Assembly: GCA_947488905.1 (NCBI GenBank)
Contig: CANLBJ010000003.1
Coordinates: 248,001 to 312,000, forward strand
Direction: 5' to 3'
Origin: Ulvibacter algarum
Lineage (GTDB): Bacteria > Bacteroidota > Bacteroidia > Flavobacteriales > Flavobacteriaceae
Length of the DNA: 64,000 bases
The notes below the pieces were generated by a model, which made no database searches, was not told the origin of the DNA, and saw only the letters and a list, made by a program, of their open reading frames with translations. The translations under genes were made by a program, and so were the position numbers. How positions within the stretch are numbered: position 1 is the stretch's first letter; every line of letters begins with the position of its first letter. Shown here in pieces: positions 1-64,000 of this stretch.

Positions 1-30
1 TAAAATGTAGGTCATTCGCGTTGTGGTTTT

Positions 31-38
31 TACATTTG
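31..38 (+). promoter_or_regulatory. Putative -7 promoter box for the acyl-CoA dehydrogenase gene
   Basis: TACATTTG matches the Bacteroidota -7 consensus TAnnTTTG. It lies about 105 nt before the ATG at 144, which would give a fairly long leader. No clear -33 TTTG partner is visible, so this is a weak call. Confidence 0.3.
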
Positions 39-143
39 TAGTTCTTAAAAACAAACTATGAAATGCCCCTAATAATATATAAAATAAACGAAGGTGAATA
101 TTTGGGCATACCATCTTCTTATTTCTTAAAATATTAAGTAAAG

Positions 144-1322
144 ATGAAACCAGACTTATTTGAAGCTCCAGATTATTATAATATAGACGATTTATTAACC
201 GAAGAACACAAGCTCATACGTGATGCAGCTCGTGCTTGGGTTAAAAGAGATGTTTCTCCTATTATTGAAGAAGCAGCACAAGCAGCAAAGTTTCCTAAAT
301 CTATTATTCCTGGATTAGCAGATATTGGAGCCTTTGGCCCATATATCCCTACAGAATATGGTGGTGCTGGTCTTGACCAAATTTCTTATGGTCTAATTAT
401 GCAAGAAATAGAAAGAGGTGATAGTGGCGTTCGCTCTACTGCTTCTGTACAGTCTTCTCTTGTTATGTACCCAATCTGGAAGTACGGAAACGAAGAACAA
501 CGTAATAAATATTTACCTAAACTAGCCTCTGGTGAGTGGATAGGATCTTTTGGTCTTACAGAACCAGATCACGGGTCTAACCCAGGCGGGATGGTAACTA
601 ACTTTAAAGATATGGGTGACCATTATCTTTTAAATGGAGCAAAAATGTGGATTTCAAATTCGCCATTTTGTGACATCGCCGTTGTATGGGCAAAAAATGA
701 AGAAGGAAGAATTCACGGTCTTGTAGTTGAACGTGGTATGGAAGGCTTCACTACCCCAGAGACGCATAACAAATGGTCTCTTAGAGCAAGTGCTACTGGA
801 GAGTTGATATTTCAGGACGTAAAAGTGCCTAAAGAAAACTTATTACCTAACAAATCTGGATTAGGAGCACCACTTGGTTGTCTTGATTCTGCACGTTACG
901 GTATTGCTTGGGGTGTGATAGGGGCAGCAATGGATTGCTACGATACTGCTTTAAGATACTCTAAAGAACGTATTCAGTTTGGAAAACCTATTGGGCAGTT
1001 TCAGCTACAACAGAAAAAACTAGCAGAGATGATTACAGAAATCACAAAGGCGCAGTTACTATGTTTACGTTTAGGACAACTTAAGAACGAAGACAGAGCG
1101 ACTTCTGCTCAGATCTCTATGGCAAAAAGAAACAATGTAGATATGGCATTAAAAATTGCTCGTGATGCAAGACAAATGCTAGGCGGTATGGGTATTAGTG
1201 GAGAGTACTCTATTATGCGCCATATGATGAACCTAGAAAGTGTTGTTACCTATGAAGGTACCCACGACATTCACCTTCTTATCACAGGATTTGATGTTAC
1301 TGGTTTAAATGCTTTCAAGTAA
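144..1322 (+). CDS. Acyl-CoA dehydrogenase, glutaryl-CoA dehydrogenase type
   Basis: This FAD enzyme most likely oxidises and decarboxylates glutaryl-CoA to crotonyl-CoA in lysine/tryptophan breakdown. At 392 aa it has the full acyl-CoA dehydrogenase length. The segment around residues 95-110 (RSTASVQSSLVM) and the TEPDHGSNPGGM flavin/substrate loop resemble GCDH rather than short-chain acyl-CoA dehydrogenases. The C-terminal YEGTHDIH carries the expected catalytic base, about Glu371. The gene stands alone and is followed by a strong terminator. A saccharopine-dehydrogenase-type gene at 24.4 kb could feed the same lysine pathway, which is inference. The GCDH assignment is firmer than 'generic acyl-CoA dehydrogenase' but rests on motif recall only. 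Confidence 0.88.
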   Translation: MKPDLFEAPDYYNIDDLLTEEHKLIRDAARAWVKRDVSPIIEEAAQAAKFPKSIIPGLADIGAFGPYIPTEYGGAGLDQISYGLIMQEIERGDSGVRSTASVQSSLVMYPIWKYGNEEQRNKYLPKLASGEWIGSFGLTEPDHGSNPGGMVTNFKDMGDHYLLNGAKMWISNSPFCDIAVVWAKNEEGRIHGLVVERGMEGFTTPETHNKWSLRASATGELIFQDVKVPKENLLPNKSGLGAPLGCLDSARYGIAWGVIGAAMDCYDTALRYSKERIQFGKPIGQFQLQQKKLAEMITEITKAQLLCLRLGQLKNEDRATSAQISMAKRNNVDMALKIARDARQMLGGMGISGEYSIMRHMMNLESVVTYEGTHDIHLLITGFDVTGLNAFK

Positions 1323-1351
1323 AAACCACACTAATTCTTATTAAATTACCA

Positions 1352-1384
1352 AGTCGCTATTCTAAAGAATAGCGACTTTTTTTT
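1352..1384 (+). terminator. Rho-independent terminator after the acyl-CoA dehydrogenase
   Basis: An 11-bp stem (AGTCGCTATTC / GAATAGCGACT) with a 4-nt TAAA loop is followed by a run of T. It lies 30 nt after the stop codon at 1322. Confidence 0.9.
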
Positions 1385-1420
1385 ATTTGTTATCGTATCT
1401 TTATAAAAAGAACAAAATTA

Positions 1421-2320
1421 ATGTCTTCTTCAAAAAGATTAACAAAAGCCTATACAGAAGCAAAGCGCATCGCCTTTGATGACGACTCTAAGTTTATCAT
1501 GTTTAGCGATTGTCACAGGGGAGATAACAGCTTTGCAGATGACTTTGCAAACAATAAAAACATTTATTACCACGCCTTAAAACATTATTACAAAGAAGAT
1601 TTCACGTATTTTGAATTAGGTGACGGAGATGAGCTATGGGAAAACAGAAGCTTTAAATCTATTCTTGAAACACATAAGAACGTCTTTGATTTGATGCAAC
1701 TCTTTTATAAAGATGACCGCCTTTTTAGACTTGTAGGCAACCATGACATGGTTTATCTCAATGAAAGCTATGTAAAGAAAAACCTATACTCCTACTTTAA
1801 TAAAGTAACTGGATGCGAAGAGCCTTTGTTTCCGGGGATCACTTTTCCTGAAGGGATTGTGCTTGAACATAAAACCACAAATCAAGAAATCTGCTTAATA
1901 CACGGCCATCAAGCTGACTGGTGGAATTATGTTGCATGGAAATTTAATCGTTTTATGGTACGAGTCTTATGGAGACAGCTTCAAATTTTTGGAATTGGCG
2001 ACCCAACGAGTCCTGCAAAAAACTACCTCGAACTCATAAAAATAGAGCGAAAAACTAAAAAGTGGATCACAGATAATAATAACCTCTTTACTATAACTGG
2101 GCACACACATCGTCCTAGATTTCCTGAGCCGGGAGACATTGCTTATTTTAATGATGGCAGTTGTGTACATCCAAGAAGCATTACAGGGCTAGAGATAGAA
2201 AATGGAGCTATATCATTAATTAAATGGCATATTTCTACTTCGGAAAATGGAACGCTTCAAGTAATTCGCACTTTATTAGAAGGACCCCAAAAATTGATTA
2301 ACTACAAAACCGAATCTTAA
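1421..2320 (+). CDS. Calcineurin-like metallophosphoesterase
   Basis: A 299-aa protein with the ordered metallophosphoesterase motifs: SDCHRGD (residues 29-35, D-x-H), GDGDELWEN (GDxxD-like), GNHDMV and GHTHRPRF. These residues bind two metal ions and hydrolyse a phosphoester. The spacing and the 'ELWEN' box recall the UDP-2,3-diacylglucosamine pyrophosphatase-like branch, but the true substrate is unknown. No signal peptide is seen, so it should be cytoplasmic. It is followed 27 nt later by the SGNH hydrolase gene on the same strand and could be cotranscribed with it. One copy of the 9-mer TTTCCGAAG (minus orientation) lies in its 3' part. Confidence 0.82.
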   Translation: MSSSKRLTKAYTEAKRIAFDDDSKFIMFSDCHRGDNSFADDFANNKNIYYHALKHYYKEDFTYFELGDGDELWENRSFKSILETHKNVFDLMQLFYKDDRLFRLVGNHDMVYLNESYVKKNLYSYFNKVTGCEEPLFPGITFPEGIVLEHKTTNQEICLIHGHQADWWNYVAWKFNRFMVRVLWRQLQIFGIGDPTSPAKNYLELIKIERKTKKWITDNNNLFTITGHTHRPRFPEPGDIAYFNDGSCVHPRSITGLEIENGAISLIKWHISTSENGTLQVIRTLLEGPQKLINYKTES

Positions 2321-2347
2321 TCAAGGTTCTCCCCTACATTATATTTT

Positions 2348-3034
2348 ATGAGAAAATCAATTTACTTATTTTTTATATTTAGTATCGCTTTAAGCTACAA
2401 CTCAATCGCACAACAAAGCGAGTCATTTTCATATCTAGCCTTAGGCGATAGTTATACAAAAGGAGAAGGGGTTTGTGACACATGCTCATTTCCGAAGCAA
2501 TTAACAGCAGCCATTGAAGAGGGTTTTAATAAGAAAGTAAAACTGAATGTAATTGCAGAAACAGGCTGGACAACTTCAAACTTAAAAAACACACTAGAAT
2601 ATGCAGATTTAGGAGACAACAATGATTTAGTCACTCTAATGATTGGCGTAAACAACCAATATCAAGGATTGTCATACTCAAAGTTTAAAAGAGAATTCCC
2701 GAAAATTATTGACCAAGCAATTGCCGCAGCTCAAGGAAACCCTAGGAAAGTAATTGTTTTATCTATTCCAGATTATGCCTATACCCCAAGCACTTATGGT
2801 GCCGACAATCAAAAAAAGGTAACCAAAGATATTGATAAATACAACGAGTGGATCTCATTTATCACCAACAAGAGAGGTGCTTATTATTTTAACATCACAG
2901 ATCTTACAAGACTAGGCATTGCAGACCCAACACTTGTAGCTAAAGACGGCTTACATATATCTAAAAAAGCCCACGAAAGATTTGCTGATAAGCTGTACCC
3001 TACTGCAAGAAAGATCTTAAAGTATGAAAACTAG
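2348..3034 (+). CDS. Secreted SGNH/GDSL-family hydrolase
   Basis: A 228-aa protein with an N-terminal signal peptide (about residues 1-21, ending ...YNSIAQ). Block I is ALGDSYTKGEG (nucleophilic Ser), block III is IGVNNQ (G-x-N-D position altered to N-N), and block V is KDGLHIS with the catalytic D-x-x-H. This makes it an esterase or lipase-like enzyme, probably periplasmic, with unknown substrate. It follows the phosphoesterase gene by 27 nt. A second SGNH protein is encoded at 59.4 kb, but the two differ in the block I residues (GDS here, GES there). Confidence 0.83.
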   Translation: MRKSIYLFFIFSIALSYNSIAQQSESFSYLALGDSYTKGEGVCDTCSFPKQLTAAIEEGFNKKVKLNVIAETGWTTSNLKNTLEYADLGDNNDLVTLMIGVNNQYQGLSYSKFKREFPKIIDQAIAAAQGNPRKVIVLSIPDYAYTPSTYGADNQKKVTKDIDKYNEWISFITNKRGAYYFNITDLTRLGIADPTLVAKDGLHISKKAHERFADKLYPTARKILKYEN

Positions 3035-3070
3035 ATTGAGATTGACAAGTATTAATTTAAGCAGCTTAGA

Positions 3071-3403
3071 CTAATCTTCTGCTGGAGCTAAAGTAAGTTT
3101 CATCTCGTGCAATGCATCTGTTATAAAGAGCTGACAACCTAACCTACTACTTTCTTTTACGTGAAAAGCCTCTGCAAGCATCGCTTCTTCATCATAGCCC
3201 ATCTCTGGCATCTCATTATCACTTTCTATATAACACTGACAAGAAGCACACATTGCCATACCACCGCAGATACCAATGGTACCTTCTGGAGCCAACTCAT
3301 AAGAGCGAATGACTTCCATCAAATTCATATTCATATCTGTAGGAGCCTGCACATCGTGAGTCACTCCTTCTCTATCTGTAATATGTAAGGTAATGTCTTG
3401 CAT
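3071..3403 (-). CDS. 2Fe-2S ferredoxin, adrenodoxin type
   Basis: A 110-aa electron carrier. The cluster ligands follow the vertebrate/bacterial adrenodoxin pattern: C-x5-C-x2-C in ICGGMAMCASCQC and a distal Cys in RLGCQL. Its ATG overlaps the reductase stop codon by one nucleotide (TAATG type). The two are therefore very likely translated together, with the reductase as electron donor. The downstream electron acceptor is not evident; the nearby Fe-S assembly genes make a role in cluster biogenesis possible, which is inference. Confidence 0.9.
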   Translation of the reverse strand: MQDITLHITDREGVTHDVQAPTDMNMNLMEVIRSYELAPEGTIGICGGMAMCASCQCYIESDNEMPEMGYDEEAMLAEAFHVKESSRLGCQLFITDALHEMKLTLAPAED

Positions 3404-4455
3404 TAGTTAATTGCTTTTATAACTGCTTTTGGCGCTTCTTTTTTAGTACCATCAAAACCTTCTACACCACCTACGGTAGTATATTTCATTACATAACGCT
3501 TATCTGGAAAGATACGTTGGTATGCACTCTGGCACATTAAAGTTGCTTCGTGAAAGCCACAAAGAATTAATTTTAATTTACCTGGATAGGTATTAACATC
3601 ACCAATAGCATAAATACCTGGAATGTTTGTTTGGTAATCAAGCGCGTTATTTACAACAATCGCATTTTTCTCTATTTCTAGACCCCAATCTGCAATAGGC
3701 CCTAGCTTAGGCGCTAAACCAAATAAAGGAATAAAATGATCACATTCTTTATTAAAAACTTCTGCTCCGCGCTTTATTGAAACCCCTTCTACTTTTCCTT
3801 CACCAATAATAGCTACAACATCTGCAGGTGTTATTAGTTCTATTTTCCCGGCATCTTTTAATTCTTGAACTTTATCTACAGAATCTAAAGCACCTCTAAA
3901 CTCGTTTCTTCTATGAACAAGCGTAACACTCTCTGCAACATCTGATAAAAATATAGACCAATCTAAAGCACTATCACCACCTCCGGCAATCACTACTTTC
4001 TTATTTCTATATATTTCTGGATCACGTATAATATATTCTACTCCGTGATCTTCATAATCTGCAATAGAATCAATAGGTGGTTTGCGTGGCTCAAAACTAC
4101 CAAGACCTCCTGCAATTGCTACTATAGGCGCGTGGTGTTTAGTTCCTTTATTTGTTGTTACGATAAAAGTGTCGTCTTCTAATTTTTCTATAGTTTGAGC
4201 CCTCTCGCCTAAAGTAAAGCCAGGCTGAAAAGGTTCAATCTGCTTCATAAGATTATCTACTAAATCTCCTGCAAGAACTTCTGGGAAGGCAGGGATATCA
4301 TAGATAGGTTTTTTGGGGTAAATCTCACTACATTGACCTCCCGGTTGCGGCAAAGCATCAATTAAATGGCATTTAAGTTTTAATAATCCTGCTTCAAACA
4401 CTGTAAAAAGTCCAGTTGGACCTGCTCCAATAATAAGTATATCAGTTTTAATCAT
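3403..4455 (-). CDS. Ferredoxin--NADP(+) reductase, thioredoxin-reductase-like type
   Basis: A 350-aa flavoprotein. The N-terminal FAD-binding motif is IIGAGPTGLFTVFEAG (residues 6-21). An internal NADP-binding GGGDSALDW motif sits near residue 160. A C-terminal FAD motif (IYAIGDVNTYPG) completes the fold. No redox CxxC of true thioredoxin reductases is present, which is characteristic of the TrxR-like FNR (YumC) family. It is transcribed leftward with the ferredoxin gene, sharing one nucleotide. Confidence 0.9.
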   Translation of the reverse strand: MIKTDILIIGAGPTGLFTVFEAGLLKLKCHLIDALPQPGGQCSEIYPKKPIYDIPAFPEVLAGDLVDNLMKQIEPFQPGFTLGERAQTIEKLEDDTFIVTTNKGTKHHAPIVAIAGGLGSFEPRKPPIDSIADYEDHGVEYIIRDPEIYRNKKVVIAGGGDSALDWSIFLSDVAESVTLVHRRNEFRGALDSVDKVQELKDAGKIELITPADVVAIIGEGKVEGVSIKRGAEVFNKECDHFIPLFGLAPKLGPIADWGLEIEKNAIVVNNALDYQTNIPGIYAIGDVNTYPGKLKLILCGFHEATLMCQSAYQRIFPDKRYVMKYTTVGGVEGFDGTKKEAPKAVIKAIN

Positions 4456-4563
4456 ATTTCAACTCCGCTCAATATGCGGTACTTTTAACACCCTTAATGT
4501 TGGGTAAATTTTATATTTCTAAGCAAATGTATTTAAAGAAATATTCACATTAAATGACAAAAA

Positions 4564-4824
4564 TCATCCTTCCACATTAATGACAGTTTGTATTTGAGGC
4601 GCGTGTTTTTTTATTGTCAATTCTACACCGCTCTTTAAGGTCATCTGGTTTACAGAACACCCTACACAAGCTCCTTGTAATTGCACTTTTACCACAGACT
4701 CATCCTCGATGCCTAATAACAAAATGTCACCACCATCTGCTTGTAAAAACGGACGAATTTCATCTAATGCAAGCTCTACTTTTGCTACTAATTCTGTTGC
4801 TGTCATATTAATTTTTTGCGGCAC
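4564..4824 (-). CDS. NifU C-terminal-domain Fe-S scaffold/carrier
   Basis: An 86-aa stand-alone Nfu domain. The CxxC in GACVGCSVNQMTL (about residues 54-66) would hold a bridging 4Fe-4S cluster in a homodimer for delivery to apoproteins. The helix-strand pattern 'EIRPFLQADGGDILL' is typical of Nfu. Its start overlaps the 3' end of the mrp gene by 17 nt, so the two are almost certainly one transcript and may act together in Fe-S transfer. Confidence 0.9.
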   Translation of the reverse strand: MPQKINMTATELVAKVELALDEIRPFLQADGGDILLLGIEDESVVKVQLQGACVGCSVNQMTLKSGVELTIKKHAPQIQTVINVEG

Positions 4825-5947
4825 TACATCCTGCCATCGTTGTTATTTTTATCGCTTCTGTCGCAGGTAAATCTTTATTTCTTTTTACTGTTTGCTCTAC
4901 AACATCTCTTGTGATTGCTGTAAATGCTTCTGAAATAGGACTACCGTCTTGTAATGCTGCTGGATGCCCAACATCTCCTGCTTCACGAATGCTCTGTACT
5001 AATGGAATCTCACCTAAGAAAGGAATTTCAAGATCTTCTGCAAGGTTTTTCCCTCCGCCATTTCCGAAGATATAATATTTATTGTCTGGAAGCTCTTCTG
5101 GTGTGAAATAAGACATATTCTCTACCACACCTAAAACTGGAACATCTATATTTTCTTGTCTAAACATAGCTACACCTTTACGTGCGTCTGCAAGAGCAAC
5201 CGTCTGAGGCGTACTCACAATAACCGCTCCCGTGATAGGTAACGATTGCATGATACTTAAATGAATATCACCTGTTCCTGGCGGTAAATCGAGTAACATA
5301 AAATCAAGCTCTCCCCAATCTGCATCAAAAATTAATTGATTTAATGCCTTTGAAGCCATAGGTCCACGCCATATTACGGCTTGATTAGGTTTTGTGAAAA
5401 ACCCAATAGAAAGCACTTTAATCCCATAGTTTTCTACGGGCTTCATTTTACTTTTTCCATCTACAGTAACAGATAATGGACGCTCATTAAAAACATCAAA
5501 CATTAACGGGATAGAAGGCCCATAAATATCTGCATCAAGAATACCCACTTTAAAGCCCATTTTTGTTAATGAAACAGCCAAGTTTGCAGTAACAGTAGAT
5601 TTACCTACACCACCCTTACCAGATGCTACAGCAATAATATTTTTAATACCTGGAATTGCTTTTCCTTTTATAAGATTAGGGTTGTCTGGTTTTGCTGGTG
5701 CTTCTACTTTTATATTGACTTGCACTTTTGCATCACTAGATACTTTATTCTTGATAATATCTATAATATCTTTTTCTGCCCTTTTCTTAATATGCATCGC
5801 TGGCGTTGCAATTTTAAGGTCTACGACTATTTCGTCTGCAAAAGTCATCACATTTGTAACGGCTCCACTATCTACCATATTTGCACCCTCTCCAGCTACA
5901 GTGATGGTTTTCAGCGCATTAAGTATAGCTTGTTTTTCAATTTTCAT
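4808..5947 (-). CDS. mrp: Mrp/NBP35-family P-loop ATPase, Fe-S cluster carrier
   Basis: A 379-aa protein with an N-terminal MIP18/DUF59 domain (about residues 1-90). A deviant Walker A ASGKGGVGKSTVTANLA near residue 108 and the switch DLPPGTGD follow. It carries and inserts Fe-S clusters. The ENMSYFTPEELP loop lacks the CxxC that E. coli Mrp has in this place. I believe this cysteine-free loop is common in Bacteroidota Mrp proteins, so the cluster may be held by other residues; one Cys remains near the C-terminus (AGCSA). It overlaps the nfu gene by 17 nt. Confidence 0.9.
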   Translation of the reverse strand: MKIEKQAILNALKTITVAGEGANMVDSGAVTNVMTFADEIVVDLKIATPAMHIKKRAEKDIIDIIKNKVSSDAKVQVNIKVEAPAKPDNPNLIKGKAIPGIKNIIAVASGKGGVGKSTVTANLAVSLTKMGFKVGILDADIYGPSIPLMFDVFNERPLSVTVDGKSKMKPVENYGIKVLSIGFFTKPNQAVIWRGPMASKALNQLIFDADWGELDFMLLDLPPGTGDIHLSIMQSLPITGAVIVSTPQTVALADARKGVAMFRQENIDVPVLGVVENMSYFTPEELPDNKYYIFGNGGGKNLAEDLEIPFLGEIPLVQSIREAGDVGHPAALQDGSPISEAFTAITRDVVEQTVKRNKDLPATEAIKITTMAGCSAAKN

Positions 5948-5975
5948 ATTGCTTATTTAGACTATTTCTAAAGTA

Positions 5976-5983
5976 CAAATATA
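5976..5983 (-). promoter_or_regulatory. Putative -7 promoter box for mrp-nfu
   Basis: On the minus strand TATATTTG matches TAnnTTTG and lies 28 nt before the mrp ATG at 5947. This gives a plausible short leader. No convincing -33 element was identified. Confidence 0.45.
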
Positions 5984-6110
5984 GGTTTTAGACTTCAGAA
6001 AATAAAGAAGCTTTGATGCATTTTTTTGATGGTGTGATATCCATTTTTGATTGACTTAACATGTATTAAAACGTATCACATTTCCGGAGTAAAAACTAGA
6101 AGTATTAGTC

Positions 6111-6440
6111 TTACAAAAGCTCAATTGTGGGGTCCCAAAAAATTGTATTAAAATCTTGTATCTGAAGGTCTACAACTTCTACCCCTTCAGACTCAAGGAG
6201 CTGCTGCATAAGGTTTGTACCCTCAAAATGATGTTTACCAGTAAGTAGTCCCACTCTATTTACCACTCTGTGAGCGGGAATATCTGGATCATTGTGTGAG
6301 GCGTTCATTGCCCAACCAACCATGCGAGCACTTTTTGCTGCACCTAGGTATTTTGCAATAGCACCATAGCTAGTGACTCTACCATAAGGTATGAGTTTTG
6401 CTGTTTCATGAACTTTTTTAAAAAAACCAGTATCTGCCAT
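6111..6440 (-). CDS. MGMT-fold alkyltransferase-like DNA-binding protein
   Basis: A 109-aa protein of the O6-alkylguanine-DNA methyltransferase C-terminal domain family (YGRVTSYGAIAKYLG, SARMVGWAMN, HRVVNRVG). The motif that should read PCHRV is IPAHRVV: the methyl-accepting Cys is replaced by Ala. It therefore cannot accept alkyl groups. By analogy with Atl proteins it may flag O6-alkylguanine lesions for nucleotide excision repair. Its start codon shares one nucleotide with the stop of the LysE-type exporter gene, so the two are cotranscribed. Confidence 0.87.
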   Translation of the reverse strand: MADTGFFKKVHETAKLIPYGRVTSYGAIAKYLGAAKSARMVGWAMNASHNDPDIPAHRVVNRVGLLTGKHHFEGTNLMQQLLESEGVEVVDLQIQDFNTIFWDPTIELL

Positions 6441-7066
6441 TATAGGGAGGTAAATATCTTAAAAGCAGTTATGGCAGCAATTATCGCTGTGATTATCCCA
6501 ATCACCATATTCATGTTAGTCTGCACACGAGGTTTACTATCATTTCTCTTAAAAAACTGTATGTACAACAGCAACATTGCTAGAGTGCCCAAACCACTGC
6601 CTATAACGGCTGCAATTAGGCTTGGCTGTTCAAAAGAAAACCAACCAAAACCTGCAAATGTCACTCCTATATATACCCAATAAGGTAATGGCAATAAATT
6701 AAGCGCAGCAATCATCATCCCTTTAAAAAAACGGTTTGTTTTTGTGTGCTCTACTTCTTTAGGGACTTCTCTGCGTGTATCTTTTGCGATAAATAAAAAA
6801 TAGATAGTAAGGCAGATAAAAATACCTAACCCCACTTTTTGAAGTATAGAAATTACCTCTGGATGACTATCTAGGTAACGCGCACCTATTAAAGCAAGAT
6901 AAGTTTGAATTATAACTGTAACACTCACCCCGATACTAAAAAGTATGGCTTGTTTACGTCCTTCTTCATTACTAATTTTTGCTGCAGACATATTGAGTAA
7001 TCCCGGCGGAATCACTCCAATTAATGCTGCTACAAAACCTATAATAAAATTAAAAAGTAAAGACAT
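6440..7066 (-). CDS. LysE/RhtB-family amino-acid exporter
   Basis: A 208-aa integral membrane protein with about six hydrophobic segments. The N-terminal helix reads GFVAALIGVIPPGLLNMSAAK, with the family's P-G-P-like turn here as IPPG. LysE-type proteins export amino acids or their analogues; the substrate cannot be told. It is upstream of, and overlaps by one base, the Atl-like gene in a leftward operon. No functional link between the two is obvious. Confidence 0.82.
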   Translation of the reverse strand: MSLLFNFIIGFVAALIGVIPPGLLNMSAAKISNEEGRKQAILFSIGVSVTVIIQTYLALIGARYLDSHPEVISILQKVGLGIFICLTIYFLFIAKDTRREVPKEVEHTKTNRFFKGMMIAALNLLPLPYWVYIGVTFAGFGWFSFEQPSLIAAVIGSGLGTLAMLLLYIQFFKRNDSKPRVQTNMNMVIGIITAIIAAITAFKIFTSL

Positions 7067-7099
7067 GAAATTTGTTAGTCAGGGAAAGATACCCAAAAA

Positions 7100-7780
7100 T
7101 TACGACTCTAAAGAGAACTTGATATAAGTAATCTTCTTACCTACTTCTAGATATTGATTTTCATAAAAAGTCTGAATTTTTACAACCTCATCTGGAGCTT
7201 CATCACCAATACCATAAACGTCGTGATGTGCAAAGTGAATAGGTAAACGTAGGCCGTGCAAAAGCCCTAATGTATAACCATGCATAAACTCACTATCAGT
7301 TTTTAAATGCATAATACCGTTAGGCTTTAAGATCTGCTTGTACTTTTCAAAAAAGGCTTCGTTAGTAAGGCGGTGTTTTGTGCGCCTATATTTAATTTGT
7401 GGATCTGGAAAAGTGATCCAGATTTCATCAACTTCATTTTCTGCAAACATATTATCTATAAGCTCTATCTGGGTTCTTAAAAAACCAACATTGCTCATCC
7501 CTTCTTCTATTGCCGTTTTTGCTCCACGCCAAAAACGAGCTCCTTTTATGTCTACTCCTAAAAAGTTTTTATCTGGGAATCTTTGTGCTAAACCAACTGA
7601 ATACTCTCCTTTACCACAACCTAGCTCTAAGACAATAGGGTTGTCGTTTTTAAAGAAATTTTTATTCCAATTTCCTTTTAAGTTAAGACTATCAGAAACA
7701 GCTTCTTCCCTAGTGGGCTGTATTACATTTGCAAATGTTTCATTTTCTCTAAATCTCTTTAACTTATTCTTACTTCCCAC
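7100..7780 (-). CDS. trmB: tRNA (guanine46-N7)-methyltransferase
   Basis: It makes m7G46 in tRNA from S-adenosylmethionine. The SAM motif is VLELGCGKGEYSV. The family signature ITFPDPQIKYRRTKHRLT supplies the catalytic and tRNA-binding residues. I place the start at the GTG at 7780 (VGSKNKLKRF), giving 226 aa. The reading frame runs open 44 codons further to 7912, but that extension is hydrophobic/basic and unlike the family, and it would overlap the divergent glycosyltransferase start. Relatives normally begin at this SKNKLKRF segment. Confidence 0.9.
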   Translation of the reverse strand: MGSKNKLKRFRENETFANVIQPTREEAVSDSLNLKGNWNKNFFKNDNPIVLELGCGKGEYSVGLAQRFPDKNFLGVDIKGARFWRGAKTAIEEGMSNVGFLRTQIELIDNMFAENEVDEIWITFPDPQIKYRRTKHRLTNEAFFEKYKQILKPNGIMHLKTDSEFMHGYTLGLLHGLRLPIHFAHHDVYGIGDEAPDEVVKIQTFYENQYLEVGKKITYIKFSLES

Positions 7781-7899
7781 AGTGTCTATTTTTTTTGCAA
7801 AAATAAGCTTTTGAAATCGAAAAAGAACTTGAAATTGAACTCTAACTAAATATAAAGACGAGAGTCTTTGTTGTATTTTTATCAAAACTAATAATTCTA

Positions 7900-8961
7900 T
7901 TGAGTTCATCAATTAAAAAAACGATACTTGTCGCACCTTTAAACTGGGGCTTAGGACACGCTACACGATGTATACCAATTATTAATGGGCTATTAAAAAA
8001 CGGCTTCAATGTATTATTAGGCGGTGATGGCGCTTCTTTAGAATTGCTCAAAAAAGAGTTCTCTCAGTTAGCATTTATTGTACTACCTTCTTATAGTATT
8101 ACGTACCCTACAGATGGAAAACAGTTTAAAAAACAGATGCTTTTAAAACTACCTAGCATCTATCGCGCTGCAAAAAGAGAACAAAAAATAATAAAAAAAC
8201 TGGTCGCCTCTAAAAAAATTGACGGCATTATTAGTGATAATAGACTGGGCGTAAGAAATAAAGACATCACAAGTGTTTATATTACACATCAAATAAATGT
8301 TTTAAGCGGATCAACCTCTACAATAAGTAGTAGTATGCATCAAAAATACATTAGTAAATTTGACACTTGCTGGGTTCCAGATTATAAACACGAACCAAGC
8401 TTGAGCGGAAATTTAGGTCATTTAGACTCCTATAAAAAGAGCGTAAACTACATAGGACCACTCTCAAGAATGAAGCACAAAACAACAACAAAAGAATACG
8501 ATATTCTAGTAGTACTTTCTGGCCCAGAGCCACAACGTACTTTGCTAGAAAAAAAGTTACTCTTTGGACTAGTAAAGACTGACAAGAAAGTACTGTTTGT
8601 AAAAGGTGTAATTGAAAATGAAGTAAAATGGTCTAAAAAAAAGAATATAATTATTGTAAACTATTTAACCACGAGAGATTTAGAAAAAGTAATTAACGCT
8701 AGCGAATTAGTGATTAGTCGTTCTGGCTACACTACAATAATGGACCTAGCTACTTTAAGTAAAAAAGCTTTTTTTATCCCAACACCGGGACAATTTGAAC
8801 AAGAATATTTAGCAAATAGACTTAGTGAAAAACAAATTATACCAAGTTGCTCACAAGAAGAATTTACAATAGAAAAATTAGTGGAAATAGATAAATTTTC
8901 AGGCTGGCATATTTCAGAAGAAAAACCACAAAGTTTTGAAGAGTTATTTAGCATTTTCTAG
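7900..8961 (+). CDS. MurG-like glycosyltransferase family protein
   Basis: A 353-aa protein starting at a TTG codon. The N-terminus ILVAPLNWGLGHATRCIPII has the glycine-rich N-lobe of GT-B enzymes. The C-terminal half has SELVISRSGYTTIMDLATL and FFIPTPGQFEQEYLA, which resemble the donor-binding lobe of MurG/UGT-type enzymes. Substrate is unknown; UDP-sugar transfer to a lipid or glycan is plausible. It is divergent from trmB (120 nt between starts), and its 3' end overlaps the convergent sensor kinase gene by 18 nt (8944-8961). Confidence 0.72.
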   Translation: MSSSIKKTILVAPLNWGLGHATRCIPIINGLLKNGFNVLLGGDGASLELLKKEFSQLAFIVLPSYSITYPTDGKQFKKQMLLKLPSIYRAAKREQKIIKKLVASKKIDGIISDNRLGVRNKDITSVYITHQINVLSGSTSTISSSMHQKYISKFDTCWVPDYKHEPSLSGNLGHLDSYKKSVNYIGPLSRMKHKTTTKEYDILVVLSGPEPQRTLLEKKLLFGLVKTDKKVLFVKGVIENEVKWSKKKNIIIVNYLTTRDLEKVINASELVISRSGYTTIMDLATLSKKAFFIPTPGQFEQEYLANRLSEKQIIPSCSQEEFTIEKLVEIDKFSGWHISEEKPQSFEELFSIF

Positions 8962-9981
8962 CGTAAAGGAAAACTCACTCCCTATACCTAATTGACTTTC
9001 TACATATATTTTTTCGCCATGGGCATCAATAATATGTTTTACAATAGAAAGCCCCAAACCACTACCACCTACTTTACGAGAGCCACTTTTGTCTACTCTA
9101 AAAAAGCGCTCAAAAATACGTGTAAGCTTTGATTTTTCTAGACCAATACCATTATCTGTAATCCTGACGATCACTTTATTTTTAATAAGCTGTTCTATTC
9201 TCACCTCTGTAGTACCTTCTCTTTTGCCGTATTTGATAGAGTTATCTATCAAGTTTGTAAGTACTTGTTGTATACGCTCTTTATCTGCGTTTACAAAAAC
9301 CGCAGATTTGTAATTTTTATCAAAAATAAGAGATATGTTTTTTTTAGCAGCTTTCATTTCTAGCAGATCAAAAACGTTATTAACGAGCTCTACTATATTT
9401 ACAGATTCTTTTTCTAGAACAAGACCACCTGCTTCAAGTTTAGAAATCATATCTAGATCTTTTACTATATAAGTAAGGCGCTCTACTCCTTTATTTGCTC
9501 TTTCTAGATATTTATCACGAACATTTTTATCCTCTACTGCTCCATCAAGCAATGTTTCTATATAACCTTGTACTGTAAATAAAGGGGTTTTTAACTCATG
9601 AGAGACATTACCTAAAAATTCTTTTCTATAAGACTCTCTAATTTTTAAGGTTTCAATCTCTAGTTTTTTGTGTTGTGCAAAACGCCCCATTTGCTTGGTG
9701 AGCGTCTCCATATCTGTTGTTATCTGAGCTCTACCAAAACTGGCTGCATCTAGAATAGACATTTCTTTTTGCATTTTATTTATCTTTTTATAGATAAACC
9801 TTTCAACCCTATTTTGTATAAACAAAAAAGAGCATACAAAAGTAACAAGTGCAAATACCGCTAGATAGCCGTAAATTTTTGTTTCTGAAATGTACAAAAA
9901 AACACCCATTGCGAGTGTTAAAGATAAAGTGATATACAGAGAAGTTACTCCTGCAAACTTGTAGGTCTTTTTTAATTTCAT
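8944..9981 (-). CDS. PhoR-type sensor histidine kinase
   Basis: A 345-aa membrane kinase. Two N-terminal transmembrane segments (about residues 10-29 and 36-54) are followed by a short linker without an obvious PAS domain. The H-box is VSHELKTPLFTVQGY, then come the N-box (LTNLIDNSIKYG), G1 (ITDNGIGL), F (IFERFFRVD) and G2 (GGSGLGLSIVKHI). The small periplasmic loop suggests membrane or partner sensing rather than a large ligand domain. It lies 6 nt after the response regulator gene and pairs with it. Its 3' end overlaps the convergent glycosyltransferase by 18 nt. Confidence 0.9.
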   Translation of the reverse strand: MKLKKTYKFAGVTSLYITLSLTLAMGVFLYISETKIYGYLAVFALVTFVCSFLFIQNRVERFIYKKINKMQKEMSILDAASFGRAQITTDMETLTKQMGRFAQHKKLEIETLKIRESYRKEFLGNVSHELKTPLFTVQGYIETLLDGAVEDKNVRDKYLERANKGVERLTYIVKDLDMISKLEAGGLVLEKESVNIVELVNNVFDLLEMKAAKKNISLIFDKNYKSAVFVNADKERIQQVLTNLIDNSIKYGKREGTTEVRIEQLIKNKVIVRITDNGIGLEKSKLTRIFERFFRVDKSGSRKVGGSGLGLSIVKHIIDAHGEKIYVESQLGIGSEFSFTLENAK

Positions 9982-9987
9982 ATTATT

Positions 9988-10671
9988 TTAAATCACAATC
10001 TTATACCCTACACCTTTTACAGTTTTAAAGCGATCATCACCTATTTTTTCTCGAAGTTTTCTAATATGGACATCTATAGTTCTTCCTCCTACAACGACAT
10101 CATTTCCCCAAACGGTATCTAGGATGACTTCTCTTTTAAAAACCTTACCAGGTTTTGAAGCTAATAATGATAATAATTCAAATTCTTTACGAGGTAATAT
10201 TAATTCTTTTTTACCCACTAAGACTTTATACTCTTCTCTATTAATAACAATATCACCTATTTTTAAGATGGCATCAACTGCTTTTGGCGTTTTAAATCTG
10301 CGAAGCAAAGCTTTTACTTTACTCAGTAAGACCTTAGGCTTTATTGGCTTTGTAATATAGTCATCTGCACCTGCGTCAAAGCCTGCTACTTGAGAATAAT
10401 CTTCACCTCTTGCCGTTAGAAAAGTAATAACAGTTTCAGATAATTCTGGGATCTTTCTTATTTTCTCACAAGCTTCTATCCCATCCATTTCTGGCATCAT
10501 CACATCTAGTATTATAAGATGAGGTTTGTGTTTTTGAGCTTTCTCTACACCAATAAGTCCGTTTTCTGCGGTAAAAACCTGATAGCCTTCTGCTGTTAAA
10601 TTATACCCTACAATCTCTAGGATATCTGGCTCATCATCTACAAGTAAAATTTTAATGTCTTTTTTGTTCAT
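9988..10671 (-). CDS. OmpR/PhoB-family response regulator
   Basis: A 227-aa regulator. The receiver domain (residues 1-120) has the acidic pair VDDEPDI, the phospho-acceptor Asp in LIILDVMMPEMDG and the switch Lys in DYITKPIKPK. A winged-helix DNA-binding domain follows (about 135-227, ending in VGGRTIDVHIRKLREKIG...GVGYKIVI). It is the first gene of the two-gene operon with the PhoR-type kinase. The target regulon is unknown; phosphate control would be a guess because no pst genes are nearby. Confidence 0.92.
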   Translation of the reverse strand: MNKKDIKILLVDDEPDILEIVGYNLTAEGYQVFTAENGLIGVEKAQKHKPHLIILDVMMPEMDGIEACEKIRKIPELSETVITFLTARGEDYSQVAGFDAGADDYITKPIKPKVLLSKVKALLRRFKTPKAVDAILKIGDIVINREEYKVLVGKKELILPRKEFELLSLLASKPGKVFKREVILDTVWGNDVVVGGRTIDVHIRKLREKIGDDRFKTVKGVGYKIVI

Positions 10672-10846
10672 TATTTGTGGGCGTAAATAGCGATAAAGAT
10701 ACTCATTTTATAAAAGCTGTAAATATCTTTTACTTTTCTTAACCTTTAGTTAATATTGAATGCTTCTAAGGTTAACTCTTGATTAATTTTTTTATAAACA
10801 AATGATAAATAGATTTGTAAGCAATAAAATAAGTTTGAATATTTAG

Positions 10847-10854
10847 TATTTTTG
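10847..10854 (+). promoter_or_regulatory. Putative -7 promoter box for the secreted LTD/DUF5689 protein
   Basis: TATTTTTG fits TAnnTTTG and lies 22 nt before the ATG at 10877. The rest of the 205-nt gap is AT-rich without other recognised features. Confidence 0.5.
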
Positions 10855-10876
10855 CGGCAAACTAAAATCAATTAAA

Positions 10877-12607
10877 ATGAAAAAAATTACTTTACTCTTT
10901 ACTTTATTAGTAGCAGGCGCAATGTTTGCTCAAACAAACACAGCGGTTAAAAACTCTAACGGTGTGGCTATTGTAATAAATGAAATTGACGCAGATCAAA
11001 CCGGAACAGATGAAATGGAATTTATAGAGCTATACTCTGATGGAGCAAGCGCTAGTCTTGACGGTCTTGTTGTTGTACTTTTTAACGGTAGTGATGACGC
11101 CTCTTATAATGCGATTGATTTAACTGGTTTTTCTACAGACGCTAACGGTTATTTTTTAATTGGTGGTGATGCCGTTCCTGGTGTTGACATTGCACTTGGT
11201 GCAGATAACGTGATCCAAAATGGTGCAGATGCAGTAGGTATATATGTTGGTAACGCAGTAGATTACCCAACAGACACTCCAGCTACAGAAACAAGCTTAC
11301 AACAAGCATTAGTTTACGGAACAAGTGATGATGATGATGTTGAACTTCTTGCCGCATTAGGAGAAACAATTCAATATGACGAAAACATTAACGGAAACAA
11401 AGACACAGAGTCTATACAGAGAGCAGCAGACGGAACTTACTGTGTAGGAGCACCAACGCCTAGAGCAACAAACATAGACTGCAATGCTACTTGCCCATTA
11501 TCTGTATTTGTGGTGAGTGTAGATTGTGACGCAGTAACAGACGGTGTTGATACATACACAACCACTTTAAGTTTTACAGGTGGTGGTACAGCAGCATACA
11601 CAATTACAGCTACAGAAGGAACAATCTCTGGTGATAATCCATCTACAGTAGCAGACGGATCTATCATCATTAGCGGAGTTAATGAGGGTGTAGATTTTGA
11701 CTACAGTGTTACAGGTGGTAACTGTGATATCACAAACACAATTAATGCTCAAGACTGTGAGCCAGCTACTGTTGTAAATAACATAGCAGAATTAAGAGCA
11801 GGTGTTGTAGGTAATGTATACACATTATCAGGAGAGGCAATTGTAACTTTCCAACAAACATTTAGAAACCAAAAATTTATTGAAGACGCTACTGCTGCAA
11901 TCTTAATTGATGATGTAAACGGTAACATAACTTCTATCTACTCAATAGGTGATGGTGTTACAGGAATCACTGGATTCTTAGGTGACTTTAATGGTATGGC
12001 ACAGTTTTCTGTTATAGAAGATGCAGGAGCAGCATCATCTACAGGTAACACGGTAGCACCTCAAACAGTAACTGTGGCACAGCTAAACGCAAACCCTAAC
12101 GACTATGAGTCTGAACTTGTACAATTAGACATATTTAATATTGACACAAATGGTGACACAGAATGGTCTTCTGGTATCGAATACCTAATGATAGAAAACG
12201 GATCTGGAGACCAATACACTTTTAGAACTACATTTTTTGATGCAGACTACATTGGCGAGCCATTTATGCAAGAAGTATTTATTACAGGTCTTATTACAGA
12301 GAGAGACAATGGCAGCTATTTTATCACTGCTCGTTCTTTAGATGATTTTACAACAACTGCTGGTGTTGCAGAAAACAACATTGAAGGCTTTACAGTAACA
12401 CCTAACCCAGCAAAAACTCAAGTAACTTTTAGTACAGTTGCTTCTGAAATTTTAAACGTTGCTATTTATGACGTAACAGGAAAACAAGTGATGAACATTG
12501 CAAATGCACAAGGCACTGTAAATGTATCAAACCTTACTACTGGTATCTACATTGTAAGAGCTACAGAAAACGGACAGACTTCTATCGCAAAACTTGTGAT
12601 TGAATAA
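10877..12607 (+). CDS. Secreted multidomain protein with lamin-tail-like domain and T9SS sorting signal
   Basis: A 576-aa exported protein. The signal peptide is about residues 1-19 (ending AGAMFAQ). Residues about 30-175 (INEIDADQTGTDEMEFIELY onward) look like a lamin-tail domain, often found in extracellular nucleases and adhesins. A middle Cys-containing beta-rich segment follows. A DUF5689/OB-like domain (about 300-490) comes next. A type A T9SS C-terminal domain (about 500-576) contains VTPNPAKTQVTF and TTGIYIVRATENGQ. No nuclease catalytic domain is visible, so adhesion or a structural surface role is more likely than enzymatic activity. A terminator follows directly. Confidence 0.8.
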   Translation: MKKITLLFTLLVAGAMFAQTNTAVKNSNGVAIVINEIDADQTGTDEMEFIELYSDGASASLDGLVVVLFNGSDDASYNAIDLTGFSTDANGYFLIGGDAVPGVDIALGADNVIQNGADAVGIYVGNAVDYPTDTPATETSLQQALVYGTSDDDDVELLAALGETIQYDENINGNKDTESIQRAADGTYCVGAPTPRATNIDCNATCPLSVFVVSVDCDAVTDGVDTYTTTLSFTGGGTAAYTITATEGTISGDNPSTVADGSIIISGVNEGVDFDYSVTGGNCDITNTINAQDCEPATVVNNIAELRAGVVGNVYTLSGEAIVTFQQTFRNQKFIEDATAAILIDDVNGNITSIYSIGDGVTGITGFLGDFNGMAQFSVIEDAGAASSTGNTVAPQTVTVAQLNANPNDYESELVQLDIFNIDTNGDTEWSSGIEYLMIENGSGDQYTFRTTFFDADYIGEPFMQEVFITGLITERDNGSYFITARSLDDFTTTAGVAENNIEGFTVTPNPAKTQVTFSTVASEILNVAIYDVTGKQVMNIANAQGTVNVSNLTTGIYIVRATENGQTSIAKLVIE

Positions 12608-12629
12608 TCCTTTTTATATTACAATTCTA

Positions 12630-12658
12630 AAGCCTCTACTCTAGTAGAGGCTTTTTTT
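12630..12658 (+). terminator. Terminator after the T9SS-secreted protein
   Basis: AGCCTCTACT pairs with AGTAGAGGCT around a CT loop, followed by seven T. It lies about 23 nt after the stop at 12607. Confidence 0.88.
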
Positions 12659-12687
12659 ATGCTTATTTTTGTCAAGTACTTATCACT

Positions 12688-13668
12688 ATGACTCCATCAA
12701 TTTCGTCCATATTTTCAATTAAGAATAAAACTGATTTTAGCTCGGTGGCACTTCAGATCTTTAAGTATCAATACAATTATTGTAAACCCTACAAACAGTA
12801 TTGCGATCTTCTTAAAGTTGATGTTTCTGCAATAGATACCATAGAAAAAATACCATTTCTACCTATCACATTTTTCAAACAAAAGGAGATTATTTCAAGC
12901 GATAAAGTTTCCGAAGTAATATTTACAAGTAGCGGCACTACTGGCACTGTTACTAGTAAACATTTTGTTACAGACACAGCTATCTATGAAGAGAGTTTTA
13001 AAAAAGGCTTCTCACACTTCTACGGAAATGTGCAAGATTTTACCATACTAGCTTTATTGCCTTCCTACCTTGAACGTGAAGGATCATCTCTTGTGTATAT
13101 GGTAGACAGCCTCATTAAAGACAGCAACACTAATGACAGCGGCTTTTACCTAAACAACCTAGATGCTCTTATTGAAAAACTAGTCACGTTAGAGTCTAAA
13201 GGAAAAAAAATACTGTTAATTGGGGTTTCTTATGCTTTACTTGACTTGATTGAAAAAAGAAAATTTCAGCTAAAAAACACCATCGTGATGGAAACCGGCG
13301 GAATGAAAGGTCGTAGAAAAGAACTTATAAAACCTGCCTTACATGCCATATTAAAAGAAGGATTTGGCATCACAAATATCCATAGCGAATACGGGATGAC
13401 AGAGTTACTCTCACAAGCTTACAGCAAAGAAGATGGTGTCTTTTCTTGCCCACCCTGGATGAAAATTTTAACAAGAGATACAGAAGACCCACTCACCTTA
13501 ATAAAAAACAAGACCGGCGGTATCAATGTAATAGATCTTGCAAATATATATTCTTGCTCGTTTATCGCTACACAAGACCTTGGCAATGTGAAAAATGATG
13601 GTAACTTTACTATAATGGGCAGGTTTGATGACAGCGACATACGAGGCTGTAACTTAATGGTTTTATAA
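12688..13668 (+). CDS. LuxE-like acyl-protein synthetase/acyltransferase
   Basis: A 326-aa protein resembling LuxE, which activates a carboxylate as acyl-AMP and passes it to a Cys. The motif IFTSSGTTGTVTSKH (about residues 78-92) is the adenylate-forming phosphate loop, and IHSEYGMTELLSQAY is the matching downstream motif. No other lux genes are present, so this is not bioluminescence; the acyl group and acceptor are unknown. It is separated by 2 nt from a transglutaminase-like membrane protein gene, and a DUF350-like gene follows, so the three probably form one operon. Confidence 0.78.
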   Translation: MTPSISSIFSIKNKTDFSSVALQIFKYQYNYCKPYKQYCDLLKVDVSAIDTIEKIPFLPITFFKQKEIISSDKVSEVIFTSSGTTGTVTSKHFVTDTAIYEESFKKGFSHFYGNVQDFTILALLPSYLEREGSSLVYMVDSLIKDSNTNDSGFYLNNLDALIEKLVTLESKGKKILLIGVSYALLDLIEKRKFQLKNTIVMETGGMKGRRKELIKPALHAILKEGFGITNIHSEYGMTELLSQAYSKEDGVFSCPPWMKILTRDTEDPLTLIKNKTGGINVIDLANIYSCSFIATQDLGNVKNDGNFTIMGRFDDSDIRGCNLMVL

Positions 13669-13670
13669 AG

Positions 13671-14696
13671 GTGACAGAGATAAAAAAAAATACCGGAGGT
13701 TGCTTCTTTACATTGGTAGGATTTTTTCTGACCATTGGTCTTTTTATATTTTTGAGAGTCGTTTTTTCATTACCAGAAACAATTGCGTTAATTGGCGCCA
13801 TTATAGCTGCAGGTGTTTTAACATCAAAATGGCTAGGTACTCCATCTGGCAAATCATTGATTCAAATTGCTGTGTTTATTGTAATTGGCATTACTGTCTT
13901 TAGAGTAGGCGTTTCTTTTTTAACTTCATTATCATCAAACCCAGATCATCAATTTATACCAGAAGAAGGCGTTTCTCAAACAATGAAGTTTATAGACACA
14001 GACTCTGTACTTGTTTATGAAAGTAGTAGAGCATGGAAAGACAATAATGGGAGCAGCTACAGTGCAGAACTTGCAGTGAGAGATAAAGATTTTAAAACTC
14101 TCTATAGGCACATTGACAATTACCCATACACAGACATCCCCAATTTTTGGGGGAAACTATATAAGTATATTGACAGAACAGATAGCCCATCTTTAGATCT
14201 TGTTGTAAAAGAATTTGCTAGAATAGGTAAAGAAAAAGGACTCAACCAAATGCAATTTGCAGATATGGTGGTTACGTGTATTCAAGACATTCCCTATTCT
14301 TTAGTTTTTCAAGAAGCTTGTATGCCAGCCTCTAACTATGAAGACAGTATTAAACAAGTACTTTTAGATTGTCCTGAGTGCTGTATAGGCAATGTTGCAT
14401 ATGGTATTCAAAATCCAGTTTCTTTTTTGCAAAATCTAAAAGGAGATTGCGATACCCGCACCATTTTAATTTATAGTATATTAAAACATTTTGACTATGA
14501 TGTTGCCATATTAAACAGCGATTTTTATCGTCACTCTATCATAGGTATAAACATACCAGCAAAAGGATCTCACAAAATATATCAAGGTAAAAAATACAAG
14601 GTTTGGGAGACAACCTCTAAGTATTTTGAGGCAGGAGAATTACCTTATTCTTTTAACAACCTAACTCACTGGAACGTAGTTTTAACAAGCAAATAG
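13671..14696 (+). CDS. Membrane-anchored transglutaminase-like protein
   Basis: A 341-aa protein starting at a GTG two bases after the LuxE-like stop. Three hydrophobic segments occupy about residues 10-90. A soluble domain follows whose C-terminal part has a transglutaminase/papain-like arrangement: Cys in LKGDCDTRTILIY, His in SDFYRHSIIGINI and an acidic residue in KYKVWETTSKY. Such domains act as cysteine peptidases, amidases or amide-forming enzymes. A further Cys cluster (LLDCPECCIG) is unusual and could bind metal. The exact family is not recognised. The neighbours suggest an acyl- or amide-transfer process at the membrane, which is inference. Confidence 0.6.
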   Translation: MTEIKKNTGGCFFTLVGFFLTIGLFIFLRVVFSLPETIALIGAIIAAGVLTSKWLGTPSGKSLIQIAVFIVIGITVFRVGVSFLTSLSSNPDHQFIPEEGVSQTMKFIDTDSVLVYESSRAWKDNNGSSYSAELAVRDKDFKTLYRHIDNYPYTDIPNFWGKLYKYIDRTDSPSLDLVVKEFARIGKEKGLNQMQFADMVVTCIQDIPYSLVFQEACMPASNYEDSIKQVLLDCPECCIGNVAYGIQNPVSFLQNLKGDCDTRTILIYSILKHFDYDVAILNSDFYRHSIIGINIPAKGSHKIYQGKKYKVWETTSKYFEAGELPYSFNNLTHWNVVLTSK

Positions 14697-14736
14697 AAAA
14701 AATATAAAATAAATAAAGACTTAAACTAATAACATT

Positions 14737-15252
14737 ATGAACACATCCCTTTTTTTCTTAGCATTATTTGAAATAATTCTTTCTATTATTGTGACGGTCA
14801 CCGTCGTGTATGTATCATACGGCATTCTTAAAAGACTCTTCTTTAAAAACCAAGAAGTGGAAGGAAACAATATGGCTTTTACCATCTTTATGTCTGGTAT
14901 TATTATATCTCTCGGGCTTATACTTAGCGAGATTTTACCATCTATAACAAATGTGGTGCGTTTGTCTGTGAATCAACAAGAAAACATAGACTTCATTACA
15001 GTGGCTAAATACTCTAGCCTCTATCTTGTAATTGGGTTTGTGACCGCTCTATTTATTAACGCTTCTGTTTTTATCTTATTCAGCTTTTTAACTAAAGGAG
15101 TAAATGAGTTTAAAGAAATTCAAAAAAACAATGTAGCTGTTTCTATTATGGTAGTGTCACTTTTATTAAGTATTACACTTATAGCAAAAGACAGCATTGC
15201 ATTACTTATTAGCTCACTAGTGCCATATCCAGAAGTTGCTAATTTCTTATAG
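14737..15252 (+). CDS. DUF350-like integral membrane protein
   Basis: A 171-aa protein with four or five hydrophobic helices. The middle segment NNMAFTIFMSGIIISLGLIL matches the repeated 'N-x-A-x-A-I-F-x-A-G' style of DUF350 proteins, and a related helix recurs near residue 130 (NNVAVSIMVVSLLLS). DUF350 function is not settled; relatives occur near ATP-grasp amidoligases and transglutaminase-like genes. It lies 40 nt after the transglutaminase-like gene and is the last gene before a strong bidirectional terminator. Confidence 0.55.
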   Translation: MNTSLFFLALFEIILSIIVTVTVVYVSYGILKRLFFKNQEVEGNNMAFTIFMSGIIISLGLILSEILPSITNVVRLSVNQQENIDFITVAKYSSLYLVIGFVTALFINASVFILFSFLTKGVNEFKEIQKNNVAVSIMVVSLLLSITLIAKDSIALLISSLVPYPEVANFL

Positions 15253-15388
15253 AAAACTTTAACATATAAACACTAAAATAATAACAAGACAACTGTAAGT
15301 TATTAAACTATCGCCCGACTTAAAATATGATTAATGACGACATTGCTTCTTGCAATGATTTTTCATAATTGGTTGGTTAGTTAGTATG

Positions 15389-15427
15389 AAAAACCCTCAC
15401 ATTTCAGTTTTGAAATGGAGGGTTTTT
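15389..15427. terminator. Bidirectional terminator between the DUF350-like gene and tyrS
   Basis: AAAAACCCTC and ATTTCA pair with TGAAAT and GAGGGTTTTT around a GTTT loop. Both flanks are A/T runs, so it can serve the rightward DUF350-like operon and the leftward tyrS. It lies in a 202-nt gap in which I see nothing else. Confidence 0.9.
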
Positions 15428-15454
15428 CTTTGTGTTTTATTTAAGCTAAGAAGC

Positions 15455-16747
15455 TTATACTATAGAGATAATAAAGTAATTTTTCTTACCACGTTGCAGT
15501 AATACAAAACGATCATTTAACAGATCTCCTTCTGAAATACTGAAACCTTCTTGCACCTTCTCTTTATTAACAGATATGCTATTCTCTTTTAACGCACGTC
15601 TTGCTTCACCATTTGACTTTAAGAAACCTGTTTGCTCTGCAAGTGCACCAATAATATCAAGACCATCAGAAATTTGTTTTCTTGAAACTTCTGCTTGTGG
15701 CACACCTTCAAAAATATCTAAAAATGTATCTGCATCAATTTTCTTTAAATCATCTGAGGTAGATTTTCCAAATAATATTTCAGAAGCAGAAACAGCTGTA
15801 TTATAAGCTTCTTCGCTATGAACCGTTGTGGTTACCTCTTGTGCTAATCTTTTTTGTAAAGCTCTTTGATGAGGCGCTTCTTTATGAGCAGCTACAAGTG
15901 CATCAATCGTCTCTTTATCTAAAAAGGTGAAAATCTTGATATACTTCTCTGCATCATCGTCACTCGTGTTTAACCAGTACTGATAAAATTTATATGGTGA
16001 TGTTCTCTTAGCATCTAACCATACATTACCACCTTCACTTTTACCAAATTTACTACCATCACTCTTAGTAATCAAAGGACACGTAAGTGCATATCCTTTA
16101 CCACCACCTATTCTTCTAATCATTTCTGTACCCGTGGTGATGTTTCCCCACTGGTCACTACCACCCATTTGAAGCGTGATATTTTGATTTTTAAAAAGGT
16201 GTAAAAAATCATACCCTTGTACTAATTGGTATGTAAACTCTGTAAAAGACAAACCATCTGCATTCTCACCAGAAAACCTGCTTTTCACACTGTCTTTTGC
16301 CATCATGTAGTTTACAGTAATATGCTTACCCACATCACGTATAAAATCTAAAAAGCTAAACTCCTTCATCCAGTCATAATTATTAACTAGCAACGCTTCA
16401 TTTTCTGCCCCAGATGTAAAATCTAAAAACTGACTTAACTGTGCGCGAACACAAGCTTGATTATGACGTAAGGTTTTTTCATCTAAAAAATTACGCTCAT
16501 TAGATTTTCCAGAAGGATCACCTATCATCCCCGTTGCACCACCCACAAGAGCCACCGGTCTATGACCTGACCTCTGAAAGAAAGAAAGCAACATAATAGG
16601 CACCAAATTACCTATGTGTAAAGAATCTGCCGTAGGATCAAAGCCTACATATGCAGACCTCATCTGCTCTAAAAGGTGCGTTTCTGTATCTGGCATCACA
16701 TCGTGTACCATCCCTCGCCATTGTAATTCTTCAACAAAGTTTTTCAT
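15455..16747 (-). CDS. tyrS: Tyrosyl-tRNA synthetase
   Basis: It charges tRNA-Tyr. At 430 aa it matches bacterial TyrRS. The class I HIGH motif is HIGNL (within [14 protein letters not shown], about residue 42). The tyrosine-binding QGYDF and [10 protein letters not shown] segments are intact. The KMSKS equivalent is [11 protein letters not shown]-terminal S4 RNA-binding domain (about residues 360-430) includes [12 protein letters not shown]. It is transcribed alone, with a -7 box 20 nt upstream. Confidence 0.96.
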
Positions 16748-16766
16748 TCTGAAATTTTAATTTGTA

Positions 16767-16774
16767 CAAAGATA
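16767..16774 (-). promoter_or_regulatory. Putative -7 promoter box for tyrS
   Basis: TATCTTTG on the minus strand fits TAnnTTTG. It lies 19 nt before the tyrS ATG at 16747. The 80-nt gap also holds the divergent promoter of the epimerase gene. Confidence 0.5.
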
Positions 16775-16815
16775 ATAGGAAGCTAAAGAACACAAAAGAG
16801 TATTGGTAAAAAGAG

Positions 16816-16823
16816 TATTTTTG
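16816..16823 (+). promoter_or_regulatory. Putative -7 promoter box only 4 nt before an ATG (leaderless candidate)
   Basis: TATTTTTG fits TAnnTTTG, and only four bases (CACT) separate it from the ATG at 16828. Because initiation in Bacteroidota occurs a few bases after this box, the mRNA would start at or next to the start codon. Confidence 0.5.
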
Positions 16824-16827
16824 CACT

Positions 16828-17829
16828 ATGATTCTAGTAACTGGCGGTACAGGGCTTGTAGGCTCTCATCTTTTATATTTTCTTCTGAAGGAAAACAAAA
16901 CGGTACGTGCCATAAAGAGAAGCACGAGCAATCTCGAGCCTGCAAAAAGTGTCTTTACGTCTTATGAAGCTACTCCCCTTTTCAATAAAATTGATTGGGT
17001 CACAGCAGATATTATGGACGTCCCCACACTAGAAGATGCCTTTATAGACGTCACTCACGTATACCATTGCGCAGCATTTGTTAGTTTTGCTACTGCAGAT
17101 TATCACCAGCTTTTAAAAATAAATATTGAGGGTACTGCAAATGTGGTCAACCTGTGTATTGCAAATAACATAAAAAAACTATGTCATGTGAGCTCTGTGG
17201 CAGCGCTAGGAGAATCTCTAAATGGCAACCCTATTTCTGAAGAAACTCACTGGAATCCTGAAGCAAATAATAACGGGTATGCCATCTCAAAATTTGGTGG
17301 TGAGATGGAAGTATGGCGAGGTTCGCAAGAAGGCCTTGAAGTTATTATTGTGCAGCCAAGTGTGATTATAGGCGAAGGACACTGGAATAGTGCCTCTGGC
17401 AAATTATTTACCACCATAAAAAAAGGAATACCAAAATACCCTACAGGCAGTACTGGTTTTGTAGATGTACAAGATGTTGCTCAATCATTAAACCTTTTGA
17501 TGGATAGTGAGATTATTAATGAGTCTTTTGTGCTTTCTGCAAACAACTTAAGTTATCAAAAAATAATAACCCAAATAGCCACAAACATTGGCATTAAACC
17601 ACCTAAGGGCGCAGTTCAAACTTGGCAATTATCATTGCTTTCATTTTTTCAGAAAGTAGCCGGTGTCTTTACAAGAAAGAGCCCAAGTTTAAATAAAGAG
17701 AGCATTAATTCGTTGCAGAAAATTTCAGAATACAACGGTGACAAGATCACTAAAACGACCTCATTTACTTACAATAAAATAGACGAGACAATTAATAGAG
17801 TTAGCACCTCATTTAAAAAACAACATTAA
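16828..17829 (+). CDS. NAD-dependent epimerase/dehydratase (extended SDR)
   Basis: A 333-aa extended short-chain dehydrogenase. The nucleotide-binding motif is VTGGTGLVGSHLL (residues 3-15), and the active-site Y-x3-K is YAISK with an upstream VSSVAALG serine. Substrate is unknown; relatives act on nucleotide sugars, sterols or flavonoid-like carbonyls. Its 3' end overlaps the convergent DUF4296 gene by 4 nt. Initiation is probably leaderless, given the promoter position. Confidence 0.85.
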   Translation: MILVTGGTGLVGSHLLYFLLKENKTVRAIKRSTSNLEPAKSVFTSYEATPLFNKIDWVTADIMDVPTLEDAFIDVTHVYHCAAFVSFATADYHQLLKINIEGTANVVNLCIANNIKKLCHVSSVAALGESLNGNPISEETHWNPEANNNGYAISKFGGEMEVWRGSQEGLEVIIVQPSVIIGEGHWNSASGKLFTTIKKGIPKYPTGSTGFVDVQDVAQSLNLLMDSEIINESFVLSANNLSYQKIITQIATNIGIKPPKGAVQTWQLSLLSFFQKVAGVFTRKSPSLNKESINSLQKISEYNGDKITKTTSFTYNKIDETINRVSTSFKKQH

Positions 17830-18347
17830 ATATCGTCTTTTTCTGCAGCATTAACCGCAGGTATTAAAGAAGGAACAACTTTATCTTCTACTGCATTTAA
17901 AAATGGTTTTGCAATGTTTAGAGAATCTTCTAATCTATCCATTTCAAAAACACGCAAACTATCTTTTCTTATAGAATCTTGAACACGGCGACGCTCATCA
18001 TATTGTGCTTTTAGAGAATCTGCACCCACTTTTATTTTTTCTAGTTTTACTTTCACCTTTTCAAACATTGCAGTATAACCGTCTATATCTGTAGAGTAGA
18101 ACGCATGGCTTTGAGCAAACTGAACACTATCTATTGTAAACTTCTTGTACAACATTGAGTCTAACTTATACCCTTTTTCACGAATGATACGAATATCTTT
18201 AGAACGAGTAGCATTGCTTAGATAAACTTCTGCAAGCACATCTACCATCTTACTTTCTGGAATTAGGTTATCTGGCTTTTCTGGGTACTTTACATCTTGA
18301 CAACCTAATGCCATGATGAGTATCGCTAAAAAGTAAAAAACCTTCAT
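17826..18347 (-). CDS. DUF4296 lipoprotein
   Basis: A 173-aa lipoprotein. The signal peptide ends in a lipobox (MALGC, Cys about residue 16) for outer- or inner-membrane anchoring. The body, with VDVLAEVYLSNA and FYSTDIDGYTAMFEKV, matches the DUF4296 family known almost only in Bacteroidota. Its function is unknown. It starts one base inside the dihydroorotase stop (TAATG) and is the last gene of the leftward glycosyltransferase-pyrC-DUF4296 operon. Confidence 0.85.
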   Translation of the reverse strand: MKVFYFLAILIMALGCQDVKYPEKPDNLIPESKMVDVLAEVYLSNATRSKDIRIIREKGYKLDSMLYKKFTIDSVQFAQSHAFYSTDIDGYTAMFEKVKVKLEKIKVGADSLKAQYDERRRVQDSIRKDSLRVFEMDRLEDSLNIAKPFLNAVEDKVVPSLIPAVNAAEKDDI

Positions 18348-19687
18348 TATCTATTAAATGTAATACGTTCTGCTTTTGGCTTAGTACCATATTTACCACC
18401 TTCATAAGCTAGAGTACCGTTAACAAAAGTATGTGTTATTCTAGATCTAAATGTAGTACCCTCAAATGGAGACCATCCACATTTATAATCAATATTGTCT
18501 TTAGAAACCGTCCAAGGAGCATTAGGGTCTATTAAAACCAAATCTGCTTTATAACCAACCTTAATATAACCCCTATCTTTAATCTCAAATAAGATTGCTG
18601 GATTGTGAGATATTTTCTCAACTAATTTCTCAACAGAAATTCTTCCTCTGTGATGCATTTCAAACAAAGCCTCTACCGCATGCTGCACTAACGGCCCTCC
18701 AGATGGAGCCTTTAAGTACGCATTGTTTTTTTCTTCTTTTGTGTGTGGCGCGTGATCTGTTGCAATAACATCTATCCTATCATCTAACAGCGCTTTCCAT
18801 AAACCATCACGGTCCTTTTCTGTTTTTACTGCAGGGTTCCATTTAATTTTTGTGCCTTTTGCTGCATAATCTTTATCTGTAAACCACAGATGATGTACAC
18901 AAACCTCTGCTGTAATCTTTTTGTCTTTTAATTTTTTCTTGTTACCGAAAAGTCCTGTTTCTTTTGCAGTAGACAGATGAAAGACATGTAATCTAGCACC
19001 TGTCTTTTTTGCTAAAGCGATTGCTCTAGAAGAAGATATATAACAAGCCTCTTCACTTCTAATAATAGGGTGTTGATCTATAGGTATATCATCACCAAAC
19101 TCTTCTTTTGCTTTTGCTAGATTAGTTTTAATAGTATCTTCATCTTCACAATGAGCAGAGATTAATAATTTTGTTTTACTAAAAATTTTTTCTAATGTCT
19201 TAGGGTCATCCACAAGCATATTACCTGTTGATGAGCCAAGAAAAAGTTTTAAACCAGCAACCTTAGTTGGGTCTACCTTTAAAATCTCTTCTAGATTATC
19301 ATTAGTCCCACCAAACATGAAACTATAGTTTGCCCAAGAGTCTTTAGCAGCAATTGCAAATTTATCTTCAAGTAAATCTATAGTAGTAGCTTGAGGCACT
19401 GTGTTTGGCATCTCAATAAAAGTGGTAATACCCCCAGCCACAGCCGCTCTTGATTCTGTTGCTATAGTAGCTTTGTGAGTTAACCCTGGTTCTCTAAAAT
19501 GTACTTGATCATCTATCATCCCAGGTATGAGATAATGTCCATCTGCATCAATAACTCTCGTCTCGCTGCTTTTTACACTTATGCTTTCTGCAATTTCTGC
19601 TATGAGATCATTTTTAACTAAAACATCACCAGTAAAAATACTCCCTTCGTTTACAATGTTTGCATTCTTAATTAAATAGCTATTCAT
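18347..19687 (-). CDS. pyrC: Dihydroorotase, Bacteroidota type
   Basis: It cyclises carbamoyl-aspartate to dihydroorotate in pyrimidine synthesis. The 446-aa amidohydrolase barrel shows the motifs IDDQVHFREPG, GLKLFLGSS (bridging Lys), SAHCEDE, HVFHLSTA and ATDHAPHT. The usual H-x-H metal pair at the first motif is Q-V-H, so one metal ligand of the classical binuclear site is absent. I recall the same Gln in related Bacteroidota enzymes, so this is probably a lineage trait and not damage. Both ends overlap neighbours by one base, implying tight translational coupling. Confidence 0.9.
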   Translation of the reverse strand: MNSYLIKNANIVNEGSIFTGDVLVKNDLIAEIAESISVKSSETRVIDADGHYLIPGMIDDQVHFREPGLTHKATIATESRAAVAGGITTFIEMPNTVPQATTIDLLEDKFAIAAKDSWANYSFMFGGTNDNLEEILKVDPTKVAGLKLFLGSSTGNMLVDDPKTLEKIFSKTKLLISAHCEDEDTIKTNLAKAKEEFGDDIPIDQHPIIRSEEACYISSSRAIALAKKTGARLHVFHLSTAKETGLFGNKKKLKDKKITAEVCVHHLWFTDKDYAAKGTKIKWNPAVKTEKDRDGLWKALLDDRIDVIATDHAPHTKEEKNNAYLKAPSGGPLVQHAVEALFEMHHRGRISVEKLVEKISHNPAILFEIKDRGYIKVGYKADLVLIDPNAPWTVSKDNIDYKCGWSPFEGTTFRSRITHTFVNGTLAYEGGKYGTKPKAERITFNR

Positions 19688-20427
19688 TAGATATCGTATC
19701 GATTAAAAAGACTCTTGATCTTCATTTTTAAAACTCCAAAAATAGCTTCGGAAATAATCCCGGCACTCATTTTTGATTCTCCTTTTGTTCTATCTGTAAA
19801 AATTACAGGCACTTCTACTATTTTAAACTTACTTAAATGCGCTTTAAACTTCATCTCTATCTGAAAGGCATATCCTAGAAAGCGAATTTTATTTAGATTA
19901 ATTGTCTCTAGCACATTTCTTCTATAACAAATAAACCCTGCAGTGGTATCGTGTATATTCATTCTTGTTACAAAACGCACATACCTTGATGCCCCCCAAG
20001 AGAGTAAAACTCTACTCATAGGCCAATTTACCACATTAACTCCCGTTACATATCTTGAACCAATGGCAAGATCATTACCATCATTATGACAAGCATTATA
20101 CAACCTAATTAAATCTTTTGGGTTATGAGAAAAATCTGCATCCATTTCAAAAACATATGCATAAGTTCTCTCTAACGCCCACTTAAAACCAGCAATATAC
20201 GCTGTACCAAGACCTTGCTTGCCTTTGCGCTTTAATAAATGTAAGCGTTCTGGAAACTCACTCATCAATCCCTCAATAAAAACACCCGTTCCATCTGGCG
20301 AATTATCATCTACTACAAGCATATGAAAGTCCTGATCTAAAGCAAACACAGAACGCACCAAGGCATCGATGTTCTCAATTTCATTATACGTTGGGACAAC
20401 TATTACCGCGTTAATGGTACTACTCAT
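19687..20427 (-). CDS. Polyprenol-phosphate mannosyltransferase-like glycosyltransferase (GT2)
   Basis: A 246-aa GT-A enzyme of the dolichol-phosphate mannose synthase (DPM1) family. Motifs are VVVPTYNEIENID, VVDDNSPDGTG and the DxD-like EMDADFSHNP. No C-terminal GtrA-like membrane domain is present, as in short bacterial forms. It likely moves a sugar from a nucleotide donor to polyprenyl phosphate for later periplasmic glycosylation; a GT87-like membrane protein at 46.5 kb could use such donors (inference). It is the first gene of the operon with pyrC, with a promoter box 6 nt upstream. Confidence 0.88.
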   Translation of the reverse strand: MSSTINAVIVVPTYNEIENIDALVRSVFALDQDFHMLVVDDNSPDGTGVFIEGLMSEFPERLHLLKRKGKQGLGTAYIAGFKWALERTYAYVFEMDADFSHNPKDLIRLYNACHNDGNDLAIGSRYVTGVNVVNWPMSRVLLSWGASRYVRFVTRMNIHDTTAGFICYRRNVLETINLNKIRFLGYAFQIEMKFKAHLSKFKIVEVPVIFTDRTKGESKMSAGIISEAIFGVLKMKIKSLFNRYDI

Positions 20428-20433
20428 AGGCTA

Positions 20434-20441
20434 CAAAGGTA
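20434..20441 (-). promoter_or_regulatory. Putative -7 promoter box 6 nt before the DPM1-like start
   Basis: TACCTTTG on the minus strand fits TAnnTTTG, and six bases separate it from the ATG at 20427. This suggests a leaderless or nearly leaderless operon mRNA. Confidence 0.45.
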
Positions 20442-20533
20442 CTTTTTTTTAAGCAAAACAAAGACGATATCCACAGGATTAGACAAGACAATTACAAGCT
20501 ATTCTTGTACCTTTATCGCCATAAAAATATACA

Positions 20534-21187
20534 TTGGATTTCTTAGAACGTCATAGCACATATTTAGACTGGATCACGCTTGTTTTTCTAGGCTGCATCA
20601 TATTGATGACAATCGCAAAATTGTTATTCCCTAAACGCTTTGAATCGTTTATTTATTTGCCTCTAACTACAAAATATTTTTTAGTGCAAGGAAAAAACGA
20701 TGAGCTAACCCACGGGTTTAATGTCTTATTATTTATAGTTCAATTACTTTCTATATCCTTTTTCATATACCTTTTTTTAGTAGAAATAGGTTATGGTAAA
20801 GAACAAAGGCCGTGGTTACTATACATTCAAATTTGCTCTCTATATTTTGTGTTTATTGGTTTTAAGTTATCTGTAGAAAAAATCATTGGAAATGTTTTCA
20901 ATATGGAGCGAATAATGAACTTTTACCTCTATCAAAAGCTTACATATAAAAACTATATTGGCATTTTAATACTCATTTGCAACATTTTAATGGTGTATTC
21001 ATTCGGGAATAACAAAACTGGACTCCTTGTTATTATTGCGATAAGCGCAATTTTAAACGGAATAGGACTATTACTGAGTCTTAAAACTTTCCGAAGTATT
21101 ATTATACCTAATTTCTTGTATTTTATTTTGTATCTTTGCGCTCTTGAAATTGCCCCCTACATCATCCTTTACAAAGCGGTAATCTAG
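20534..21187 (+). CDS. DUF4271 membrane protein
   Basis: A 217-aa protein with about six transmembrane helices, matching the Bacteroidota family DUF4271. Start is the TTG at 20534; the next in-frame ATG would remove the first helix. No catalytic residues are apparent. It lies 27 nt before hemD. DUF4271 beside uroporphyrinogen-III synthase is an arrangement I recall in other flavobacteria, so a role linked to heme synthesis or cytochromes is possible but unproven. Confidence 0.78.
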   Translation: MDFLERHSTYLDWITLVFLGCIILMTIAKLLFPKRFESFIYLPLTTKYFLVQGKNDELTHGFNVLLFIVQLLSISFFIYLFLVEIGYGKEQRPWLLYIQICSLYFVFIGFKLSVEKIIGNVFNMERIMNFYLYQKLTYKNYIGILILICNILMVYSFGNNKTGLLVIIAISAILNGIGLLLSLKTFRSIIIPNFLYFILYLCALEIAPYIILYKAVI

Positions 21188-21213
21188 GTAGTTATAAATA
21201 AAACAAACTGTGT

Positions 21214-21960
21214 ATGAAAGTGAAAACTATATTAGTTTCCCAGCCTGAGCCAAAGGTTGAAAACTCACCTTATTTTGACTTAATAGATAGACAAAAGGTT
21301 AAAATTGATTTCGTCCCTTTTATTCACGTAGAAAGTGTACCAGGTAAAGAAGTTCGTAACCAAAAAGTAGATCTTAATGAGTATACTGCTATAATACTTA
21401 CAAGTAGAAATGCAGTAGATCATTTTTTTAGAATCGCCGAAGAGCTTCGTTTTAAGGTGCCAGATTCTATGAAATATTTTTGTCAAAGTGAAGCTGTTGC
21501 TTATTACCTACAAAAATATGTAGTGTATAGAAAGCGTAAAATTTACGTAGGTAAAAGAACTTTTACTGAGCTTTCTCCATTAATTAAAAAGTACAAGAAC
21601 GAGAAATTCTTATTACCATCTACAGATAAGTTAAAAGACGAAGTACCTAAAGTTCTTAACGAACTAAAAGTAACTTGGAAACAAGCAATACTCTACAGAA
21701 CAGTAGTTAGCGATTTAAGTAACCTGAGAGATGTTTTTTATGACATACTTGTCTTCTTTAGCCCAAGCGGAATAGAGTCTTTGTTACAAAATTTTCCAGA
21801 TTTTGAACAGAACGATACGCGTATCGCAGTTTTTGGAAACACAACAGTAAAGGCAGCTGCAGATAGTGGTTTGCGCGTTGATATTAAAGCGCCAACGCCA
21901 GACACTCCATCTATGACAATGGCACTAGAAAAATACATTAAAGAGAACAACAAGAAGTAG
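21214..21960 (+). CDS. hemD: Uroporphyrinogen-III synthase
   Basis: A 248-aa protein that closes and inverts ring D of hydroxymethylbilane in tetrapyrrole synthesis. The two-lobed HemD pattern is visible: ILTSRNAVDHFFRIAEE in lobe one, ILVFFSPSGIESLLQNFPDF in lobe two, then IAVFGNTTVKAAADSGLRVDIKAP at the C-terminus. Sequence conservation in this family is low, so the assignment rests on the S-R/S-P-S-G-I motifs and length. It follows the DUF4271 gene and ends before a bidirectional terminator. Confidence 0.85.
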   Translation: MKVKTILVSQPEPKVENSPYFDLIDRQKVKIDFVPFIHVESVPGKEVRNQKVDLNEYTAIILTSRNAVDHFFRIAEELRFKVPDSMKYFCQSEAVAYYLQKYVVYRKRKIYVGKRTFTELSPLIKKYKNEKFLLPSTDKLKDEVPKVLNELKVTWKQAILYRTVVSDLSNLRDVFYDILVFFSPSGIESLLQNFPDFEQNDTRIAVFGNTTVKAAADSGLRVDIKAPTPDTPSMTMALEKYIKENNKK

Positions 21961-22039
21961 TGAACAGATAGTAAGAAAAGCACTAAGACTATTTTAAAAC
22001 TTTTCTAACTAGATTATTTACAAGACATATTTAAACATA

Positions 22040-22075
22040 AAAAAAGAGCTGAATTTTAAAATTCAGCTCTTTTTT
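22040..22075. terminator. Bidirectional terminator between hemD and pckA
   Basis: AAAAAGAGCTGAATTTT pairs with AAAATTCAGCTCTTTTT as a near-perfect palindrome, T-rich on both strands. It separates two convergent genes. Confidence 0.92.
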
Positions 22076-22091
22076 ATTTACACTTAAAATA

Positions 22092-23702
22092 TTATTTCAA
22101 CTCTGGTGGTCCACCTGCTAAGATTTCTGCATTAGCATAATCTTCAAACTGCTTAAAGTTATTTTTAAATGACGCTGCTAGTTTATGTGCAGTTTCATAA
22201 TAACCTTTGTCGTTGTTCCAAGTAGCTCTTGGGCTTAACACCTCTGTAGGTACATTAGGACAAGTTCTAGGTTGTGCTAGACCAAATACAGAATGAACGT
22301 GATAGTTTCCTTTATTTGCTGCATCAAGACTTCCATCCATTGCCGCAGTAATCATCGCTCTAGTATATTTTAATTTCATTCTAGAACCTACTCCATAGGG
22401 ACCTCCAGTCCAACCTGTGTTAACAAGCCATACGTTTACTCCAGAATCTTTCATTTTCTTACTCAACATCTCTGCATATCTCGTAGGATGAAGCGGCATA
22501 AATGGTGCTCCAAAACAAGCAGAAAAACTTGGCATTGGCTCAGTTACTCCCGCCTCTGTTCCTGCCACTTTTGCTGTATAACCACTAATAAAGTGATATG
22601 CAGCTTGACCTGGAGTCAGTTTTGAAATAGGAGGCAGTACACCAAAAGCATCTGCTGTTAAGAAAAATATGTTTTTAGGATTTTCACCTATAGAAGGAAC
22701 TTTAATGTTATCTATATGATAAATAGGATAGCTTACTCGCGTGTTTTGAGTAATAGAGATATCTGCAAAATCTACTACACCATTGTCATCCATCACTACA
22801 TTTTCTAGAATCGCCCCTGGCTTAATAGCGTTATAGATGTCTGGCTCATTTTCTGCTGAAAGGTTAATCACTTTAGCATAACAGCCACCTTCAAAATTGA
22901 AGACTTTGTTATCTGCCGTCCACCCATGCTCATCATCTCCTATTAGCTTACGAGCTGGATCTGCAGATAATGTTGTTTTCCCTGTTCCTGAAAGACCAAA
23001 GAATATAGCCGTCTCACCATTATCACCCACATTTGCAGAACAGTGCATAGGCAATGTGTTCTTCTGTACAGGTAAAATAAAGTTAAGAGCTGAGAAAATC
23101 CCTTTTTTGATTTCACCAGTATAACCAGTTCCACCTATTAAAGCAATCTTTCTTGTAAAGTTTAAAATAGCAAAGTTATGCTGGCGCGTTCCATCTAATT
23201 CTGGATCTGCCATAAAACTTGGAGCATTAACAATTAACCACTCAGGGCCAAAATTTTCTAACTCCTCCTCAGAAGGTCGCAAGAACATATTATGAGCAAA
23301 CATATTTGCCCATGGGTGCTCGTTAATAACTCTTATATTTAATTTATAATCAACATCTGCACAAGCATAACTGTCTCGTACATAAATCTCTTTATCAGAA
23401 AGGTAATCTGTTACCTTATTATATAAAGCATCAAATTTGTCTGGCGAAAAAGGAATATTTATATCCCCCCACCACACTTCATCTTTAGTAACATCATCTT
23501 TTACAATGAAGCGATCCATTGGAGAACGACCTGTAAACTCACCTGTGTTTACCGCAAGCGCGCCGCTACTGGCCTCTTTTCCTTGTCCTTTAGATATTGT
23601 TTCGTTGTGAAGCGCTTCCGAAGAAAGCTGATATTTCACTTTAGCATTCTTGATGCCATAATTGTCGACCGAAATCGTTTTAGTAGTTTGGTTTTGAGCC
23701 AT
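22092..23702 (-). CDS. pckA: Phosphoenolpyruvate carboxykinase (ATP)
   Basis: It converts oxaloacetate and ATP to phosphoenolpyruvate for gluconeogenesis. Motifs are the kinase P-loop GLSGTGKTTLSADP, the preceding NVGDNGETAIFFG, the metal-binding DDEHGW and the C-terminal FGAPFMPLHPTRYAEML. I start at the ATG at 23702 (MAQNQTTKT), giving 536 aa, the family's usual size. The 18-codon upstream extension (Cys-rich) has no counterpart in the family and contains the promoter box. It is a single gene, convergent with hemD. Confidence 0.95.
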   Translation of the reverse strand: MAQNQTTKTISVDNYGIKNAKVKYQLSSEALHNETISKGQGKEASSGALAVNTGEFTGRSPMDRFIVKDDVTKDEVWWGDINIPFSPDKFDALYNKVTDYLSDKEIYVRDSYACADVDYKLNIRVINEHPWANMFAHNMFLRPSEEELENFGPEWLIVNAPSFMADPELDGTRQHNFAILNFTRKIALIGGTGYTGEIKKGIFSALNFILPVQKNTLPMHCSANVGDNGETAIFFGLSGTGKTTLSADPARKLIGDDEHGWTADNKVFNFEGGCYAKVINLSAENEPDIYNAIKPGAILENVVMDDNGVVDFADISITQNTRVSYPIYHIDNIKVPSIGENPKNIFFLTADAFGVLPPISKLTPGQAAYHFISGYTAKVAGTEAGVTEPMPSFSACFGAPFMPLHPTRYAEMLSKKMKDSGVNVWLVNTGWTGGPYGVGSRMKLKYTRAMITAAMDGSLDAANKGNYHVHSVFGLAQPRTCPNVPTEVLSPRATWNNDKGYYETAHKLAASFKNNFKQFEDYANAEILAGGPPELK

Positions 23703-23727
23703 CACACATTTTATTATTGTTGCGGTG

Positions 23728-23735
23728 CAAAAGTA
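23728..23735 (-). promoter_or_regulatory. Putative -7 promoter box for pckA
   Basis: TACTTTTG on the minus strand fits TAnnTTTG. It is 25 nt before the ATG at 23702 and inside the extended reading frame, which argues against the longer start. The rest of the 251-nt gap up to 23953 holds only a weak CCGCA/TGCGG hairpin at about 23919-23938. Confidence 0.5.
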
Positions 23736-23953
23736 ACAAAATAGCAATACACACACCCTTTATATCTTCTTAATTATCACTACAAGTTGTTAATAAATGA
23801 TTTTTAAGAAAACAATACAATAGCAAAATCCTCAAAAACACTAGCTAAACAGAGGTGTTTTTTACATTATTCTAAAATACAATTACAGTATAAAATCATT
23901 TTCGCAATACACCTACCCCGCAAGACCTTTTATGCGGAAATATTAAAAAGGGG

Positions 23954-24337
23954 CTATTTGCTCTTTAAAACACCCATAGCTAACCAAACCCAACCAACTA
24001 TAAAGAGTAAACCACCTAAAGGAGTTAAGAATGCTATTCCTTTTACAGCAAAAGGTAGAATATCTTGTAATGACAATAAATATATAGAACCAGAAAACAA
24101 TAAGATTCCTAAACCAAAAAGCCAAAAAACACGACGTTTTAATATTTCAGAAATACTTGGCGTTAACCCAATCACAAACAAAGCAAGCACGTGATACATT
24201 TGATAACGCACACCTGTTTCAAAACTTGCTAGTGAAGATGTGTCTACAAGATTCTTAAGAACATGTGCTCCAAAAGCTCCTATGCCAATGGTGATTGCTG
24301 TAAGTATCGCCGCGGTAACAACTATTTTTTTATTCAT
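23954..24337 (-). CDS. DUF423 small membrane protein
   Basis: A 127-aa protein with four predicted transmembrane helices. The N-terminal GIGAFGAHVLKN after the first helix is the DUF423 hallmark, and the C-terminal FLTPLGGLLFIVGW also fits. Function in bacteria is unknown. The gene is monocistronic and divergent from the saccharopine-dehydrogenase-type gene, with 79 nt between start codons. Confidence 0.87.
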   Translation of the reverse strand: MNKKIVVTAAILTAITIGIGAFGAHVLKNLVDTSSLASFETGVRYQMYHVLALFVIGLTPSISEILKRRVFWLFGLGILLFSGSIYLLSLQDILPFAVKGIAFLTPLGGLLFIVGWVWLAMGVLKSK

Positions 24338-24366
24338 ATTATCTAAGTTCTAAGTATCGATTGTAG

Positions 24367-24374
24367 TATTTTTG
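24367..24374 (+). promoter_or_regulatory. Putative -7 promoter box for the saccharopine dehydrogenase-type gene
   Basis: TATTTTTG fits TAnnTTTG, 42 nt before the ATG at 24417. Confidence 0.45.
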
Positions 24375-24416
24375 TATAACAAAATTACACCCATAAAGGT
24401 AACCAAAACCCATTAA

Positions 24417-25787
24417 ATGAGAAATATTTTAATCATAGGAGCGGGTCGTTCTGCTACAAGTTTAATCAAGTACTTATTAGACAAAAGTGAGGCAGAAGAG
24501 CTGTTCTTAACCATAGGAGACCTTAATATACAAAATGCGCAAAAATTTACGAGTGGCCACCCAAATGGGCGCGGCATTTTATTAGATGTATTTAATGAAC
24601 CGCAACGTCGTGAAGCTGTAGAGAACGCAGATCTTGTGATCTCCATGCTTCCTGCACGTTTTCATATAGAAGTAGCAAAAGACTGTATTGAGTTTGGCAA
24701 ACACCTTGTGACAGCCTCTTATATAAGTAATGAAATGCAACTACTTGACCCAATGGCTAAAGCCAAAGGACTTGTATTTATGAACGAGATTGGACTAGAC
24801 CCTGGTATAGACCATATGAGCGCAATGCAAATCATAGATCGTATTAAGGATAAAGGCGGAAAAATGCTTTTATTTGAAAGTTTTACTGGCGGGCTCGTTG
24901 CCCCAGAGAGCGACAACAACCTTTGGAATTATAAATTTACATGGAACCCTCGCAACGTTGTACTTGCTGGTCAAGGTGGTGCTGCAGAGTTTATACAAGA
25001 AGGAAAATATAAGTATATACCTTATAATAGACTTTTTAGAAGAACAGAATTTATAGAAGTAGATGGCTACGGTAAGTTTGAGGTATATGCAAATAGAAAC
25101 TCTTTAAAATATCAATCTATTTATGGCCTTAAAGACGTTCTTACACTTTATAGAGGTACCATAAGACGTGTAGGCTTTAGTAAAGCGTGGAATATGTTTG
25201 TCCAATTAGGGATGACAGATGACACCTACAATCTACCAGATAGTGAAACACTAACCTATAGAGATTTTGTTAATTGTTTTTTACCATACTCACCTACAGA
25301 CAGTGTTGAGCTTAAACTAAGACATAGTTTAAAAATAGATCAAGATGATCTAATGTGGGAAAAACTAGTTGATCTTGACATATTAAGCAAGGAGAAAGTG
25401 ATCGGAATCAAAGATGCTACACCTGCACAATGCTTGCAAAAGATTTTAATGGATAGCTGGACATTAGCAGAAGATGATAAAGACATGATTGTTATGTATC
25501 ATAAATTTGGCTACGAACTTGACGGTAAAAAGCACCAAATAGATAGTAACATGATTTGCATAGGTGATGACCAAACTTACACATCTATGGCAAAAACAGT
25601 AGGACTACCTGTTGCTATTGCAGCAATAAAAATATTGAATAAAGAGATTACAACTCCAGGTGTTCAACTACCTATAAAGAGAGAAGTTTATGAACCTATC
25701 TTAAAAGAGCTTGAAGACTATGGCATTAACTTTACAGAAAAAGAAGTACCTTATTTAGGATACAATCCTGATAGTGTTATTGGGTAA
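24417..25787 (+). CDS. Saccharopine dehydrogenase-family oxidoreductase
   Basis: A 456-aa protein with an N-terminal Rossmann motif ILIIGAGRSATSLIKYLL (residues 4-21). The saccharopine-reductase-type second domain includes MNEIGLDPGIDHMSAMQIID and FTGGLVAPESDNNLWNYKFTW. The family interconverts saccharopine with glutamate and aminoadipate semialdehyde. Lysine catabolism is supported loosely by the glutaryl-CoA-dehydrogenase-type gene in this window. A carboxynorspermidine-type enzyme is an alternative because that family is related, but length and the LDPGIDH motif favour the saccharopine type. A terminator follows. Confidence 0.8.
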   Translation: MRNILIIGAGRSATSLIKYLLDKSEAEELFLTIGDLNIQNAQKFTSGHPNGRGILLDVFNEPQRREAVENADLVISMLPARFHIEVAKDCIEFGKHLVTASYISNEMQLLDPMAKAKGLVFMNEIGLDPGIDHMSAMQIIDRIKDKGGKMLLFESFTGGLVAPESDNNLWNYKFTWNPRNVVLAGQGGAAEFIQEGKYKYIPYNRLFRRTEFIEVDGYGKFEVYANRNSLKYQSIYGLKDVLTLYRGTIRRVGFSKAWNMFVQLGMTDDTYNLPDSETLTYRDFVNCFLPYSPTDSVELKLRHSLKIDQDDLMWEKLVDLDILSKEKVIGIKDATPAQCLQKILMDSWTLAEDDKDMIVMYHKFGYELDGKKHQIDSNMICIGDDQTYTSMAKTVGLPVAIAAIKILNKEITTPGVQLPIKREVYEPILKELEDYGINFTEKEVPYLGYNPDSVIG

Positions 25788-25810
25788 GTTTCAACTTCAT
25801 TTTAAACACA

Positions 25811-25851
25811 AAAAATCCACAATTCAATGTTTTGAATTGTGGATATTTTTT
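25811..25851. terminator. Bidirectional terminator
   Basis: ATCCACAATTCAA pairs with TTGAATTGTGGAT around a TGTT loop, with A and T runs outside. It serves the rightward saccharopine-type gene and the leftward zinc peptidase gene. Confidence 0.92.
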
Positions 25852-25873
25852 GACTACTATTTAATACTCAGTC

Positions 25874-26563
25874 TTATCTTCTATTAAGATAGATACTAAT
25901 AAAGTATAATAAGTTTGCTAGAGAACCTAAGGCCGCCACAAGATATGTTCTTGCTGCCCATTTTAAAGCATCTTCTGCACCGGCGTGCTCTTCTTTAGTT
26001 ACCATATTTGCGCTTTCTAACCACGCTAACGCTCGGTTACTAGCATCATATTCTACAGGTAATGTGATCATTGTGAAAGCTGTGGTCATTGCAAACAACG
26101 CAATCCCTATTAAAAAGACCGTGTTACCAAACACAGTTCCAGCAGCAGATAAAGCAAGACCTGCCATTATTACGATATTTGAAAGTTTTCCAGAAATCCC
26201 AACTACAGGTACAATTGCAGATCGCATTTTTAACCAACTATAAGCTGTAGCGTGTTGTATAGCGTGCCCTACTTCGTGAGCAGAAACCGCCGCAGCTGCA
26301 GCATTTCTTTCATTGTAAACTACCTCACTTAAGTTTACCGTTTTATTTGCTGGGTTGTAATGATCTGTTAATTGACCTTTAACAGAGAGCACCTCAACAT
26401 CTGTTATGCCGTTATCTGCAAGCATTTTTTCTGCAATTTCTTTACCGCTCATTCCGTTTTGCAACGAGATTTGAGAATAATGTTTGAACTTACTTTTTAG
26501 CTTATTGCTCACAAATGAACTTACTAAAAATATAACTCCCGCTAGTATATAATATCCTATCAT
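25874..26563 (-). CDS. Zinc metallopeptidase, YugP type
   Basis: A 229-aa membrane protein. The N-terminal helix (residues 1-17) is followed by the catalytic zinc motif VSAHEVGHAIQHA (HExxH, about residues 95-107). Two further helices come near 120-165, and then AxALPVEYDASNRAL-like text (ITLPVEYDASNRA), which provides the third ligand in this family. Substrates are unknown. It is a single gene between two terminators. Confidence 0.87.
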   Translation of the reverse strand: MIGYYILAGVIFLVSSFVSNKLKSKFKHYSQISLQNGMSGKEIAEKMLADNGITDVEVLSVKGQLTDHYNPANKTVNLSEVVYNERNAAAAAVSAHEVGHAIQHATAYSWLKMRSAIVPVVGISGKLSNIVIMAGLALSAAGTVFGNTVFLIGIALFAMTTAFTMITLPVEYDASNRALAWLESANMVTKEEHAGAEDALKWAARTYLVAALGSLANLLYFISIYLNRR

Positions 26564-26655
26564 AATTTTGTCCGTATTAACGGATAAGTATTAATTAAAC
26601 GTATTGACACTTCTTTGCTTTACAAAGCATATCAGTATTTAAAAATAAAGATAGC

Positions 26656-26688
26656 AAAAAGCGTGCAGTTTTCACTACACGCTTTTTC
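26656..26688. terminator. Bidirectional terminator after leuS
   Basis: AAAAAGCGTG-x-AGT pairs with ACT-x-CACGCTTTTT, with one mismatch and a short loop. It lies 29 nt downstream of the leftward leuS stop at 26717. Confidence 0.85.
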
Positions 26689-26716
26689 AACTTGGTTAAT
26701 TTTCGATATACCGTGC

Positions 26717-29542
26717 TTATCCCACGATATTTACAATTTTACCAGGAACAACAATCACCTTTTTAGGTGTACGTCCATCTAAAATTTGTTGCGTTCTCTC
26801 GTGAGCCATAACGGCAGCCTCTATATCATCTTTACTTAAATCTAAAGAAAGCTCCATTGTAAACTTCATTTTTCCGTTAAAAGAAATAGGATACTCTTTA
26901 CTGCTCTCTACTAAGTGACTTGCATCAAAAACTGGAAAAGGTGCTGTGGCAACACTCTCATTGTTTCCTAATTTACTCCATAATTCTTCTGCAATATGAG
27001 GAGCGTATGGTGAAATCAAAACAGCCAAAGGCTCTAGAATCTCACGTGAGTTACATTTCATTGCCGTTAACTCATTAACCGCAATCATAAATGTAGAAAC
27101 AGAAGTGTTAAAACTAAAGTTTTCTATATCATCTTGTACTTTCTTAATCGTTTTATGCAATACCTTTAAAGCATCTTTACTTGCTGGTTCATCACTAACT
27201 ACAAAGCTTTCTTCTGCACCAGAATGAAACAAACGCCACATCTTTTTCAAGAAAGAATGTACCCCAGAAAGTCCGGCAGTATTCCAAGGTTTTGCTTGCT
27301 CTAGTGGCCCTAAGAACATCTCGTACATACGTAAAGTATCTGCGCCATACTGCTCACAAATAGAATCTGGATTTACCACATTGTATTTAGACTTAGACAT
27401 TTTTTCTACTTCGCGAGTTACTTTAAAAGTACCATCATCACAAGTAATAAATTCTGCATCTTTAAATTCTGCTCTCCAGTTTTTAAATGCTTCAATATCT
27501 AGCTCATTAGAAGTATTCACAAAAGACACATCTGTATGAATAGGCTGCGTCTTTCTACCATCAATTTTTTTAGCACAAACAAACACATTCTCACCTTCTA
27601 ATCGATGCACAAATGCACTCTCACCAAGAATCATCCCTTGGTTTATTAATTTTTTAAACGGTTCTTCTACAGGCACTACACCTCTATCATATAAAAACTT
27701 CACCCAAAAACGGCTGTATAATAAGTGACCCGTTGCGTGCTCGCTCCCTCCTATATACAAATCAACATTCTCCCAGTACTTTAAAGCTTCTTCGCTTGCA
27801 ATGGCATTGTCATTGTTGGCATCCATGTATCTAAACATATACCAACTACTCCCTGCCCAACCTGGCATTGTGTTTAACTCTAAAGGAAAAACAGTTTTAT
27901 TATCTATTAAATCATTACTTACTACTTTATTCTTAGCGGTATCCCAAGCCCAAACATCTGCGCGACCCAATGGCGGCTCTCCTTCTTCTGTAGGTAAATA
28001 CTTTTCTACTTCTGGCAAGGTGATTGGCAAATGCTTTGAGTCTATCAATTGCGGCATTCCGTCTTTATAAAATATAGGAAACGGCTCTCCCCAATAACGT
28101 TGTCTACTAAAAACAGCATCACGTAATCTAAAGTTTATCTTCCCTTCACCAGCTCCTATTTTTTCTAATGCTTCAATAGCTTTAAATGAGGCTTGCTTAT
28201 ATGGCAAGTCATTCAAGAAATCACTATTTGTAATCACAACATTACTCTTGTCTGCATAAGCTTCTTCAGAAATATCAACATCTTTAAAAATGTTAGGTAT
28301 TTCAATATCAAAGTGCTTTGCAAAATCATAATCACGCTGATCACCACATGGCACAGCCATAACAGCTCCCGTACCATAACCGGCAAGAACATAATCACCA
28401 ATCCAGATAGGAATAGGTTCTTTTGTTAAAGGATGCTCTGCATAAGCCCCTGTAAAAACACCAGAAATTGTTTTTACATCTGCCATACGCTCGCGTTCAC
28501 TTCTTTTTGCCGAAGCTAAAACATAAGCATCAATAGCATCTTTTTGTTCTGCTGTAGTTATTTGAGAAACCAACTCATGCTCTGGAGCAAGAGTCATAAA
28601 CGAAACTCCATAAATAGTATCTGGTCTTGTAGTAAACACAGGAATCTTAAAGTCTGCATCTTGAACATTAAAAGTAACCGTAGCACCCTTTGATCTCCCT
28701 ATCCAGTTGGTTTGAGAATCTTTTAAAGGCTGCGGCCAGTCTATAGTATTTAAATCGTCAAGCAATCTTTGAGCATAGGCCGTAATACGCATACTCCATT
28801 GCTTCATTTTTTTTCGAACCACTGGGTACCCTCCTCTTTCAGAAACACCATTAACAATCTCATCGTTTGCAAGTACAGTCCCTAATTTTGGGCACCAGTT
28901 TACTTCTGTTTCGGCTAGATATGTTAATCTATACTCTGACAAAATTTCTTGTTGGCGCGTTTCAGAATAAGCATTCCACTCTTCTGCTGTAAAACACACA
29001 CCATCAACCTCGCAAGAAGCATTAATACTGCAGCTACCTTCATCCTTAAAAAAATCTACAAGTGCAGATATAGGAAAAGCTTTTTCGTGTGTTTTACAAT
29101 ACCAGCTATCATAAAGCATCCCAAAAATCTCTTGAGTCCACTTATAATATGACGGGTCTGAAGTTCTCACCTCTCTGCTCCAATCAAAAGAGAAACCTAT
29201 TTTATCAAGCTGTTCTCTATAACGTGCAATATTTTCTTTTGTAGTAGTTCTTGGGTGCTGCCCTGTTTGTATTGCGTACTGCTCTGCTGGCAAACCAAAA
29301 GAGTCGTAACCCTGAGGGTGCAACACATTAAAGCCTTGATGACGTTTGTAACGCGCATAAATATCACTTGCTATATAACCTAGCGGATGCCCTACATGCA
29401 ATCCCGCACCACTTGGGTAAGGAAACATGTCCAGTACATAATACTTAGGTTTATCACTCTCATTTTTGGCGGCGAAGGTTTGGTTTTTTGCCCAGTAATC
29501 TTGCCACTTTTTTTCGATATCGTTAAAATGATATTTGCTCAT
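26717..29542 (-). CDS. leuS: Leucyl-tRNA synthetase
   Basis: It charges tRNA-Leu. At 941 aa it is longer than the E. coli enzyme (860 aa). The HIGH motif is HVGHPLGYIASD (about residue 49), and the KMSKS motif is EKMSKSKYN. The CP1 editing domain has the threonine-rich VPCGDQRDYDFAKH segment. Extra length comes from a Cys-bearing insertion near residues 165-200 (GSCSINASC...GVC) and from an insertion before KMSKS (about residues 655-715). I believe both occur in other Bacteroidota LeuRS. It is transcribed alone. Confidence 0.96.
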   Translation of the reverse strand: MSKYHFNDIEKKWQDYWAKNQTFAAKNESDKPKYYVLDMFPYPSGAGLHVGHPLGYIASDIYARYKRHQGFNVLHPQGYDSFGLPAEQYAIQTGQHPRTTTKENIARYREQLDKIGFSFDWSREVRTSDPSYYKWTQEIFGMLYDSWYCKTHEKAFPISALVDFFKDEGSCSINASCEVDGVCFTAEEWNAYSETRQQEILSEYRLTYLAETEVNWCPKLGTVLANDEIVNGVSERGGYPVVRKKMKQWSMRITAYAQRLLDDLNTIDWPQPLKDSQTNWIGRSKGATVTFNVQDADFKIPVFTTRPDTIYGVSFMTLAPEHELVSQITTAEQKDAIDAYVLASAKRSERERMADVKTISGVFTGAYAEHPLTKEPIPIWIGDYVLAGYGTGAVMAVPCGDQRDYDFAKHFDIEIPNIFKDVDISEEAYADKSNVVITNSDFLNDLPYKQASFKAIEALEKIGAGEGKINFRLRDAVFSRQRYWGEPFPIFYKDGMPQLIDSKHLPITLPEVEKYLPTEEGEPPLGRADVWAWDTAKNKVVSNDLIDNKTVFPLELNTMPGWAGSSWYMFRYMDANNDNAIASEEALKYWENVDLYIGGSEHATGHLLYSRFWVKFLYDRGVVPVEEPFKKLINQGMILGESAFVHRLEGENVFVCAKKIDGRKTQPIHTDVSFVNTSNELDIEAFKNWRAEFKDAEFITCDDGTFKVTREVEKMSKSKYNVVNPDSICEQYGADTLRMYEMFLGPLEQAKPWNTAGLSGVHSFLKKMWRLFHSGAEESFVVSDEPASKDALKVLHKTIKKVQDDIENFSFNTSVSTFMIAVNELTAMKCNSREILEPLAVLISPYAPHIAEELWSKLGNNESVATAPFPVFDASHLVESSKEYPISFNGKMKFTMELSLDLSKDDIEAAVMAHERTQQILDGRTPKKVIVVPGKIVNIVG

Positions 29543-29564
29543 TGCTTCTGAAATTTTAAGGGTG

Positions 29565-29572
29565 CAAAAATA
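29565..29572 (-). promoter_or_regulatory. Putative -7 promoter box for leuS
   Basis: TATTTTTG on the minus strand fits TAnnTTTG, 22 nt before the leuS ATG at 29542. Confidence 0.5.
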
Positions 29573-29626
29573 GGGCTATTGGATGAAAAAATAGCCACAA
29601 TCAAGAATAAACCACCTAATTAATGG

Positions 29627-30496
29627 CTAAAACAGGGGAGTTAATAATTTACCTGAATACAAGACCCACAGCATAGAAAGCAAAGCAGAAACATTCATTG
29701 CCCAACCAAATAGTCTCATTTGAGCAACAGTATAGGGGTTGTCTTTAAAGAACACAAAAACATCAAGTACTAACCAAGCAGAAAAAACAGCCAAAAACCC
29801 TGCTAACACATAATCTTGAAACCCTATACCTAACACTATAACTTCTATTAAAAGAAAAGCTAGCATTAATAATTTTGTGTTTTTTCTCCCTATGATAGTT
29901 GCTGTGGTTTTCTTCCCTGCTTTTTTATCTGGTTCAATATCCATAATCTCTCCTGCTATGTGGGCCTGAAAAGCAAACAATGACAGATAGACCATTGTTA
30001 ACCACGGGAGCATAGGCAGTTTATTTAACAACAAACTAAACAAAGCCGTCACAACATACCCTACCTGTATTAATATCTCAAACGGCGGGCGCTCTTTTAT
30101 TCTCAAAGGTTTAAAGTTGTAGATAATATTTACTGCCACCATAAAAAAGAGCACAACAAACATCTGGAAGCCAGAATAATAAATGAAATAAATTATAAAA
30201 GGGAGGTTTACTAACGTTATCCATAAAGGCACGCGCTTTAAAGTAGCTACACTTGCTTTTGCCCCAAAGAGAAAATTACCTTTTCTATCATTCATACTAT
30301 CTGCAGCAACATCATTATAATCGTTGAGCCCATACACTAAATAATTAAGAGGGAAGGTTACAAAGACAAGTCCCACCCAAAAAATAGTAGACTCCCAGAA
30401 AGCCGTCTCAAAAGTAAAAGGAACAAGGTAAATCCAGATAGTAGGAAACCAGAGTCCAGGGCGTGATATTTTTAAATGTTTTAAAATCAAAGGCAT
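29627..30496 (-). CDS. UbiA-family prenyltransferase
   Basis: A 289-aa membrane protein with about eight helices. The first Asp-rich motif is YGLNDYNDVAADSMN (N-D-x3-D style), and the second is GEIMDIEPDKKAGKKTT, both binding Mg-diphosphate. It joins a prenyl chain to an aromatic or isoprenoid acceptor. Menaquinone, heme O or C50-carotenoid synthesis are all served by this family; no partner genes here allow a choice. It is monocistronic, with a -7 box 12 nt upstream. Confidence 0.85.
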   Translation of the reverse strand: MPLILKHLKISRPGLWFPTIWIYLVPFTFETAFWESTIFWVGLVFVTFPLNYLVYGLNDYNDVAADSMNDRKGNFLFGAKASVATLKRVPLWITLVNLPFIIYFIYYSGFQMFVVLFFMVAVNIIYNFKPLRIKERPPFEILIQVGYVVTALFSLLLNKLPMLPWLTMVYLSLFAFQAHIAGEIMDIEPDKKAGKKTTATIIGRKNTKLLMLAFLLIEVIVLGIGFQDYVLAGFLAVFSAWLVLDVFVFFKDNPYTVAQMRLFGWAMNVSALLSMLWVLYSGKLLTPLF

Positions 30497-30508
30497 ATTT
30501 CAGAAATA

Positions 30509-30516
30509 CAAATTTA
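30509..30516 (-). promoter_or_regulatory. Putative -7 promoter box for the UbiA-family gene
   Basis: TAAATTTG on the minus strand fits TAnnTTTG and lies 12 nt before the ATG at 30496, giving a very short leader. Confidence 0.45.
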
Positions 30517-30623
30517 CCATTTTAAGCTTAGTGGAGACCACTTAACACCCTTCCAATATTCTACAAATAACAACGTTGTTAATTAAACGATGTCCACTCG
30601 TGACATCTGTTAAAAAATCTGTG

Positions 30624-30631
30624 TATTTTTG
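30624..30631 (+). promoter_or_regulatory. Putative -7 promoter box for ftsX
   Basis: TATTTTTG fits TAnnTTTG, 24 nt before the ftsX ATG at 30656. Confidence 0.5.
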
Positions 30632-30655
30632 CGTTTTTAACGGCAGCAACCACCT

Positions 30656-31534
30656 ATGAGCAAATCTTTTGAATCTTACCAAAAACGAAGACTTTTTACT
30701 TCTTACTTTTCTGTAGTATTAAGTATCTCACTAGTCCTGTTTTTATTGGGATTACTAGGGCTACTTGTGCTTAACAGTAAAAAAGTAGGTGATTATTTCA
30801 AAGAACAAATACCAATTGTAGTGTTTTTAAAAGACAATGCAAAAGAGGTAGAAGTGACCCAATTAAAACAAAGTCTTGCCTTAGCAGAATACACAAAAGA
30901 CGCCACATACGTCACAAAAGAAGAAGCTGCAGAAGAACACAGCGATGTGATAGGCGAAGATTTTATGGAGTATCTGGGCGATAATCCTTTACAAAACAGT
31001 ATTGACGTAAGAGTAATTGCAGAATATGTAACACCAGAAAAGATAGAAGAAATTGTAAGCGAGATTAAAAACAAATCTTTTGTAGATGACGTAGTTTATG
31101 ACAAACCGCTTATAGAAAAACTAGACAGTAATGTGCGCAAAATAAGTTTCTGGATGCTTGTGATTGCCGGCATCTTTTTAGTGATTGCTATTTTACTCAT
31201 TAACAGCTCTATTAGACTATCTGTGTACGCAAAACGTTTTACAATAAAAACCATGCAAATGGTAGGCGCCACTAAGCGTTTTATTAGAAAACCGTTTGTG
31301 TGGCGTAGTGTTAGATTAGGTTTTATTGGCGCAATAGTAGCAATGGCAGGTCTTGCGGCAGTTATCTATTATGCAGATAAGAGTTTTCCAGAATTACAGA
31401 TTATTCAAGACAGGGTAATGCTAGGTGGACTATTTTTATTCATATTATTAATGGGACTTGTTATCACTTGGCTCAGTACATTTATAGCAACACAACGTTT
31501 CTTAAATTTAAGAACAGACGACTTATATTATTAG
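30656..31534 (+). CDS. ftsX: Cell-division protein FtsX
   Basis: A 292-aa ABC-transporter-type permease that, with FtsE, regulates septal peptidoglycan hydrolases. The order is cytoplasmic N-terminus, TM1 (about 19-39), a periplasmic domain to about residue 165, then three helices including the FtsX core around SIRLSVYAKRFTIKTMQMVGATKRFI. ftsE is not adjacent, as is usual in Bacteroidota. It heads the rightward block ftsX-DUF3098-uppP. Confidence 0.92.
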   Translation: MSKSFESYQKRRLFTSYFSVVLSISLVLFLLGLLGLLVLNSKKVGDYFKEQIPIVVFLKDNAKEVEVTQLKQSLALAEYTKDATYVTKEEAAEEHSDVIGEDFMEYLGDNPLQNSIDVRVIAEYVTPEKIEEIVSEIKNKSFVDDVVYDKPLIEKLDSNVRKISFWMLVIAGIFLVIAILLINSSIRLSVYAKRFTIKTMQMVGATKRFIRKPFVWRSVRLGFIGAIVAMAGLAAVIYYADKSFPELQIIQDRVMLGGLFLFILLMGLVITWLSTFIATQRFLNLRTDDLYY

Positions 31535-31632
31535 AGTTTTTACTTCTGAAATTTTAAATTCAATTGTAAAAAATCAAACAGATTAACACCTTGTTAAAGG
31601 TTTAAAGAAACCCACTTTTGTGGGCAACAAAT

Positions 31633-31896
31633 ATGGGAGAACAAAAACGAAAAGAAGATCTGCAAAAAAAGCATTTTGTGTTTCAGCGTAAAAACTATAA
31701 GTTTATGTTGATCGGCATTGCATTTATAACACTTGGCTTCATATTAATGACAGGTGGTGGTAGCGATGACCCAACTGTTTTTAACCCAGAAATCTATAGC
31801 TGGAGACGTATTCGTCTTGCACCCGCACTTATTTTAATAGGTTTTGGGATAGAAGTGTATGCTATTTTACTCAACCCAAATAAAAAGGAAGAGTAA
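31633..31896 (+). CDS. DUF3098 small membrane protein
   Basis: An 87-aa protein with two transmembrane helices (about residues 24-43 and 63-81) and the conserved GGSDDPTVFNPEIYSWRRI between them, typical of DUF3098. I use the ATG at 31633 instead of the TTG at 31618, since the family begins close to this Met-Gly. Function unknown. The stop codon is immediately followed by the uppP ATG. Confidence 0.86.
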   Translation: MGEQKRKEDLQKKHFVFQRKNYKFMLIGIAFITLGFILMTGGGSDDPTVFNPEIYSWRRIRLAPALILIGFGIEVYAILLNPNKKEE

Positions 31897-32697
31897 ATGG
31901 AAGCTATTGATGCAATCCTCCTTGGTATTATTCAAGGATTTACAGAGTTTTTACCCGTATCTTCAAGTGGGCATTTAGAATTAGGGAAAGCTATTCTTGG
32001 CGACAATTCTGTACCAGAAGAAAGTCTTTTATTTACAGTAATCTTACACTTTGCTACAGCTCTTAGTACTATAGTGGTTTTTAGAAAAGATATTATTGAA
32101 ATTATCAAAGCAGTATTCAAGTTTGAATGGAATGAAGAAACTCAATTCATTTTTAAGATAGCCGTATCTATGTTACCAGCCGTTGTGGTTGGTCTTCTTT
32201 TTGAAGAACAATTAGAAGCTTTTTTTGGCGGAAATATCGCATTTGTTGGCGCTATGTTAATAGTAACAGCAGCCCTACTCTACTTTGCAGATAAAGCAAA
32301 GAGTACCGAAAAACCGGTTAGTTTTAAGAACGCTTTTATTATTGGTGTTTCTCAAGCGATCGCGATGCTGCCAGGAATTTCAAGAAGTGGCGCTACTATC
32401 TCTACTTCGGTTTTATTAGGGAATGACAAAAGTAAAGCGGCTCGTTTTTCATTTTTAATGGTGATCCCATTAATCTTTGGGAAAATCGCAAAAGATATTC
32501 TAAGTGGTGACATCACTACAGAATCTACAGACTTTACCATTATGGGCTTAGGCTTTGCAGCAGCTTTCGTTTGCGGGCTCATCGCCTGTACTTGGATGAT
32601 TAGCCTAGTTAAGAAAAGTAAGCTTTCTTATTTTGCCATTTATTGTTTAGTGGTTGGTATAATTGCTATTGGGGTTGGGGTTTACCCTAGTCTTTAG
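31897..32697 (+). CDS. uppP: Undecaprenyl-diphosphatase UppP (BacA)
   Basis: A 266-aa membrane phosphatase that recycles undecaprenyl diphosphate for cell-wall synthesis. The two catalytic segments are intact: GFTEFLPVSSSGHLEL (about residues 15-30) and PGISRSGATISTSVLLG (about residues 155-171). About seven transmembrane helices are present. The ATG begins directly after the DUF3098 stop, so the genes are cotranscribed. A dispersed inverted repeat lies 11 nt after its stop and could act as a terminator. Confidence 0.94.
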   Translation: MEAIDAILLGIIQGFTEFLPVSSSGHLELGKAILGDNSVPEESLLFTVILHFATALSTIVVFRKDIIEIIKAVFKFEWNEETQFIFKIAVSMLPAVVVGLLFEEQLEAFFGGNIAFVGAMLIVTAALLYFADKAKSTEKPVSFKNAFIIGVSQAIAMLPGISRSGATISTSVLLGNDKSKAARFSFLMVIPLIFGKIAKDILSGDITTESTDFTIMGLGFAAAFVCGLIACTWMISLVKKSKLSYFAIYCLVVGIIAIGVGVYPSL

Positions 32698-32708
32698 AAA
32701 AGCCTATT

Positions 32709-32779
32709 GTCAGTCTGAGCGTAGTCGAAGACAATGAAACGTAGGCATATTTAAGGTCTTCAACTGCGCTCAGACTGAC
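32709..32779. repeat. Long imperfect inverted repeat, dispersed TCGACTRCGCTC family
   Basis: The left arm 32709-32732 (GTCAGTCTGAGCGTAGTCGA..) pairs with the right arm 32756-32779 with two mismatches over 24 nt. The loop is 23 nt. The core TCGACT(A/G)CGCTC recurs at 45272, 46411 and 46823. As RNA it would form a strong hairpin, possibly ending or protecting the uppP transcript. Confidence 0.85.
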
Positions 32780-32798
32780 ATTGTTATAAATATTCACT

Positions 32799-33149
32799 AT
32801 GCTTCTAAAAAAATGTTTAGTAATGATTCTGCTTATCATTAACTTAGTTTCGTGTCACAAAGACAAGTCTAAAGATGCAATTTTAATGGCAGAGCGAGAA
32901 GCTCCTATAGGATGGAATCATTTAAGAATTTACAAGGATAGCACATTTGAATTTGAATACACAAGTTTCCCAAATAGTAAGTTTCACAAAGGAGAAATCT
33001 CAATCCTCGAAGATACACTCAATTTTTATTATATTAATTCAATTCCAGCTTTCGGCAGCAAGGCAATTATTGATGGTGACAAATTAATTTATACAGAAGG
33101 AAGCCATAATGAACATCTCGAAATATGGTTAGATAGCATTTCTAAATAA
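32799..33149 (+). CDS. Small hypothetical lipoprotein
   Basis: A 116-aa protein that I do not recognise. The signal peptide has a lipobox (LVSC, Cys about residue 19), so it should be a lipoprotein. The remaining ~95 residues are beta-rich with a repeating 'x-G-x-L/I' strand pattern, and the only Cys is the lipid anchor. It sits between uppP and truB, which I recall as adjacent in many flavobacteria, and next to a dispersed repeat. This suggests a later insertion. Confidence 0.65.
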   Translation: MLLKKCLVMILLIINLVSCHKDKSKDAILMAEREAPIGWNHLRIYKDSTFEFEYTSFPNSKFHKGEISILEDTLNFYYINSIPAFGSKAIIDGDKLIYTEGSHNEHLEIWLDSISK

Positions 33150-33168
33150 TTCAATATTAAAAGATAAA

Positions 33169-33870
33169 ATGAACAAACCCTTAACCCTAGAAGATTATCA
33201 AGCAGGCCAAGTCATTCTTATTGACAAGCCACTTAATTGGACCTCTTTTCAAGTGGTGAATAAGGTGCGCTGGTTAATCAAACAGCAGTTTAAAATCAAG
33301 AAAATTAAAGTAGGTCATGCTGGTACGCTAGACCCTCTTGCAACAGGACTACTTATTTTATGTTCAGGAAAGTTTACTAAACAAATAGAAACCTACCAAG
33401 CGCAGCATAAAGAATACACGGGTACAATCACACTAGGTGGCACAACGCCAAGTTATGATCTTGAGACCGAAATAGACAACACCTTTGATGTTTCAGAAAT
33501 AAGTGAGGCGCAAATCATTGAAGCTACTAAACAATTTACTGGCGAAATAGACCAACGACCTCCTGTGTTTTCTGCCTTAAAAAAAGAGGGAAAACGCTTA
33601 TATGAATACGCGAGAGCTGGCGAAGTCGTAGCAATACCTACTCGCAAAATCACAATTTCTGAATTTGAAATCACGAGTATTGATATGCCTAACGTACATT
33701 TTAGAGTTGCTTGCGGCAAAGGCACTTACATACGTTCTTTAGCTCACGATTTTGGCGAAGCACTTAATAATGGCGCTCACCTTTCTGCTTTACGCAGAAC
33801 AAAAATTGGAGACTTCTCTGTTGATAACGCTATTTCTATAGAGGCCTTTGAGACGCTTATTAAAGGATAG
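33169..33870 (+). CDS. truB: tRNA pseudouridine(55) synthase
   Basis: A 233-aa enzyme making pseudouridine 55 in the T-loop of tRNA. The catalytic Asp lies in GHAGTLDPLATGLL (about residue 55). Further motifs are EYTGTITLGGTT, RPPVFSALKKEGKRLYEYAR and GTYIRSLAHD. It starts 19 nt after the lipoprotein gene, and its stop is 2 nt from the end of the convergent thioredoxin-like gene. Confidence 0.95.
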   Translation: MNKPLTLEDYQAGQVILIDKPLNWTSFQVVNKVRWLIKQQFKIKKIKVGHAGTLDPLATGLLILCSGKFTKQIETYQAQHKEYTGTITLGGTTPSYDLETEIDNTFDVSEISEAQIIEATKQFTGEIDQRPPVFSALKKEGKRLYEYARAGEVVAIPTRKITISEFEITSIDMPNVHFRVACGKGTYIRSLAHDFGEALNNGAHLSALRRTKIGDFSVDNAISIEAFETLIKG

Positions 33871-33871
33871 A

Positions 33872-34474
33872 TTATCCTAACAAACCCGCAATGTCACTTG
33901 CGATATTTTGCCCTTTATCTTTGTTATACCAGCCTTGTAGTGACTCTTTAAAGGCTGGCGTAAGACCACCGTTTGCTTCTTTAAATTCATTTACCATTGC
34001 TGTCGCAGTAGAAGGTCTAGGGCCCCAAGTTCCAGTAACAACGTCATTTTCAATCTGAATTAACTTTGGGATAGACATCCCACCATTAGTTAAAAACTGA
34101 TTCATTAAATCTACATTTTCATCTCTCAAGACTATCTTTAAATCTAAGTTGTCATTTAGCTCTGCAATCTTATTAATCACAGGCAAAGCGTGCCCAGCGT
34201 CACCACACCAAGACTCTGTAAGAACCAACCACGTTGTCTTAGTTTTTGCAGCCTTTGCAACCGCTTGTACTTCTTCTGAGATTTTAACCGTTTTATCCAG
34301 TCTTCTCATACGAGCATCACCTAGTTTTGTGTAATTTACATACGCTTCACTTTGGTCAGGGCCTGTGCTAGTCTTGTTTGCTGCGTGCTCTATAGTGAGC
34401 GATCTATACGCTGTATAACTCATTGCTGTTTTTAAACTTTCTGCTATAAGTGTATTTGTGTTTATTGTTTCCAT
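33872..34474 (-). CDS. Thioredoxin-fold protein with a single active-site Cys
   Basis: A 200-aa protein using the ATG at 34474; a TTG seven codons upstream is less likely. The thioredoxin-like core begins at WLVLTESWCGDAGHALPVINKI. The active-site position reads W-C-G-D-A, so the second Cys of CxxC is missing. This rules out a classical dithiol reductase. A monothiol, bacillithiol-type or non-redox role is possible. I recall the WCGDA variant in other Bacteroidota proteins. It is convergent with truB. Confidence 0.8.
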   Translation of the reverse strand: METINTNTLIAESLKTAMSYTAYRSLTIEHAANKTSTGPDQSEAYVNYTKLGDARMRRLDKTVKISEEVQAVAKAAKTKTTWLVLTESWCGDAGHALPVINKIAELNDNLDLKIVLRDENVDLMNQFLTNGGMSIPKLIQIENDVVTGTWGPRPSTATAMVNEFKEANGGLTPAFKESLQGWYNKDKGQNIASDIAGLLG

Positions 34475-34556
34475 ATATGTACTTTGACGAGACAATTTAC
34501 AAATTCTTACTATCTTTAAAAATGATATAAGAAGTCAATATCTAAACAATCAAACT

Positions 34557-35123
34557 ATGGAAAAATCAAGATGCGGATGGTGCGGTACAGACCCATTATA
34601 TGTAGCATATCACGACACAGAATGGGGAGTACCCGTAAAAGATGACGACCTTCTTTTTGAATTTTTAATGCTCGAAACCTTTCAGGCAGGATTAAGCTGG
34701 ATTACAATTTTAAAAAAGCGCGAAAACTTTAGAAAAGCATTTGACAATTTTGATTATAAAAAAATCGCTAAATATTCTGAAGAAAAACAATTAGAATTAC
34801 TGCAAGATGCCGGCATCATTAGAAACAAACTTAAAGTAAAAGCTACAATTACAAACGCACAGGCTTATATGAAAATCCAAGAAGAGTTTGGGAGTTTTAA
34901 CAATTACATATGGGGTTTTGTAGACGGGAAACCATTGCAAACTAGCTGTAAGACTCTAGCAGATGTTCCTGCTAATACTGCCTTAAGTGACGCCCTAAGT
35001 AAAAATCTTAAAAAAAGAGGTTTTAAGTTTGTGGGGAGCACTGTAATGTATGCACATATGCAAGCTACAGGTATGGTAAATGATCACGTGCAAAGCTGTT
35101 TTAGACACAAAGAACTAAAGTAA
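34557..35123 (+). CDS. tag: DNA-3-methyladenine glycosylase I
   Basis: A 188-aa base-excision repair enzyme removing 3-methyladenine. The N-terminal Cys plus YHDTEWGVP and the C-terminal NDHVQSCFRH supply the Cys/His zinc site of the Tag family. FQAGLSWITILKKRENFRKAF is the helix-hairpin-helix-like DNA-binding core. It is a single gene followed by a terminator. Confidence 0.94.
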   Translation: MEKSRCGWCGTDPLYVAYHDTEWGVPVKDDDLLFEFLMLETFQAGLSWITILKKRENFRKAFDNFDYKKIAKYSEEKQLELLQDAGIIRNKLKVKATITNAQAYMKIQEEFGSFNNYIWGFVDGKPLQTSCKTLADVPANTALSDALSKNLKKRGFKFVGSTVMYAHMQATGMVNDHVQSCFRHKELK

Positions 35124-35139
35124 CTATGTCTTGAAAACA

Positions 35140-35171
35140 AAAAAACCGCTCCTGATAGAAGCGGTTTTTTT
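35140..35171. terminator. Bidirectional terminator between tag and the PAD-like gene
   Basis: AAAAAACCGCT pairs with AGCGGTTTTTT around a 9-nt loop. It lies between convergent genes. Confidence 0.9.
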
Positions 35172-35189
35172 TAATCTTATACTATCTTA

Positions 35190-36935
35190 TTATAGCTTCA
35201 GTATCTTTTTAGTCACATTTCCGAAGTCACCACTAAAGGTCGCAAACAAGGTTCCTTGCCATTGTGCTTGCAGGTCTAAACTCAACTCTCCTTGCACATC
35301 ATCAAAATCTTGCGAGAACAACTCTTGTCCTAAAATGTTTGTGATACTCACATTCATATTTGAAAACTGTGTTGTAAAATTAAACTTCACAGCGCCAGTT
35401 GTTGGGTTTGGGTATGGACCTGCAATACTAGCTTCTGCAAACACTTGGGTCGCTAACAACTCTACATTAATTCTCCAGTAACCTTCTGGCGCCACAATAG
35501 GTCTTGCTAAGGATTTACCAGAATTAGCCTCTGCCCAAATGTAATACTCTACAACACCACTAGCATCTGGCATATTTAATTCTGCCGTCCACACATCACC
35601 TCCCGCAGCATTCATTGCTACTTCTTGATAGTCTGTCTCACCCTGTTCTCTCCAATAAACTTTTGCTGCCGCAATATTAGAAATATGTTTAATTGATGCA
35701 TCTATTGTCACCGTAGATGATGGCGCTGCATTTGCTATAGGTTGATGTACTATCAATAAAGGCTGAGAAACACCTATGGTATGTGTGATACAATGTATTG
35801 CTCCAGTTGCGGCAATTAAAGTTTCGTCATCATTATCTACATCTATACCCACTACATTATAGCCCGGCATTAACTCTTCATAATATGCTATTGCTGCAGC
35901 ATCAACCTCTGGTCTATATGTAGGTAATAAAATTGATTTATTAATTATCAAAGAGTTACTGTACGTTCTATAATAGCCATTATTATCTGGATAGTTTCCG
36001 CCAGGACTTGGTGGCGCATCTATCCACTTCACCTTATACGGGGTACCAAAAGGTGAATTAAAATTACTTAAAACATAATCAATATTCTCTTCTATTTGTG
36101 GTCCATCTGCTACTCCTTCAGGATACTTGCTTACTAGTAAGGTTTCTTCATCTAATAGCTTCATGTGCATATCTATATGATGAATAGCATCATAAGGCAA
36201 TGTCTCCATTTTTATATAGTTTGTAATCCCCATATAGTCTTCCATAATCTGGTCTATTTGAGCTTCACTTTTTGCTGAAACTCCATAAGGATTTCCTGCC
36301 TCATTTTCTTCAAGAATTAACTCTGAGGCAAAGGCATTACCTAAACCGTCAGACATATAATTACCACCTGTGTTCACAAGGTCATTTGGGCTACTGTTAG
36401 TTTCATAAAAATCTATACCCAATAAAGCTGCATGGGCTGCAGGAGCATCATCATCATTTGGTCTTGGTCTATTATAAATCCAATCTACTAGCGCACGCTC
36501 ACCTACATCATCTGTATAAACAGTGTTACCCGCATAATCTCTAATCCAGATACTATCCCAGTTTCTATCTAGGTATATAATGTTTGAAGTATCAACCCCA
36601 TTATTTTCTAGATAATTATTGACTCCATTTTCATTTTGAGTGATAATCACCACTGTAGCTTCTTGAACACCAACAGCCACAATTTGACGTAAAATATTTG
36701 GATAATTATTTTGCCAAGTTACTACAAGGTATTCAACCTCTTCCCACTCTGCAGCAGCTCTCACTGGCGAAGTTGGCGCAGGAGTTCTTTGTGGCTTTGT
36801 AAATTGATAATCTTTAATTAAACCTTTTTCAACTTCTGTTAAGCCTTTAGGTAAGGGTTGGTTTTGCTGCGCAAAAATGTGCTGGCTTGAAAAAATGATA
36901 GCACAAAGAAGAAAAGTTCGTAATATAAATTTCAT
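35190..36935 (-). CDS. Secreted agmatine-deiminase/peptidyl-arginine-deiminase-family protein with T9SS signal
   Basis: A 581-aa protein of the PAD_porph family, which deiminates guanidino groups (agmatine or peptidyl-arginine). After a signal peptide (about residues 1-22) the alpha/beta-propeller domain shows the guanidinium-binding Asp in DSIWIRDYAGN, HIDMHMKLLDEETLLVSKY and the nucleophilic Cys in GAIHCITHTIGVSQP. A beta-sandwich region (about 400-495) follows, then a T9SS sorting domain (PYPNPTTGAVKFNF...). Cytoplasmic agmatine deiminases lack the last two parts. A secreted form acting on peptides or external agmatine is therefore likely, comparable to the Porphyromonas enzyme. Confidence 0.85.
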   Translation of the reverse strand: MKFILRTFLLCAIIFSSQHIFAQQNQPLPKGLTEVEKGLIKDYQFTKPQRTPAPTSPVRAAAEWEEVEYLVVTWQNNYPNILRQIVAVGVQEATVVIITQNENGVNNYLENNGVDTSNIIYLDRNWDSIWIRDYAGNTVYTDDVGERALVDWIYNRPRPNDDDAPAAHAALLGIDFYETNSSPNDLVNTGGNYMSDGLGNAFASELILEENEAGNPYGVSAKSEAQIDQIMEDYMGITNYIKMETLPYDAIHHIDMHMKLLDEETLLVSKYPEGVADGPQIEENIDYVLSNFNSPFGTPYKVKWIDAPPSPGGNYPDNNGYYRTYSNSLIINKSILLPTYRPEVDAAAIAYYEELMPGYNVVGIDVDNDDETLIAATGAIHCITHTIGVSQPLLIVHQPIANAAPSSTVTIDASIKHISNIAAAKVYWREQGETDYQEVAMNAAGGDVWTAELNMPDASGVVEYYIWAEANSGKSLARPIVAPEGYWRINVELLATQVFAEASIAGPYPNPTTGAVKFNFTTQFSNMNVSITNILGQELFSQDFDDVQGELSLDLQAQWQGTLFATFSGDFGNVTKKILKL

Positions 36936-36955
36936 AGAAAATATTTATTGGTTCT

Positions 36956-36963
36956 CAAATATA
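36956..36963 (-). promoter_or_regulatory. Putative -7 promoter box for the PAD-like gene
   Basis: TATATTTG on the minus strand fits TAnnTTTG, 20 nt before the ATG at 36935. Confidence 0.45.
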
Positions 36964-36999
36964 CCTAAATAGTCTCTTAGTAGTAGCTTAGTATTTCTC

Positions 37000-37641
37000 T
37001 TAGTCTTCTAAATATGATAAAAATGTGAGTCTATTTATCTCTTCTGCACCTAAACTTTCTAGGTGTACTGTGTAAACTTGGCAATCTATGAGATGATAGT
37101 TTTCTTCTTTCAGCTTTTCTACAAGATGATAAAACCCCACTTTTGAGGCATCACTCATTAACGCAAACATACTCTCTCCACAAAAGACCTTTTTATTTTT
37201 TAAGTCTATTCCATAAAGACCGCCTACTAGTTTTTCTTCAAACCAGACTTCAACAGATATTGCATGTTCTAACTCGTGTAACTTTTTATATGCACTTAAC
37301 ATTTCGGTAGTGATCCAAGTACCTTCTTGTCCTTCACGTTTAACTTTTGCACATTGCATCATTACTTGCTCAAAAGCAGTATTAAAAGTGATTTTAAACT
37401 TATTAGATTTAACTGTCTTTTTTAGAGATTTAGAAACCTTAAAATTTTCTGGAAACAACACCATTCTAGGATCTGGAGTCCACCACATCACTGGCTCGTC
37501 TTGATTATACCACGGGAAAATTCCGCTATTATAAGCGAGAAGTAAACGCTCTGTAGTTAAGTCACCACCATAGGCAAGTAAACCATCAAGACTAGCGTCA
37601 CGAGGATCTGGAAAAGACATAGCATTAATAAATGGAATCAT
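37000..37641 (-). CDS. aat: Leucyl/phenylalanyl-tRNA--protein transferase
   Basis: A 213-aa enzyme of the N-degron pathway that adds Leu or Phe to proteins with basic N-termini for ClpAP degradation. Family motifs are GGDLTTERLLLAYNSGIFPWY, VMWWTPDPRMVL and GGLYGIDLKNKKVFCGESMF. It is a single gene; a terminator at 37741-37768 lies upstream and separates it from the DUF3127 gene. Confidence 0.94.
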   Translation of the reverse strand: MIPFINAMSFPDPRDASLDGLLAYGGDLTTERLLLAYNSGIFPWYNQDEPVMWWTPDPRMVLFPENFKVSKSLKKTVKSNKFKITFNTAFEQVMMQCAKVKREGQEGTWITTEMLSAYKKLHELEHAISVEVWFEEKLVGGLYGIDLKNKKVFCGESMFALMSDASKVGFYHLVEKLKEENYHLIDCQVYTVHLESLGAEEINRLTFLSYLED

Positions 37642-37740
37642 TATTTTGGTTATTTAATAACGGTAGAAGTATTTGAATTGCTAAAATAAGGGTTTTGAAT
37701 TTTAAAACCTGCCAGCCGTAAAGCGAGTTTCAGAAACAAA

Positions 37741-37768
37741 AAAACCACACATTTGCATGTGTGGTTTT
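37741..37768. terminator. Terminator downstream of the DUF3127 gene
   Basis: AAAACCACACAT pairs with ATGTGTGGTTTT around a TTGC loop. Its position 31 nt below the leftward DUF3127 stop fits termination of that gene. Confidence 0.88.
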
Positions 37769-37798
37769 AGCTTCTTGATTTTGAATTTCACCTTCTAA

Positions 37799-38179
37799 TT
37801 AAAAAGGAAGATCATCATTATCATCTGTATTTAAGTTATCTGCTGGCTGAAACGTATCCATAGGTGGCATTGGTGGCATATCTGGCGCTCCTGCTCCTGC
37901 TTGCACACCTTCTATTCTCCATCCTTGAATTGAGTTAAAGTAACGAGTGGTATTTGTCTTAGGGTCTTCCCAAGCTCTACCTCTTAAATTGATGCTTACT
38001 TTTACTTCTTGACCTACGCCATAGTTGTTAAGTAAATCTGTTTTATCTTGTACAAACTCAACCATAATAGGCTGCGGGTATTGCTCCTGTGTTTCTACAA
38101 CTAATTCTCTTTTTCTGAAACCGTTACTACCAAAAGTTTGCGTTTCTCCAATTACTTTAATTTTACCTTGTACTTCCAT
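37799..38179 (-). CDS. DUF3127 OB-fold-like protein
   Basis: A 126-aa protein starting at the ATG at 38179 (MEVQGKIKVIGETQ); 13 upstream codons remain open but are not family-like. The core, with TFGSNGFRKRELVVET and VSINLRGRAWEDPKT, matches DUF3127, a Bacteroidota family resembling single-stranded DNA-binding OB folds. The acidic C-terminal tail DNLNTDDNDDLPF looks strikingly like the SSB C-terminal tip (DDDIPF), which recruits repair and replication proteins. A nucleic-acid role is likely, but the exact function is unknown. Confidence 0.85.
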   Translation of the reverse strand: MEVQGKIKVIGETQTFGSNGFRKRELVVETQEQYPQPIMVEFVQDKTDLLNNYGVGQEVKVSINLRGRAWEDPKTNTTRYFNSIQGWRIEGVQAGAGAPDMPPMPPMDTFQPADNLNTDDNDDLPF

Positions 38180-38244
38180 CTTGTTTGTGTTTCCATCATA
38201 GCGTTTGCTTAATGGCAATCTATTTAGTTATTAATTAATTTACT

Positions 38245-39063
38245 TTATTGTTTTAAAATCTGCCAAGCTGCCATTACGTCTCCTTGACTTAATTTTTCTT
38301 GGGCTTTCTTGTGTATTCCTTTTTCTTCGGAAACATCATCAAATGGCAATTGCTCTACATTTGCGAGCATTCCTAAATCATTACCCGTTAACACGTTGCT
38401 CTTTCTTATTGCCTCTGGTAATGCATCAACTCCTATGCCAAGAGTAGATAATGGTTTTTCAACTTCAAACATGCCTACTTTAGACCTGCTGTACCAGTTA
38501 CCGCCCATTCTCGCAACGGCATCAATTTTTGCAGGGTCAATCTTTCCGTCTGCATCAAGTATTTTTTCGTCAATATGTAAATGTACAACCTCACAGATTA
38601 CAAGATTTCCTGCACCACCTTCATTTCCAAGCGCTACAACTTCATTCACCTTACACTCTAACTGTACTGGCGCTTCTAATACTCTTGGCGGCGTCACTTC
38701 TAACGAAGGCGCTTCTGTAAACCCAGCTTTTACAAACTCATTAACTCCTTCTGCATATTCTGTAGATGATAAAGACATCTGCTGTACCATATCATAATTT
38801 ACAATGTTGATAACAACTTCTTTTGTGGCTAAAACATTCTCTAGCGTGTGCTTTGTTGTATTATCTCTTACTCGCCTTGCTGGCGAAAATATTAAAATAG
38901 GAGGGTTTGCACTAAAAACATTAAAAAAGCTAAAAGGCGAAAGGTTTACATTACCATCGCTATCAACCGTACTTGCAAAACAAATAGGTCTTGGCGACAC
39001 AGCTCCTAGCAAGTAACCATGTAATTGTGCAGTTTTTATGTCTTTTGGTGATATACTTAGCAT
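38245..39063 (-). CDS. Flavin-reductase-like (FMN-binding split-barrel) protein
   Basis: A 272-aa protein starting at the ATG at 39063 (MLSISPKDIKTAQ). The split-barrel flavin reductase fold is shown by GAVSPRPICFASTVDSDGN and LSPFSFFNVFSANPPILIFS, the FMN site. Substrate is unknown; relatives reduce flavin for two-component oxygenases. The -7 promoter box lies 5 nt before this ATG, so transcription probably begins at or beside it. The further 16 upstream codons cannot then be translated. Confidence 0.86.
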   Translation of the reverse strand: MLSISPKDIKTAQLHGYLLGAVSPRPICFASTVDSDGNVNLSPFSFFNVFSANPPILIFSPARRVRDNTTKHTLENVLATKEVVINIVNYDMVQQMSLSSTEYAEGVNEFVKAGFTEAPSLEVTPPRVLEAPVQLECKVNEVVALGNEGGAGNLVICEVVHLHIDEKILDADGKIDPAKIDAVARMGGNWYSRSKVGMFEVEKPLSTLGIGVDALPEAIRKSNVLTGNDLGMLANVEQLPFDDVSEEKGIHKKAQEKLSQGDVMAAWQILKQ

Positions 39064-39068
39064 AGCCA

Positions 39069-39076
39069 CAAATGTA
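39069..39076 (-). promoter_or_regulatory. Putative -7 promoter box 5 nt before the flavin-reductase start
   Basis: TACATTTG on the minus strand fits TAnnTTTG, with five bases to the ATG at 39063. It predicts a leaderless mRNA and decides against the longer upstream start. Confidence 0.45.
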
Positions 39077-39197
39077 GACAAAGGTGCTGCTTTGTAAAAA
39101 TTGGTTTGCACAATAATATTAACAATTTTACTTTATATTTAAACCTAGTTTGCTGTTGTCAATTATATCCTATTTCAGCAATAATAAATATTTTCTT

Positions 39198-40343
39198 ATG
39201 CTTCAAAATTCTGCGTTTGGTAGATGGTTTTTAATCTCAGTTTCTTTAATAATTATTTCGCTTGTTTTCTGGAATTCTTATTCGTTTTATAATAGTTTAA
39301 AAGAAAATGAACGTGTTAAAATGGAAATCTGGACAGAGGCGCAAAAAGCTTATGCCACAGAAGACCTAGAAAGCACTCAGCTCAATCTAGTATTGAACAT
39401 TCTTAAAATGAATACCACCACACCTATGATTGCTTACAATCACGCAGATAGCACTCATAATATAAAGAACTTAGACGAAGACATACTCAAAAATAAAAAC
39501 AAAAGAGATGAACTCATAGCAGACTTCACTTCAGAAAATGAGCCCATTGTCTCAGAATTTAAAGGCAAAATATATAACACTATTTACTACGGAAATTCTC
39601 CATTAATAAATAAGCTTAAATATTATCCTTTATTGTTAATCTTGATTGTAGCACTCTTTATTCTCGCCCTCTACTTCTTTTACCGCACCTCCCGTTCTGC
39701 AGAAACCAACAGACTTTGGGCAGGTATGGCTAAAGAAACGGCCCACCAAATAGGCACACCTTTGTCTTCATTATTAGGCTGGAGCGAAATTTTACGCTCT
39801 GAAGATGTAAACCCAGAATATCTGGATGAGATGAATAAAGATATTAATAGACTTGAGATGATTGCTGACCGTTTTGGTAAAGTAGGTTCTGTGCCTGTGC
39901 TTCACAAACACGATATTGTCAAAGAAACTACTGAAGCTTATGACTATCTTAAAAACAGAACCTCTAAACTTGTTGACTTTAAAATAGAAATGCCAAATGA
40001 AAAAATACTAGTCAACCTAAACCCTCAGCTTTATAGTTGGACCATAGAAAATCTGGTTAAAAATGGCATTGACGCGATGAGAGGAAAGGGAGAAATCCAA
40101 ATAAAGATGGAACACAAAGGGAACAACGTGGTCATTAAAATTACAGACGCCGGTAAAGGAATCCCTAAAAAAGATTTCAAAAACGTTTTTAGACCAGGAT
40201 TTACCACAAAAAAACGTGGTTGGGGCTTAGGGCTTTCACTAGCAAAGCGTATTATAGAAGAATATCACAAAGGGCGTATTAAAGTTTGCAGCAGCGCAAT
40301 TGGTGAAGGGACTACAATGGAGATTGTGATGAAGGTGGCTTAA
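39198..40343 (+). CDS. Orphan sensor histidine kinase with HQIGTPLSS box
   Basis: A 381-aa kinase starting at the ATG at 39198; an open TTG 16 codons upstream is less likely. Two transmembrane helices (about 8-28 and 140-162) flank a ~110-residue periplasmic domain. The H-box AKETAHQIGTPLSSLLGWSEIL differs from the usual HELRTPL. The ATP-binding boxes are NLVKNGIDAM, ITDAGKGIP and GWGLGLSLAKRI. No response regulator lies adjacent. Its stop codon runs directly into a hexanucleotide microsatellite. Confidence 0.87.
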   Translation: MLQNSAFGRWFLISVSLIIISLVFWNSYSFYNSLKENERVKMEIWTEAQKAYATEDLESTQLNLVLNILKMNTTTPMIAYNHADSTHNIKNLDEDILKNKNKRDELIADFTSENEPIVSEFKGKIYNTIYYGNSPLINKLKYYPLLLILIVALFILALYFFYRTSRSAETNRLWAGMAKETAHQIGTPLSSLLGWSEILRSEDVNPEYLDEMNKDINRLEMIADRFGKVGSVPVLHKHDIVKETTEAYDYLKNRTSKLVDFKIEMPNEKILVNLNPQLYSWTIENLVKNGIDAMRGKGEIQIKMEHKGNNVVIKITDAGKGIPKKDFKNVFRPGFTTKKRGWGLGLSLAKRIIEEYHKGRIKVCSSAIGEGTTMEIVMKVA

Positions 40344-40346
40344 GTA

Positions 40347-40405
40347 GTAGCAGTAGCAGTAGCAGTAGCAGTAGCAGTAGCAGTAGCAGTAGCAGTAGCA
40401 GTAGC
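40347..40405. repeat. Hexanucleotide microsatellite (GTAGCA)n
   Basis: Nine perfect GTAGCA units plus a partial one follow immediately after the sensor kinase stop codon (TAA at 40341-40343). The preceding GTA makes a near-unit. All units are identical, indicating recent slippage. The tract ends 35 nt before the next start codon, so it lies in a 97-nt intergenic space. Confidence 0.95.
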
Positions 40406-40440
40406 TAAGCTGTCAAATCTCAGTTAAAATTAAATCAAAT

Positions 40441-40899
40441 TTGAAAATTCTTGTCACTTTTTTACTAACCGTATGTACGATTCTTGTGACCTACAGTCAA
40501 CAACTTACTAAAAGAATGACTGTCGAGTATATAACTACTTCTAAAAACATCAAAGAACCGAATACTTGTTCAATTTATGTGACTATTGATGAAAATGGAA
40601 AATTATTTAAAAATCAAGTTGAAATTTCAGCACCAATTCTCCTCAAAAACATAAAAACATTATTATCTAACTGCGAGGGGGGCAGCACAATAAAATATTT
40701 CATTGCTCATTCATCACAAAATATTCAATTTGACATCTGGCAATCTAAGACCCTTTGGGAGATAGAAAACTACTTAAATACTAAAGCTAAATTACAATTT
40801 TCCAGATCAATTGATTTGTTAACTGATGATGAATGGGATGTTATCTACAAGAAATTTTCACCTACTTTTGATATTGAAAGCTGCTGCCATCAAGAATAA
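40441..40899 (+). CDS. Hypothetical secreted protein
   Basis: A 152-aa protein that I do not recognise. It starts at a TTG (MKILVTFLLTVCTILVTYSQ) that gives a clear signal peptide with cleavage after about residue 19. The mature part has several Cys (CSIYV, SNCEG, ESCCH), probably for disulfides, and no lipobox. It lies just after the microsatellite and is convergent with the AraC-family gene (5 nt apart). Confidence 0.6.
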   Translation: MKILVTFLLTVCTILVTYSQQLTKRMTVEYITTSKNIKEPNTCSIYVTIDENGKLFKNQVEISAPILLKNIKTLLSNCEGGSTIKYFIAHSSQNIQFDIWQSKTLWEIENYLNTKAKLQFSRSIDLLTDDEWDVIYKKFSPTFDIESCCHQE

Positions 40900-40904
40900 A
40901 GTAT

Positions 40905-41825
40905 TCAATTCCCCAAAGAAACTTTAAACTGCTGTGGTGTCATAAACTCTAGTTTTTTAAACTGCCTATTAAAATAGCTCACATTGTTAAAACCAGATTT
41001 ATACGCTATTTCAGAAATCAACATCTTTTTATTTCGGGTCATTAACTTTTTTGCAAACTTTATTTTTTCAGAATTAATAAAATCTATGGGCGAAATACCT
41101 AAAGTATTTTTAAACTTCTTATGAAAGCTAGAGGTGCTCATATATGCTTTCTCTGCTAATTGATCTACATTAATATTTTTATCTGTTAGGTTTTCTCTTA
41201 TAAACTTTACTACGTAACCTATTCTAGTATCACTAAACATCTGTAGATCGTCATTTAAAATACTATGCTTTGCTTTGGTCTGAAGCAGCCTAACAATTAA
41301 TTCTTGAATCATTAAATCTAACAAGACATCTTTTGAAGCTGTATTTTTAGTAAAAGTAGTTACCAATCGTTCTATTAAATAATTAACTTCTATCTGGTTA
41401 GTAAGGTGTGAGGCTGTCCCCTCTTCTAAAGACCAAACATCCTTCTCATCTTTTAATAAAATCTGTTCATTAAACTTATAGGCAACTTCGTGTATTTTCT
41501 CTGCATCAATACCTAGCGCTAAACATTGCGTTGGGCTATCTTTTGTAGCAATAGGAAAATCTATTACCATTTCTTGATTTGCTGGCATAACAACAGATTC
41601 ACCCGGAAGAAATTCAAAAGGAGACAGCTCATTTAGATGCATAATTTTTTTACCTGTAAGCATACTTGCAATAACAGGAAAATCAAACGTAAGCGAAACC
41701 TTGTCTGCAATTTTGTGGGTTTCAAATATGTTAAGCTCAGAATATGCAGCATTATAAGTAGTCCTATTTTCTACTAATGTATAGATTTTTCGAGCTGCTT
41801 TATGCCGGGATAATAAGTTACTCAT
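40905..41825 (-). CDS. AraC-family transcriptional regulator with AraC_N domain
   Basis: A 306-aa regulator from the ATG at 41825. The N-terminal ~180 residues resemble the AraC_N sensor domain (PVIASMLTGKKIMHL, PGESVVMPANQEMVIDFPI). Two helix-turn-helix units occupy about residues 210-306 (VDQLAEKAYMSTSSFHKKFK and ISEIAYKSGFNNVSYFNRQFKK). It is divergent from the aldehyde dehydrogenase gene (about 150 nt), which it probably activates in response to an aldehyde or alcohol. That is inferred from the AraC/ALDH/DUF779 grouping. Confidence 0.87.
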   Translation of the reverse strand: MSNLLSRHKAARKIYTLVENRTTYNAAYSELNIFETHKIADKVSLTFDFPVIASMLTGKKIMHLNELSPFEFLPGESVVMPANQEMVIDFPIATKDSPTQCLALGIDAEKIHEVAYKFNEQILLKDEKDVWSLEEGTASHLTNQIEVNYLIERLVTTFTKNTASKDVLLDLMIQELIVRLLQTKAKHSILNDDLQMFSDTRIGYVVKFIRENLTDKNINVDQLAEKAYMSTSSFHKKFKNTLGISPIDFINSEKIKFAKKLMTRNKKMLISEIAYKSGFNNVSYFNRQFKKLEFMTPQQFKVSLGN

Positions 41826-41974
41826 ACTCAATATTACAAAATTTATTATTCTTCTTTTAGGGTTTACAGATTTGTGTTATGTTTCTGCAGAATTGTTCAA
41901 ATCATTGCGTGATTATCAATATATCTTTATGATAATTAAATATACAATAAAATAATCATTAAAATTTTGTCATT

Positions 41975-43498
41975 ATGAGCACAACAGAAACAGCAACAGG
42001 TAAGAATATAGAAAAGCCAAAGTTCAAAACTCAGTACGATAATTTTATCGGCGGAAAATGGGTTGCACCTATAAGTGGAGAATATTTTGAAAGTATTTCT
42101 CCTGTAGACGGTAATACCTTCACTAAAATAGCACGTTCTAAAAAAGAAGACGTTGATCTTGCTGTAGCCGCAGCCTGGGAAGCAGCTCCACACTGGAACA
42201 ACACATCTGCTACAGAAAGAAGTAATGTACTTTTAAAGATAGCAGATATCATTGAGCAAAACCTAGAAGTTTTAGCTAAAGCAGAAACTTGGGATAACGG
42301 TAAACCCTTTAGAGAAACCTTAAATGCAGATTTACCTTTGGCTGTTGATCATTTTAGATATTTTGCAGGTGTAATTAGAGGTGAAGAAGGTGGCGCTAGT
42401 GAGCTTGATGAAAACACCCTCTCCCTTAATATATGGGAACCATTAGGTGTCGTTGGACAAATTATCCCATGGAACTTCCCGCTATTAATGGCTACATGGA
42501 AATTAGCACCTGCACTTGCCGCTGGTAATTGCGTGGTATTAAAACCAGCAGAACAGACTCCAGTAGGTATTATGTTGCTTGCAGAATTGATTAAAGATGT
42601 AATCCCAGACGGTGTACTAAACATTGTAAATGGTTTTGGTATTGAAGCAGGAAAACCACTCGCATCACATCCAGATATAAATAAAATTGCCTTTACAGGA
42701 GAAACTACAACTGGGCAATTAATAATGCAATACGCTTCAAAAAACATTATTCCAGTAACACTTGAACTAGGTGGAAAATCTCCAAACATCTTCTTTAAAA
42801 GTATCATGGATGCAGATGATGACTTCTTTGATAAAGCAATTGAAGGCGCTGTTATGTTTGCCTTTAATCAAGGTGAAGTATGCACTAGCCCTTCGCGTAT
42901 TTTAATTGAAGAAAGTATTTATGATGACTTTATTAAGCGTGTTATTGAAAGAACAAACGCAATCAAAATAGGACACCCATTAGACCCAGAAACAATGTTA
43001 GGCGCACAAGCATCTAATGATCAATATGAAAAAATATTGAACTACATTAAAATAGGAAAAGAAGAAGGTTGTGAAGTTTTAGCTGGTGGTGATGCCGCTT
43101 ATAACGAAGGTCTTGAAGGCGGTTATTACATTCAGCCTACTATTTTAAAAGGAAACAATAAAATGAGAGTGTTTCAAGAAGAGATTTTTGGACCTGTAGT
43201 TTGTGTAACAACTTTTAAAGGTGAGGAAGAAGCAGTAGAGATTGCTAATGACACACTTTATGGCTTAGGAGCAGGTGTTTGGACAAGAGATACTCACCAA
43301 GCTTATAAAATAGCAAGAAAAGTACAAGCCGGTCGTGTTTGGGTAAACAACTATCACGCATATCCTGCACATGCACCGTTTGGAGGTTATAAAAAATCTG
43401 GTATTGGTAGAGAAAACCACAAAATGATGCTAGACCATTACAGACAAACTAAAAATATGCTTATCTCTTATGATAAGAAAAAATTAGGTTTCTTTTAA
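41975..43498 (+). CDS. NAD-dependent aldehyde dehydrogenase (acetaldehyde-type)
   Basis: A 507-aa enzyme oxidising an aldehyde, probably acetaldehyde-like, to its acid. Motifs are the Asn/Lys site [23 protein letters not shown]-like [11 protein letters not shown], the general base in [11 protein letters not shown] and the nucleophilic Cys in [13 protein letters not shown] (about residue 303). Length and the N-terminal FIGGKWVAP fit the ExaC/AcoD group. It is divergent from the AraC-type regulator and upstream of DUF779, its usual partner. Confidence 0.93.
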
Positions 43499-43518
43499 TG
43501 GACAATTAGTTTAGTTAG

Positions 43519-43549
43519 GGTCGAAGCAATAATGCTTCGACCTTTTTTT
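43519..43549 (+). terminator. Terminator between the aldehyde dehydrogenase and DUF779 genes
   Basis: GGTCGAAGCA pairs with TGCTTCGACC around an ATAA loop, followed by seven T. It would stop or attenuate transcription before DUF779, only 17 nt upstream of that start. Confidence 0.9.
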
Positions 43550-43565
43550 AATCAACATAAAAAAA

Positions 43566-43952
43566 ATGATAGATTCAAGAGTAGAAATAACAAAGAAAGC
43601 TGCAGATATAGTGGCGCTAATGACAGAAAAACATGGCGAGCTAATCTTTCATCAAAGCGGTGGCTGCTGTGATGGTTCTGCCCCTATGCTAATAACCAAA
43701 GATGACTTTTATCTAGATGACAGTGATGTATTATTAGGCAATGTAGCCGGAATCCCTTTCTACATGAACATAGACCAATATCAATATTGGAAACACACGT
43801 ATCTAACTGTGGATATCGTTGAAGGAAGAGGCTCTAGTTTTTCTGTTGAAATTCCTCTAGGATTAAGATTCATAATCTTATCAAGATTATTAACAGATGA
43901 AGAAAACATCTATTTTAGAACTATAGAAAAAGAAACGCTAGGCGTAGATTAA
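43566..43952 (+). CDS. DUF779 protein
   Basis: A 128-aa protein of DUF779, almost always found beside acetaldehyde-type aldehyde dehydrogenases. The conserved core is FHQSGGCCDGSAPML (about residues 29-43), with a Cys-Cys pair that may bind metal or act in redox. Further conserved pieces are VDIVEGRGSSFSVE and PLGLRFII. Function is unknown, probably a helper of aldehyde oxidation. Its stop overlaps the convergent M28 peptidase gene by 4 nt. Confidence 0.9.
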   Translation: MIDSRVEITKKAADIVALMTEKHGELIFHQSGGCCDGSAPMLITKDDFYLDDSDVLLGNVAGIPFYMNIDQYQYWKHTYLTVDIVEGRGSSFSVEIPLGLRFIILSRLLTDEENIYFRTIEKETLGVD

Positions 43953-45184
43953 AAAACAACCTCAACAGTCATCTCTTTGCCATCTCTCAAGAAAGTAACC
44001 ACAGTAACATCACCATTGTCATAAGTAGCAAGCGCTTTCATGTAACTCATCATATCTGGAGTATCTAAGTCTCCTAACTTAATGACCGTATCCCCTTTTT
44101 GCATTCCTGCTTTTTGCGCTGGTTTTTCTTCGCTTACTCCATCAATTCGCATTCCTTCACCACTGTATAAATAGTCTGGCACAACACCTAGCGCTACTTT
44201 AAACGCAGGCACTTCTTCACTTTCGTTTTTAGTTTTACGGAAGGTTAACTTACCAGCACCATCTAGGTCATGTACTATATTCAATATATATTTAGAGATT
44301 TTATCCATCCCCTCATAGTTTAGTTTTTCTGCATCATCACCTGGTTTGTGATAGTCCTCGTGCTGCCCCGTAAAAAGGTGCAATACTGGAATATCTGCTA
44401 AGTAAAATGAAGTATGATCACTTGGCCCAACCCCGCTCTCGTGCTCACTTATATTCAAGCCTTGATCGTTATTTGCAAAAAGCACTTGCTTAAACCTAGG
44501 CGATGTACCTACCCCATAAACCGCAAGCGTATTCTCTTCATTTAAACGCCCCACCATATCCATATTGATCATATAGTTTACTTTCTTAGTATCAATAGTT
44601 GGGTTTTTCACAAAATAATTAGACCCTAAAAGCCCCATTTCCTCACCAGAAAAAGCAATAAAAAGGTAATTTGATTTTGGCATTTTTTCCGTCTTTAACG
44701 TTTTCGCGACAGCTAACATAATCGCAACACCACTCGCATTATCATCTGCCCCATTGTGTATAGAAGTCTCGTCATCTCTATATAAAGAGCCCTCACCTCC
44801 AGTACCCAAATGGTCATAATGCGCACCAATCACCACCGTTTTATCTGCGTTATTATCAATATACCCCACTACATTTGTACCTGTAACAGCACCTTCTGCA
44901 GTAAGATTTGTAAACTCAGCCTGATCGTGAGGGTTTTGGCTTTTCTTAAAAGTAAAAGCTTGGGTATAAAGCCCTTTATCCCCTTTTGGCGCTAGACCTA
45001 TCTTTTTCATCCTGGACTCAATGTATGCCGCAGCTAGTAACTCGCCATCCGTTCCTGTTTGACGACCACCCATTTTATCATCTGCCAGTGTCACAACATC
45101 TTCTTGCATTGAGACTGTTTTTACTGGTTCATTTTTACAAGAAATTACAACAAGTGCAATTATTAGCATCACATATCCGCGCAT
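43949..45184 (-). CDS. M28-family metallopeptidase lipoprotein with PDZ domain
   Basis: A 411-aa lipoprotein from the ATG at 45184. The lipobox Cys is in VISCKNE (about residue 16). The M28 aminopeptidase zinc ligands and base are visible: GAHYDHLG, NGADDNASGVA, FSGEEMGLLGS, INMDMVGRL and GQHEDYHKPGDD. A C-terminal PDZ domain (about residues 310-411) includes GMRIDGVSEEKPAQKAGMQKGD. It likely trims peptides in the periplasm or at the outer membrane. It is divergent from a TolB-like lipoprotein gene with only 29 nt between starts. Confidence 0.9.
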   Translation of the reverse strand: MRGYVMLIIALVVISCKNEPVKTVSMQEDVVTLADDKMGGRQTGTDGELLAAAYIESRMKKIGLAPKGDKGLYTQAFTFKKSQNPHDQAEFTNLTAEGAVTGTNVVGYIDNNADKTVVIGAHYDHLGTGGEGSLYRDDETSIHNGADDNASGVAIMLAVAKTLKTEKMPKSNYLFIAFSGEEMGLLGSNYFVKNPTIDTKKVNYMINMDMVGRLNEENTLAVYGVGTSPRFKQVLFANNDQGLNISEHESGVGPSDHTSFYLADIPVLHLFTGQHEDYHKPGDDAEKLNYEGMDKISKYILNIVHDLDGAGKLTFRKTKNESEEVPAFKVALGVVPDYLYSGEGMRIDGVSEEKPAQKAGMQKGDTVIKLGDLDTPDMMSYMKALATYDNGDVTVVTFLRDGKEMTVEVVF

Positions 45185-45189
45185 ATCAT

Positions 45190-45197
45190 TATTTTTG
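45190..45197 (+). promoter_or_regulatory. Putative -7 promoter box for the TolB-like lipoprotein gene
   Basis: TATTTTTG fits TAnnTTTG, 16 nt before the ATG at 45214. It lies inside the 29-nt space shared with the divergent M28 gene, so the two transcripts must start almost on top of one another. Confidence 0.5.
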
Positions 45198-45213
45198 TGC
45201 AAAATTAATCAAA

Positions 45214-46371
45214 ATGAGAATTCTAATTGCCCTTTTATTTATTTCTGTTTTAGCTAGTTGCAAAAATGATACTTCGACTACGCTCAGTAAGCCGAGTAAT
45301 AGCACTTCGGAAATATCAAACACCGAAACTAGCGCTCCTAAACAAAGAGAAGCTGTAATTGATACCGAAACAAAAGACACACTTATTTATCCAGAAGAAG
45401 GTCATTTTAAAAACATACGCCAGGTGACTTTTGGAGGTGATAATGCAGAAGCTTATTGGAGTTTTGATGATAAGCAATTAGTTTTTCAATCTAACTATAA
45501 AGAGTGGGGAGTGGAGTGTGACCAAATGTTTTTAATGAATGCTGACCAGACATTTAAAGACTCACAACCGCCTATGATCTCAACGGGTAAAGGAAGAACT
45601 ACTTGTGCTTATTTCTTACCAGACAATAAACATTATGTTTACGGGAGCACACACCTTGTTGACGATAATTGCCCAGAAGTTCCACTACGTAAAAACGGAA
45701 ACTATGTTTGGCCAGTCTACGATAGCTTTGACATATTTGTAGCAGATCTTGAAGGTAATATCACAGCACAATTAACAACAGAACCTGGTTATGATGCAGA
45801 AGCTACTGTATCGCCTCAAGGAGATAAAATAGTATTTACCTCTACTAGAAGTGGCGACTTAGAATTATACACAATGAATATAGATGGTAGTGGCGTAAAG
45901 CAAATCACTTACGAACTTGGTTATGACGGTGGTGCATTTTTCTCACCAGACGGAACAAAATTAATTTTCCGTTCTTCTCGCCCAAAAACTGAAGAAGAAA
46001 TAAAGAAATACAAAGATTTACTTGCCGAAGGATTAGTAGAACCAGTTGACATGGAGCTCTACATTTGTGATGCAGACGGTAGTAACTTAAAGCAATTAAC
46101 TAATCTAGGTAATGCAAACTGGAGTCCTTTTTTCCACCCAAGCGGAAACAAAATCTTGTTTAGCAGTAATCACGAAGCAGAACGCGGTTTCCCTTTTAAC
46201 CTATACTTAATTGACCTTGACGGAAGAAATCTAGAGCGTGTTACTCACGGAGAAACTTTTGATGCTTTTCCTGTTTTCAGCAACGATGGTAAATACTTAG
46301 CATTCTCATCTAACCGTAATAACGGTGGCGGTAGAGATACTAACCTTTTTATTGCTGAGTGGCAAGATTAA
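45214..46371 (+). CDS. TolB-like beta-propeller lipoprotein
   Basis: A 385-aa lipoprotein starting at the ATG at 45214; the frame is open for 76 codons upstream, but that part is antisense to the M28 gene. The lipobox Cys is in VLASCKND (about residue 16). A Ser/Thr-rich linker to about residue 50 is followed by PD40/WD40-like TolB repeats (DAEATVSPQGDKIVFTSTRSG, GGAFFSPDGTKLIFRSSRP, WSPFFHPSGNKILFSSNH, DAFPVFSNDGKYLAFSSNR). It is probably a periplasm-facing sensor or scaffold. Part of the linker (STTLS) is encoded by a copy of the dispersed repeat core. Confidence 0.85.
   Translation: MRILIALLFISVLASCKNDTSTTLSKPSNSTSEISNTETSAPKQREAVIDTETKDTLIYPEEGHFKNIRQVTFGGDNAEAYWSFDDKQLVFQSNYKEWGVECDQMFLMNADQTFKDSQPPMISTGKGRTTCAYFLPDNKHYVYGSTHLVDDNCPEVPLRKNGNYVWPVYDSFDIFVADLEGNITAQLTTEPGYDAEATVSPQGDKIVFTSTRSGDLELYTMNIDGSGVKQITYELGYDGGAFFSPDGTKLIFRSSRPKTEEEIKKYKDLLAEGLVEPVDMELYICDADGSNLKQLTNLGNANWSPFFHPSGNKILFSSNHEAERGFPFNLYLIDLDGRNLERVTHGETFDAFPVFSNDGKYLAFSSNRNNGGGRDTNLFIAEWQD
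45272..45287 (+). repeat. Copy of the dispersed TCGACTRCGCTC repeat inside a CDS
   Basis: CTTCGACTACGCTCAG is identical to the inner part of one arm of the repeat at 32709-32779 (reverse orientation). It lies in frame within the lipoprotein linker, just after the lipobox, where sequence constraint is low. Confidence 0.75.
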
Positions 46372-46410
46372 ATGAACTCGAAACTGAAATCGAAATTGAA
46401 CAAATAACGA

Positions 46411-46435
46411 TGTCGGGTCGAGCGCAGTCGAGACC
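46411..46435. repeat. Copy of the dispersed palindromic repeat, intergenic
   Basis: TGTCGGGTCGAGCGCAGTCG plus AGACC is the reverse complement of the same core (TCGACTGCGCTCGA). It lies between the TolB-like lipoprotein and the GT87-like gene. Just upstream (46381-46401) is an AT-rich GAAATCGAAATTGAA stretch that recurs near 52.65 kb. Confidence 0.75.
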
Positions 46436-46494
46436 TTTATTAATTAGACCTATTTAATAAAAAATAAAGACTGCACAACATCATTAAACTTAGC

Positions 46495-47931
46495 GTGAGT
46501 CTTTTTAAACAATATAAAAACCTAACGATCCCAATAATTGGGACCATGGTTTTTTACATACTATTTTCTTATTTCACAGAAAGGAGCGACTTCTTAAATC
46601 TCCTTCTCCTCTACTCTGGATTATTCTATTGTGCTTGGCGTATTATTAAAGCGTCCCAATTTAACTTTTGGGCTTTAGCAGGAATAGGTGTGTTTTTTAG
46701 AATTTTGTTCTTACCAGCTATCCCTAATTTGAGTCAAGACTTTTACAGGTTTTTATGGGATGGGCGATTGTTAATACAAGGTGTAAACCCCTATACCGTT
46801 ACACCCCAGTTATTCAACACAGACCTCTCGACTGCGCTCGAGGTGACATCTGGTAAAACTGTAAATCAGGCTAGAGAATTAATAGCAGGAATGGGCGAGT
46901 TAAACGCAAGTCACTACAGCAACTATCCTCCCATTAACCAACTCTGTTTTGCTATTGCCGCACTGTTTGCAAAAAACTCTATTGTAGGTTCTGTAATTGC
47001 ATTACGTATTTTAATTATAGCAGCAGACTTAGGTATTCTTTACTTCGGAAAAAGGCTCTTAGAAAAACTTAATCTTCCCGTTAAAAATATCTTCTGGTAT
47101 TTTTTAAATCCTTTTATCATTATAGAATTGACCGGTAATCTTCATTTTGAAGGAGTGATGCTGTTCTTTGTAGTCTGTGCATTCTATCTTTTACATAAAG
47201 GCAAGTGGTTTTGGGCGGCAGTATTATTAGGCGTTTCGGTTTCTGTTAAGCTATTACCGCTTTTGTTTTTACCTATGTTTTTTAAATATCTACTAACAAA
47301 CGACAAGGGTAAAACTTCAATATTTGGATTGCACTTCGATAAACTTAGCGTGATAAAAATGGTGCTGTTTTATGCGGTTACTTTAAGCACAATTTTAATC
47401 ACCTTTGCTCCTTTTCTGTCACAAGATTTTATAACAAATTTCGCCGCAACTATTGGCTTATGGTTTCAGAATTTTGAATTTAATGCAAGTGTTTACTATG
47501 TAATTCGCTGGATTGGCTTTCAAACTGTGGGCTGGAATATTATTGGTACCGTTGGAAAAATCCTACCTTTAATTGTAATTGCCTTTATTTTGATGCTGGC
47601 ATTTTTCCGTAGAAATACAACTACGCAACAATTAATTACTGCCATTTTACTAGGCGTGTCTTTTTACTTTTTGCTCTCTACAACGGTGCACCCGTGGTAT
47701 GTAGCAACACCATTAATTCTATCTGTTTTTACACGATATAGATTTCCTATTGTATGGAGTTTTATGGTGATATTTAGCTATTCTGCATACAGTGCAGAAG
47801 GTTTTAGCGAGAATTTAGGCTTGGTAGCAATAGAGTACATCGTTGTAATTGTGTTTGCTTTTTCTGAAATTTTCTTCGGAAATAAGCTTCAAAAATCAAA
47901 CTTCTTTTCTGTTTTTAAAGCCCCTATTTAA
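46495..47931 (+). CDS. GT87/mannosyltransferase-like multipass membrane glycosyltransferase
   Basis: A 478-aa protein starting at a GTG. About ten to twelve transmembrane helices are predicted. The first loop, DFYRFLWDGRLLIQGVNPY, carries the acidic/aromatic motif of polyprenyl-phosphate-sugar-dependent GT-C enzymes. NPFIIIELTGNLHFEGVMLF is a second typical segment. It likely transfers a sugar from a polyprenyl-phosphate donor, possibly made by the DPM1-like enzyme at 19.7 kb (inference). A dispersed palindromic element is embedded in frame near residues 108-118. Its 3' end overlaps the convergent RES gene by 8 nt. Confidence 0.78.
   Translation: MSLFKQYKNLTIPIIGTMVFYILFSYFTERSDFLNLLLLYSGLFYCAWRIIKASQFNFWALAGIGVFFRILFLPAIPNLSQDFYRFLWDGRLLIQGVNPYTVTPQLFNTDLSTALEVTSGKTVNQARELIAGMGELNASHYSNYPPINQLCFAIAALFAKNSIVGSVIALRILIIAADLGILYFGKRLLEKLNLPVKNIFWYFLNPFIIIELTGNLHFEGVMLFFVVCAFYLLHKGKWFWAAVLLGVSVSVKLLPLLFLPMFFKYLLTNDKGKTSIFGLHFDKLSVIKMVLFYAVTLSTILITFAPFLSQDFITNFAATIGLWFQNFEFNASVYYVIRWIGFQTVGWNIIGTVGKILPLIVIAFILMLAFFRRNTTTQQLITAILLGVSFYFLLSTTVHPWYVATPLILSVFTRYRFPIVWSFMVIFSYSAYSAEGFSENLGLVAIEYIVVIVFAFSEIFFGNKLQKSNFFSVFKAPI
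46823..46847. repeat. Copy of the dispersed palindromic repeat inside a CDS
   Basis: ACCTCTCGACTGCGCTCGAGG followed by TGACA shares the TCGACTGCGCTCGA core with the intergenic copy 390 nt upstream. It is in frame and encodes DLSTALEVT in an extracytoplasmic loop of the GT-C-like protein. Confidence 0.78.
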
Positions 47932-48379
47932 ACATACGAGTATCAAAAGGAAAAGCAACTGCCGAAATTATTTTGATCTTTTTAAAATCTAAATGATAAG
48001 GATTAATTAATAAATTAAAATCTCCTTGTACCACAGCTGAAGGCACTTTAACCACACAGCATATTCCGTCTCTTATAAAGGCATCACCTAATTCTTGCGA
48101 AATGGAAGTAGGCGGGTTGTCATTCCATCCTTTTTTAGGTTGCTTTTTTAACTCACAAACAGCTACAGATTTAGGTATTTCTATTTCGAGCATCATATAA
48201 TCTTTAGGAAGACTTGCAATAGATAAGTGTACCGCAACTTCTGCCATTGCTAGGGCTCTGCTTTCTGCGGTGTAAATCATTTCTACACCCTTAGAATTCC
48301 AGCGATTACCAAAAAGCGCTGCACCTTTACCGCTTAACGTTTTAGCATATTTTTTACGAGAAAGTCTAAATACCTTCAT
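47924..48379 (-). CDS. RES-domain toxin (NAD+ phosphorylase family)
   Basis: A 151-aa toxin of the RES family, whose characterised members destroy NAD+. The domain's Arg, Glu and Ser positions are in FGNRWNSKGVEMIYTAESRALAMAEVAVHL (residues about 25-54). The N-terminal VFRLSRKKYA is the usual start, and the C-terminal INPYHLDFKKIKI is intact. Nothing suggests inactivation. The ATG shares one base with the stop of the Xre-type antitoxin gene upstream, the standard RES-Xre layout. Confidence 0.93.
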   Translation of the reverse strand: MKVFRLSRKKYAKTLSGKGAALFGNRWNSKGVEMIYTAESRALAMAEVAVHLSIASLPKDYMMLEIEIPKSVAVCELKKQPKKGWNDNPPTSISQELGDAFIRDGICCVVKVPSAVVQGDFNLLINPYHLDFKKIKIISAVAFPFDTRMFK

Positions 48380-48873
48380 TATGCAAAAATACCGTGCTCA
48401 ATGCGGTTAAGCTCTGCGAGCACTAACTCTTTACCGTAACTATCTTGTAACAACTCTGCAGGTTTATTATTACCGAGAGCTAAACTACTAGTGTTTAACC
48501 ACTCGTGAAAACTAGCGAGATCATCAAAAACACTCACACCCATATTTGTAACCTCTGTAAGCTCTAGAATCTTCTCAGTGTGTATAGGTTTAAATAAAAA
48601 GTCTTGCTCGTTTTTATAGCGCTGCAATGTTTTTGTAGATAGATTAAGGTAGTTAGCCCAATCTTCATCACTAAAAGGCGTGATTTTTTTAATGAGAGAA
48701 AATATAGCAAAAGGCAACCCTTTACGGATGGTTTTTACAACAAGCATTTTATTTTTAAAAAACTGAGTTGATGCCACGCCGCTATCTGGAAGCTCTTGAC
48801 TAATATATACACCAATTGCCTCATTAACAGTATTAAAACTGTCATCACCTTCATTATATTTTATTGCACCCAT
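48379..48873 (-). CDS. Xre/MbcA/ParS-type antitoxin (DUF2384)
   Basis: A 164-aa antitoxin starting at the ATG at 48873. The longer ATG at 48891 would lie inside the -7 promoter box and is unlikely. An Xre-like helix-turn-helix (DEDWANYLNLSTKTLQRYK, about residues 75-93) precedes the C-terminal toxin-binding DUF2384 domain (FDDLASFHEWLNTSSLALGN). It neutralises the RES toxin and should bind its own promoter, where two operator-like palindromes are visible. Confidence 0.92.
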   Translation of the reverse strand: MGAIKYNEGDDSFNTVNEAIGVYISQELPDSGVASTQFFKNKMLVVKTIRKGLPFAIFSLIKKITPFSDEDWANYLNLSTKTLQRYKNEQDFLFKPIHTEKILELTEVTNMGVSVFDDLASFHEWLNTSSLALGNNKPAELLQDSYGKELVLAELNRIEHGIFA

Positions 48874-48888
48874 AATTATATCTTTACA

Positions 48889-48896
48889 CAAATATA
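48889..48896 (-). promoter_or_regulatory. -7 promoter box of the RES/Xre operon
   Basis: TATATTTG on the minus strand fits TAnnTTTG and lies 15 nt before the antitoxin ATG at 48873. It abuts the proximal palindrome, so a bound repressor would block RNA polymerase. Confidence 0.6.
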
Positions 48897-48930
48897 AGAC
48901 TTTTGTCTTTAAAAAATAGACATTAGTCTA
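48896..48930. promoter_or_regulatory. Paired operator palindromes of the RES/Xre toxin-antitoxin operon
   Basis: Two 14-bp palindromes of the form AGAC-N4-GTCT occur: AAGACTTTTGTCTT (48896-48909) and TAGACATTAGTCTA (48917-48930). Their centres are 21 bp apart, two helical turns, so two antitoxin dimers could bind the same DNA face. They cover the -7 and -33 region of the operon promoter. Confidence 0.7.
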
Positions 48931-48962
48931 ATTGTTTTTAATTTTACTATTTCCGAAGAAAA

Positions 48963-48996
48963 AAGCCTCTCCTATTATTAAATGAGGAGAGGCTTA
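48963..48996 (-). terminator. Terminator of the polyamine gene cluster
   Basis: AAGCCTCTCC pairs with GGAGAGGCTT around a 14-nt loop. On the minus strand it is followed by TTTT. It lies 29 nt below the leftward stop of the GNAT-nitrilase gene at 49025. Confidence 0.88.
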
Positions 48997-49024
48997 ATGA
49001 TATTAAAATAGGGTATACTATTAT

Positions 49025-50557
49025 TTATTTTTTTATTCTAATTACATCATACACATCTTTACGTCTGTCTTTAAGATTTTTTACCGCCCCAAAAGAATGT
49101 AGCTCACGAAGTAAACTTATATCTACATCTGCCACCAAAATCATCTCTGTATTTGTGGTTGCCTCTGCTTTAATCCCATTGCTAGGGAAAGCAAAATCAC
49201 AAGGCGTAAACACAGCAGACTGAGCATATTGAATATCCATGTTCTCCACATTAGGCAGGTTACCTACGCTACCAGAAATAGCTACATAACATTCATTCTC
49301 AACTGCTCTAGCTTGAGAACACAAACGCACTCTAGAATATCCGTTTTGCGTATCTGTCAAGAATGGAACAAATAAAATATCCATCCCTTCATCTGCCAAT
49401 AAACGAGACAACTCCGGAAACTCAGAATCATAGCAAATAAGAATTCCTATTTTACCACAATCTGTATCAAAGGTTTTTAACTCGCTACCTCTCTGCATAC
49501 CCCAAACTTTAGCCTCATCTGGAGTAACGTGAATTTTTTCATAACGTTCAATACTCCCATCTCTACGACATAAATAACCTACATTATAAAGCGTGTCACC
49601 CACCAGTTCTGGCATACTACCAGAAATAATATTGATGTTATAAGAGATAGAAAACTCTGACATTCTTTTCTTAATTTCATCTGTAAATTTTGCTAACTCT
49701 CTAATTGCTTCAGACTCTTTTAAATGATTAAACTCTGCCATTAAAGGCGCATTAAAAAACTCTGGAAATACTGCAAAATCACAACGATATCCCGAAACAC
49801 TGTCAATAAAATACTCTACCTGTTGCATCAACTGTTCTAGGCCATCATAAGGTCGCATTTGCCACTGTATAAGGCCAAGCCTCACAATAGTTTTTACCGT
49901 AGATGGCGACTTAGTAGGTTTACTATAGTAAATATTATCCCACTCCATTAATACCGCATAATCTGCAGAATCTGTATCGCCTATTAAATATCCTTTAATC
50001 ACCCTAACAGGATGAAAATCATTAGATATTTGAAAATTAAGAACTGGGTCATTAAGTTCTTTTCTCTTTACACAATCTATATATTCTTTAGGTGTGTATT
50101 GATCTTGAACCTTATGATAATTAGGCATTCTACCACCAAAAACGATTCCCTTAAGGTTTAGGCTTTCACACAACTCTTTACGGTAATCATAAAGTCGTCT
50201 ACCTAGACGCAAGCCTCTAAAGCTTGGCTTTATAAATACCTCAATTCCGTAAAGAACATCTCCTTTATTATTGTGGTTTTTAAAAGAACTCTTTGTAATA
50301 ATATCTGCATAAGTGTGATCATCATCAAATTGAGAATAATCTACTACAATAGATAAAGCACAGCCAGCAATCACACCATCAATCTTTATCACCACTTGAC
50401 CGTCAGGAAAAATATCAATTAATCTCTGTATCGCACTCTTAGGCCAATAAGAATTTTCCATACCAGAATAAGATGCCTCTGTAGCTTCTTTTAATTCTTG
50501 ATAATCTTCAATAGTGAGATACGAAAGCTCAATATTATCTATATTCTTATGTAACAT
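49025..50557 (-). CDS. GNAT acetyltransferase / carbon-nitrogen hydrolase fusion
   Basis: A 510-aa two-domain protein. The N-terminal ~200 residues form a GNAT domain (YGIEVFIKPSFRGLRLGRRLYDYRKEL with the acetyl-CoA R-G-x-G-R loop). Residues about 225-510 form a nitrilase-superfamily amidase with the triad Glu in FAVFPEFFNAP, Lys in YEKIHVTPDE and Cys in GILICYDSEFPELS. It is the last gene after speA, speB and the DHS-like gene. A role in acetylating or deamidating a polyamine intermediate is therefore plausible, but N-carbamoylputrescine hydrolysis seems redundant with agmatinase. It shares one base with the DHS-like stop. Confidence 0.87.
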   Translation of the reverse strand: MLHKNIDNIELSYLTIEDYQELKEATEASYSGMENSYWPKSAIQRLIDIFPDGQVVIKIDGVIAGCALSIVVDYSQFDDDHTYADIITKSSFKNHNNKGDVLYGIEVFIKPSFRGLRLGRRLYDYRKELCESLNLKGIVFGGRMPNYHKVQDQYTPKEYIDCVKRKELNDPVLNFQISNDFHPVRVIKGYLIGDTDSADYAVLMEWDNIYYSKPTKSPSTVKTIVRLGLIQWQMRPYDGLEQLMQQVEYFIDSVSGYRCDFAVFPEFFNAPLMAEFNHLKESEAIRELAKFTDEIKKRMSEFSISYNINIISGSMPELVGDTLYNVGYLCRRDGSIERYEKIHVTPDEAKVWGMQRGSELKTFDTDCGKIGILICYDSEFPELSRLLADEGMDILFVPFLTDTQNGYSRVRLCSQARAVENECYVAISGSVGNLPNVENMDIQYAQSAVFTPCDFAFPSNGIKAEATTNTEMILVADVDISLLRELHSFGAVKNLKDRRKDVYDVIRIKK

Positions 50558-51531
50558 TACATATCTAATAAATAGGCGAAAATAAGTGGCGCCACGATGG
50601 TCGCATCACTCTCAATAATAAACTTAGGCGTGTTAATATCTAGTTTTCCCCAAGTGATTTTCTCATTTGGCACTGCCCCAGAATAACTACCGTAACTAGT
50701 TGTAGAGTCACTAATTTGACAGAAATAACTCCAGAAAGGCGTATCTGTACGCTCCATATCTTGATACAACATAGGCACTACACAAATAGGGAAATCTCCT
50801 GCGATACCTCCACCAATCTGGAAGAAACCAATACCATTCTCACTGTTTGCTGTGTACCAATCTGCAAGAAAAGTCATATACTCAATACCGCTTTTCATGG
50901 TTTGAGCTTTTAGTTCTCCCTTCATCACGTAGCTGGCAAAAATGTTACCCATTGTGCTATCTTCCCAACCTGGGCAAATGATAGGTAGGTTTTTTTCTGC
51001 TGCTGCATACATCCACGAATCTTTAATATCAATCTCGTAATACTGCTCAAGCACACCACTTAAAAGTAACTTGTACATATATTCATGTGGCAAATAACGT
51101 TCGCCTTTAGCCTCTGCTTCCATCCATATTTTTACAATATGTTCTTGTATTCTTCTAAAAGCTTCTTCTTCTGGAATACACGTATCTGTAACACGATTAA
51201 GGCCCTTTTCTAATAAATCCCACTCATCTTGTGGTGTTAAATCACGATAATTAGGAACTCGTTTGTAATGACTGTGTGCCACAAGATTCATAATATCTTC
51301 CTCAAGGTTTGCTCCTGTACAAGAGATAATTTGCACTTTATCTTGACGAATCATTTCGGCAAAAATCTTTCCTATTTCTGCAGTACTCATAGCACCTGCA
51401 AGAGACACTAACATTTTTGAGCCTTTATTTAACTGCTCCTCATACCCCTTTGCTGCATCAACTAGAGCTGCTGCATTAAAGTGTAAATAGTATTTTTCTA
51501 TAAAATTTGAAATCGCTCCTTTATTAGTCAT
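50557..51531 (-). CDS. Deoxyhypusine-synthase-like protein (possible homospermidine synthase)
   Basis: A 324-aa protein of the deoxyhypusine synthase family, starting at the ATG at 51531 (MTNKGAISNFIEKYYLHFN). Family features are SLAGAMSTAEIGKIFAEM, IISCTGANLEEDIM (NAD site) and the C-terminal EKITWGKLD, containing the Lys that forms the enzyme-intermediate imine. Bacteria have no eIF5A, so the target must differ; bacterial relatives are proposed to make homospermidine or related polyamines from putrescine. Its position right after agmatinase (8-nt overlap) supports this. Confidence 0.85.
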   Translation of the reverse strand: MTNKGAISNFIEKYYLHFNAAALVDAAKGYEEQLNKGSKMLVSLAGAMSTAEIGKIFAEMIRQDKVQIISCTGANLEEDIMNLVAHSHYKRVPNYRDLTPQDEWDLLEKGLNRVTDTCIPEEEAFRRIQEHIVKIWMEAEAKGERYLPHEYMYKLLLSGVLEQYYEIDIKDSWMYAAAEKNLPIICPGWEDSTMGNIFASYVMKGELKAQTMKSGIEYMTFLADWYTANSENGIGFFQIGGGIAGDFPICVVPMLYQDMERTDTPFWSYFCQISDSTTSYGSYSGAVPNEKITWGKLDINTPKFIIESDATIVAPLIFAYLLDM

Positions 51532-52453
51532 CTTGATTATCTTTAAATTTTGATACTTTATTTTTTTCTGAAATATTACTGTCAAATTCTTCATCTTCTT
51601 CTTGACCCGCAAACTTATAGCTCAACATTTTGTAATATAATTTTGCCGCTAAAAAGTCACTAGACTTATCTTCTTCACGTGGCATTAACTCCACAATATC
51701 AAATCCTACTACATTTTTCTCTTCAAATATTTGTTTTAAAAATGCTAGCGTTTCATACCAAAATAAACCACCCGGTTCTGGTGTTCCAGTTGATGGCATT
51801 ATTGAAGGATCAAATGCATCTAGATCAAACGTGATAAAAACATTATCACCACAAGCCTCTACTACATTATCAATCCAATATTCATCATTTACCATATCAT
51901 GTGCAAACCAAGTTTTCTCTTTGTCCATCACTCTTGTTTCTGTCACATCCATAGAGCGAATTCCTACTTGCAATAAATTTGTAGTTTGGCTTGCTTCATA
52001 AACAGCACAAGCGTGGTTGCAAGCAGTCCCTTCATAGTCCTTACGTAAATCTGCGTGAGCATCAATATGTAAAACTGTTAAGTCGTCAAAACACTCATTA
52101 AATGCACGAATAGTACCTATAGAAATACTGTGCTCTCCACCAAAAACCGTCACAAACTTGTTACGCAAAATCATCTCTTTTGTTTTTGCGTGTACAGCGT
52201 CTACCATTGCTTCTGGCGAACTGTTTTCTGTGATTGGGCTTAAGAGGCAGATACCTTGTTTGTAAACTTCAGTCTCTGTTTCTATATCATATAATTCCAT
52301 ATTCTCTGAGGCGTGTAAAAAAGCGTCTGGCCCTTTATCTGCTCCTTTCTGAAATGTGCTAGTCCCGTCATACGGTACAGGAATTAATACGATTTTTGAT
52401 GTTTCAAGTGCAGCGTTCTCTTTTGGAATCCCTGCGTACGTTTTTGTGTTCAT
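51524..52453 (-). CDS. speB: Agmatinase/ureohydrolase
   Basis: A 309-aa ureohydrolase that splits agmatine into putrescine and urea. The binuclear manganese ligands are in TVFGGEHSISIG, HIDAHADLRKDYEG and TFDLDAFDPSIMPSTGTPEPGG. Length and the missing arginase-specific loops favour agmatinase, as does the gene order after arginine decarboxylase. Its 3' end overlaps the start of the DHS-like gene by 8 nt. Confidence 0.92.
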   Translation of the reverse strand: MNTKTYAGIPKENAALETSKIVLIPVPYDGTSTFQKGADKGPDAFLHASENMELYDIETETEVYKQGICLLSPITENSSPEAMVDAVHAKTKEMILRNKFVTVFGGEHSISIGTIRAFNECFDDLTVLHIDAHADLRKDYEGTACNHACAVYEASQTTNLLQVGIRSMDVTETRVMDKEKTWFAHDMVNDEYWIDNVVEACGDNVFITFDLDAFDPSIMPSTGTPEPGGLFWYETLAFLKQIFEEKNVVGFDIVELMPREEDKSSDFLAAKLYYKMLSYKFAGQEEDEEFDSNISEKNKVSKFKDNQDD

Positions 52454-52540
52454 TTTTTATTTGATTGTTACTTTGTGTTTGTTGTTGTGTGTTTATTGTT
52501 TTGCTTAATCTACTCTGCTTATTATTGTGTGCTCACCCGA

Positions 52541-52580
52541 ACACCCCTTGACTTTCCCTTAAAGGGGGAACACTCTGCTG
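52541..52580. repeat. Short CCCTTTAAGGG-type inverted repeat in the speA-speB gap
   Basis: Around 52552-52570, TTTCCCTT and AAGGGGGAA form a short inverted repeat inside ACACCCCTTGACTTTCCC / AAAGGGGGAACACTC. The surrounding 223-nt gap between speA and speB also holds an AT-rich TCGATTTCAATTTC stretch (52645-52676). Neither has a clear T tail, so I treat them as repeat remnants and not as terminators. Confidence 0.4.
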
Positions 52581-52676
52581 GGCGCATCCTGTAGTTTTTA
52601 CCCTACTAAGTTTACAACCTTTTTCATCTACATCTTCAAATTCGATTTCAATTTCAATATCAATTTCGATTTTTTT

Positions 52677-54068
52677 TTAATAGCCTAATATCCCCAGTAA
52701 TTGCTCACTAGTTTGTTGCTCGCTAAATAATCTAGTTGTAATATTTCCGTCGTTATCTTTATCTATTAATATGTGTTTTGGGCTTGGAATTAAACAGTGT
52801 TGTAACCCTCCAAAACCCCCTATGCTTTCTTGGTAAGCACCCGTGTTAAAAAAACCAATGTAAAGCGGTTGTTCCTTCTTGTATTTTGGCAAATAGATCG
52901 CGTTCATGTTTTGCTCACTGTTGTAGTAATCATCACTATCACATGTTAACCCTCCAAGAAGTACACGTTCGTATGAATCATTCCATCGGTTAATTGCCAG
53001 CATAATAAAGCGTTTACTTATTGCCCACGTATCTGGTAAGGTTGTGATAAAAGAAGAGTTAATCATATTCCATTTTTCACGATCGTTCTGTTGTTTTTGA
53101 TACAAGATTTCATAGATCGCTCCTCCACTTTCTCCCACTGTAAAACTTCCAAATTCTGTAAATATATTAGGCACAGGCACCTCTTCTTCTTCACAAGTAA
53201 CTTTGATTTGATTGATAATTTCGTCAATCATATATTGATAATCATAATCAAAAGCTAATGAGTTCTTAATAGGAAAACCACCACCTATATTTAAACTATC
53301 TAATGATGGACAAATCTTTTTTAGCTTAGTGTATACCTTTAAACACTTAACTAGTTCGTTCCAGTAATAAGCGTTGTCACGAATACCTGTATTGATAAAA
53401 AAGTGAAGCATCTTTAACTCTACTTTATCGTTGTTTTTAATCTGGTCTTCATAAAAAGGAACTATGTTTTTATACCCTATACCTAGCCTAGAAGTATAAA
53501 ACTCAAACTTAGGTTCTTCTTCACTCGCTATACGAATACCTACTTTAAAATCTCCCTTGATACCGTCTGAGAGTAAGTCTAACTCTTCATAATTATCAAT
53601 AATAGGAATGCAGTTTTCTTGCCCGTTATTAATAAGACGAGTGATATTTGTAATGTACTGCTCACGTTTAAAACCGTTGCAGATCACATAAGTTTTGTTT
53701 GTTATTTTACCTTCTGCTTTTAGATTTTCTACAATGTCAATATCAAAGGCAGAAGATGTCTCTATATGAATATCGTTTTTTGTCGCTTCATGTAAAATAT
53801 GTTTAAAATGAGAGCTCTTTGTACAGTAACAATAGTTATATGTGCCTTTATAATTCTGTTCTTTCATAGACTTTTCAAACCATGTTTTTGCACGCAGAAT
53901 ATTTTCTGAAATCTTAGGCAAATATGTAAATTTTAAAGGTGCACCATATTGTTCAACGAGTGCCATTAAATTGACATTGTGAAATTGTAACTGGTCTTCG
54001 CTAAGTGAAAACTCTTCTTGAGGAAAATCGTAAGTTTGATTGATTAAATCAATGTATTTAGTATTCAT
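52677..54068 (-). CDS. speA: Arginine decarboxylase, PLP-dependent fold III type
   Basis: A 463-aa enzyme decarboxylating arginine to agmatine, the first step of polyamine synthesis. It is far shorter than E. coli SpeA (about 650 aa) but matches the Bacteroidota type. The PLP Lys is in YNYCYCTKSSHFKHIL, the glycine-rich phosphate loop is LNIGGGFPIKNS and the second-subunit Cys/Asp motif is GLTCDSDDYY. The product is inferred from the agmatinase gene next to it. Upstream is a 461-nt gap with a structured, GC-richer segment that may be its leader. Confidence 0.9.
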   Translation of the reverse strand: MNTKYIDLINQTYDFPQEEFSLSEDQLQFHNVNLMALVEQYGAPLKFTYLPKISENILRAKTWFEKSMKEQNYKGTYNYCYCTKSSHFKHILHEATKNDIHIETSSAFDIDIVENLKAEGKITNKTYVICNGFKREQYITNITRLINNGQENCIPIIDNYEELDLLSDGIKGDFKVGIRIASEEEPKFEFYTSRLGIGYKNIVPFYEDQIKNNDKVELKMLHFFINTGIRDNAYYWNELVKCLKVYTKLKKICPSLDSLNIGGGFPIKNSLAFDYDYQYMIDEIINQIKVTCEEEEVPVPNIFTEFGSFTVGESGGAIYEILYQKQQNDREKWNMINSSFITTLPDTWAISKRFIMLAINRWNDSYERVLLGGLTCDSDDYYNSEQNMNAIYLPKYKKEQPLYIGFFNTGAYQESIGGFGGLQHCLIPSPKHILIDKDNDGNITTRLFSEQQTSEQLLGILGY

Positions 54069-54529
54069 AATTATAAAATGAAACGTAGTGAAAAAAAATA
54101 TTTATGAGTGTTTTGCCTCTATAGTAAAAGGACTTGAATATGTGCTGTATCTGGAGTAATAATTAAAGTCACAAAAGCATATCTATGCTAAATAATGACG
54201 CGAAAAATCATACTACAGAAATAGAAAAAAGTGTACTCAGATACGAATAGGGTTGAGCCAATAAGCAAGCCTGTGGAGCGAGCCCATAGTTTTACGCACC
54301 GGTCCTAAGACAGTGGCAAGTGCCAGTGGTGCGGCGAAAGCTAGCTTTAGAATTCGGTCACTCGCGTGGCGAGCTGTTTTTGAATATGACTTTCTAATTT
54401 TCAAAAACCCGAACATAGAAACACGGTTCAATTTGTTCAGCTATTCCGTTTTTAAATCGCGGAATTAGGTGACAAATTTATACTAAAATTTGAATTGACA
54501 AACTATTTATAAAAATATTTATGAAAAAT
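54069..54529. other. 461-nt intergenic gap upstream of speA
   Basis: The 54069-54239 part is AT-rich without recognised features. The 54240-54480 part is clearly richer in GC, about 50% in its centre, and contains several stems (see the ncRNA candidate). No tRNA or mobile-element ORF is seen, and no convincing TAnnTTTG box was found near the speA start. A 64-codon minus-strand frame at 54237-54431 crosses this segment. Confidence 0.7.
54240..54480 (-). ncRNA. Candidate structured RNA or leader upstream of speA
   Basis: Visible stems: CTCGC(54361-54365)/GCGAG(54369-54373); TTTTTGAA(54377-54384)/TTCAAAAA(54400-54407); ATTCCG(54443-54448)/CGGAAT(54460-54465); and an outer GCACC(54296-54300)/GGTGC(54328-54332) enclosing TGGC-AAGT-GCCA(54314-54325). 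Composition contrasts with its AT-rich surroundings. The strand is inferred: transcription leftward would place it in the speA 5' leader. It could instead be a degenerate repeat or a short gene. Confidence 0.35.
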
Positions 54530-55102
54530 TTAATTAGCCGTTTTGATCAATGAAGTTATGTCAATTTTCTTGACACTTTGAGCCGGTATTCCTGCAATAA
54601 GCATCCCTTGCTCTGTCATTGTTTTATTGACGACAGCGTTTGCACCAATAGCACAATTAGAGGGTATATTAATATTTCCGAAGATCTTAGCACCAGGGGC
54701 TATATAAACATTATCACCTATAATAGGTGCAGCTTCTTTACCACCAGAGGCGCCTATGTTTGTATTTGCGTGTATGCGGCAATTTTTACCAATACGGGCA
54801 TTTTTATTTACTATTATGGTTCCGTAATGCACAATAGCAAGCCCAGGCCCAAACACATTTACAGGTATTGAAAACCCTAATTTAATAGCATATTTTTCAA
54901 ACTGCAATCGCTTGTACTTATAGTAAAAACTATTAACACCGGTGTTGGTATAATACTCTAGATACCTAAGTTTTTTCTGAAATTTCCAGATAACGTTAGG
55001 CGCAAAATATTCTTTTAAAATAGAACGATTTTGAGCAAAAAGACCAAGTGAACGCCTATCTGCATCCAAATATTTTTTTAAGTCTTTCTTGCTCTTTATC
55101 AT
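54530..55102 (-). CDS. Left-handed beta-helix acetyltransferase (serine acetyltransferase-like)
   Basis: A 190-aa protein. A helical N-terminal half (about residues 1-85) is followed by hexapeptide repeats (IVHYGTIIVNKNARIGKNCRIHANTNIGA onward) with the catalytic His and the GGK motif (SGGKEAAP) of SAT-type enzymes. The protein is shorter than CysE, so the acceptor may be serine or a sugar. It lies upstream of the polyamine cluster on the same strand, 18 nt after the pseudouridine-synthase-like gene, and could be cotranscribed with the latter. Confidence 0.8.
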   Translation of the reverse strand: MIKSKKDLKKYLDADRRSLGLFAQNRSILKEYFAPNVIWKFQKKLRYLEYYTNTGVNSFYYKYKRLQFEKYAIKLGFSIPVNVFGPGLAIVHYGTIIVNKNARIGKNCRIHANTNIGASGGKEAAPIIGDNVYIAPGAKIFGNINIPSNCAIGANAVVNKTMTEQGMLIAGIPAQSVKKIDITSLIKTAN

Positions 55103-55120
55103 TAAATAGTAAAAATTCTA

Positions 55121-56020
55121 TTATAGCATTGAGAAGAGATTTAACTCTTGTGTAGTAAGAATTTTCCACTTACCTCGTGGCAAATCTTTTTTAGTTAAAT
55201 GTGCCAGTGTAACACAATCTAAATGAACAATATCATACTCAAAATGAGCAAAAATATCACGGATAACACTATTACCCATATGTTTTATTTTTAAACCTAC
55301 TTCTTTTTTAGACTTACCATCTACATAGCTAATCTCTTCAATCTCGATCTTTTTACCAGCAATGGTAAAGCCTTCTCTAATTTTTTGGATATCTGCCGCC
55401 TTAAGGTTCTTATCAAGCTCTACATGAAATAAACGAGTCATTCCCTTTTTGCTCAACTTTTCTTTAAGCTTATCATCATTAGTGAACAACAACAATCCTG
55501 TTGCATTTCTACCAAGACGACCTATAGGAGTAATACGAGAATTTGATGCATTAGACACTAGATCCATCACCGTGTTTCCTTTACTCTCACTAGTTGTAGT
55601 TGCAAATCCCTTTGGCTTATTTAAAAGCACATAAGACATAGGCTCTGGGTTTATTCTACGACCATCAAAACGAACATCGTCTTCAAGTTTTACCTTGTAG
55701 CCCATCTCATTAACAATCTTTCCGTTTACCGTTACAAGCCCAGTACCAATATAAGTATCTGCCTCTCTTCTAGAGCAAATACCACTATTAGATATGTATT
55801 TATTTAAGCGTATTCCTTCTTGTTTGTTTACGTTTTTAACCACTTCTTTTTTAGGTGCCGCTTGCTTTGCTTTATTTGCAGGCGTAGCTCCTTTAGCGTT
55901 TGGTCTTTGACCACCGCTCTTTCCTACAGGTGAATTTCCTCTTGCATTACTACTACCGCGTGCGTTACCTGCTCCTCTTCCAGAAGTTTTTCCTTTTCCT
56001 CTATTATCGTTTCTACTCAT
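55121..56020 (-). CDS. RsuA/RluB-family pseudouridine-synthase-like protein with altered active site
   Basis: A 299-aa protein. Residues 1-70 are low-complexity, rich in Gly, Arg, Asn and Lys. An S4 RNA-binding domain follows (IRLNKYISNSGICSRREAD, about residues 71-130). The synthase domain reads ITPIGRLGRNATGLLLFTND where family members have GRLD-x2-T-x-GLLLLTND. The catalytic Asp is thus Gly. VELDKNLKAADIQK and LPRGKWKILTTQEL otherwise fit. An RNA-binding, assembly-type role is likely if the Asp is truly absent. It is followed closely by the acetyltransferase gene. Confidence 0.82.
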   Translation of the reverse strand: MSRNDNRGKGKTSGRGAGNARGSSNARGNSPVGKSGGQRPNAKGATPANKAKQAAPKKEVVKNVNKQEGIRLNKYISNSGICSRREADTYIGTGLVTVNGKIVNEMGYKVKLEDDVRFDGRRINPEPMSYVLLNKPKGFATTTSESKGNTVMDLVSNASNSRITPIGRLGRNATGLLLFTNDDKLKEKLSKKGMTRLFHVELDKNLKAADIQKIREGFTIAGKKIEIEEISYVDGKSKKEVGLKIKHMGNSVIRDIFAHFEYDIVHLDCVTLAHLTKKDLPRGKWKILTTQELNLFSML

Positions 56021-56095
56021 CTTCGTGCCCGCATAAACGGGTTTTCTTTTAAAACACTAAAAACTAGTGCATTATTAATTTTTTGCAAAGATACT

Positions 56096-56103
56096 CTTTT
56101 GAT
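56096..56103 (-). promoter_or_regulatory. Putative -7 promoter box for the RsuA/RluB-like gene
   Basis: TATCTTTG on the minus strand fits TAnnTTTG, 75 nt before the ATG at 56020. Confidence 0.4.
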
Positions 56104-56214
56104 TTTCGATGTACGATTATAGATGTACGATTTTTATGTTGTTTAGCTAATATTTATTTCACTTCAAAAACGTGCTATTGATTAAAGATGGCACATTAAT
56201 TTTAACCTAAAATA

Positions 56215-57171
56215 TTACTCTTCAAACCTCAACGTACTTTGTCGCTCTCTATTTACCGTTAACTTAGTCACATCTGGCCTCGAGTAATGACCTACAGGAT
56301 CAAAATTTTGTCGCTCCTCATACACACGATTAAAATCTAAGGTGTGATAAATATTACCATCTGTTTTCATATCTGGCTCAATTAACCACTCTCCATCTGG
56401 CCCCGCAATACAACTACCACCATTAGCAAGAACAGTGGGCGCATTTTTTAATATTGCATCAAGATGCGGGGTATCTACAGGAAAGTCACTTTTTTGCATT
56501 AATGAACTTACAGAAAGCACATAACTCCTAGATTCTCTTGCTATAAATCGCGTAATATCTTTTGTATTATGATCGCTCCCTGGCCACACAGCAACGTGTA
56601 AGTTTTCACCTTGCCCATATAAAGCCGCACGCGGCAAAGGCATCCAGTTTTCCCAACAATTAAGGCCACCCACAGTAAACTGCTTTAAGGGATGTACACG
56701 CAAACCGTTACCATCACCAGGAGCCCAAGTTAGACGCTCATCATAAGTAGGTTGTAGTTTTCTGTGCACAGATTTTACTTCACCCTCTTGGTTAATGTAA
56801 ACTAAAGAAGCATACACACTATGCCCTCCCCTATCTAGCGGTCTTTCAATAACGCCAAGATAAGTGGCTAACTTATGCTTTTTTGCCAGCTCACAAACAG
56901 TATCAAGATCTCCTTCTTCTATTGTCACAGAGTTACGCACATAATGCGCGTGCAACTCTTTTACAACCTTTTTATCCCATTCTGCACCACCTGTCAATGC
57001 TAACCAAAATGGGTAACCCGGTAATAGCCCTTCACCAAAAACAATGAGCTCTGCCTGCTCTTTTGCAGCAGCTTCCATTTGCACGTAAATTTTATCTAAT
57101 GTTGCTTTTTTGTCTAGCCACACTGGAGCTATTTGAGCTAAGGCCACTTTAAGGAGATTATCTTTTTTCAT
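56215..57171 (-). CDS. Nitrilase (carbon-nitrogen hydrolase, branch 1)
   Basis: A 318-aa enzyme of the true nitrilase branch, converting organic nitriles to acids and ammonia. The triad is Glu in LIVFGEGLLPGYPFW (about residue 46), Lys in HRKLQPTYDERLTW and Cys in GGLNCWENWMPL. The C-W-E-N-W motif separates nitrilases from amidases. Natural substrates are not indicated by context: it is monocistronic, divergent from a flavoprotein gene. It is unlike the nitrilase-type domain of the GNAT fusion at 49 kb. Confidence 0.9.
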   Translation of the reverse strand: MKKDNLLKVALAQIAPVWLDKKATLDKIYVQMEAAAKEQAELIVFGEGLLPGYPFWLALTGGAEWDKKVVKELHAHYVRNSVTIEEGDLDTVCELAKKHKLATYLGVIERPLDRGGHSVYASLVYINQEGEVKSVHRKLQPTYDERLTWAPGDGNGLRVHPLKQFTVGGLNCWENWMPLPRAALYGQGENLHVAVWPGSDHNTKDITRFIARESRSYVLSVSSLMQKSDFPVDTPHLDAILKNAPTVLANGGSCIAGPDGEWLIEPDMKTDGNIYHTLDFNRVYEERQNFDPVGHYSRPDVTKLTVNRERQSTLRFEE

Positions 57172-57296
57172 AGGTTAAATTTAATATTTTCTTCGGAAAC
57201 GTGACCTACATTAACAATTGTTTAATTAAAGTACCTTTACGAAAACTACAAAAAACTAAGCACCGTTTTACTGTGTGATTTTTGAATAAAGACCTA

Positions 57297-58484
57297 ATGA
57301 AAAAACAAATTGCTATTATAGGTGGTGGTCCATCTGCGTTTTTATTGGCAGCATTTTTAGACACCAAAAAATTTGATGTTACACTCTACGAAAAGAACAA
57401 AACAGCCGGCCGTAAATTTTTAGTAGCTGGCAAAGGCGGCTTTAACCTTACGCACTCAGAATCTATTGATCAACTTATCAATAAATACACTCCTAGTGAT
57501 TTTCTAGAAAAAGCTTTAACAAACTTCTCAAACACAGATTTTAGAGAATGGCTTGAAAATATAAGAATCCCTACATATATAGGCAGCAGTAAAAGAGTTT
57601 ACCCAAAAGAAGGCATTAAACCGATAGAAGTTTTAAATGCGATATTAAATTATCTAAAAGCAAAAGGTATTACTATAAAATACGAACACACTTTTTCTGG
57701 TTGGGATGACACTAATAATCCTATTATTAATGATATAGCGATACAAGCAGACTTTACCGTATTTTCTCTTGGCGGTGCAAGCTGGAAAGTAACAGGCTCA
57801 CAAGGAGACTGGTTAGAAACATTCAGTAAAAAAGGGGTGAAAACCAAACCTTTTAAACCTTCAAACTGTGCTTATCAAATAGATTGGGATACCAGCTTTA
57901 TAAAAAACCATGAAGGAACTCCATTAAAAAACATTGCCATTACTTGTGACGGAAGCACCCAAAAAGGAGAAGCGGTAATTACTAAGTTTGGCTTAGAAGG
58001 AAACGCCATTTATGGTTTAAGCCCGCAAATAAGAGCACAACTTACCGCTGCAAAAAAAGCAACTGTGTATGTAGATTTTAAACCTACATTCACTTTTAAG
58101 GTTCTTAACTCTAAAATAAAATTATCTAAACATAAAAACACTACTCAAATCTTAAAGAAAGAAATCAAATTGAGTGCTGCCCAAATAGATTTATTGAAAA
58201 CAAATCTTTCTAAAGAAGATTACCTCAACACTGCCATTCTAGCAGAAAACATCAAACAATTCCCGTTACAAATAACAAACACAGCAACCATTGATGAGGC
58301 GATCTCTACCGTAGGCGGTATTGACTTAACAGCAACTACAACAAATCTTGAACTTACTAATTTACCTAATCAATTTTGTATAGGCGAAATGTTAGACTGG
58401 GATGCTCCTACTGGAGGCTACTTATTACAGGGCTGCGTGAGCACTGGAGTTTATGTGGGCAACTATTTAAATGACAATGGGTAA
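57297..58484 (+). CDS. HI0933/BaiN-family FAD-dependent oxidoreductase
   Basis: A 395-aa flavoprotein starting at the ATG at 57297; a TTG five codons upstream is possible. The FAD motif IAIIGGGPSAFLLAAFL is at the N-terminus, followed by the family-specific GKGGFNLTHSE and YPKEGIKPIEVL. The C-terminal motif FCIGEMLDWDAPTGGYLLQGCVSTG binds FAD. Members reduce unsaturated bile-acid-like or other substrates; the reaction here is unknown. It is divergent from the nitrilase gene (125 nt). Confidence 0.88.
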   Translation: MKKQIAIIGGGPSAFLLAAFLDTKKFDVTLYEKNKTAGRKFLVAGKGGFNLTHSESIDQLINKYTPSDFLEKALTNFSNTDFREWLENIRIPTYIGSSKRVYPKEGIKPIEVLNAILNYLKAKGITIKYEHTFSGWDDTNNPIINDIAIQADFTVFSLGGASWKVTGSQGDWLETFSKKGVKTKPFKPSNCAYQIDWDTSFIKNHEGTPLKNIAITCDGSTQKGEAVITKFGLEGNAIYGLSPQIRAQLTAAKKATVYVDFKPTFTFKVLNSKIKLSKHKNTTQILKKEIKLSAAQIDLLKTNLSKEDYLNTAILAENIKQFPLQITNTATIDEAISTVGGIDLTATTTNLELTNLPNQFCIGEMLDWDAPTGGYLLQGCVSTGVYVGNYLNDNG

Positions 58485-58636
58485 ATAAATCACTATAGAA
58501 AAAATAGCACAAAACTCTCTTAAGAAATATGATTTACTTACTGTGTTTTTGAGATTCTACTATCTTTACATACTCGTTCTTTTAAAGCAATTTTAAAGCG
58601 AAGGGACAACACCAAAAGAGACCTAAATGCAAGTAA

Positions 58637-59386
58637 ATGTTTAGACATCAAGGCAAAAGCAGAACTTTAAAACACAACCTACGTATCGCTACTATCTTAT
58701 CATTTGTAGCCGGGATTGTTAACGTCACTGGATTTCTGGCTTTTAAACAACTAACCACAAATGTCACTGGCCATTTTGCTTTATTTATAAATGACGTTTC
58801 TACTTTTGAGTTCTGGAAAGGAACAATTTACTTTCTTTATATACTCTCTTTTCTTTTTGGCTCATTTACGTCAAGCTTTCTAATTGAGAAATTTAAAAAG
58901 AATAAAAAACTAAATGTCTTTGTTCTACCTACTATAATTGAATGTTTAATATTTATAGTGATAGGAATTCTAAGTAATTTCATAGCATTAAAATCTCCAG
59001 ATTTGATAGTCTGTTTATTACTTTTTGCAATGGGGCTTCAAAACTCTTTTGTCACTAAAATATCAAACGCTGTTGTACGCACCACACACCTTACAGGACT
59101 TTTTACAGATTTAGGCATAGATATCTCACAACTATTTTTTCCGAAGATATATTTAAACAGAGTAGCTTTAAAAGCAAACATTAAACTACGTACTTATATT
59201 ATTCTTTTCTTTTTTGCAGGTGGATTAACAGGTGGTTTTTTTTACTCTAAGGTTGACTTAAAGTTAAACACACTAATTATAGCTGCTGTAATTTTATTAC
59301 TAAGTTTATTTTATGATGATTTTAGATATAAGCTCATAAAAGTTAGAAGAAAATTTAGTCAAAGAAAAGACAGAATCATACGTTAA
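58637..59386 (+). CDS. YoaK/DUF1275-family membrane protein
   Basis: A 249-aa protein with six predicted transmembrane helices. ATILSFVAGIVNVTGFLAF and TTNVTGHFALFINDVS are the typical DUF1275 N-terminal segments, and LLFAMGLQNSFVTKISNAVVRTTHLTG is its conserved central part. Transport or an unknown function. It has a strongly basic C-terminal tail. It lies 16 nt before an SGNH hydrolase gene on the same strand and may be cotranscribed with it. Confidence 0.85.
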   Translation: MFRHQGKSRTLKHNLRIATILSFVAGIVNVTGFLAFKQLTTNVTGHFALFINDVSTFEFWKGTIYFLYILSFLFGSFTSSFLIEKFKKNKKLNVFVLPTIIECLIFIVIGILSNFIALKSPDLIVCLLLFAMGLQNSFVTKISNAVVRTTHLTGLFTDLGIDISQLFFPKIYLNRVALKANIKLRTYIILFFFAGGLTGGFFYSKVDLKLNTLIIAAVILLLSLFYDDFRYKLIKVRRKFSQRKDRIIR

Positions 59387-59402
59387 ATAAGAAATAGAAA
59401 TA

Positions 59403-60197
59403 ATGAACATAAAATATATTCTTGGATCAATTATATCTATTCCATTATTGCCCATAATATATCTTCAAGGTAAAAAAATAAAAAAGAACATCCCAAAATT
59501 ACCAGAAGCAGAAGGCACCCAAGGTATCTTTTCTATTAACTCTAATAAAACTTTACGCATTTTAACCATAGGAGAAAGCACGATTGCTGGTGTGGGTGTT
59601 AAAAATCATAAAGAGGGTTTTACCGGTGCATTGGCTTCAGAATTAGCAACAAAACTAAATACCAATATAGACTGGAAAGTCTATGCAAAAAGCGGTTATA
59701 ACGCAAAACAAGTTGACGAAAAAATAATTAAACATATTACAGAAAGTAACATTGACCTAATTGTTATTGGTATAGGAGGTAATGATGCCTTTGAGTTAAA
59801 TAGCCCCAAAAAGTGGAATAATGATGTACGAAATCTTATAAATAATTTAAGACATAAATTTAAAGAGGTTCCTATTGTGTTTGTAAACATGCCACCTATT
59901 AAAGAATTTCCAGCCTTTACTTCACTTATGAAGTTTACTATAGGAAACCTAGTTAGCTTACTTGGAGAAGAGCTAGTAAAAGTTGTAAAGGATTATAAAA
60001 ATGTATTCTATTATTCAAGAGAAATTAGCTCTGCAGACTTAACAAAAAGATTAAACCTTACGGTAAAATCTTCAGATTTTTTTAGTGACGGTGTTCACCC
60101 TTCAAAAATAACATATCAAGTTTGGGCAAAAGATGTTTCAATGTTTATAAAGCAATCAAAGGAGATTACAACAGCGATACAAAGTGTAAACAAATAG
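59403..60197 (+). CDS. SGNH-family hydrolase with an N-terminal hydrophobic anchor
   Basis: A 264-aa protein. A hydrophobic N-terminus (residues 5-22) probably anchors it. Block I is TIGESTIAGVGV, a GES variant of GDS with the nucleophilic Ser kept. Block III is GIGGNDAFEL (oxyanion Asn), and block V is SDGVHPSKITYQ (D-x-x-H). It is an esterase or deacetylase of unknown substrate. It overlaps nothing; the convergent porin gene ends 10 nt away. It is probably an operon partner of the DUF1275 gene. Confidence 0.83.
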   Translation: MNIKYILGSIISIPLLPIIYLQGKKIKKNIPKLPEAEGTQGIFSINSNKTLRILTIGESTIAGVGVKNHKEGFTGALASELATKLNTNIDWKVYAKSGYNAKQVDEKIIKHITESNIDLIVIGIGGNDAFELNSPKKWNNDVRNLINNLRHKFKEVPIVFVNMPPIKEFPAFTSLMKFTIGNLVSLLGEELVKVVKDYKNVFYYSREISSADLTKRLNLTVKSSDFFSDGVHPSKITYQVWAKDVSMFIKQSKEITTAIQSVNK

Positions 60198-60206
60198 CAA
60201 TAACAC

Positions 60207-62177
60207 TTACAAAAAGAAATCCCAAACCAAGCCAAATCTTATAAAACCATCACGATAAGGGTAACCCGGTGCAGCAAAGTGATCGTTTGTGGTTTTAAAG
60301 AGTGCATTTACATGCTCATATTTCACATAAATACGGGTCTGTCGTACTTTTGCATTGAAGAATAAATCTATCATTGGGAAACCTCCTATTTCTTGTTCGT
60401 CTTGAACATAAAACTCTCCCAGCACAGGGCTGTAAGCATCCATTTCATATTTAGGAAAATACTTAAAGGTAACTCCGGTTTGCAAATACAATGCCTTTTT
60501 AAACCAATGATCCTGGTAGTAAAGAGTGTTACGTGTTATAAAGCTAGGCACTTTAAATACGTCTGCACCACTAGACACGTTTTGATATAAAATAGTATTT
60601 GCTAATCTAAAATTTCTGTACTTAAATTCTTTCTCTAGTTTTACCTTGAGATAATCTACACGCTCTGCAGACTGAAAAGGAGTTGGTTGGCTTATAACTT
60701 CTGCTATTTCTTCTGTCGCTGGCTCTAATATTGTAGTGCCAAAATAAGTGTAGTTATCAATGCCAGAGTATGAAACATTCACATTTCCGAAGGTAGGAGA
60801 CTCAAAACCAAAATTAAGCTCTTGCGTTTTTACATTATCAAAATTGTTTTGCCAGTTATAACTTACATAATCACTCTGGTAAAGAAGCGTATTAAAATTA
60901 GGCGCCACACTATGTATTTTTAATCCCGCAACTGCTTTTATATCTTTAAGAAAAGTAAAACTGGCCTTCCCTGTAAGATAAGCTCCATCATATGGCCCAC
61001 TAATGTTTACGGCCCCTTTACCCTGTAAATCAAAACCTTTATATGTTTTTTGATAGCTTGCTCCTGCTGCTAGAATGCCTCCTTTTAGTCTATTCTCTAT
61101 TCTGCCTTCATCTAGAATAAGAACAGAGTTATAGCCATAATTAAAGTTTGTATAATCTATAAATGCCCCCACTTTACCAATGAGATTGTTGTCAAAACGC
61201 GCGTACATTTTTGTGTTAAAATTTTGCAGTCGCACTAGCTCTCTTAGGCCAGAACTCTCATATGCATCTCCATAATCATCATAAGCTGTGTCTTGTTGAT
61301 ATCTGTATTGCTTTTCTTCATACTTAAGCTCATTACCTACAGCAAGTAGCGTGTGACTCACACTATCTTGTTGTTTAATTATGTGATATTCTTGATCTAC
61401 ATAATATCTTATTCCTTGTAAAAAATTCTCTGCATCATCATAGTTTACCTCTAGTCTGCCTCTATCATTAAAATTACTATCATCACTTATGTACAAAGGC
61501 AATGCATCATCTGTAATACCACCATTTTGTCTATTAAGAATATCTTGTGCTGCTAGATGTGCTCTTAAAAAATAGCGTTTGTTTTTACTAAAATAGCTAG
61601 TGGTAAATCTAAAATTACCTGTACTAGTAAGTCTATTTTGCAAATTACCTAGAGATCGAACCCCCTTGTAGGCCAGAGAAAAATTAAACTGGCGTGATGT
61701 ATTTATTGCAAATAACCCATCTAGTTGTTGCCCTTGCTGGAAAGCTGTTTTAAAATAAAATTCTGTGAGCGGTGTAGGCACTTCATAATAAAGTATGTCT
61801 TCTACTTCCATATAATTGCGGTGCTGTGCTCTTGCTCCAAATAATGGCTTTAAATTAACGTCATCAAAAGATTTTGCAAGTTCATTGTATGGAGTCCCCA
61901 CATTTGCAAAGGGTAACAACTCAAACGTATCTTCTCTTAAATAGTTAAACTTATATTGCTTCTCTATGGTAAGTGTGGTATCTACAAAAGAGGTATCTCT
62001 ATCTGCACTAATAATCTTGTATAAGTCTATAGGTGCTTTCTTTTGTTTATTTACACCGTTTTGATAATTAGGATTATTATTTTGGTTTGTGCCTTGCTGG
62101 TTGTTATTGCCACCTATTTGCCCAAAAGAAAGTAGAGGCAAAAGTATTATTGATAAATGTAGCAAGCAGTTTTTCAT
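60207..62177 (-). CDS. Putative porin (Porin_10-like outer-membrane protein)
   Basis: A 656-aa outer-membrane protein. The signal peptide is about residues 1-19, followed by a Q/N-rich low-complexity stretch (residues 20-45). The rest is a long series of amphipathic beta-strands ending in an aromatic residue (...VWDFFL), as expected for a beta-barrel inserted by BamA. It resembles the Bacteroidota putative porin family PF14121. Solute specificity is unknown. It is a single gene between convergent and divergent neighbours. Confidence 0.8.
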   Translation of the reverse strand: MKNCLLHLSIILLPLLSFGQIGGNNNQQGTNQNNNPNYQNGVNKQKKAPIDLYKIISADRDTSFVDTTLTIEKQYKFNYLREDTFELLPFANVGTPYNELAKSFDDVNLKPLFGARAQHRNYMEVEDILYYEVPTPLTEFYFKTAFQQGQQLDGLFAINTSRQFNFSLAYKGVRSLGNLQNRLTSTGNFRFTTSYFSKNKRYFLRAHLAAQDILNRQNGGITDDALPLYISDDSNFNDRGRLEVNYDDAENFLQGIRYYVDQEYHIIKQQDSVSHTLLAVGNELKYEEKQYRYQQDTAYDDYGDAYESSGLRELVRLQNFNTKMYARFDNNLIGKVGAFIDYTNFNYGYNSVLILDEGRIENRLKGGILAAGASYQKTYKGFDLQGKGAVNISGPYDGAYLTGKASFTFLKDIKAVAGLKIHSVAPNFNTLLYQSDYVSYNWQNNFDNVKTQELNFGFESPTFGNVNVSYSGIDNYTYFGTTILEPATEEIAEVISQPTPFQSAERVDYLKVKLEKEFKYRNFRLANTILYQNVSSGADVFKVPSFITRNTLYYQDHWFKKALYLQTGVTFKYFPKYEMDAYSPVLGEFYVQDEQEIGGFPMIDLFFNAKVRQTRIYVKYEHVNALFKTTNDHFAAPGYPYRDGFIRFGLVWDFFL

Positions 62178-62268
62178 AGTCTATAATAGAATAGGCAAAT
62201 ATAAATGTTTAGATACTATTACAGAAAGAACGATGGTTTAATAGAAATCTTATTTGTAATTTGCCTTT

Positions 62269-62868
62269 GTGTTACAATTAAAAATAAATAAGTCACTTAT
62301 AGAATGCGGCACAGATGAAGCTGGTCGCGGTTGTTTATCAGGTCCTGTGACTGCTGCTGCAGTTATTTTACCAGATGATTTTTCGCACCCCTGGCTTACA
62401 GACTCTAAACAACTGAGTCATAAAAAAAGAATGGAATTAAAACCCATAATTGAAGCAGAAGCTATAAGTTTTGGCGTATGTCACGTGATGATGGATGAGA
62501 TTGATAAAATTAACATCTTAAACGCCTCTATTCTTGGCATGCATCGCTCTATTGATCAACTCACTCCTACCCCACAATTTATAGCCATAGACGGTAACAG
62601 ATTTAAACCCTATTCTAAAATACCCTACGAGTGCGTTGTTAAAGGCGACGGAAAGTTTCTGCACATTGCTGCCGCTTCTATTTTAGCAAAAACATATAGA
62701 GATATTTACATGCAAGAACTGCACGAAGAATTTCCTATGTATAACTGGCAGCAAAACAAAGGCTACCCCACAAAAGAGCATCGAGCAGCTATTAGAAAAC
62801 ACGGTTCAACACCTTATCACCGCAAAAGTTTTAGACTACTGCCAGAGCAACTTAAATTAAAAGTATAA
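62269..62868 (+). CDS. rnhB: Ribonuclease HII
   Basis: A 199-aa enzyme cleaving RNA in RNA-DNA hybrids, especially single ribonucleotides. Start is a GTG. The catalytic D-E motif is [15 protein letters not shown] (about residues 13-27). Further acidic residues are in AIDGNRFKP and [20 protein letters not shown]. It lies 92 nt from the divergent porin start, followed by a lipoprotein gene on the same strand. Confidence 0.95.
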
Positions 62869-62927
62869 GTGTTGAAAACCATCTAAAAACTTTCATATGA
62901 GAAGACCTATCTCTGCTCCTTGTTCGT

Positions 62928-62935
62928 TATTTTTG
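62928..62935 (+). promoter_or_regulatory. Putative -7 promoter box only 4 nt before an ATG (leaderless candidate)
   Basis: TATTTTTG fits TAnnTTTG, with four bases (TAGG) to the ATG at 62940. This repeats the arrangement seen at 16816. Confidence 0.5.
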
Positions 62936-62939
62936 TAGG

Positions 62940-64000
62940 ATGAAGAAGGTGTTTATTCTAGTATGGTTTACCATTATCACGTGTGTTTTTAGCTGCACAA
63001 ACAGCAAAAACTACAAAGGCCTGCCTTATGATTACCTAGGCAATGACACTACAAACATCTTAAAAGTAACCAACCCAGAGCAACTTGCACTAGACATTAA
63101 AGCTAATGATCTTTTAAACAAAACTGGCAATCCCATTTTATCATTTATAAGTACTTCGGAAATATTAAGCAACTGGAAATCGCAACATCCATTTTACTTT
63201 AGCACAAAAGATGATGGTGAGAATACAAGCATTGTGTTTACAAAAATAAAAGATACGCTCTCTTTTAAAGCAGATTCAATACCTAAAGCTATTATTGAAA
63301 ACTTCTCAATTAAAGAAAGATTGGCTCAAAAAATAGTATTAAACAAAGACTCTCTGTTTATGACAGAAAAAGATAGTGTGACTATTTTTTCTACAAGCAG
63401 GCAATCTTTGATCTCTATAGTAGAACAAAAGGAAAACCATATAGATCAAGACCTAATAAAACTACTTGAGTTTTCTAAGGACGGAGAGATTGTATCAACA
63501 GGAATAACAAGTTTATATGCTCATAACGTTTCCGAAGTAAAAAACATGAAGCGCTCTCAAGAGATGCATATTTTGCCAGACGGCATTCAAGTTTCTGGTA
63601 TCATAAAAAGTAAAGACAGCAGCCTAATAGATGTATTTAAAGGTCAAACTCCTCAAGCTAGTAAAGTTGCTGCAATTGTGCCCAGTGATTTTAATACCGT
63701 AAAAGGTTTTACGTTTTCTGACGCAGGTCTTTTAATTAAATCTCTAAAAAGATATAAAAAAGACACTACAATAACCGCGGTACACCCACTGCTAGAAACA
63801 ATAACAGAAATTGCAGAAGTTCATCTCTCAAAAGACCGCACACTCATAATGTCTAGTATAGATATGCCTCAATCACTAGCTTCTATTGATATAGATATTA
63901 AAGAGTTTGAAACTTTTAGAGACATTACTATTTATGAGAATAACATCTCTAGCTTATTAGTTGCATCTTTTGAGCCACTACTGTCTGGTTCAGACTATCC
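62940..64000 (+). CDS. Large hypothetical lipoprotein, 3' end cut by the window
   Basis: An open frame from the ATG at 62940 runs off the window end (at least 353 codons). It begins MKKVFILVWFTIITCVFSC, a signal peptide with a lipobox Cys near residue 19. The visible part is alpha/beta mixed with no recognised catalytic motif. I recall a similar large lipoprotein downstream of rnhB in other flavobacteria but know no function. Two copies of the TTTCCGAAG 9-mer lie inside it in opposite orientations. The missing C-terminus prevents further classification. Confidence 0.75.
   Translation, partial: MKKVFILVWFTIITCVFSCTNSKNYKGLPYDYLGNDTTNILKVTNPEQLALDIKANDLLNKTGNPILSFISTSEILSNWKSQHPFYFSTKDDGENTSIVFTKIKDTLSFKADSIPKAIIENFSIKERLAQKIVLNKDSLFMTEKDSVTIFSTSRQSLISIVEQKENHIDQDLIKLLEFSKDGEIVSTGITSLYAHNVSEVKNMKRSQEMHILPDGIQVSGIIKSKDSSLIDVFKGQTPQASKVAAIVPSDFNTVKGFTFSDAGLLIKSLKRYKKDTTITAVHPLLETITEIAEVHLSKDRTLIMSSIDMPQSLASIDIDIKEFETFRDITIYENNISSLLVASFEPLLSGSDY

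What the first reader, a model, noticed from the sequence alone, without database searches (positions are those of the whole stretch)
2238..63537. The 9-mer TTTCCGAAG is strongly over-represented on both strands
By hand I count 18 copies of TTTCCGAAG plus one CTTCCGAAG. Plus-strand copies start at 2489, 5061, 12908, 21088, 35218, 48950, 54677, 59138, 60784 and 63529; the variant is at 23615. Minus-strand copies lie at 2238, 19746, 38325, 45305, 47043, 47874, 57191 and 63154. From a base composition near 36% GC I would expect fewer than one. Copies fall in all three reading frames (for example gtt-tcc-gaa-gta, tca-ttt-ccg-aag, act-ttc-cga-agt) and also in gaps, so protein constraint does not explain them. 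Flanks are usually A/T. Words that behave this way are often chromosome signals: uptake sequences, Chi-like or KOPS-like recombination sites, or nucleoid-protein sites.
Basis: partly seen in the sequence, partly recalled or inferred. Interest (0 to 1): 0.78.

Follow-up and report, generated by a model that had tools for sequence, protein, structure and literature searches.

The report
USS-like genome word in Flavobacteriaceae
A Flavobacteriaceae genome carries about 800 copies of one 9-letter DNA word with A/T-rich flanks, laid out like the self-recognition tags that Haemophilus and Neisseria use to choose which DNA to take up; our paper searches showed no such tag for this bacterial phylum.

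Summary
In detail: all 18 TTTCCGAAG copies are in the window (one coordinate off by 2). The genome holds 817 (409 +, 408 -) against 58 for the reversed control word; in 1.46 Mb read here, 361 against 3.9 expected (third-order Markov), the top 9-mer there by z-score.

It has most genomic signatures described for Haemophilus USS and Neisseria DUS: no strand bias (155:161), 4.5-fold preference for non-coding DNA with most copies still in genes, all six reading phases, a tight core in non-coding DNA (103 perfect against 51 over all 27 one-mismatch forms), slightly over-regular spacing, close inverted pairs (14 of 19), and A/T tracts about a helical turn apart. It is nearly missing from a mobile island (2 copies against ~23 expected), which carries another genome's word, GCTTTCGCGAAAGC, found at roughly 1000 sites in Dokdonia.

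Best reading: a DNA-uptake-type self-recognition word, perhaps read by a Riemerella-like uptake operon (CarboxypepD_reg outer-membrane-type protein plus DUF5689 protein) present near recA. Uptake itself is untested. Density (0.23/kb) is below USS/DUS, and the competence genes tested do not separate word-rich from word-poor genomes.

The parts
2238..2246 (-). TTTCCGAAG copy, genic; not conserved in the G008 alignment
2489..2497 (+). TTTCCGAAG copy, genic; not conserved in the G008 alignment
5061..5069 (+). TTTCCGAAG copy, genic; conserved at the aligned place in same-genus G008
12908..12916 (+). TTTCCGAAG copy, genic; not conserved in G008
19746..19754 (-). TTTCCGAAG copy, genic; conserved in G008
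21088..21096 (+). TTTCCGAAG copy, genic; not conserved in G008
23615..23623 (+). CTTCCGAAG, one-mismatch form
35218..35226 (+). TTTCCGAAG copy, genic
38325..38333 (-). TTTCCGAAG copy, genic
45305..45313 (-). TTTCCGAAG copy, genic in the simple ORF set
47043..47051 (-). TTTCCGAAG copy, genic
47874..47882 (-). TTTCCGAAG copy, genic, with a TTTCAGAAA-type word just downstream
48950..48958 (+). TTTCCGAAG copy, intergenic, with A/T-tract flanks
54675..54683 (+). TTTCCGAAG copy, genic (reader gave 54677)
57191..57199 (-). TTTCCGAAG copy, intergenic
59138..59146 (+). TTTCCGAAG copy, genic
60784..60792 (+). TTTCCGAAG copy, genic
63154..63162 (-). TTTCCGAAG copy, intergenic in the simple ORF set
63529..63537 (+). 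TTTCCGAAG copy, intergenic in the simple ORF set

Best explanation
TTTCCGAAG is the core of a DNA-uptake-type self-recognition word (USS/DUS-like) of this Flavobacteriaceae genus and some relatives. In intergenic copies the extended form is roughly TTTTAAAnnTTTAAnA-TTTCCGAAG-nAAWAA, with a probable weaker second tier ATTTCAGAA. Proposed working: a competent cell's surface receptor binds the core in double-stranded DNA, helped by the A/T tracts; DNA bearing the word is taken up and recombined in preference; over time this bias makes perfect copies accumulate by point mutation wherever genes tolerate them, on both strands, most densely in intergenic DNA. Shown here: over-representation, tight core in non-coding DNA, flanks, strand neutrality, non-coding preference, inverted pairs, partial conservation with turnover, near-absence from a mobile island. 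The candidate reader, also inferred, is an operon of a CarboxypepD_reg protein (presumed beta-barrel) and a DUF5689 protein about 4 kb from recA; it looks like the pair essential for transformation in Riemerella anatipestifer, matched here by domains and adjacency only, not by direct sequence comparison.
For: 817 copies against 58 control; 361 against 3.85 expected. No replication-strand bias, 155:161 of the 316 copies that could be assigned. Non-coding 103 of 361 copies in 8.1% of the DNA (0.87 against 0.19 per kb). In non-coding DNA 103 perfect against 51 summed over 27 one-mismatch words, 32 of those 51 at one position. Spacing CV on C1 0.877 against 0.995 sd 0.062 (1.8% of 3000 simulations as regular). 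14 of 19 neighbour pairs under 150 bp are in the -/+ order (p 1e-5); the three closest fold as hairpins. Flank tracts in intergenic and, more weakly, genic copies. Conserved at 8 of 19 aligned sites in two relatives against 292 of 4042 comparable 9-mers. Nearly missing from the mobile island, with the like in two other genomes. PMC1626085 (passages) lists strand neutrality, some regularity, opposed pairs, non-coding preference and over-strong consensus as shared USS/DUS traits, and A/T segments about one helical turn apart for Pasteurellaceae. ComEC, DprA, RecA and the CarboxypepD_reg/DUF5689 pair are present. R. columbina prefers its own DNA in competition (PMC7965970 section 16).
Against: No uptake or transformation was measured. 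Density is 0.23 per kb genome-wide, not the ~1 per kb of USS/DUS. ComEC (33 of 35), DprA (34 of 35) and DUF5689 (32 of 35) occur in word-poor genomes too: six word-poor same-genus genomes keep ComEC 6 of 6, DprA 6 of 6, DUF5689 5 of 6. One word-rich genome (G053, Salinimicrobium marinum) has no DUF5689 hit and only a 68-position ComEC match with four stops. In this genome ComEC is not near the DUF5689 pair. The family's uptake machinery is not the pilus/ComP system known to read DUS. In word-rich G022 and G040 the A/T flanks look weak or absent by eye. Control words TTTCAGAAA and TTTCAGAAG/TTTCTGAAG show part of the same flanks. Overall, 361 perfect copies are outnumbered by 467 one-mismatch copies. 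Spacing regularity is weak: over the first 800 kb it was only 1.5 sd below random.
Confidence: 0.6

Rival explanations
1. A nucleoid-protein or chromosome-organising site: a cytoplasmic protein binds the word and its A/T tracts about every 4 kb to shape the chromosome.
For: Genome-wide, strand-neutral, slightly over-regular spacing, A/T-tract flanks, near-absence from foreign DNA.
Against: Core is tight in non-coding DNA (103 perfect against 51 one-mismatch). Rich in only 11 of 199 sampled family genomes by my cut-off and in 4 of 10 same-genus relatives, which is odd for a housekeeping architecture signal. 258 of 361 copies lie in genes.
Confidence: 0.17
2. A Chi-like site that modulates the AddAB/RecBCD enzyme during recombination repair.
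For: Short, frequent (1 per 4.3 kb, similar to the recalled E. coli Chi density), present in core DNA and nearly missing from a mobile island.
Against: No bias to the leading strand, 155:161; strong non-coding preference, inverted pairs and structured A/T flanks are not Chi traits (recalled). Not rich in most sampled family genomes.
Confidence: 0.1
3. Remains of a small repeat family or of terminators: the word spread as part of hairpin elements.
For: 19 close pairs, 14 in hairpin order; the three closest fold well.
Against: At most 38 of 361 copies are in such pairs; beyond the A/T pattern copies share no longer sequence; 258 copies lie in genes in all six phases.
Confidence: 0.05
4. Composition or codon artefact.
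For: The second-tier word ATTTCAGAA and the one-mismatch forms TTTCAGAAG/TTTCTGAAG are largely in one codon phase.
Against: 94-fold over third-order Markov, six phases, strongest in non-coding DNA (102 against 0.5 by a second-order model).
Confidence: 0.01

Closest known systems
Haemophilus/Pasteurellaceae uptake signal sequence (USS)
   Same: 9-bp core, hundreds of copies on both strands without bias, non-coding preference, strong consensus, inverted pairs, A/T-rich tracts spaced about a helical turn.
   Different: Unrelated core sequence; about a quarter of the density; A/T tracts on both sides here; different phylum and, by the Riemerella model, different outer-membrane machinery; function not tested.
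Neisseriaceae DNA uptake sequence (DUS) and its dialects
   Same: Over-represented genus-level word, inverted pairs, different words in relatives (passages of PMC3630211).
   Different: DUS dialects are variants of one word read by the pilin ComP; here the second word (GCTTTCGCGAAAGC in Dokdonia) is unrelated in sequence, and no ComP was sought.
Chi sites
   Same: Short frequent word of the core genome.
   Different: No strand bias; non-coding preference; A/T flanks.
HIP1 palindrome of cyanobacteria (recalled)
   Same: Highly iterated short word; the Dokdonia palindrome resembles it in kind.
   Different: TTTCCGAAG is not a palindrome and has directional flanks.

Membership tests
DNA uptake sequence (USS/DUS) | Genome-wide over-representation far above Markov expectation | tested here: met
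   361 against 3.85; 817 against 58 control
DNA uptake sequence (USS/DUS) | Density near one per kb | tested here: not met
   0.23 per kb genome-wide, 0.25 per kb in the part read; ~1 per kb is stated in PMC1626085
DNA uptake sequence (USS/DUS) | No orientation bias | tested here: met
   155:161 by replication arm
DNA uptake sequence (USS/DUS) | Preference for non-coding DNA with many coding copies | tested here: met
   0.87 against 0.19 per kb; 258 of 361 genic
[quoted passage not shown]
   Met in non-coding DNA (103 against 51); overall 361 perfect against 467 one-mismatch, 221 of these at one position, 189 of the 221 coding
DNA uptake sequence (USS/DUS) | Close oppositely oriented pairs | tested here: met
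   14 of 19 pairs under 150 bp are -/+ and 1 is +/-
DNA uptake sequence (USS/DUS) | Somewhat more regular spacing than random | tested here: inconclusive
   C1: CV 0.877, 1.8% of simulations as low; first 800 kb only 1.5 sd below random
DNA uptake sequence (USS/DUS) | Flanking A/T segments at helical-turn spacing (Pasteurellaceae only) | tested here: met
   for this genome; not measured statistically elsewhere, and weak by eye in G022 and G040
DNA uptake sequence (USS/DUS) | Shared with some members of the genus or family | tested here: met
   4 of 10 same-genus relatives; 11 of 199 family genomes at >=60 copies and >=3x control, own genome included
DNA uptake sequence (USS/DUS) | Host has uptake genes | tested here: met
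   ComEC, DprA, RecA, CarboxypepD_reg + DUF5689 pair; ComF, the HHH protein and DUF1343 were not sought; not discriminating between genomes
DNA uptake sequence (USS/DUS) | Word-bearing DNA is preferentially bound, taken up or transformed | not testable with these tools
   needs an uptake assay
Chi site | Polarity relative to replication (recalled trait) | tested here: not met
   155:161
Chi site | Alters AddAB/RecBCD activity | not testable with these tools
   biochemistry needed
KOPS (FtsK-orienting sequence) | Strong strand skew pointing to dif (recalled trait) | tested here: not met
   155:161

The most novel reading that the evidence does not exclude
Several Flavobacteriaceae use uptake words with lineage-specific forms (TTTCCGAAG here; GCTTTCGCGAAAGC in Dokdonia and one other genus), read by a non-pilus outer-membrane receptor (barrel plus DUF5689 protein). 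This would be a third, independent origin of genome-wide uptake words, and the words would brand the source of transferred islands.
Probability: 0.35. Interest if true: 0.88.

Novelty: new variant of a known kind. Interest (0 to 1): 0.74.

Why it matters
Genome-wide uptake words are described in what I read only for Pasteurellaceae and Neisseriaceae (the methylated motif of Campylobacter, recalled, is another kind). A further case in another phylum, with a similar core-plus-A/T-tract design but apparently different outer-membrane machinery, would show that self-recognition in transformation evolved repeatedly and would give a handle on the unknown Flavobacteriaceae DNA receptor. It makes a direct test possible: the word and its mutants can be added to a fragment and uptake measured. 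It could also help to make Flavobacteriaceae genetically tractable.

Tried and rejected
Codon explanation: rejected for TTTCCGAAG (six phases, strongest in non-coding DNA). KOPS: rejected on strand neutrality. Correlation of the word with ComEC, DprA or DUF5689 across 35 genomes: no separation. TATCGAGAA as a third dialect: dropped; in L076 and L095 it sits in local repeats, and whole-genome counts are low in most of 33 genomes, the highest being 176 against 30 control in G046. A family-wide ATTTCAGAA word in non-coding DNA of the 80 leuS loci: 7 against 4.0, not clearly enriched; yet over whole genomes, coding included, it is 3.0- to 12-fold over control in 26 of the 28 genomes counted, mostly chosen as word-rich or same-genus, all but Dokdonia G047 and G020. 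I keep it only as a probable second tier. The palindrome cluster as a terminus or origin signal: rejected, GC skew stays negative along C3 and Pfam shows a mobile island. A structure model of the DUF5689 protein was not attempted, because it lies outside what structure prediction says it accepts. Naming the genus: not achieved; the nearest named leuS is 79% identical. Genes whose presence follows the word were not sought beyond the three families above.
Full report
Observation. TTTCCGAAG occurs 18 times in the window (10 +, 8 -), expectation 0.37; 17 of 18 coordinates were right, the copy given at 54677 is at 54675. CTTCCGAAG is at 23615. The window is C3:248001-312000 of a 3.55-Mb, 33-contig genome. 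T9SS-tailed proteins (2 of 10 scanned) and the nearest named leuS matches (all 80 listed are Bacteroidota, nearly all labelled Flavobacteriaceae or a genus of it) place it in Flavobacteriaceae; the genus is unnamed. Genome-wide: 409 + 408 copies, reversed control 32 + 26.

Statistics on 1.459 Mb (contigs C1 and C3). 361 copies against 3.85 (third-order Markov); it has the highest z-score of 46540 9-mers with ten or more copies. Genes were called by a simple longest-ORF rule, so 'coding' is approximate. 103 copies are non-coding, 258 coding: 0.87 against 0.19 per kb. Tandem, convergent and divergent gaps all have it (1.01, 0.86, 0.67 per kb), and 61 of 103 intergenic copies are nearer a gene's 3' end, against 42% of 1200 random intergenic points. 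Codon phases: 30, 70, 8 same strand, 12, 58, 80 opposite.

Strand. With replication arms set by GC skew (C1 below 400 kb and all of C3 negative, C1 from 550 kb positive; 400-550 kb left out, so 316 of 361 copies), 155 lie on the G-rich strand and 161 on the other. This speaks against KOPS and against a polar Chi.

Anatomy (core at 0 to +8). Intergenic copies (n=103) show T at -16 to -13 (0.50-0.66), A at -12 to -10 (0.52-0.63), T at -7 to -5 (0.50-0.79), A at -4, -3 and -1 (0.68, 0.73, 0.86), and A at +10 to +14 (0.53-0.80). Genic copies (n=258) show much of this in weaker form, the A stretch at -12 to -10 least. The T tracts lie about 9-10 bp apart. This resembles the Pasteurellaceae USS, where A/T segments sit about one helical turn apart (PMC1626085, passages) and A/T-tract shape affects uptake (PMC7811141, passages). 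Against specificity: the control words TTTCAGAAA (n=105) and TTTCAGAAG/TTTCTGAAG (n=69) show part of the same flanks. I read this as a weaker second tier: in non-coding DNA ATTTCAGAA occurs 66 times against 3.0 (second-order model), and it is depleted on the island (5 against 15.4).

Tightness. In non-coding DNA 103 perfect copies face 51 summed over all 27 single-mismatch words, 32 of them at the fifth base. Overall the figures are 361 and 467, with 221 of the 467 at that base, 189 of these coding. An excess of perfect copies is a named USS/DUS trait; here it holds in non-coding DNA only.

Pairs and spacing. 19 neighbouring pairs lie within 150 bp; 14 are -/+, 4 -/-, 1 +/- (p 1e-5 for 14 of 19). 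The three closest fold at -12.4 to -16.6 kcal/mol, z -2.9 to -5.2. Spacing on C1 is slightly over-regular (CV 0.877; 1.8% of 3000 simulations); on the first 800 kb it was 1.5 sd below random.

Relatives. Same genus (WTTTCCGAAG): 4 of 10 relatives are rich (G005 548, G006 381, G008 895, G009 271); six are near control level, and these six are 1.7-2.1 Mb records. Family (ATTTCCGAAG): by my reading of the table 11 of 199 genomes have >=60 copies and >=3x control, own genome included. Named genomes (TTTCCGAAG; 20 searched, one of 21 not held): 6 are at least 3.9x control (UBA4166 736/100, isolate 3-490-G 467/83, Psychroserpens sp. SPM9 453/106, Aequorivita soesokkakensis 460/75, Salinimicrobium marinum 415/105, a Flavobacteriaceae MAG 292/61). 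Dokdonia has 10 against 59 and Polaribacter 7 against 31. At aligned places the word is kept in 4 of 11 (G008) and 4 of 8 (G006) cases, together 8 of 19 against 292 of 4042 9-mers with four G/C letters and a CG (p 3e-5). So sites are favoured but turn over.

A second word and the island. In Dokdonia (G047) GCTTTCGCGAAA gives 970 + 979 hits (a near-palindrome read on both strands, so roughly 1000 sites) and in G020 585 + 588. Both have few TTTCCGAAG-type words (10 against 59; WTTTCCGAAG 3 against 20). In the own genome TTTCGCGAAA is almost confined to C3:32333-118779 (21 of the 23 on C3; whole genome), 16 of them full GCTTTCGCGAAAGC. In that 86-kb stretch TTTCCGAAG occurs twice (43118, 47505) where the rate elsewhere predicts about 23; the gap between words, chosen after the fact, is 73 kb with 0 against 19.2. 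Pfam on 20 of its roughly 80 ORFs (2 without a match, several only weak) shows metal-efflux pumps, Eco57I-type methylases, a Strawberry-notch helicase, a Fic protein and a serine recombinase next to ftsZ: a mobile island. The pairing of palindrome and missing word recurs in G040 (0 against 6.5 in 60 kb) and G022 (9 TTCCGAAG against 78 in 110 kb, although the lower GC there lowers the true expectation) (limits set by eye). The simplest reading is that the island came from a Dokdonia-like background and keeps that word; an element-own signal is also possible.

Uptake genes. The own genome has ComEC at C1:955037-957100, DprA at C1:408385-409563, RecA at C1:184638-185651, and at C1:175248-180330 a CarboxypepD_reg protein followed by a protein with two DUF5689 domains. 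In R. anatipestifer such a pair (RA0C_RS04915/04920) is essential for transformation (PMC8459023, abstract and sections 18-21). The match here rests on domains and adjacency; the barrel is presumed. R. columbina prefers its own DNA, and its authors' table of the commonest k-mers lists A/T-rich words, not this one (PMC7965970 section 16). But the genes tested are in nearly all of 35 genomes, word-rich or not, and G053 is word-rich with only a ComEC remnant and no DUF5689 hit.

In print. A search for the word (236 papers, 15 listed, their titles unrelated) and searches for uptake sequences with Bacteroidetes, Bacteroidota or Flavobacteriaceae terms (3 papers; 16: none; 17: 20 of 85 listed; 49: 20 of 1480 listed; 68: none) showed no uptake word in this phylum in the listings. 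Only open-licence papers are held and long lists were cut, so this is weak evidence of absence.

Verdict. A real, strong chromosomal word with most genomic hallmarks of an uptake sequence, lower in density, in a phylum where our searches showed none; function inferred, not shown.

Noticed in passing
own contig C3:32333-118779 (loci L169-L173): Mobile island beside ftsZ with a serine recombinase and metal-efflux genes carries 21 TTTCGCGAAA (16 as full GCTTTCGCGAAAGC) and nearly lacks the host word; similar clusters in G022 C18 and G040 C5.
   Followed up: partly
G047 (Dokdonia, L039, L204-L208) and G020: Roughly 1000 and 590 genome-wide sites of GCTTTCGCGAAA; in 100 kb of G047, 28 of 38 TTTCGCGAAA lie in genes.
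   Followed up: partly
own contigs C1 and C3, non-coding DNA: Other repeated non-coding words, GACTGCGCTC (17 against 0.02) and GAAATCGAA (30 against 1.0), unexplained.
   Followed up: no
L076, L095: Repeated units containing GTATCGAGA (in L076 about 210 bp apart), a local repeat family.
   Followed up: partly
window 10877-12607: 576-aa T9SS-tailed protein; a weak DUF5689-like stretch at 11858-12346 (32.4 bits), but not listed in the Pfam scan of the whole protein.
   Followed up: no
C1:178144-180330: The DUF5689 protein has two tandem DUF5689 matches here and in G005, while G006 and G008 show one in a frame of 480-490 aa; this does not follow word abundance.
   Followed up: partly
window (GCTACTGCTACT): Nine copies of a GCTACT-type 12-mer, probably a local low-complexity repeat.
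   Followed up: no
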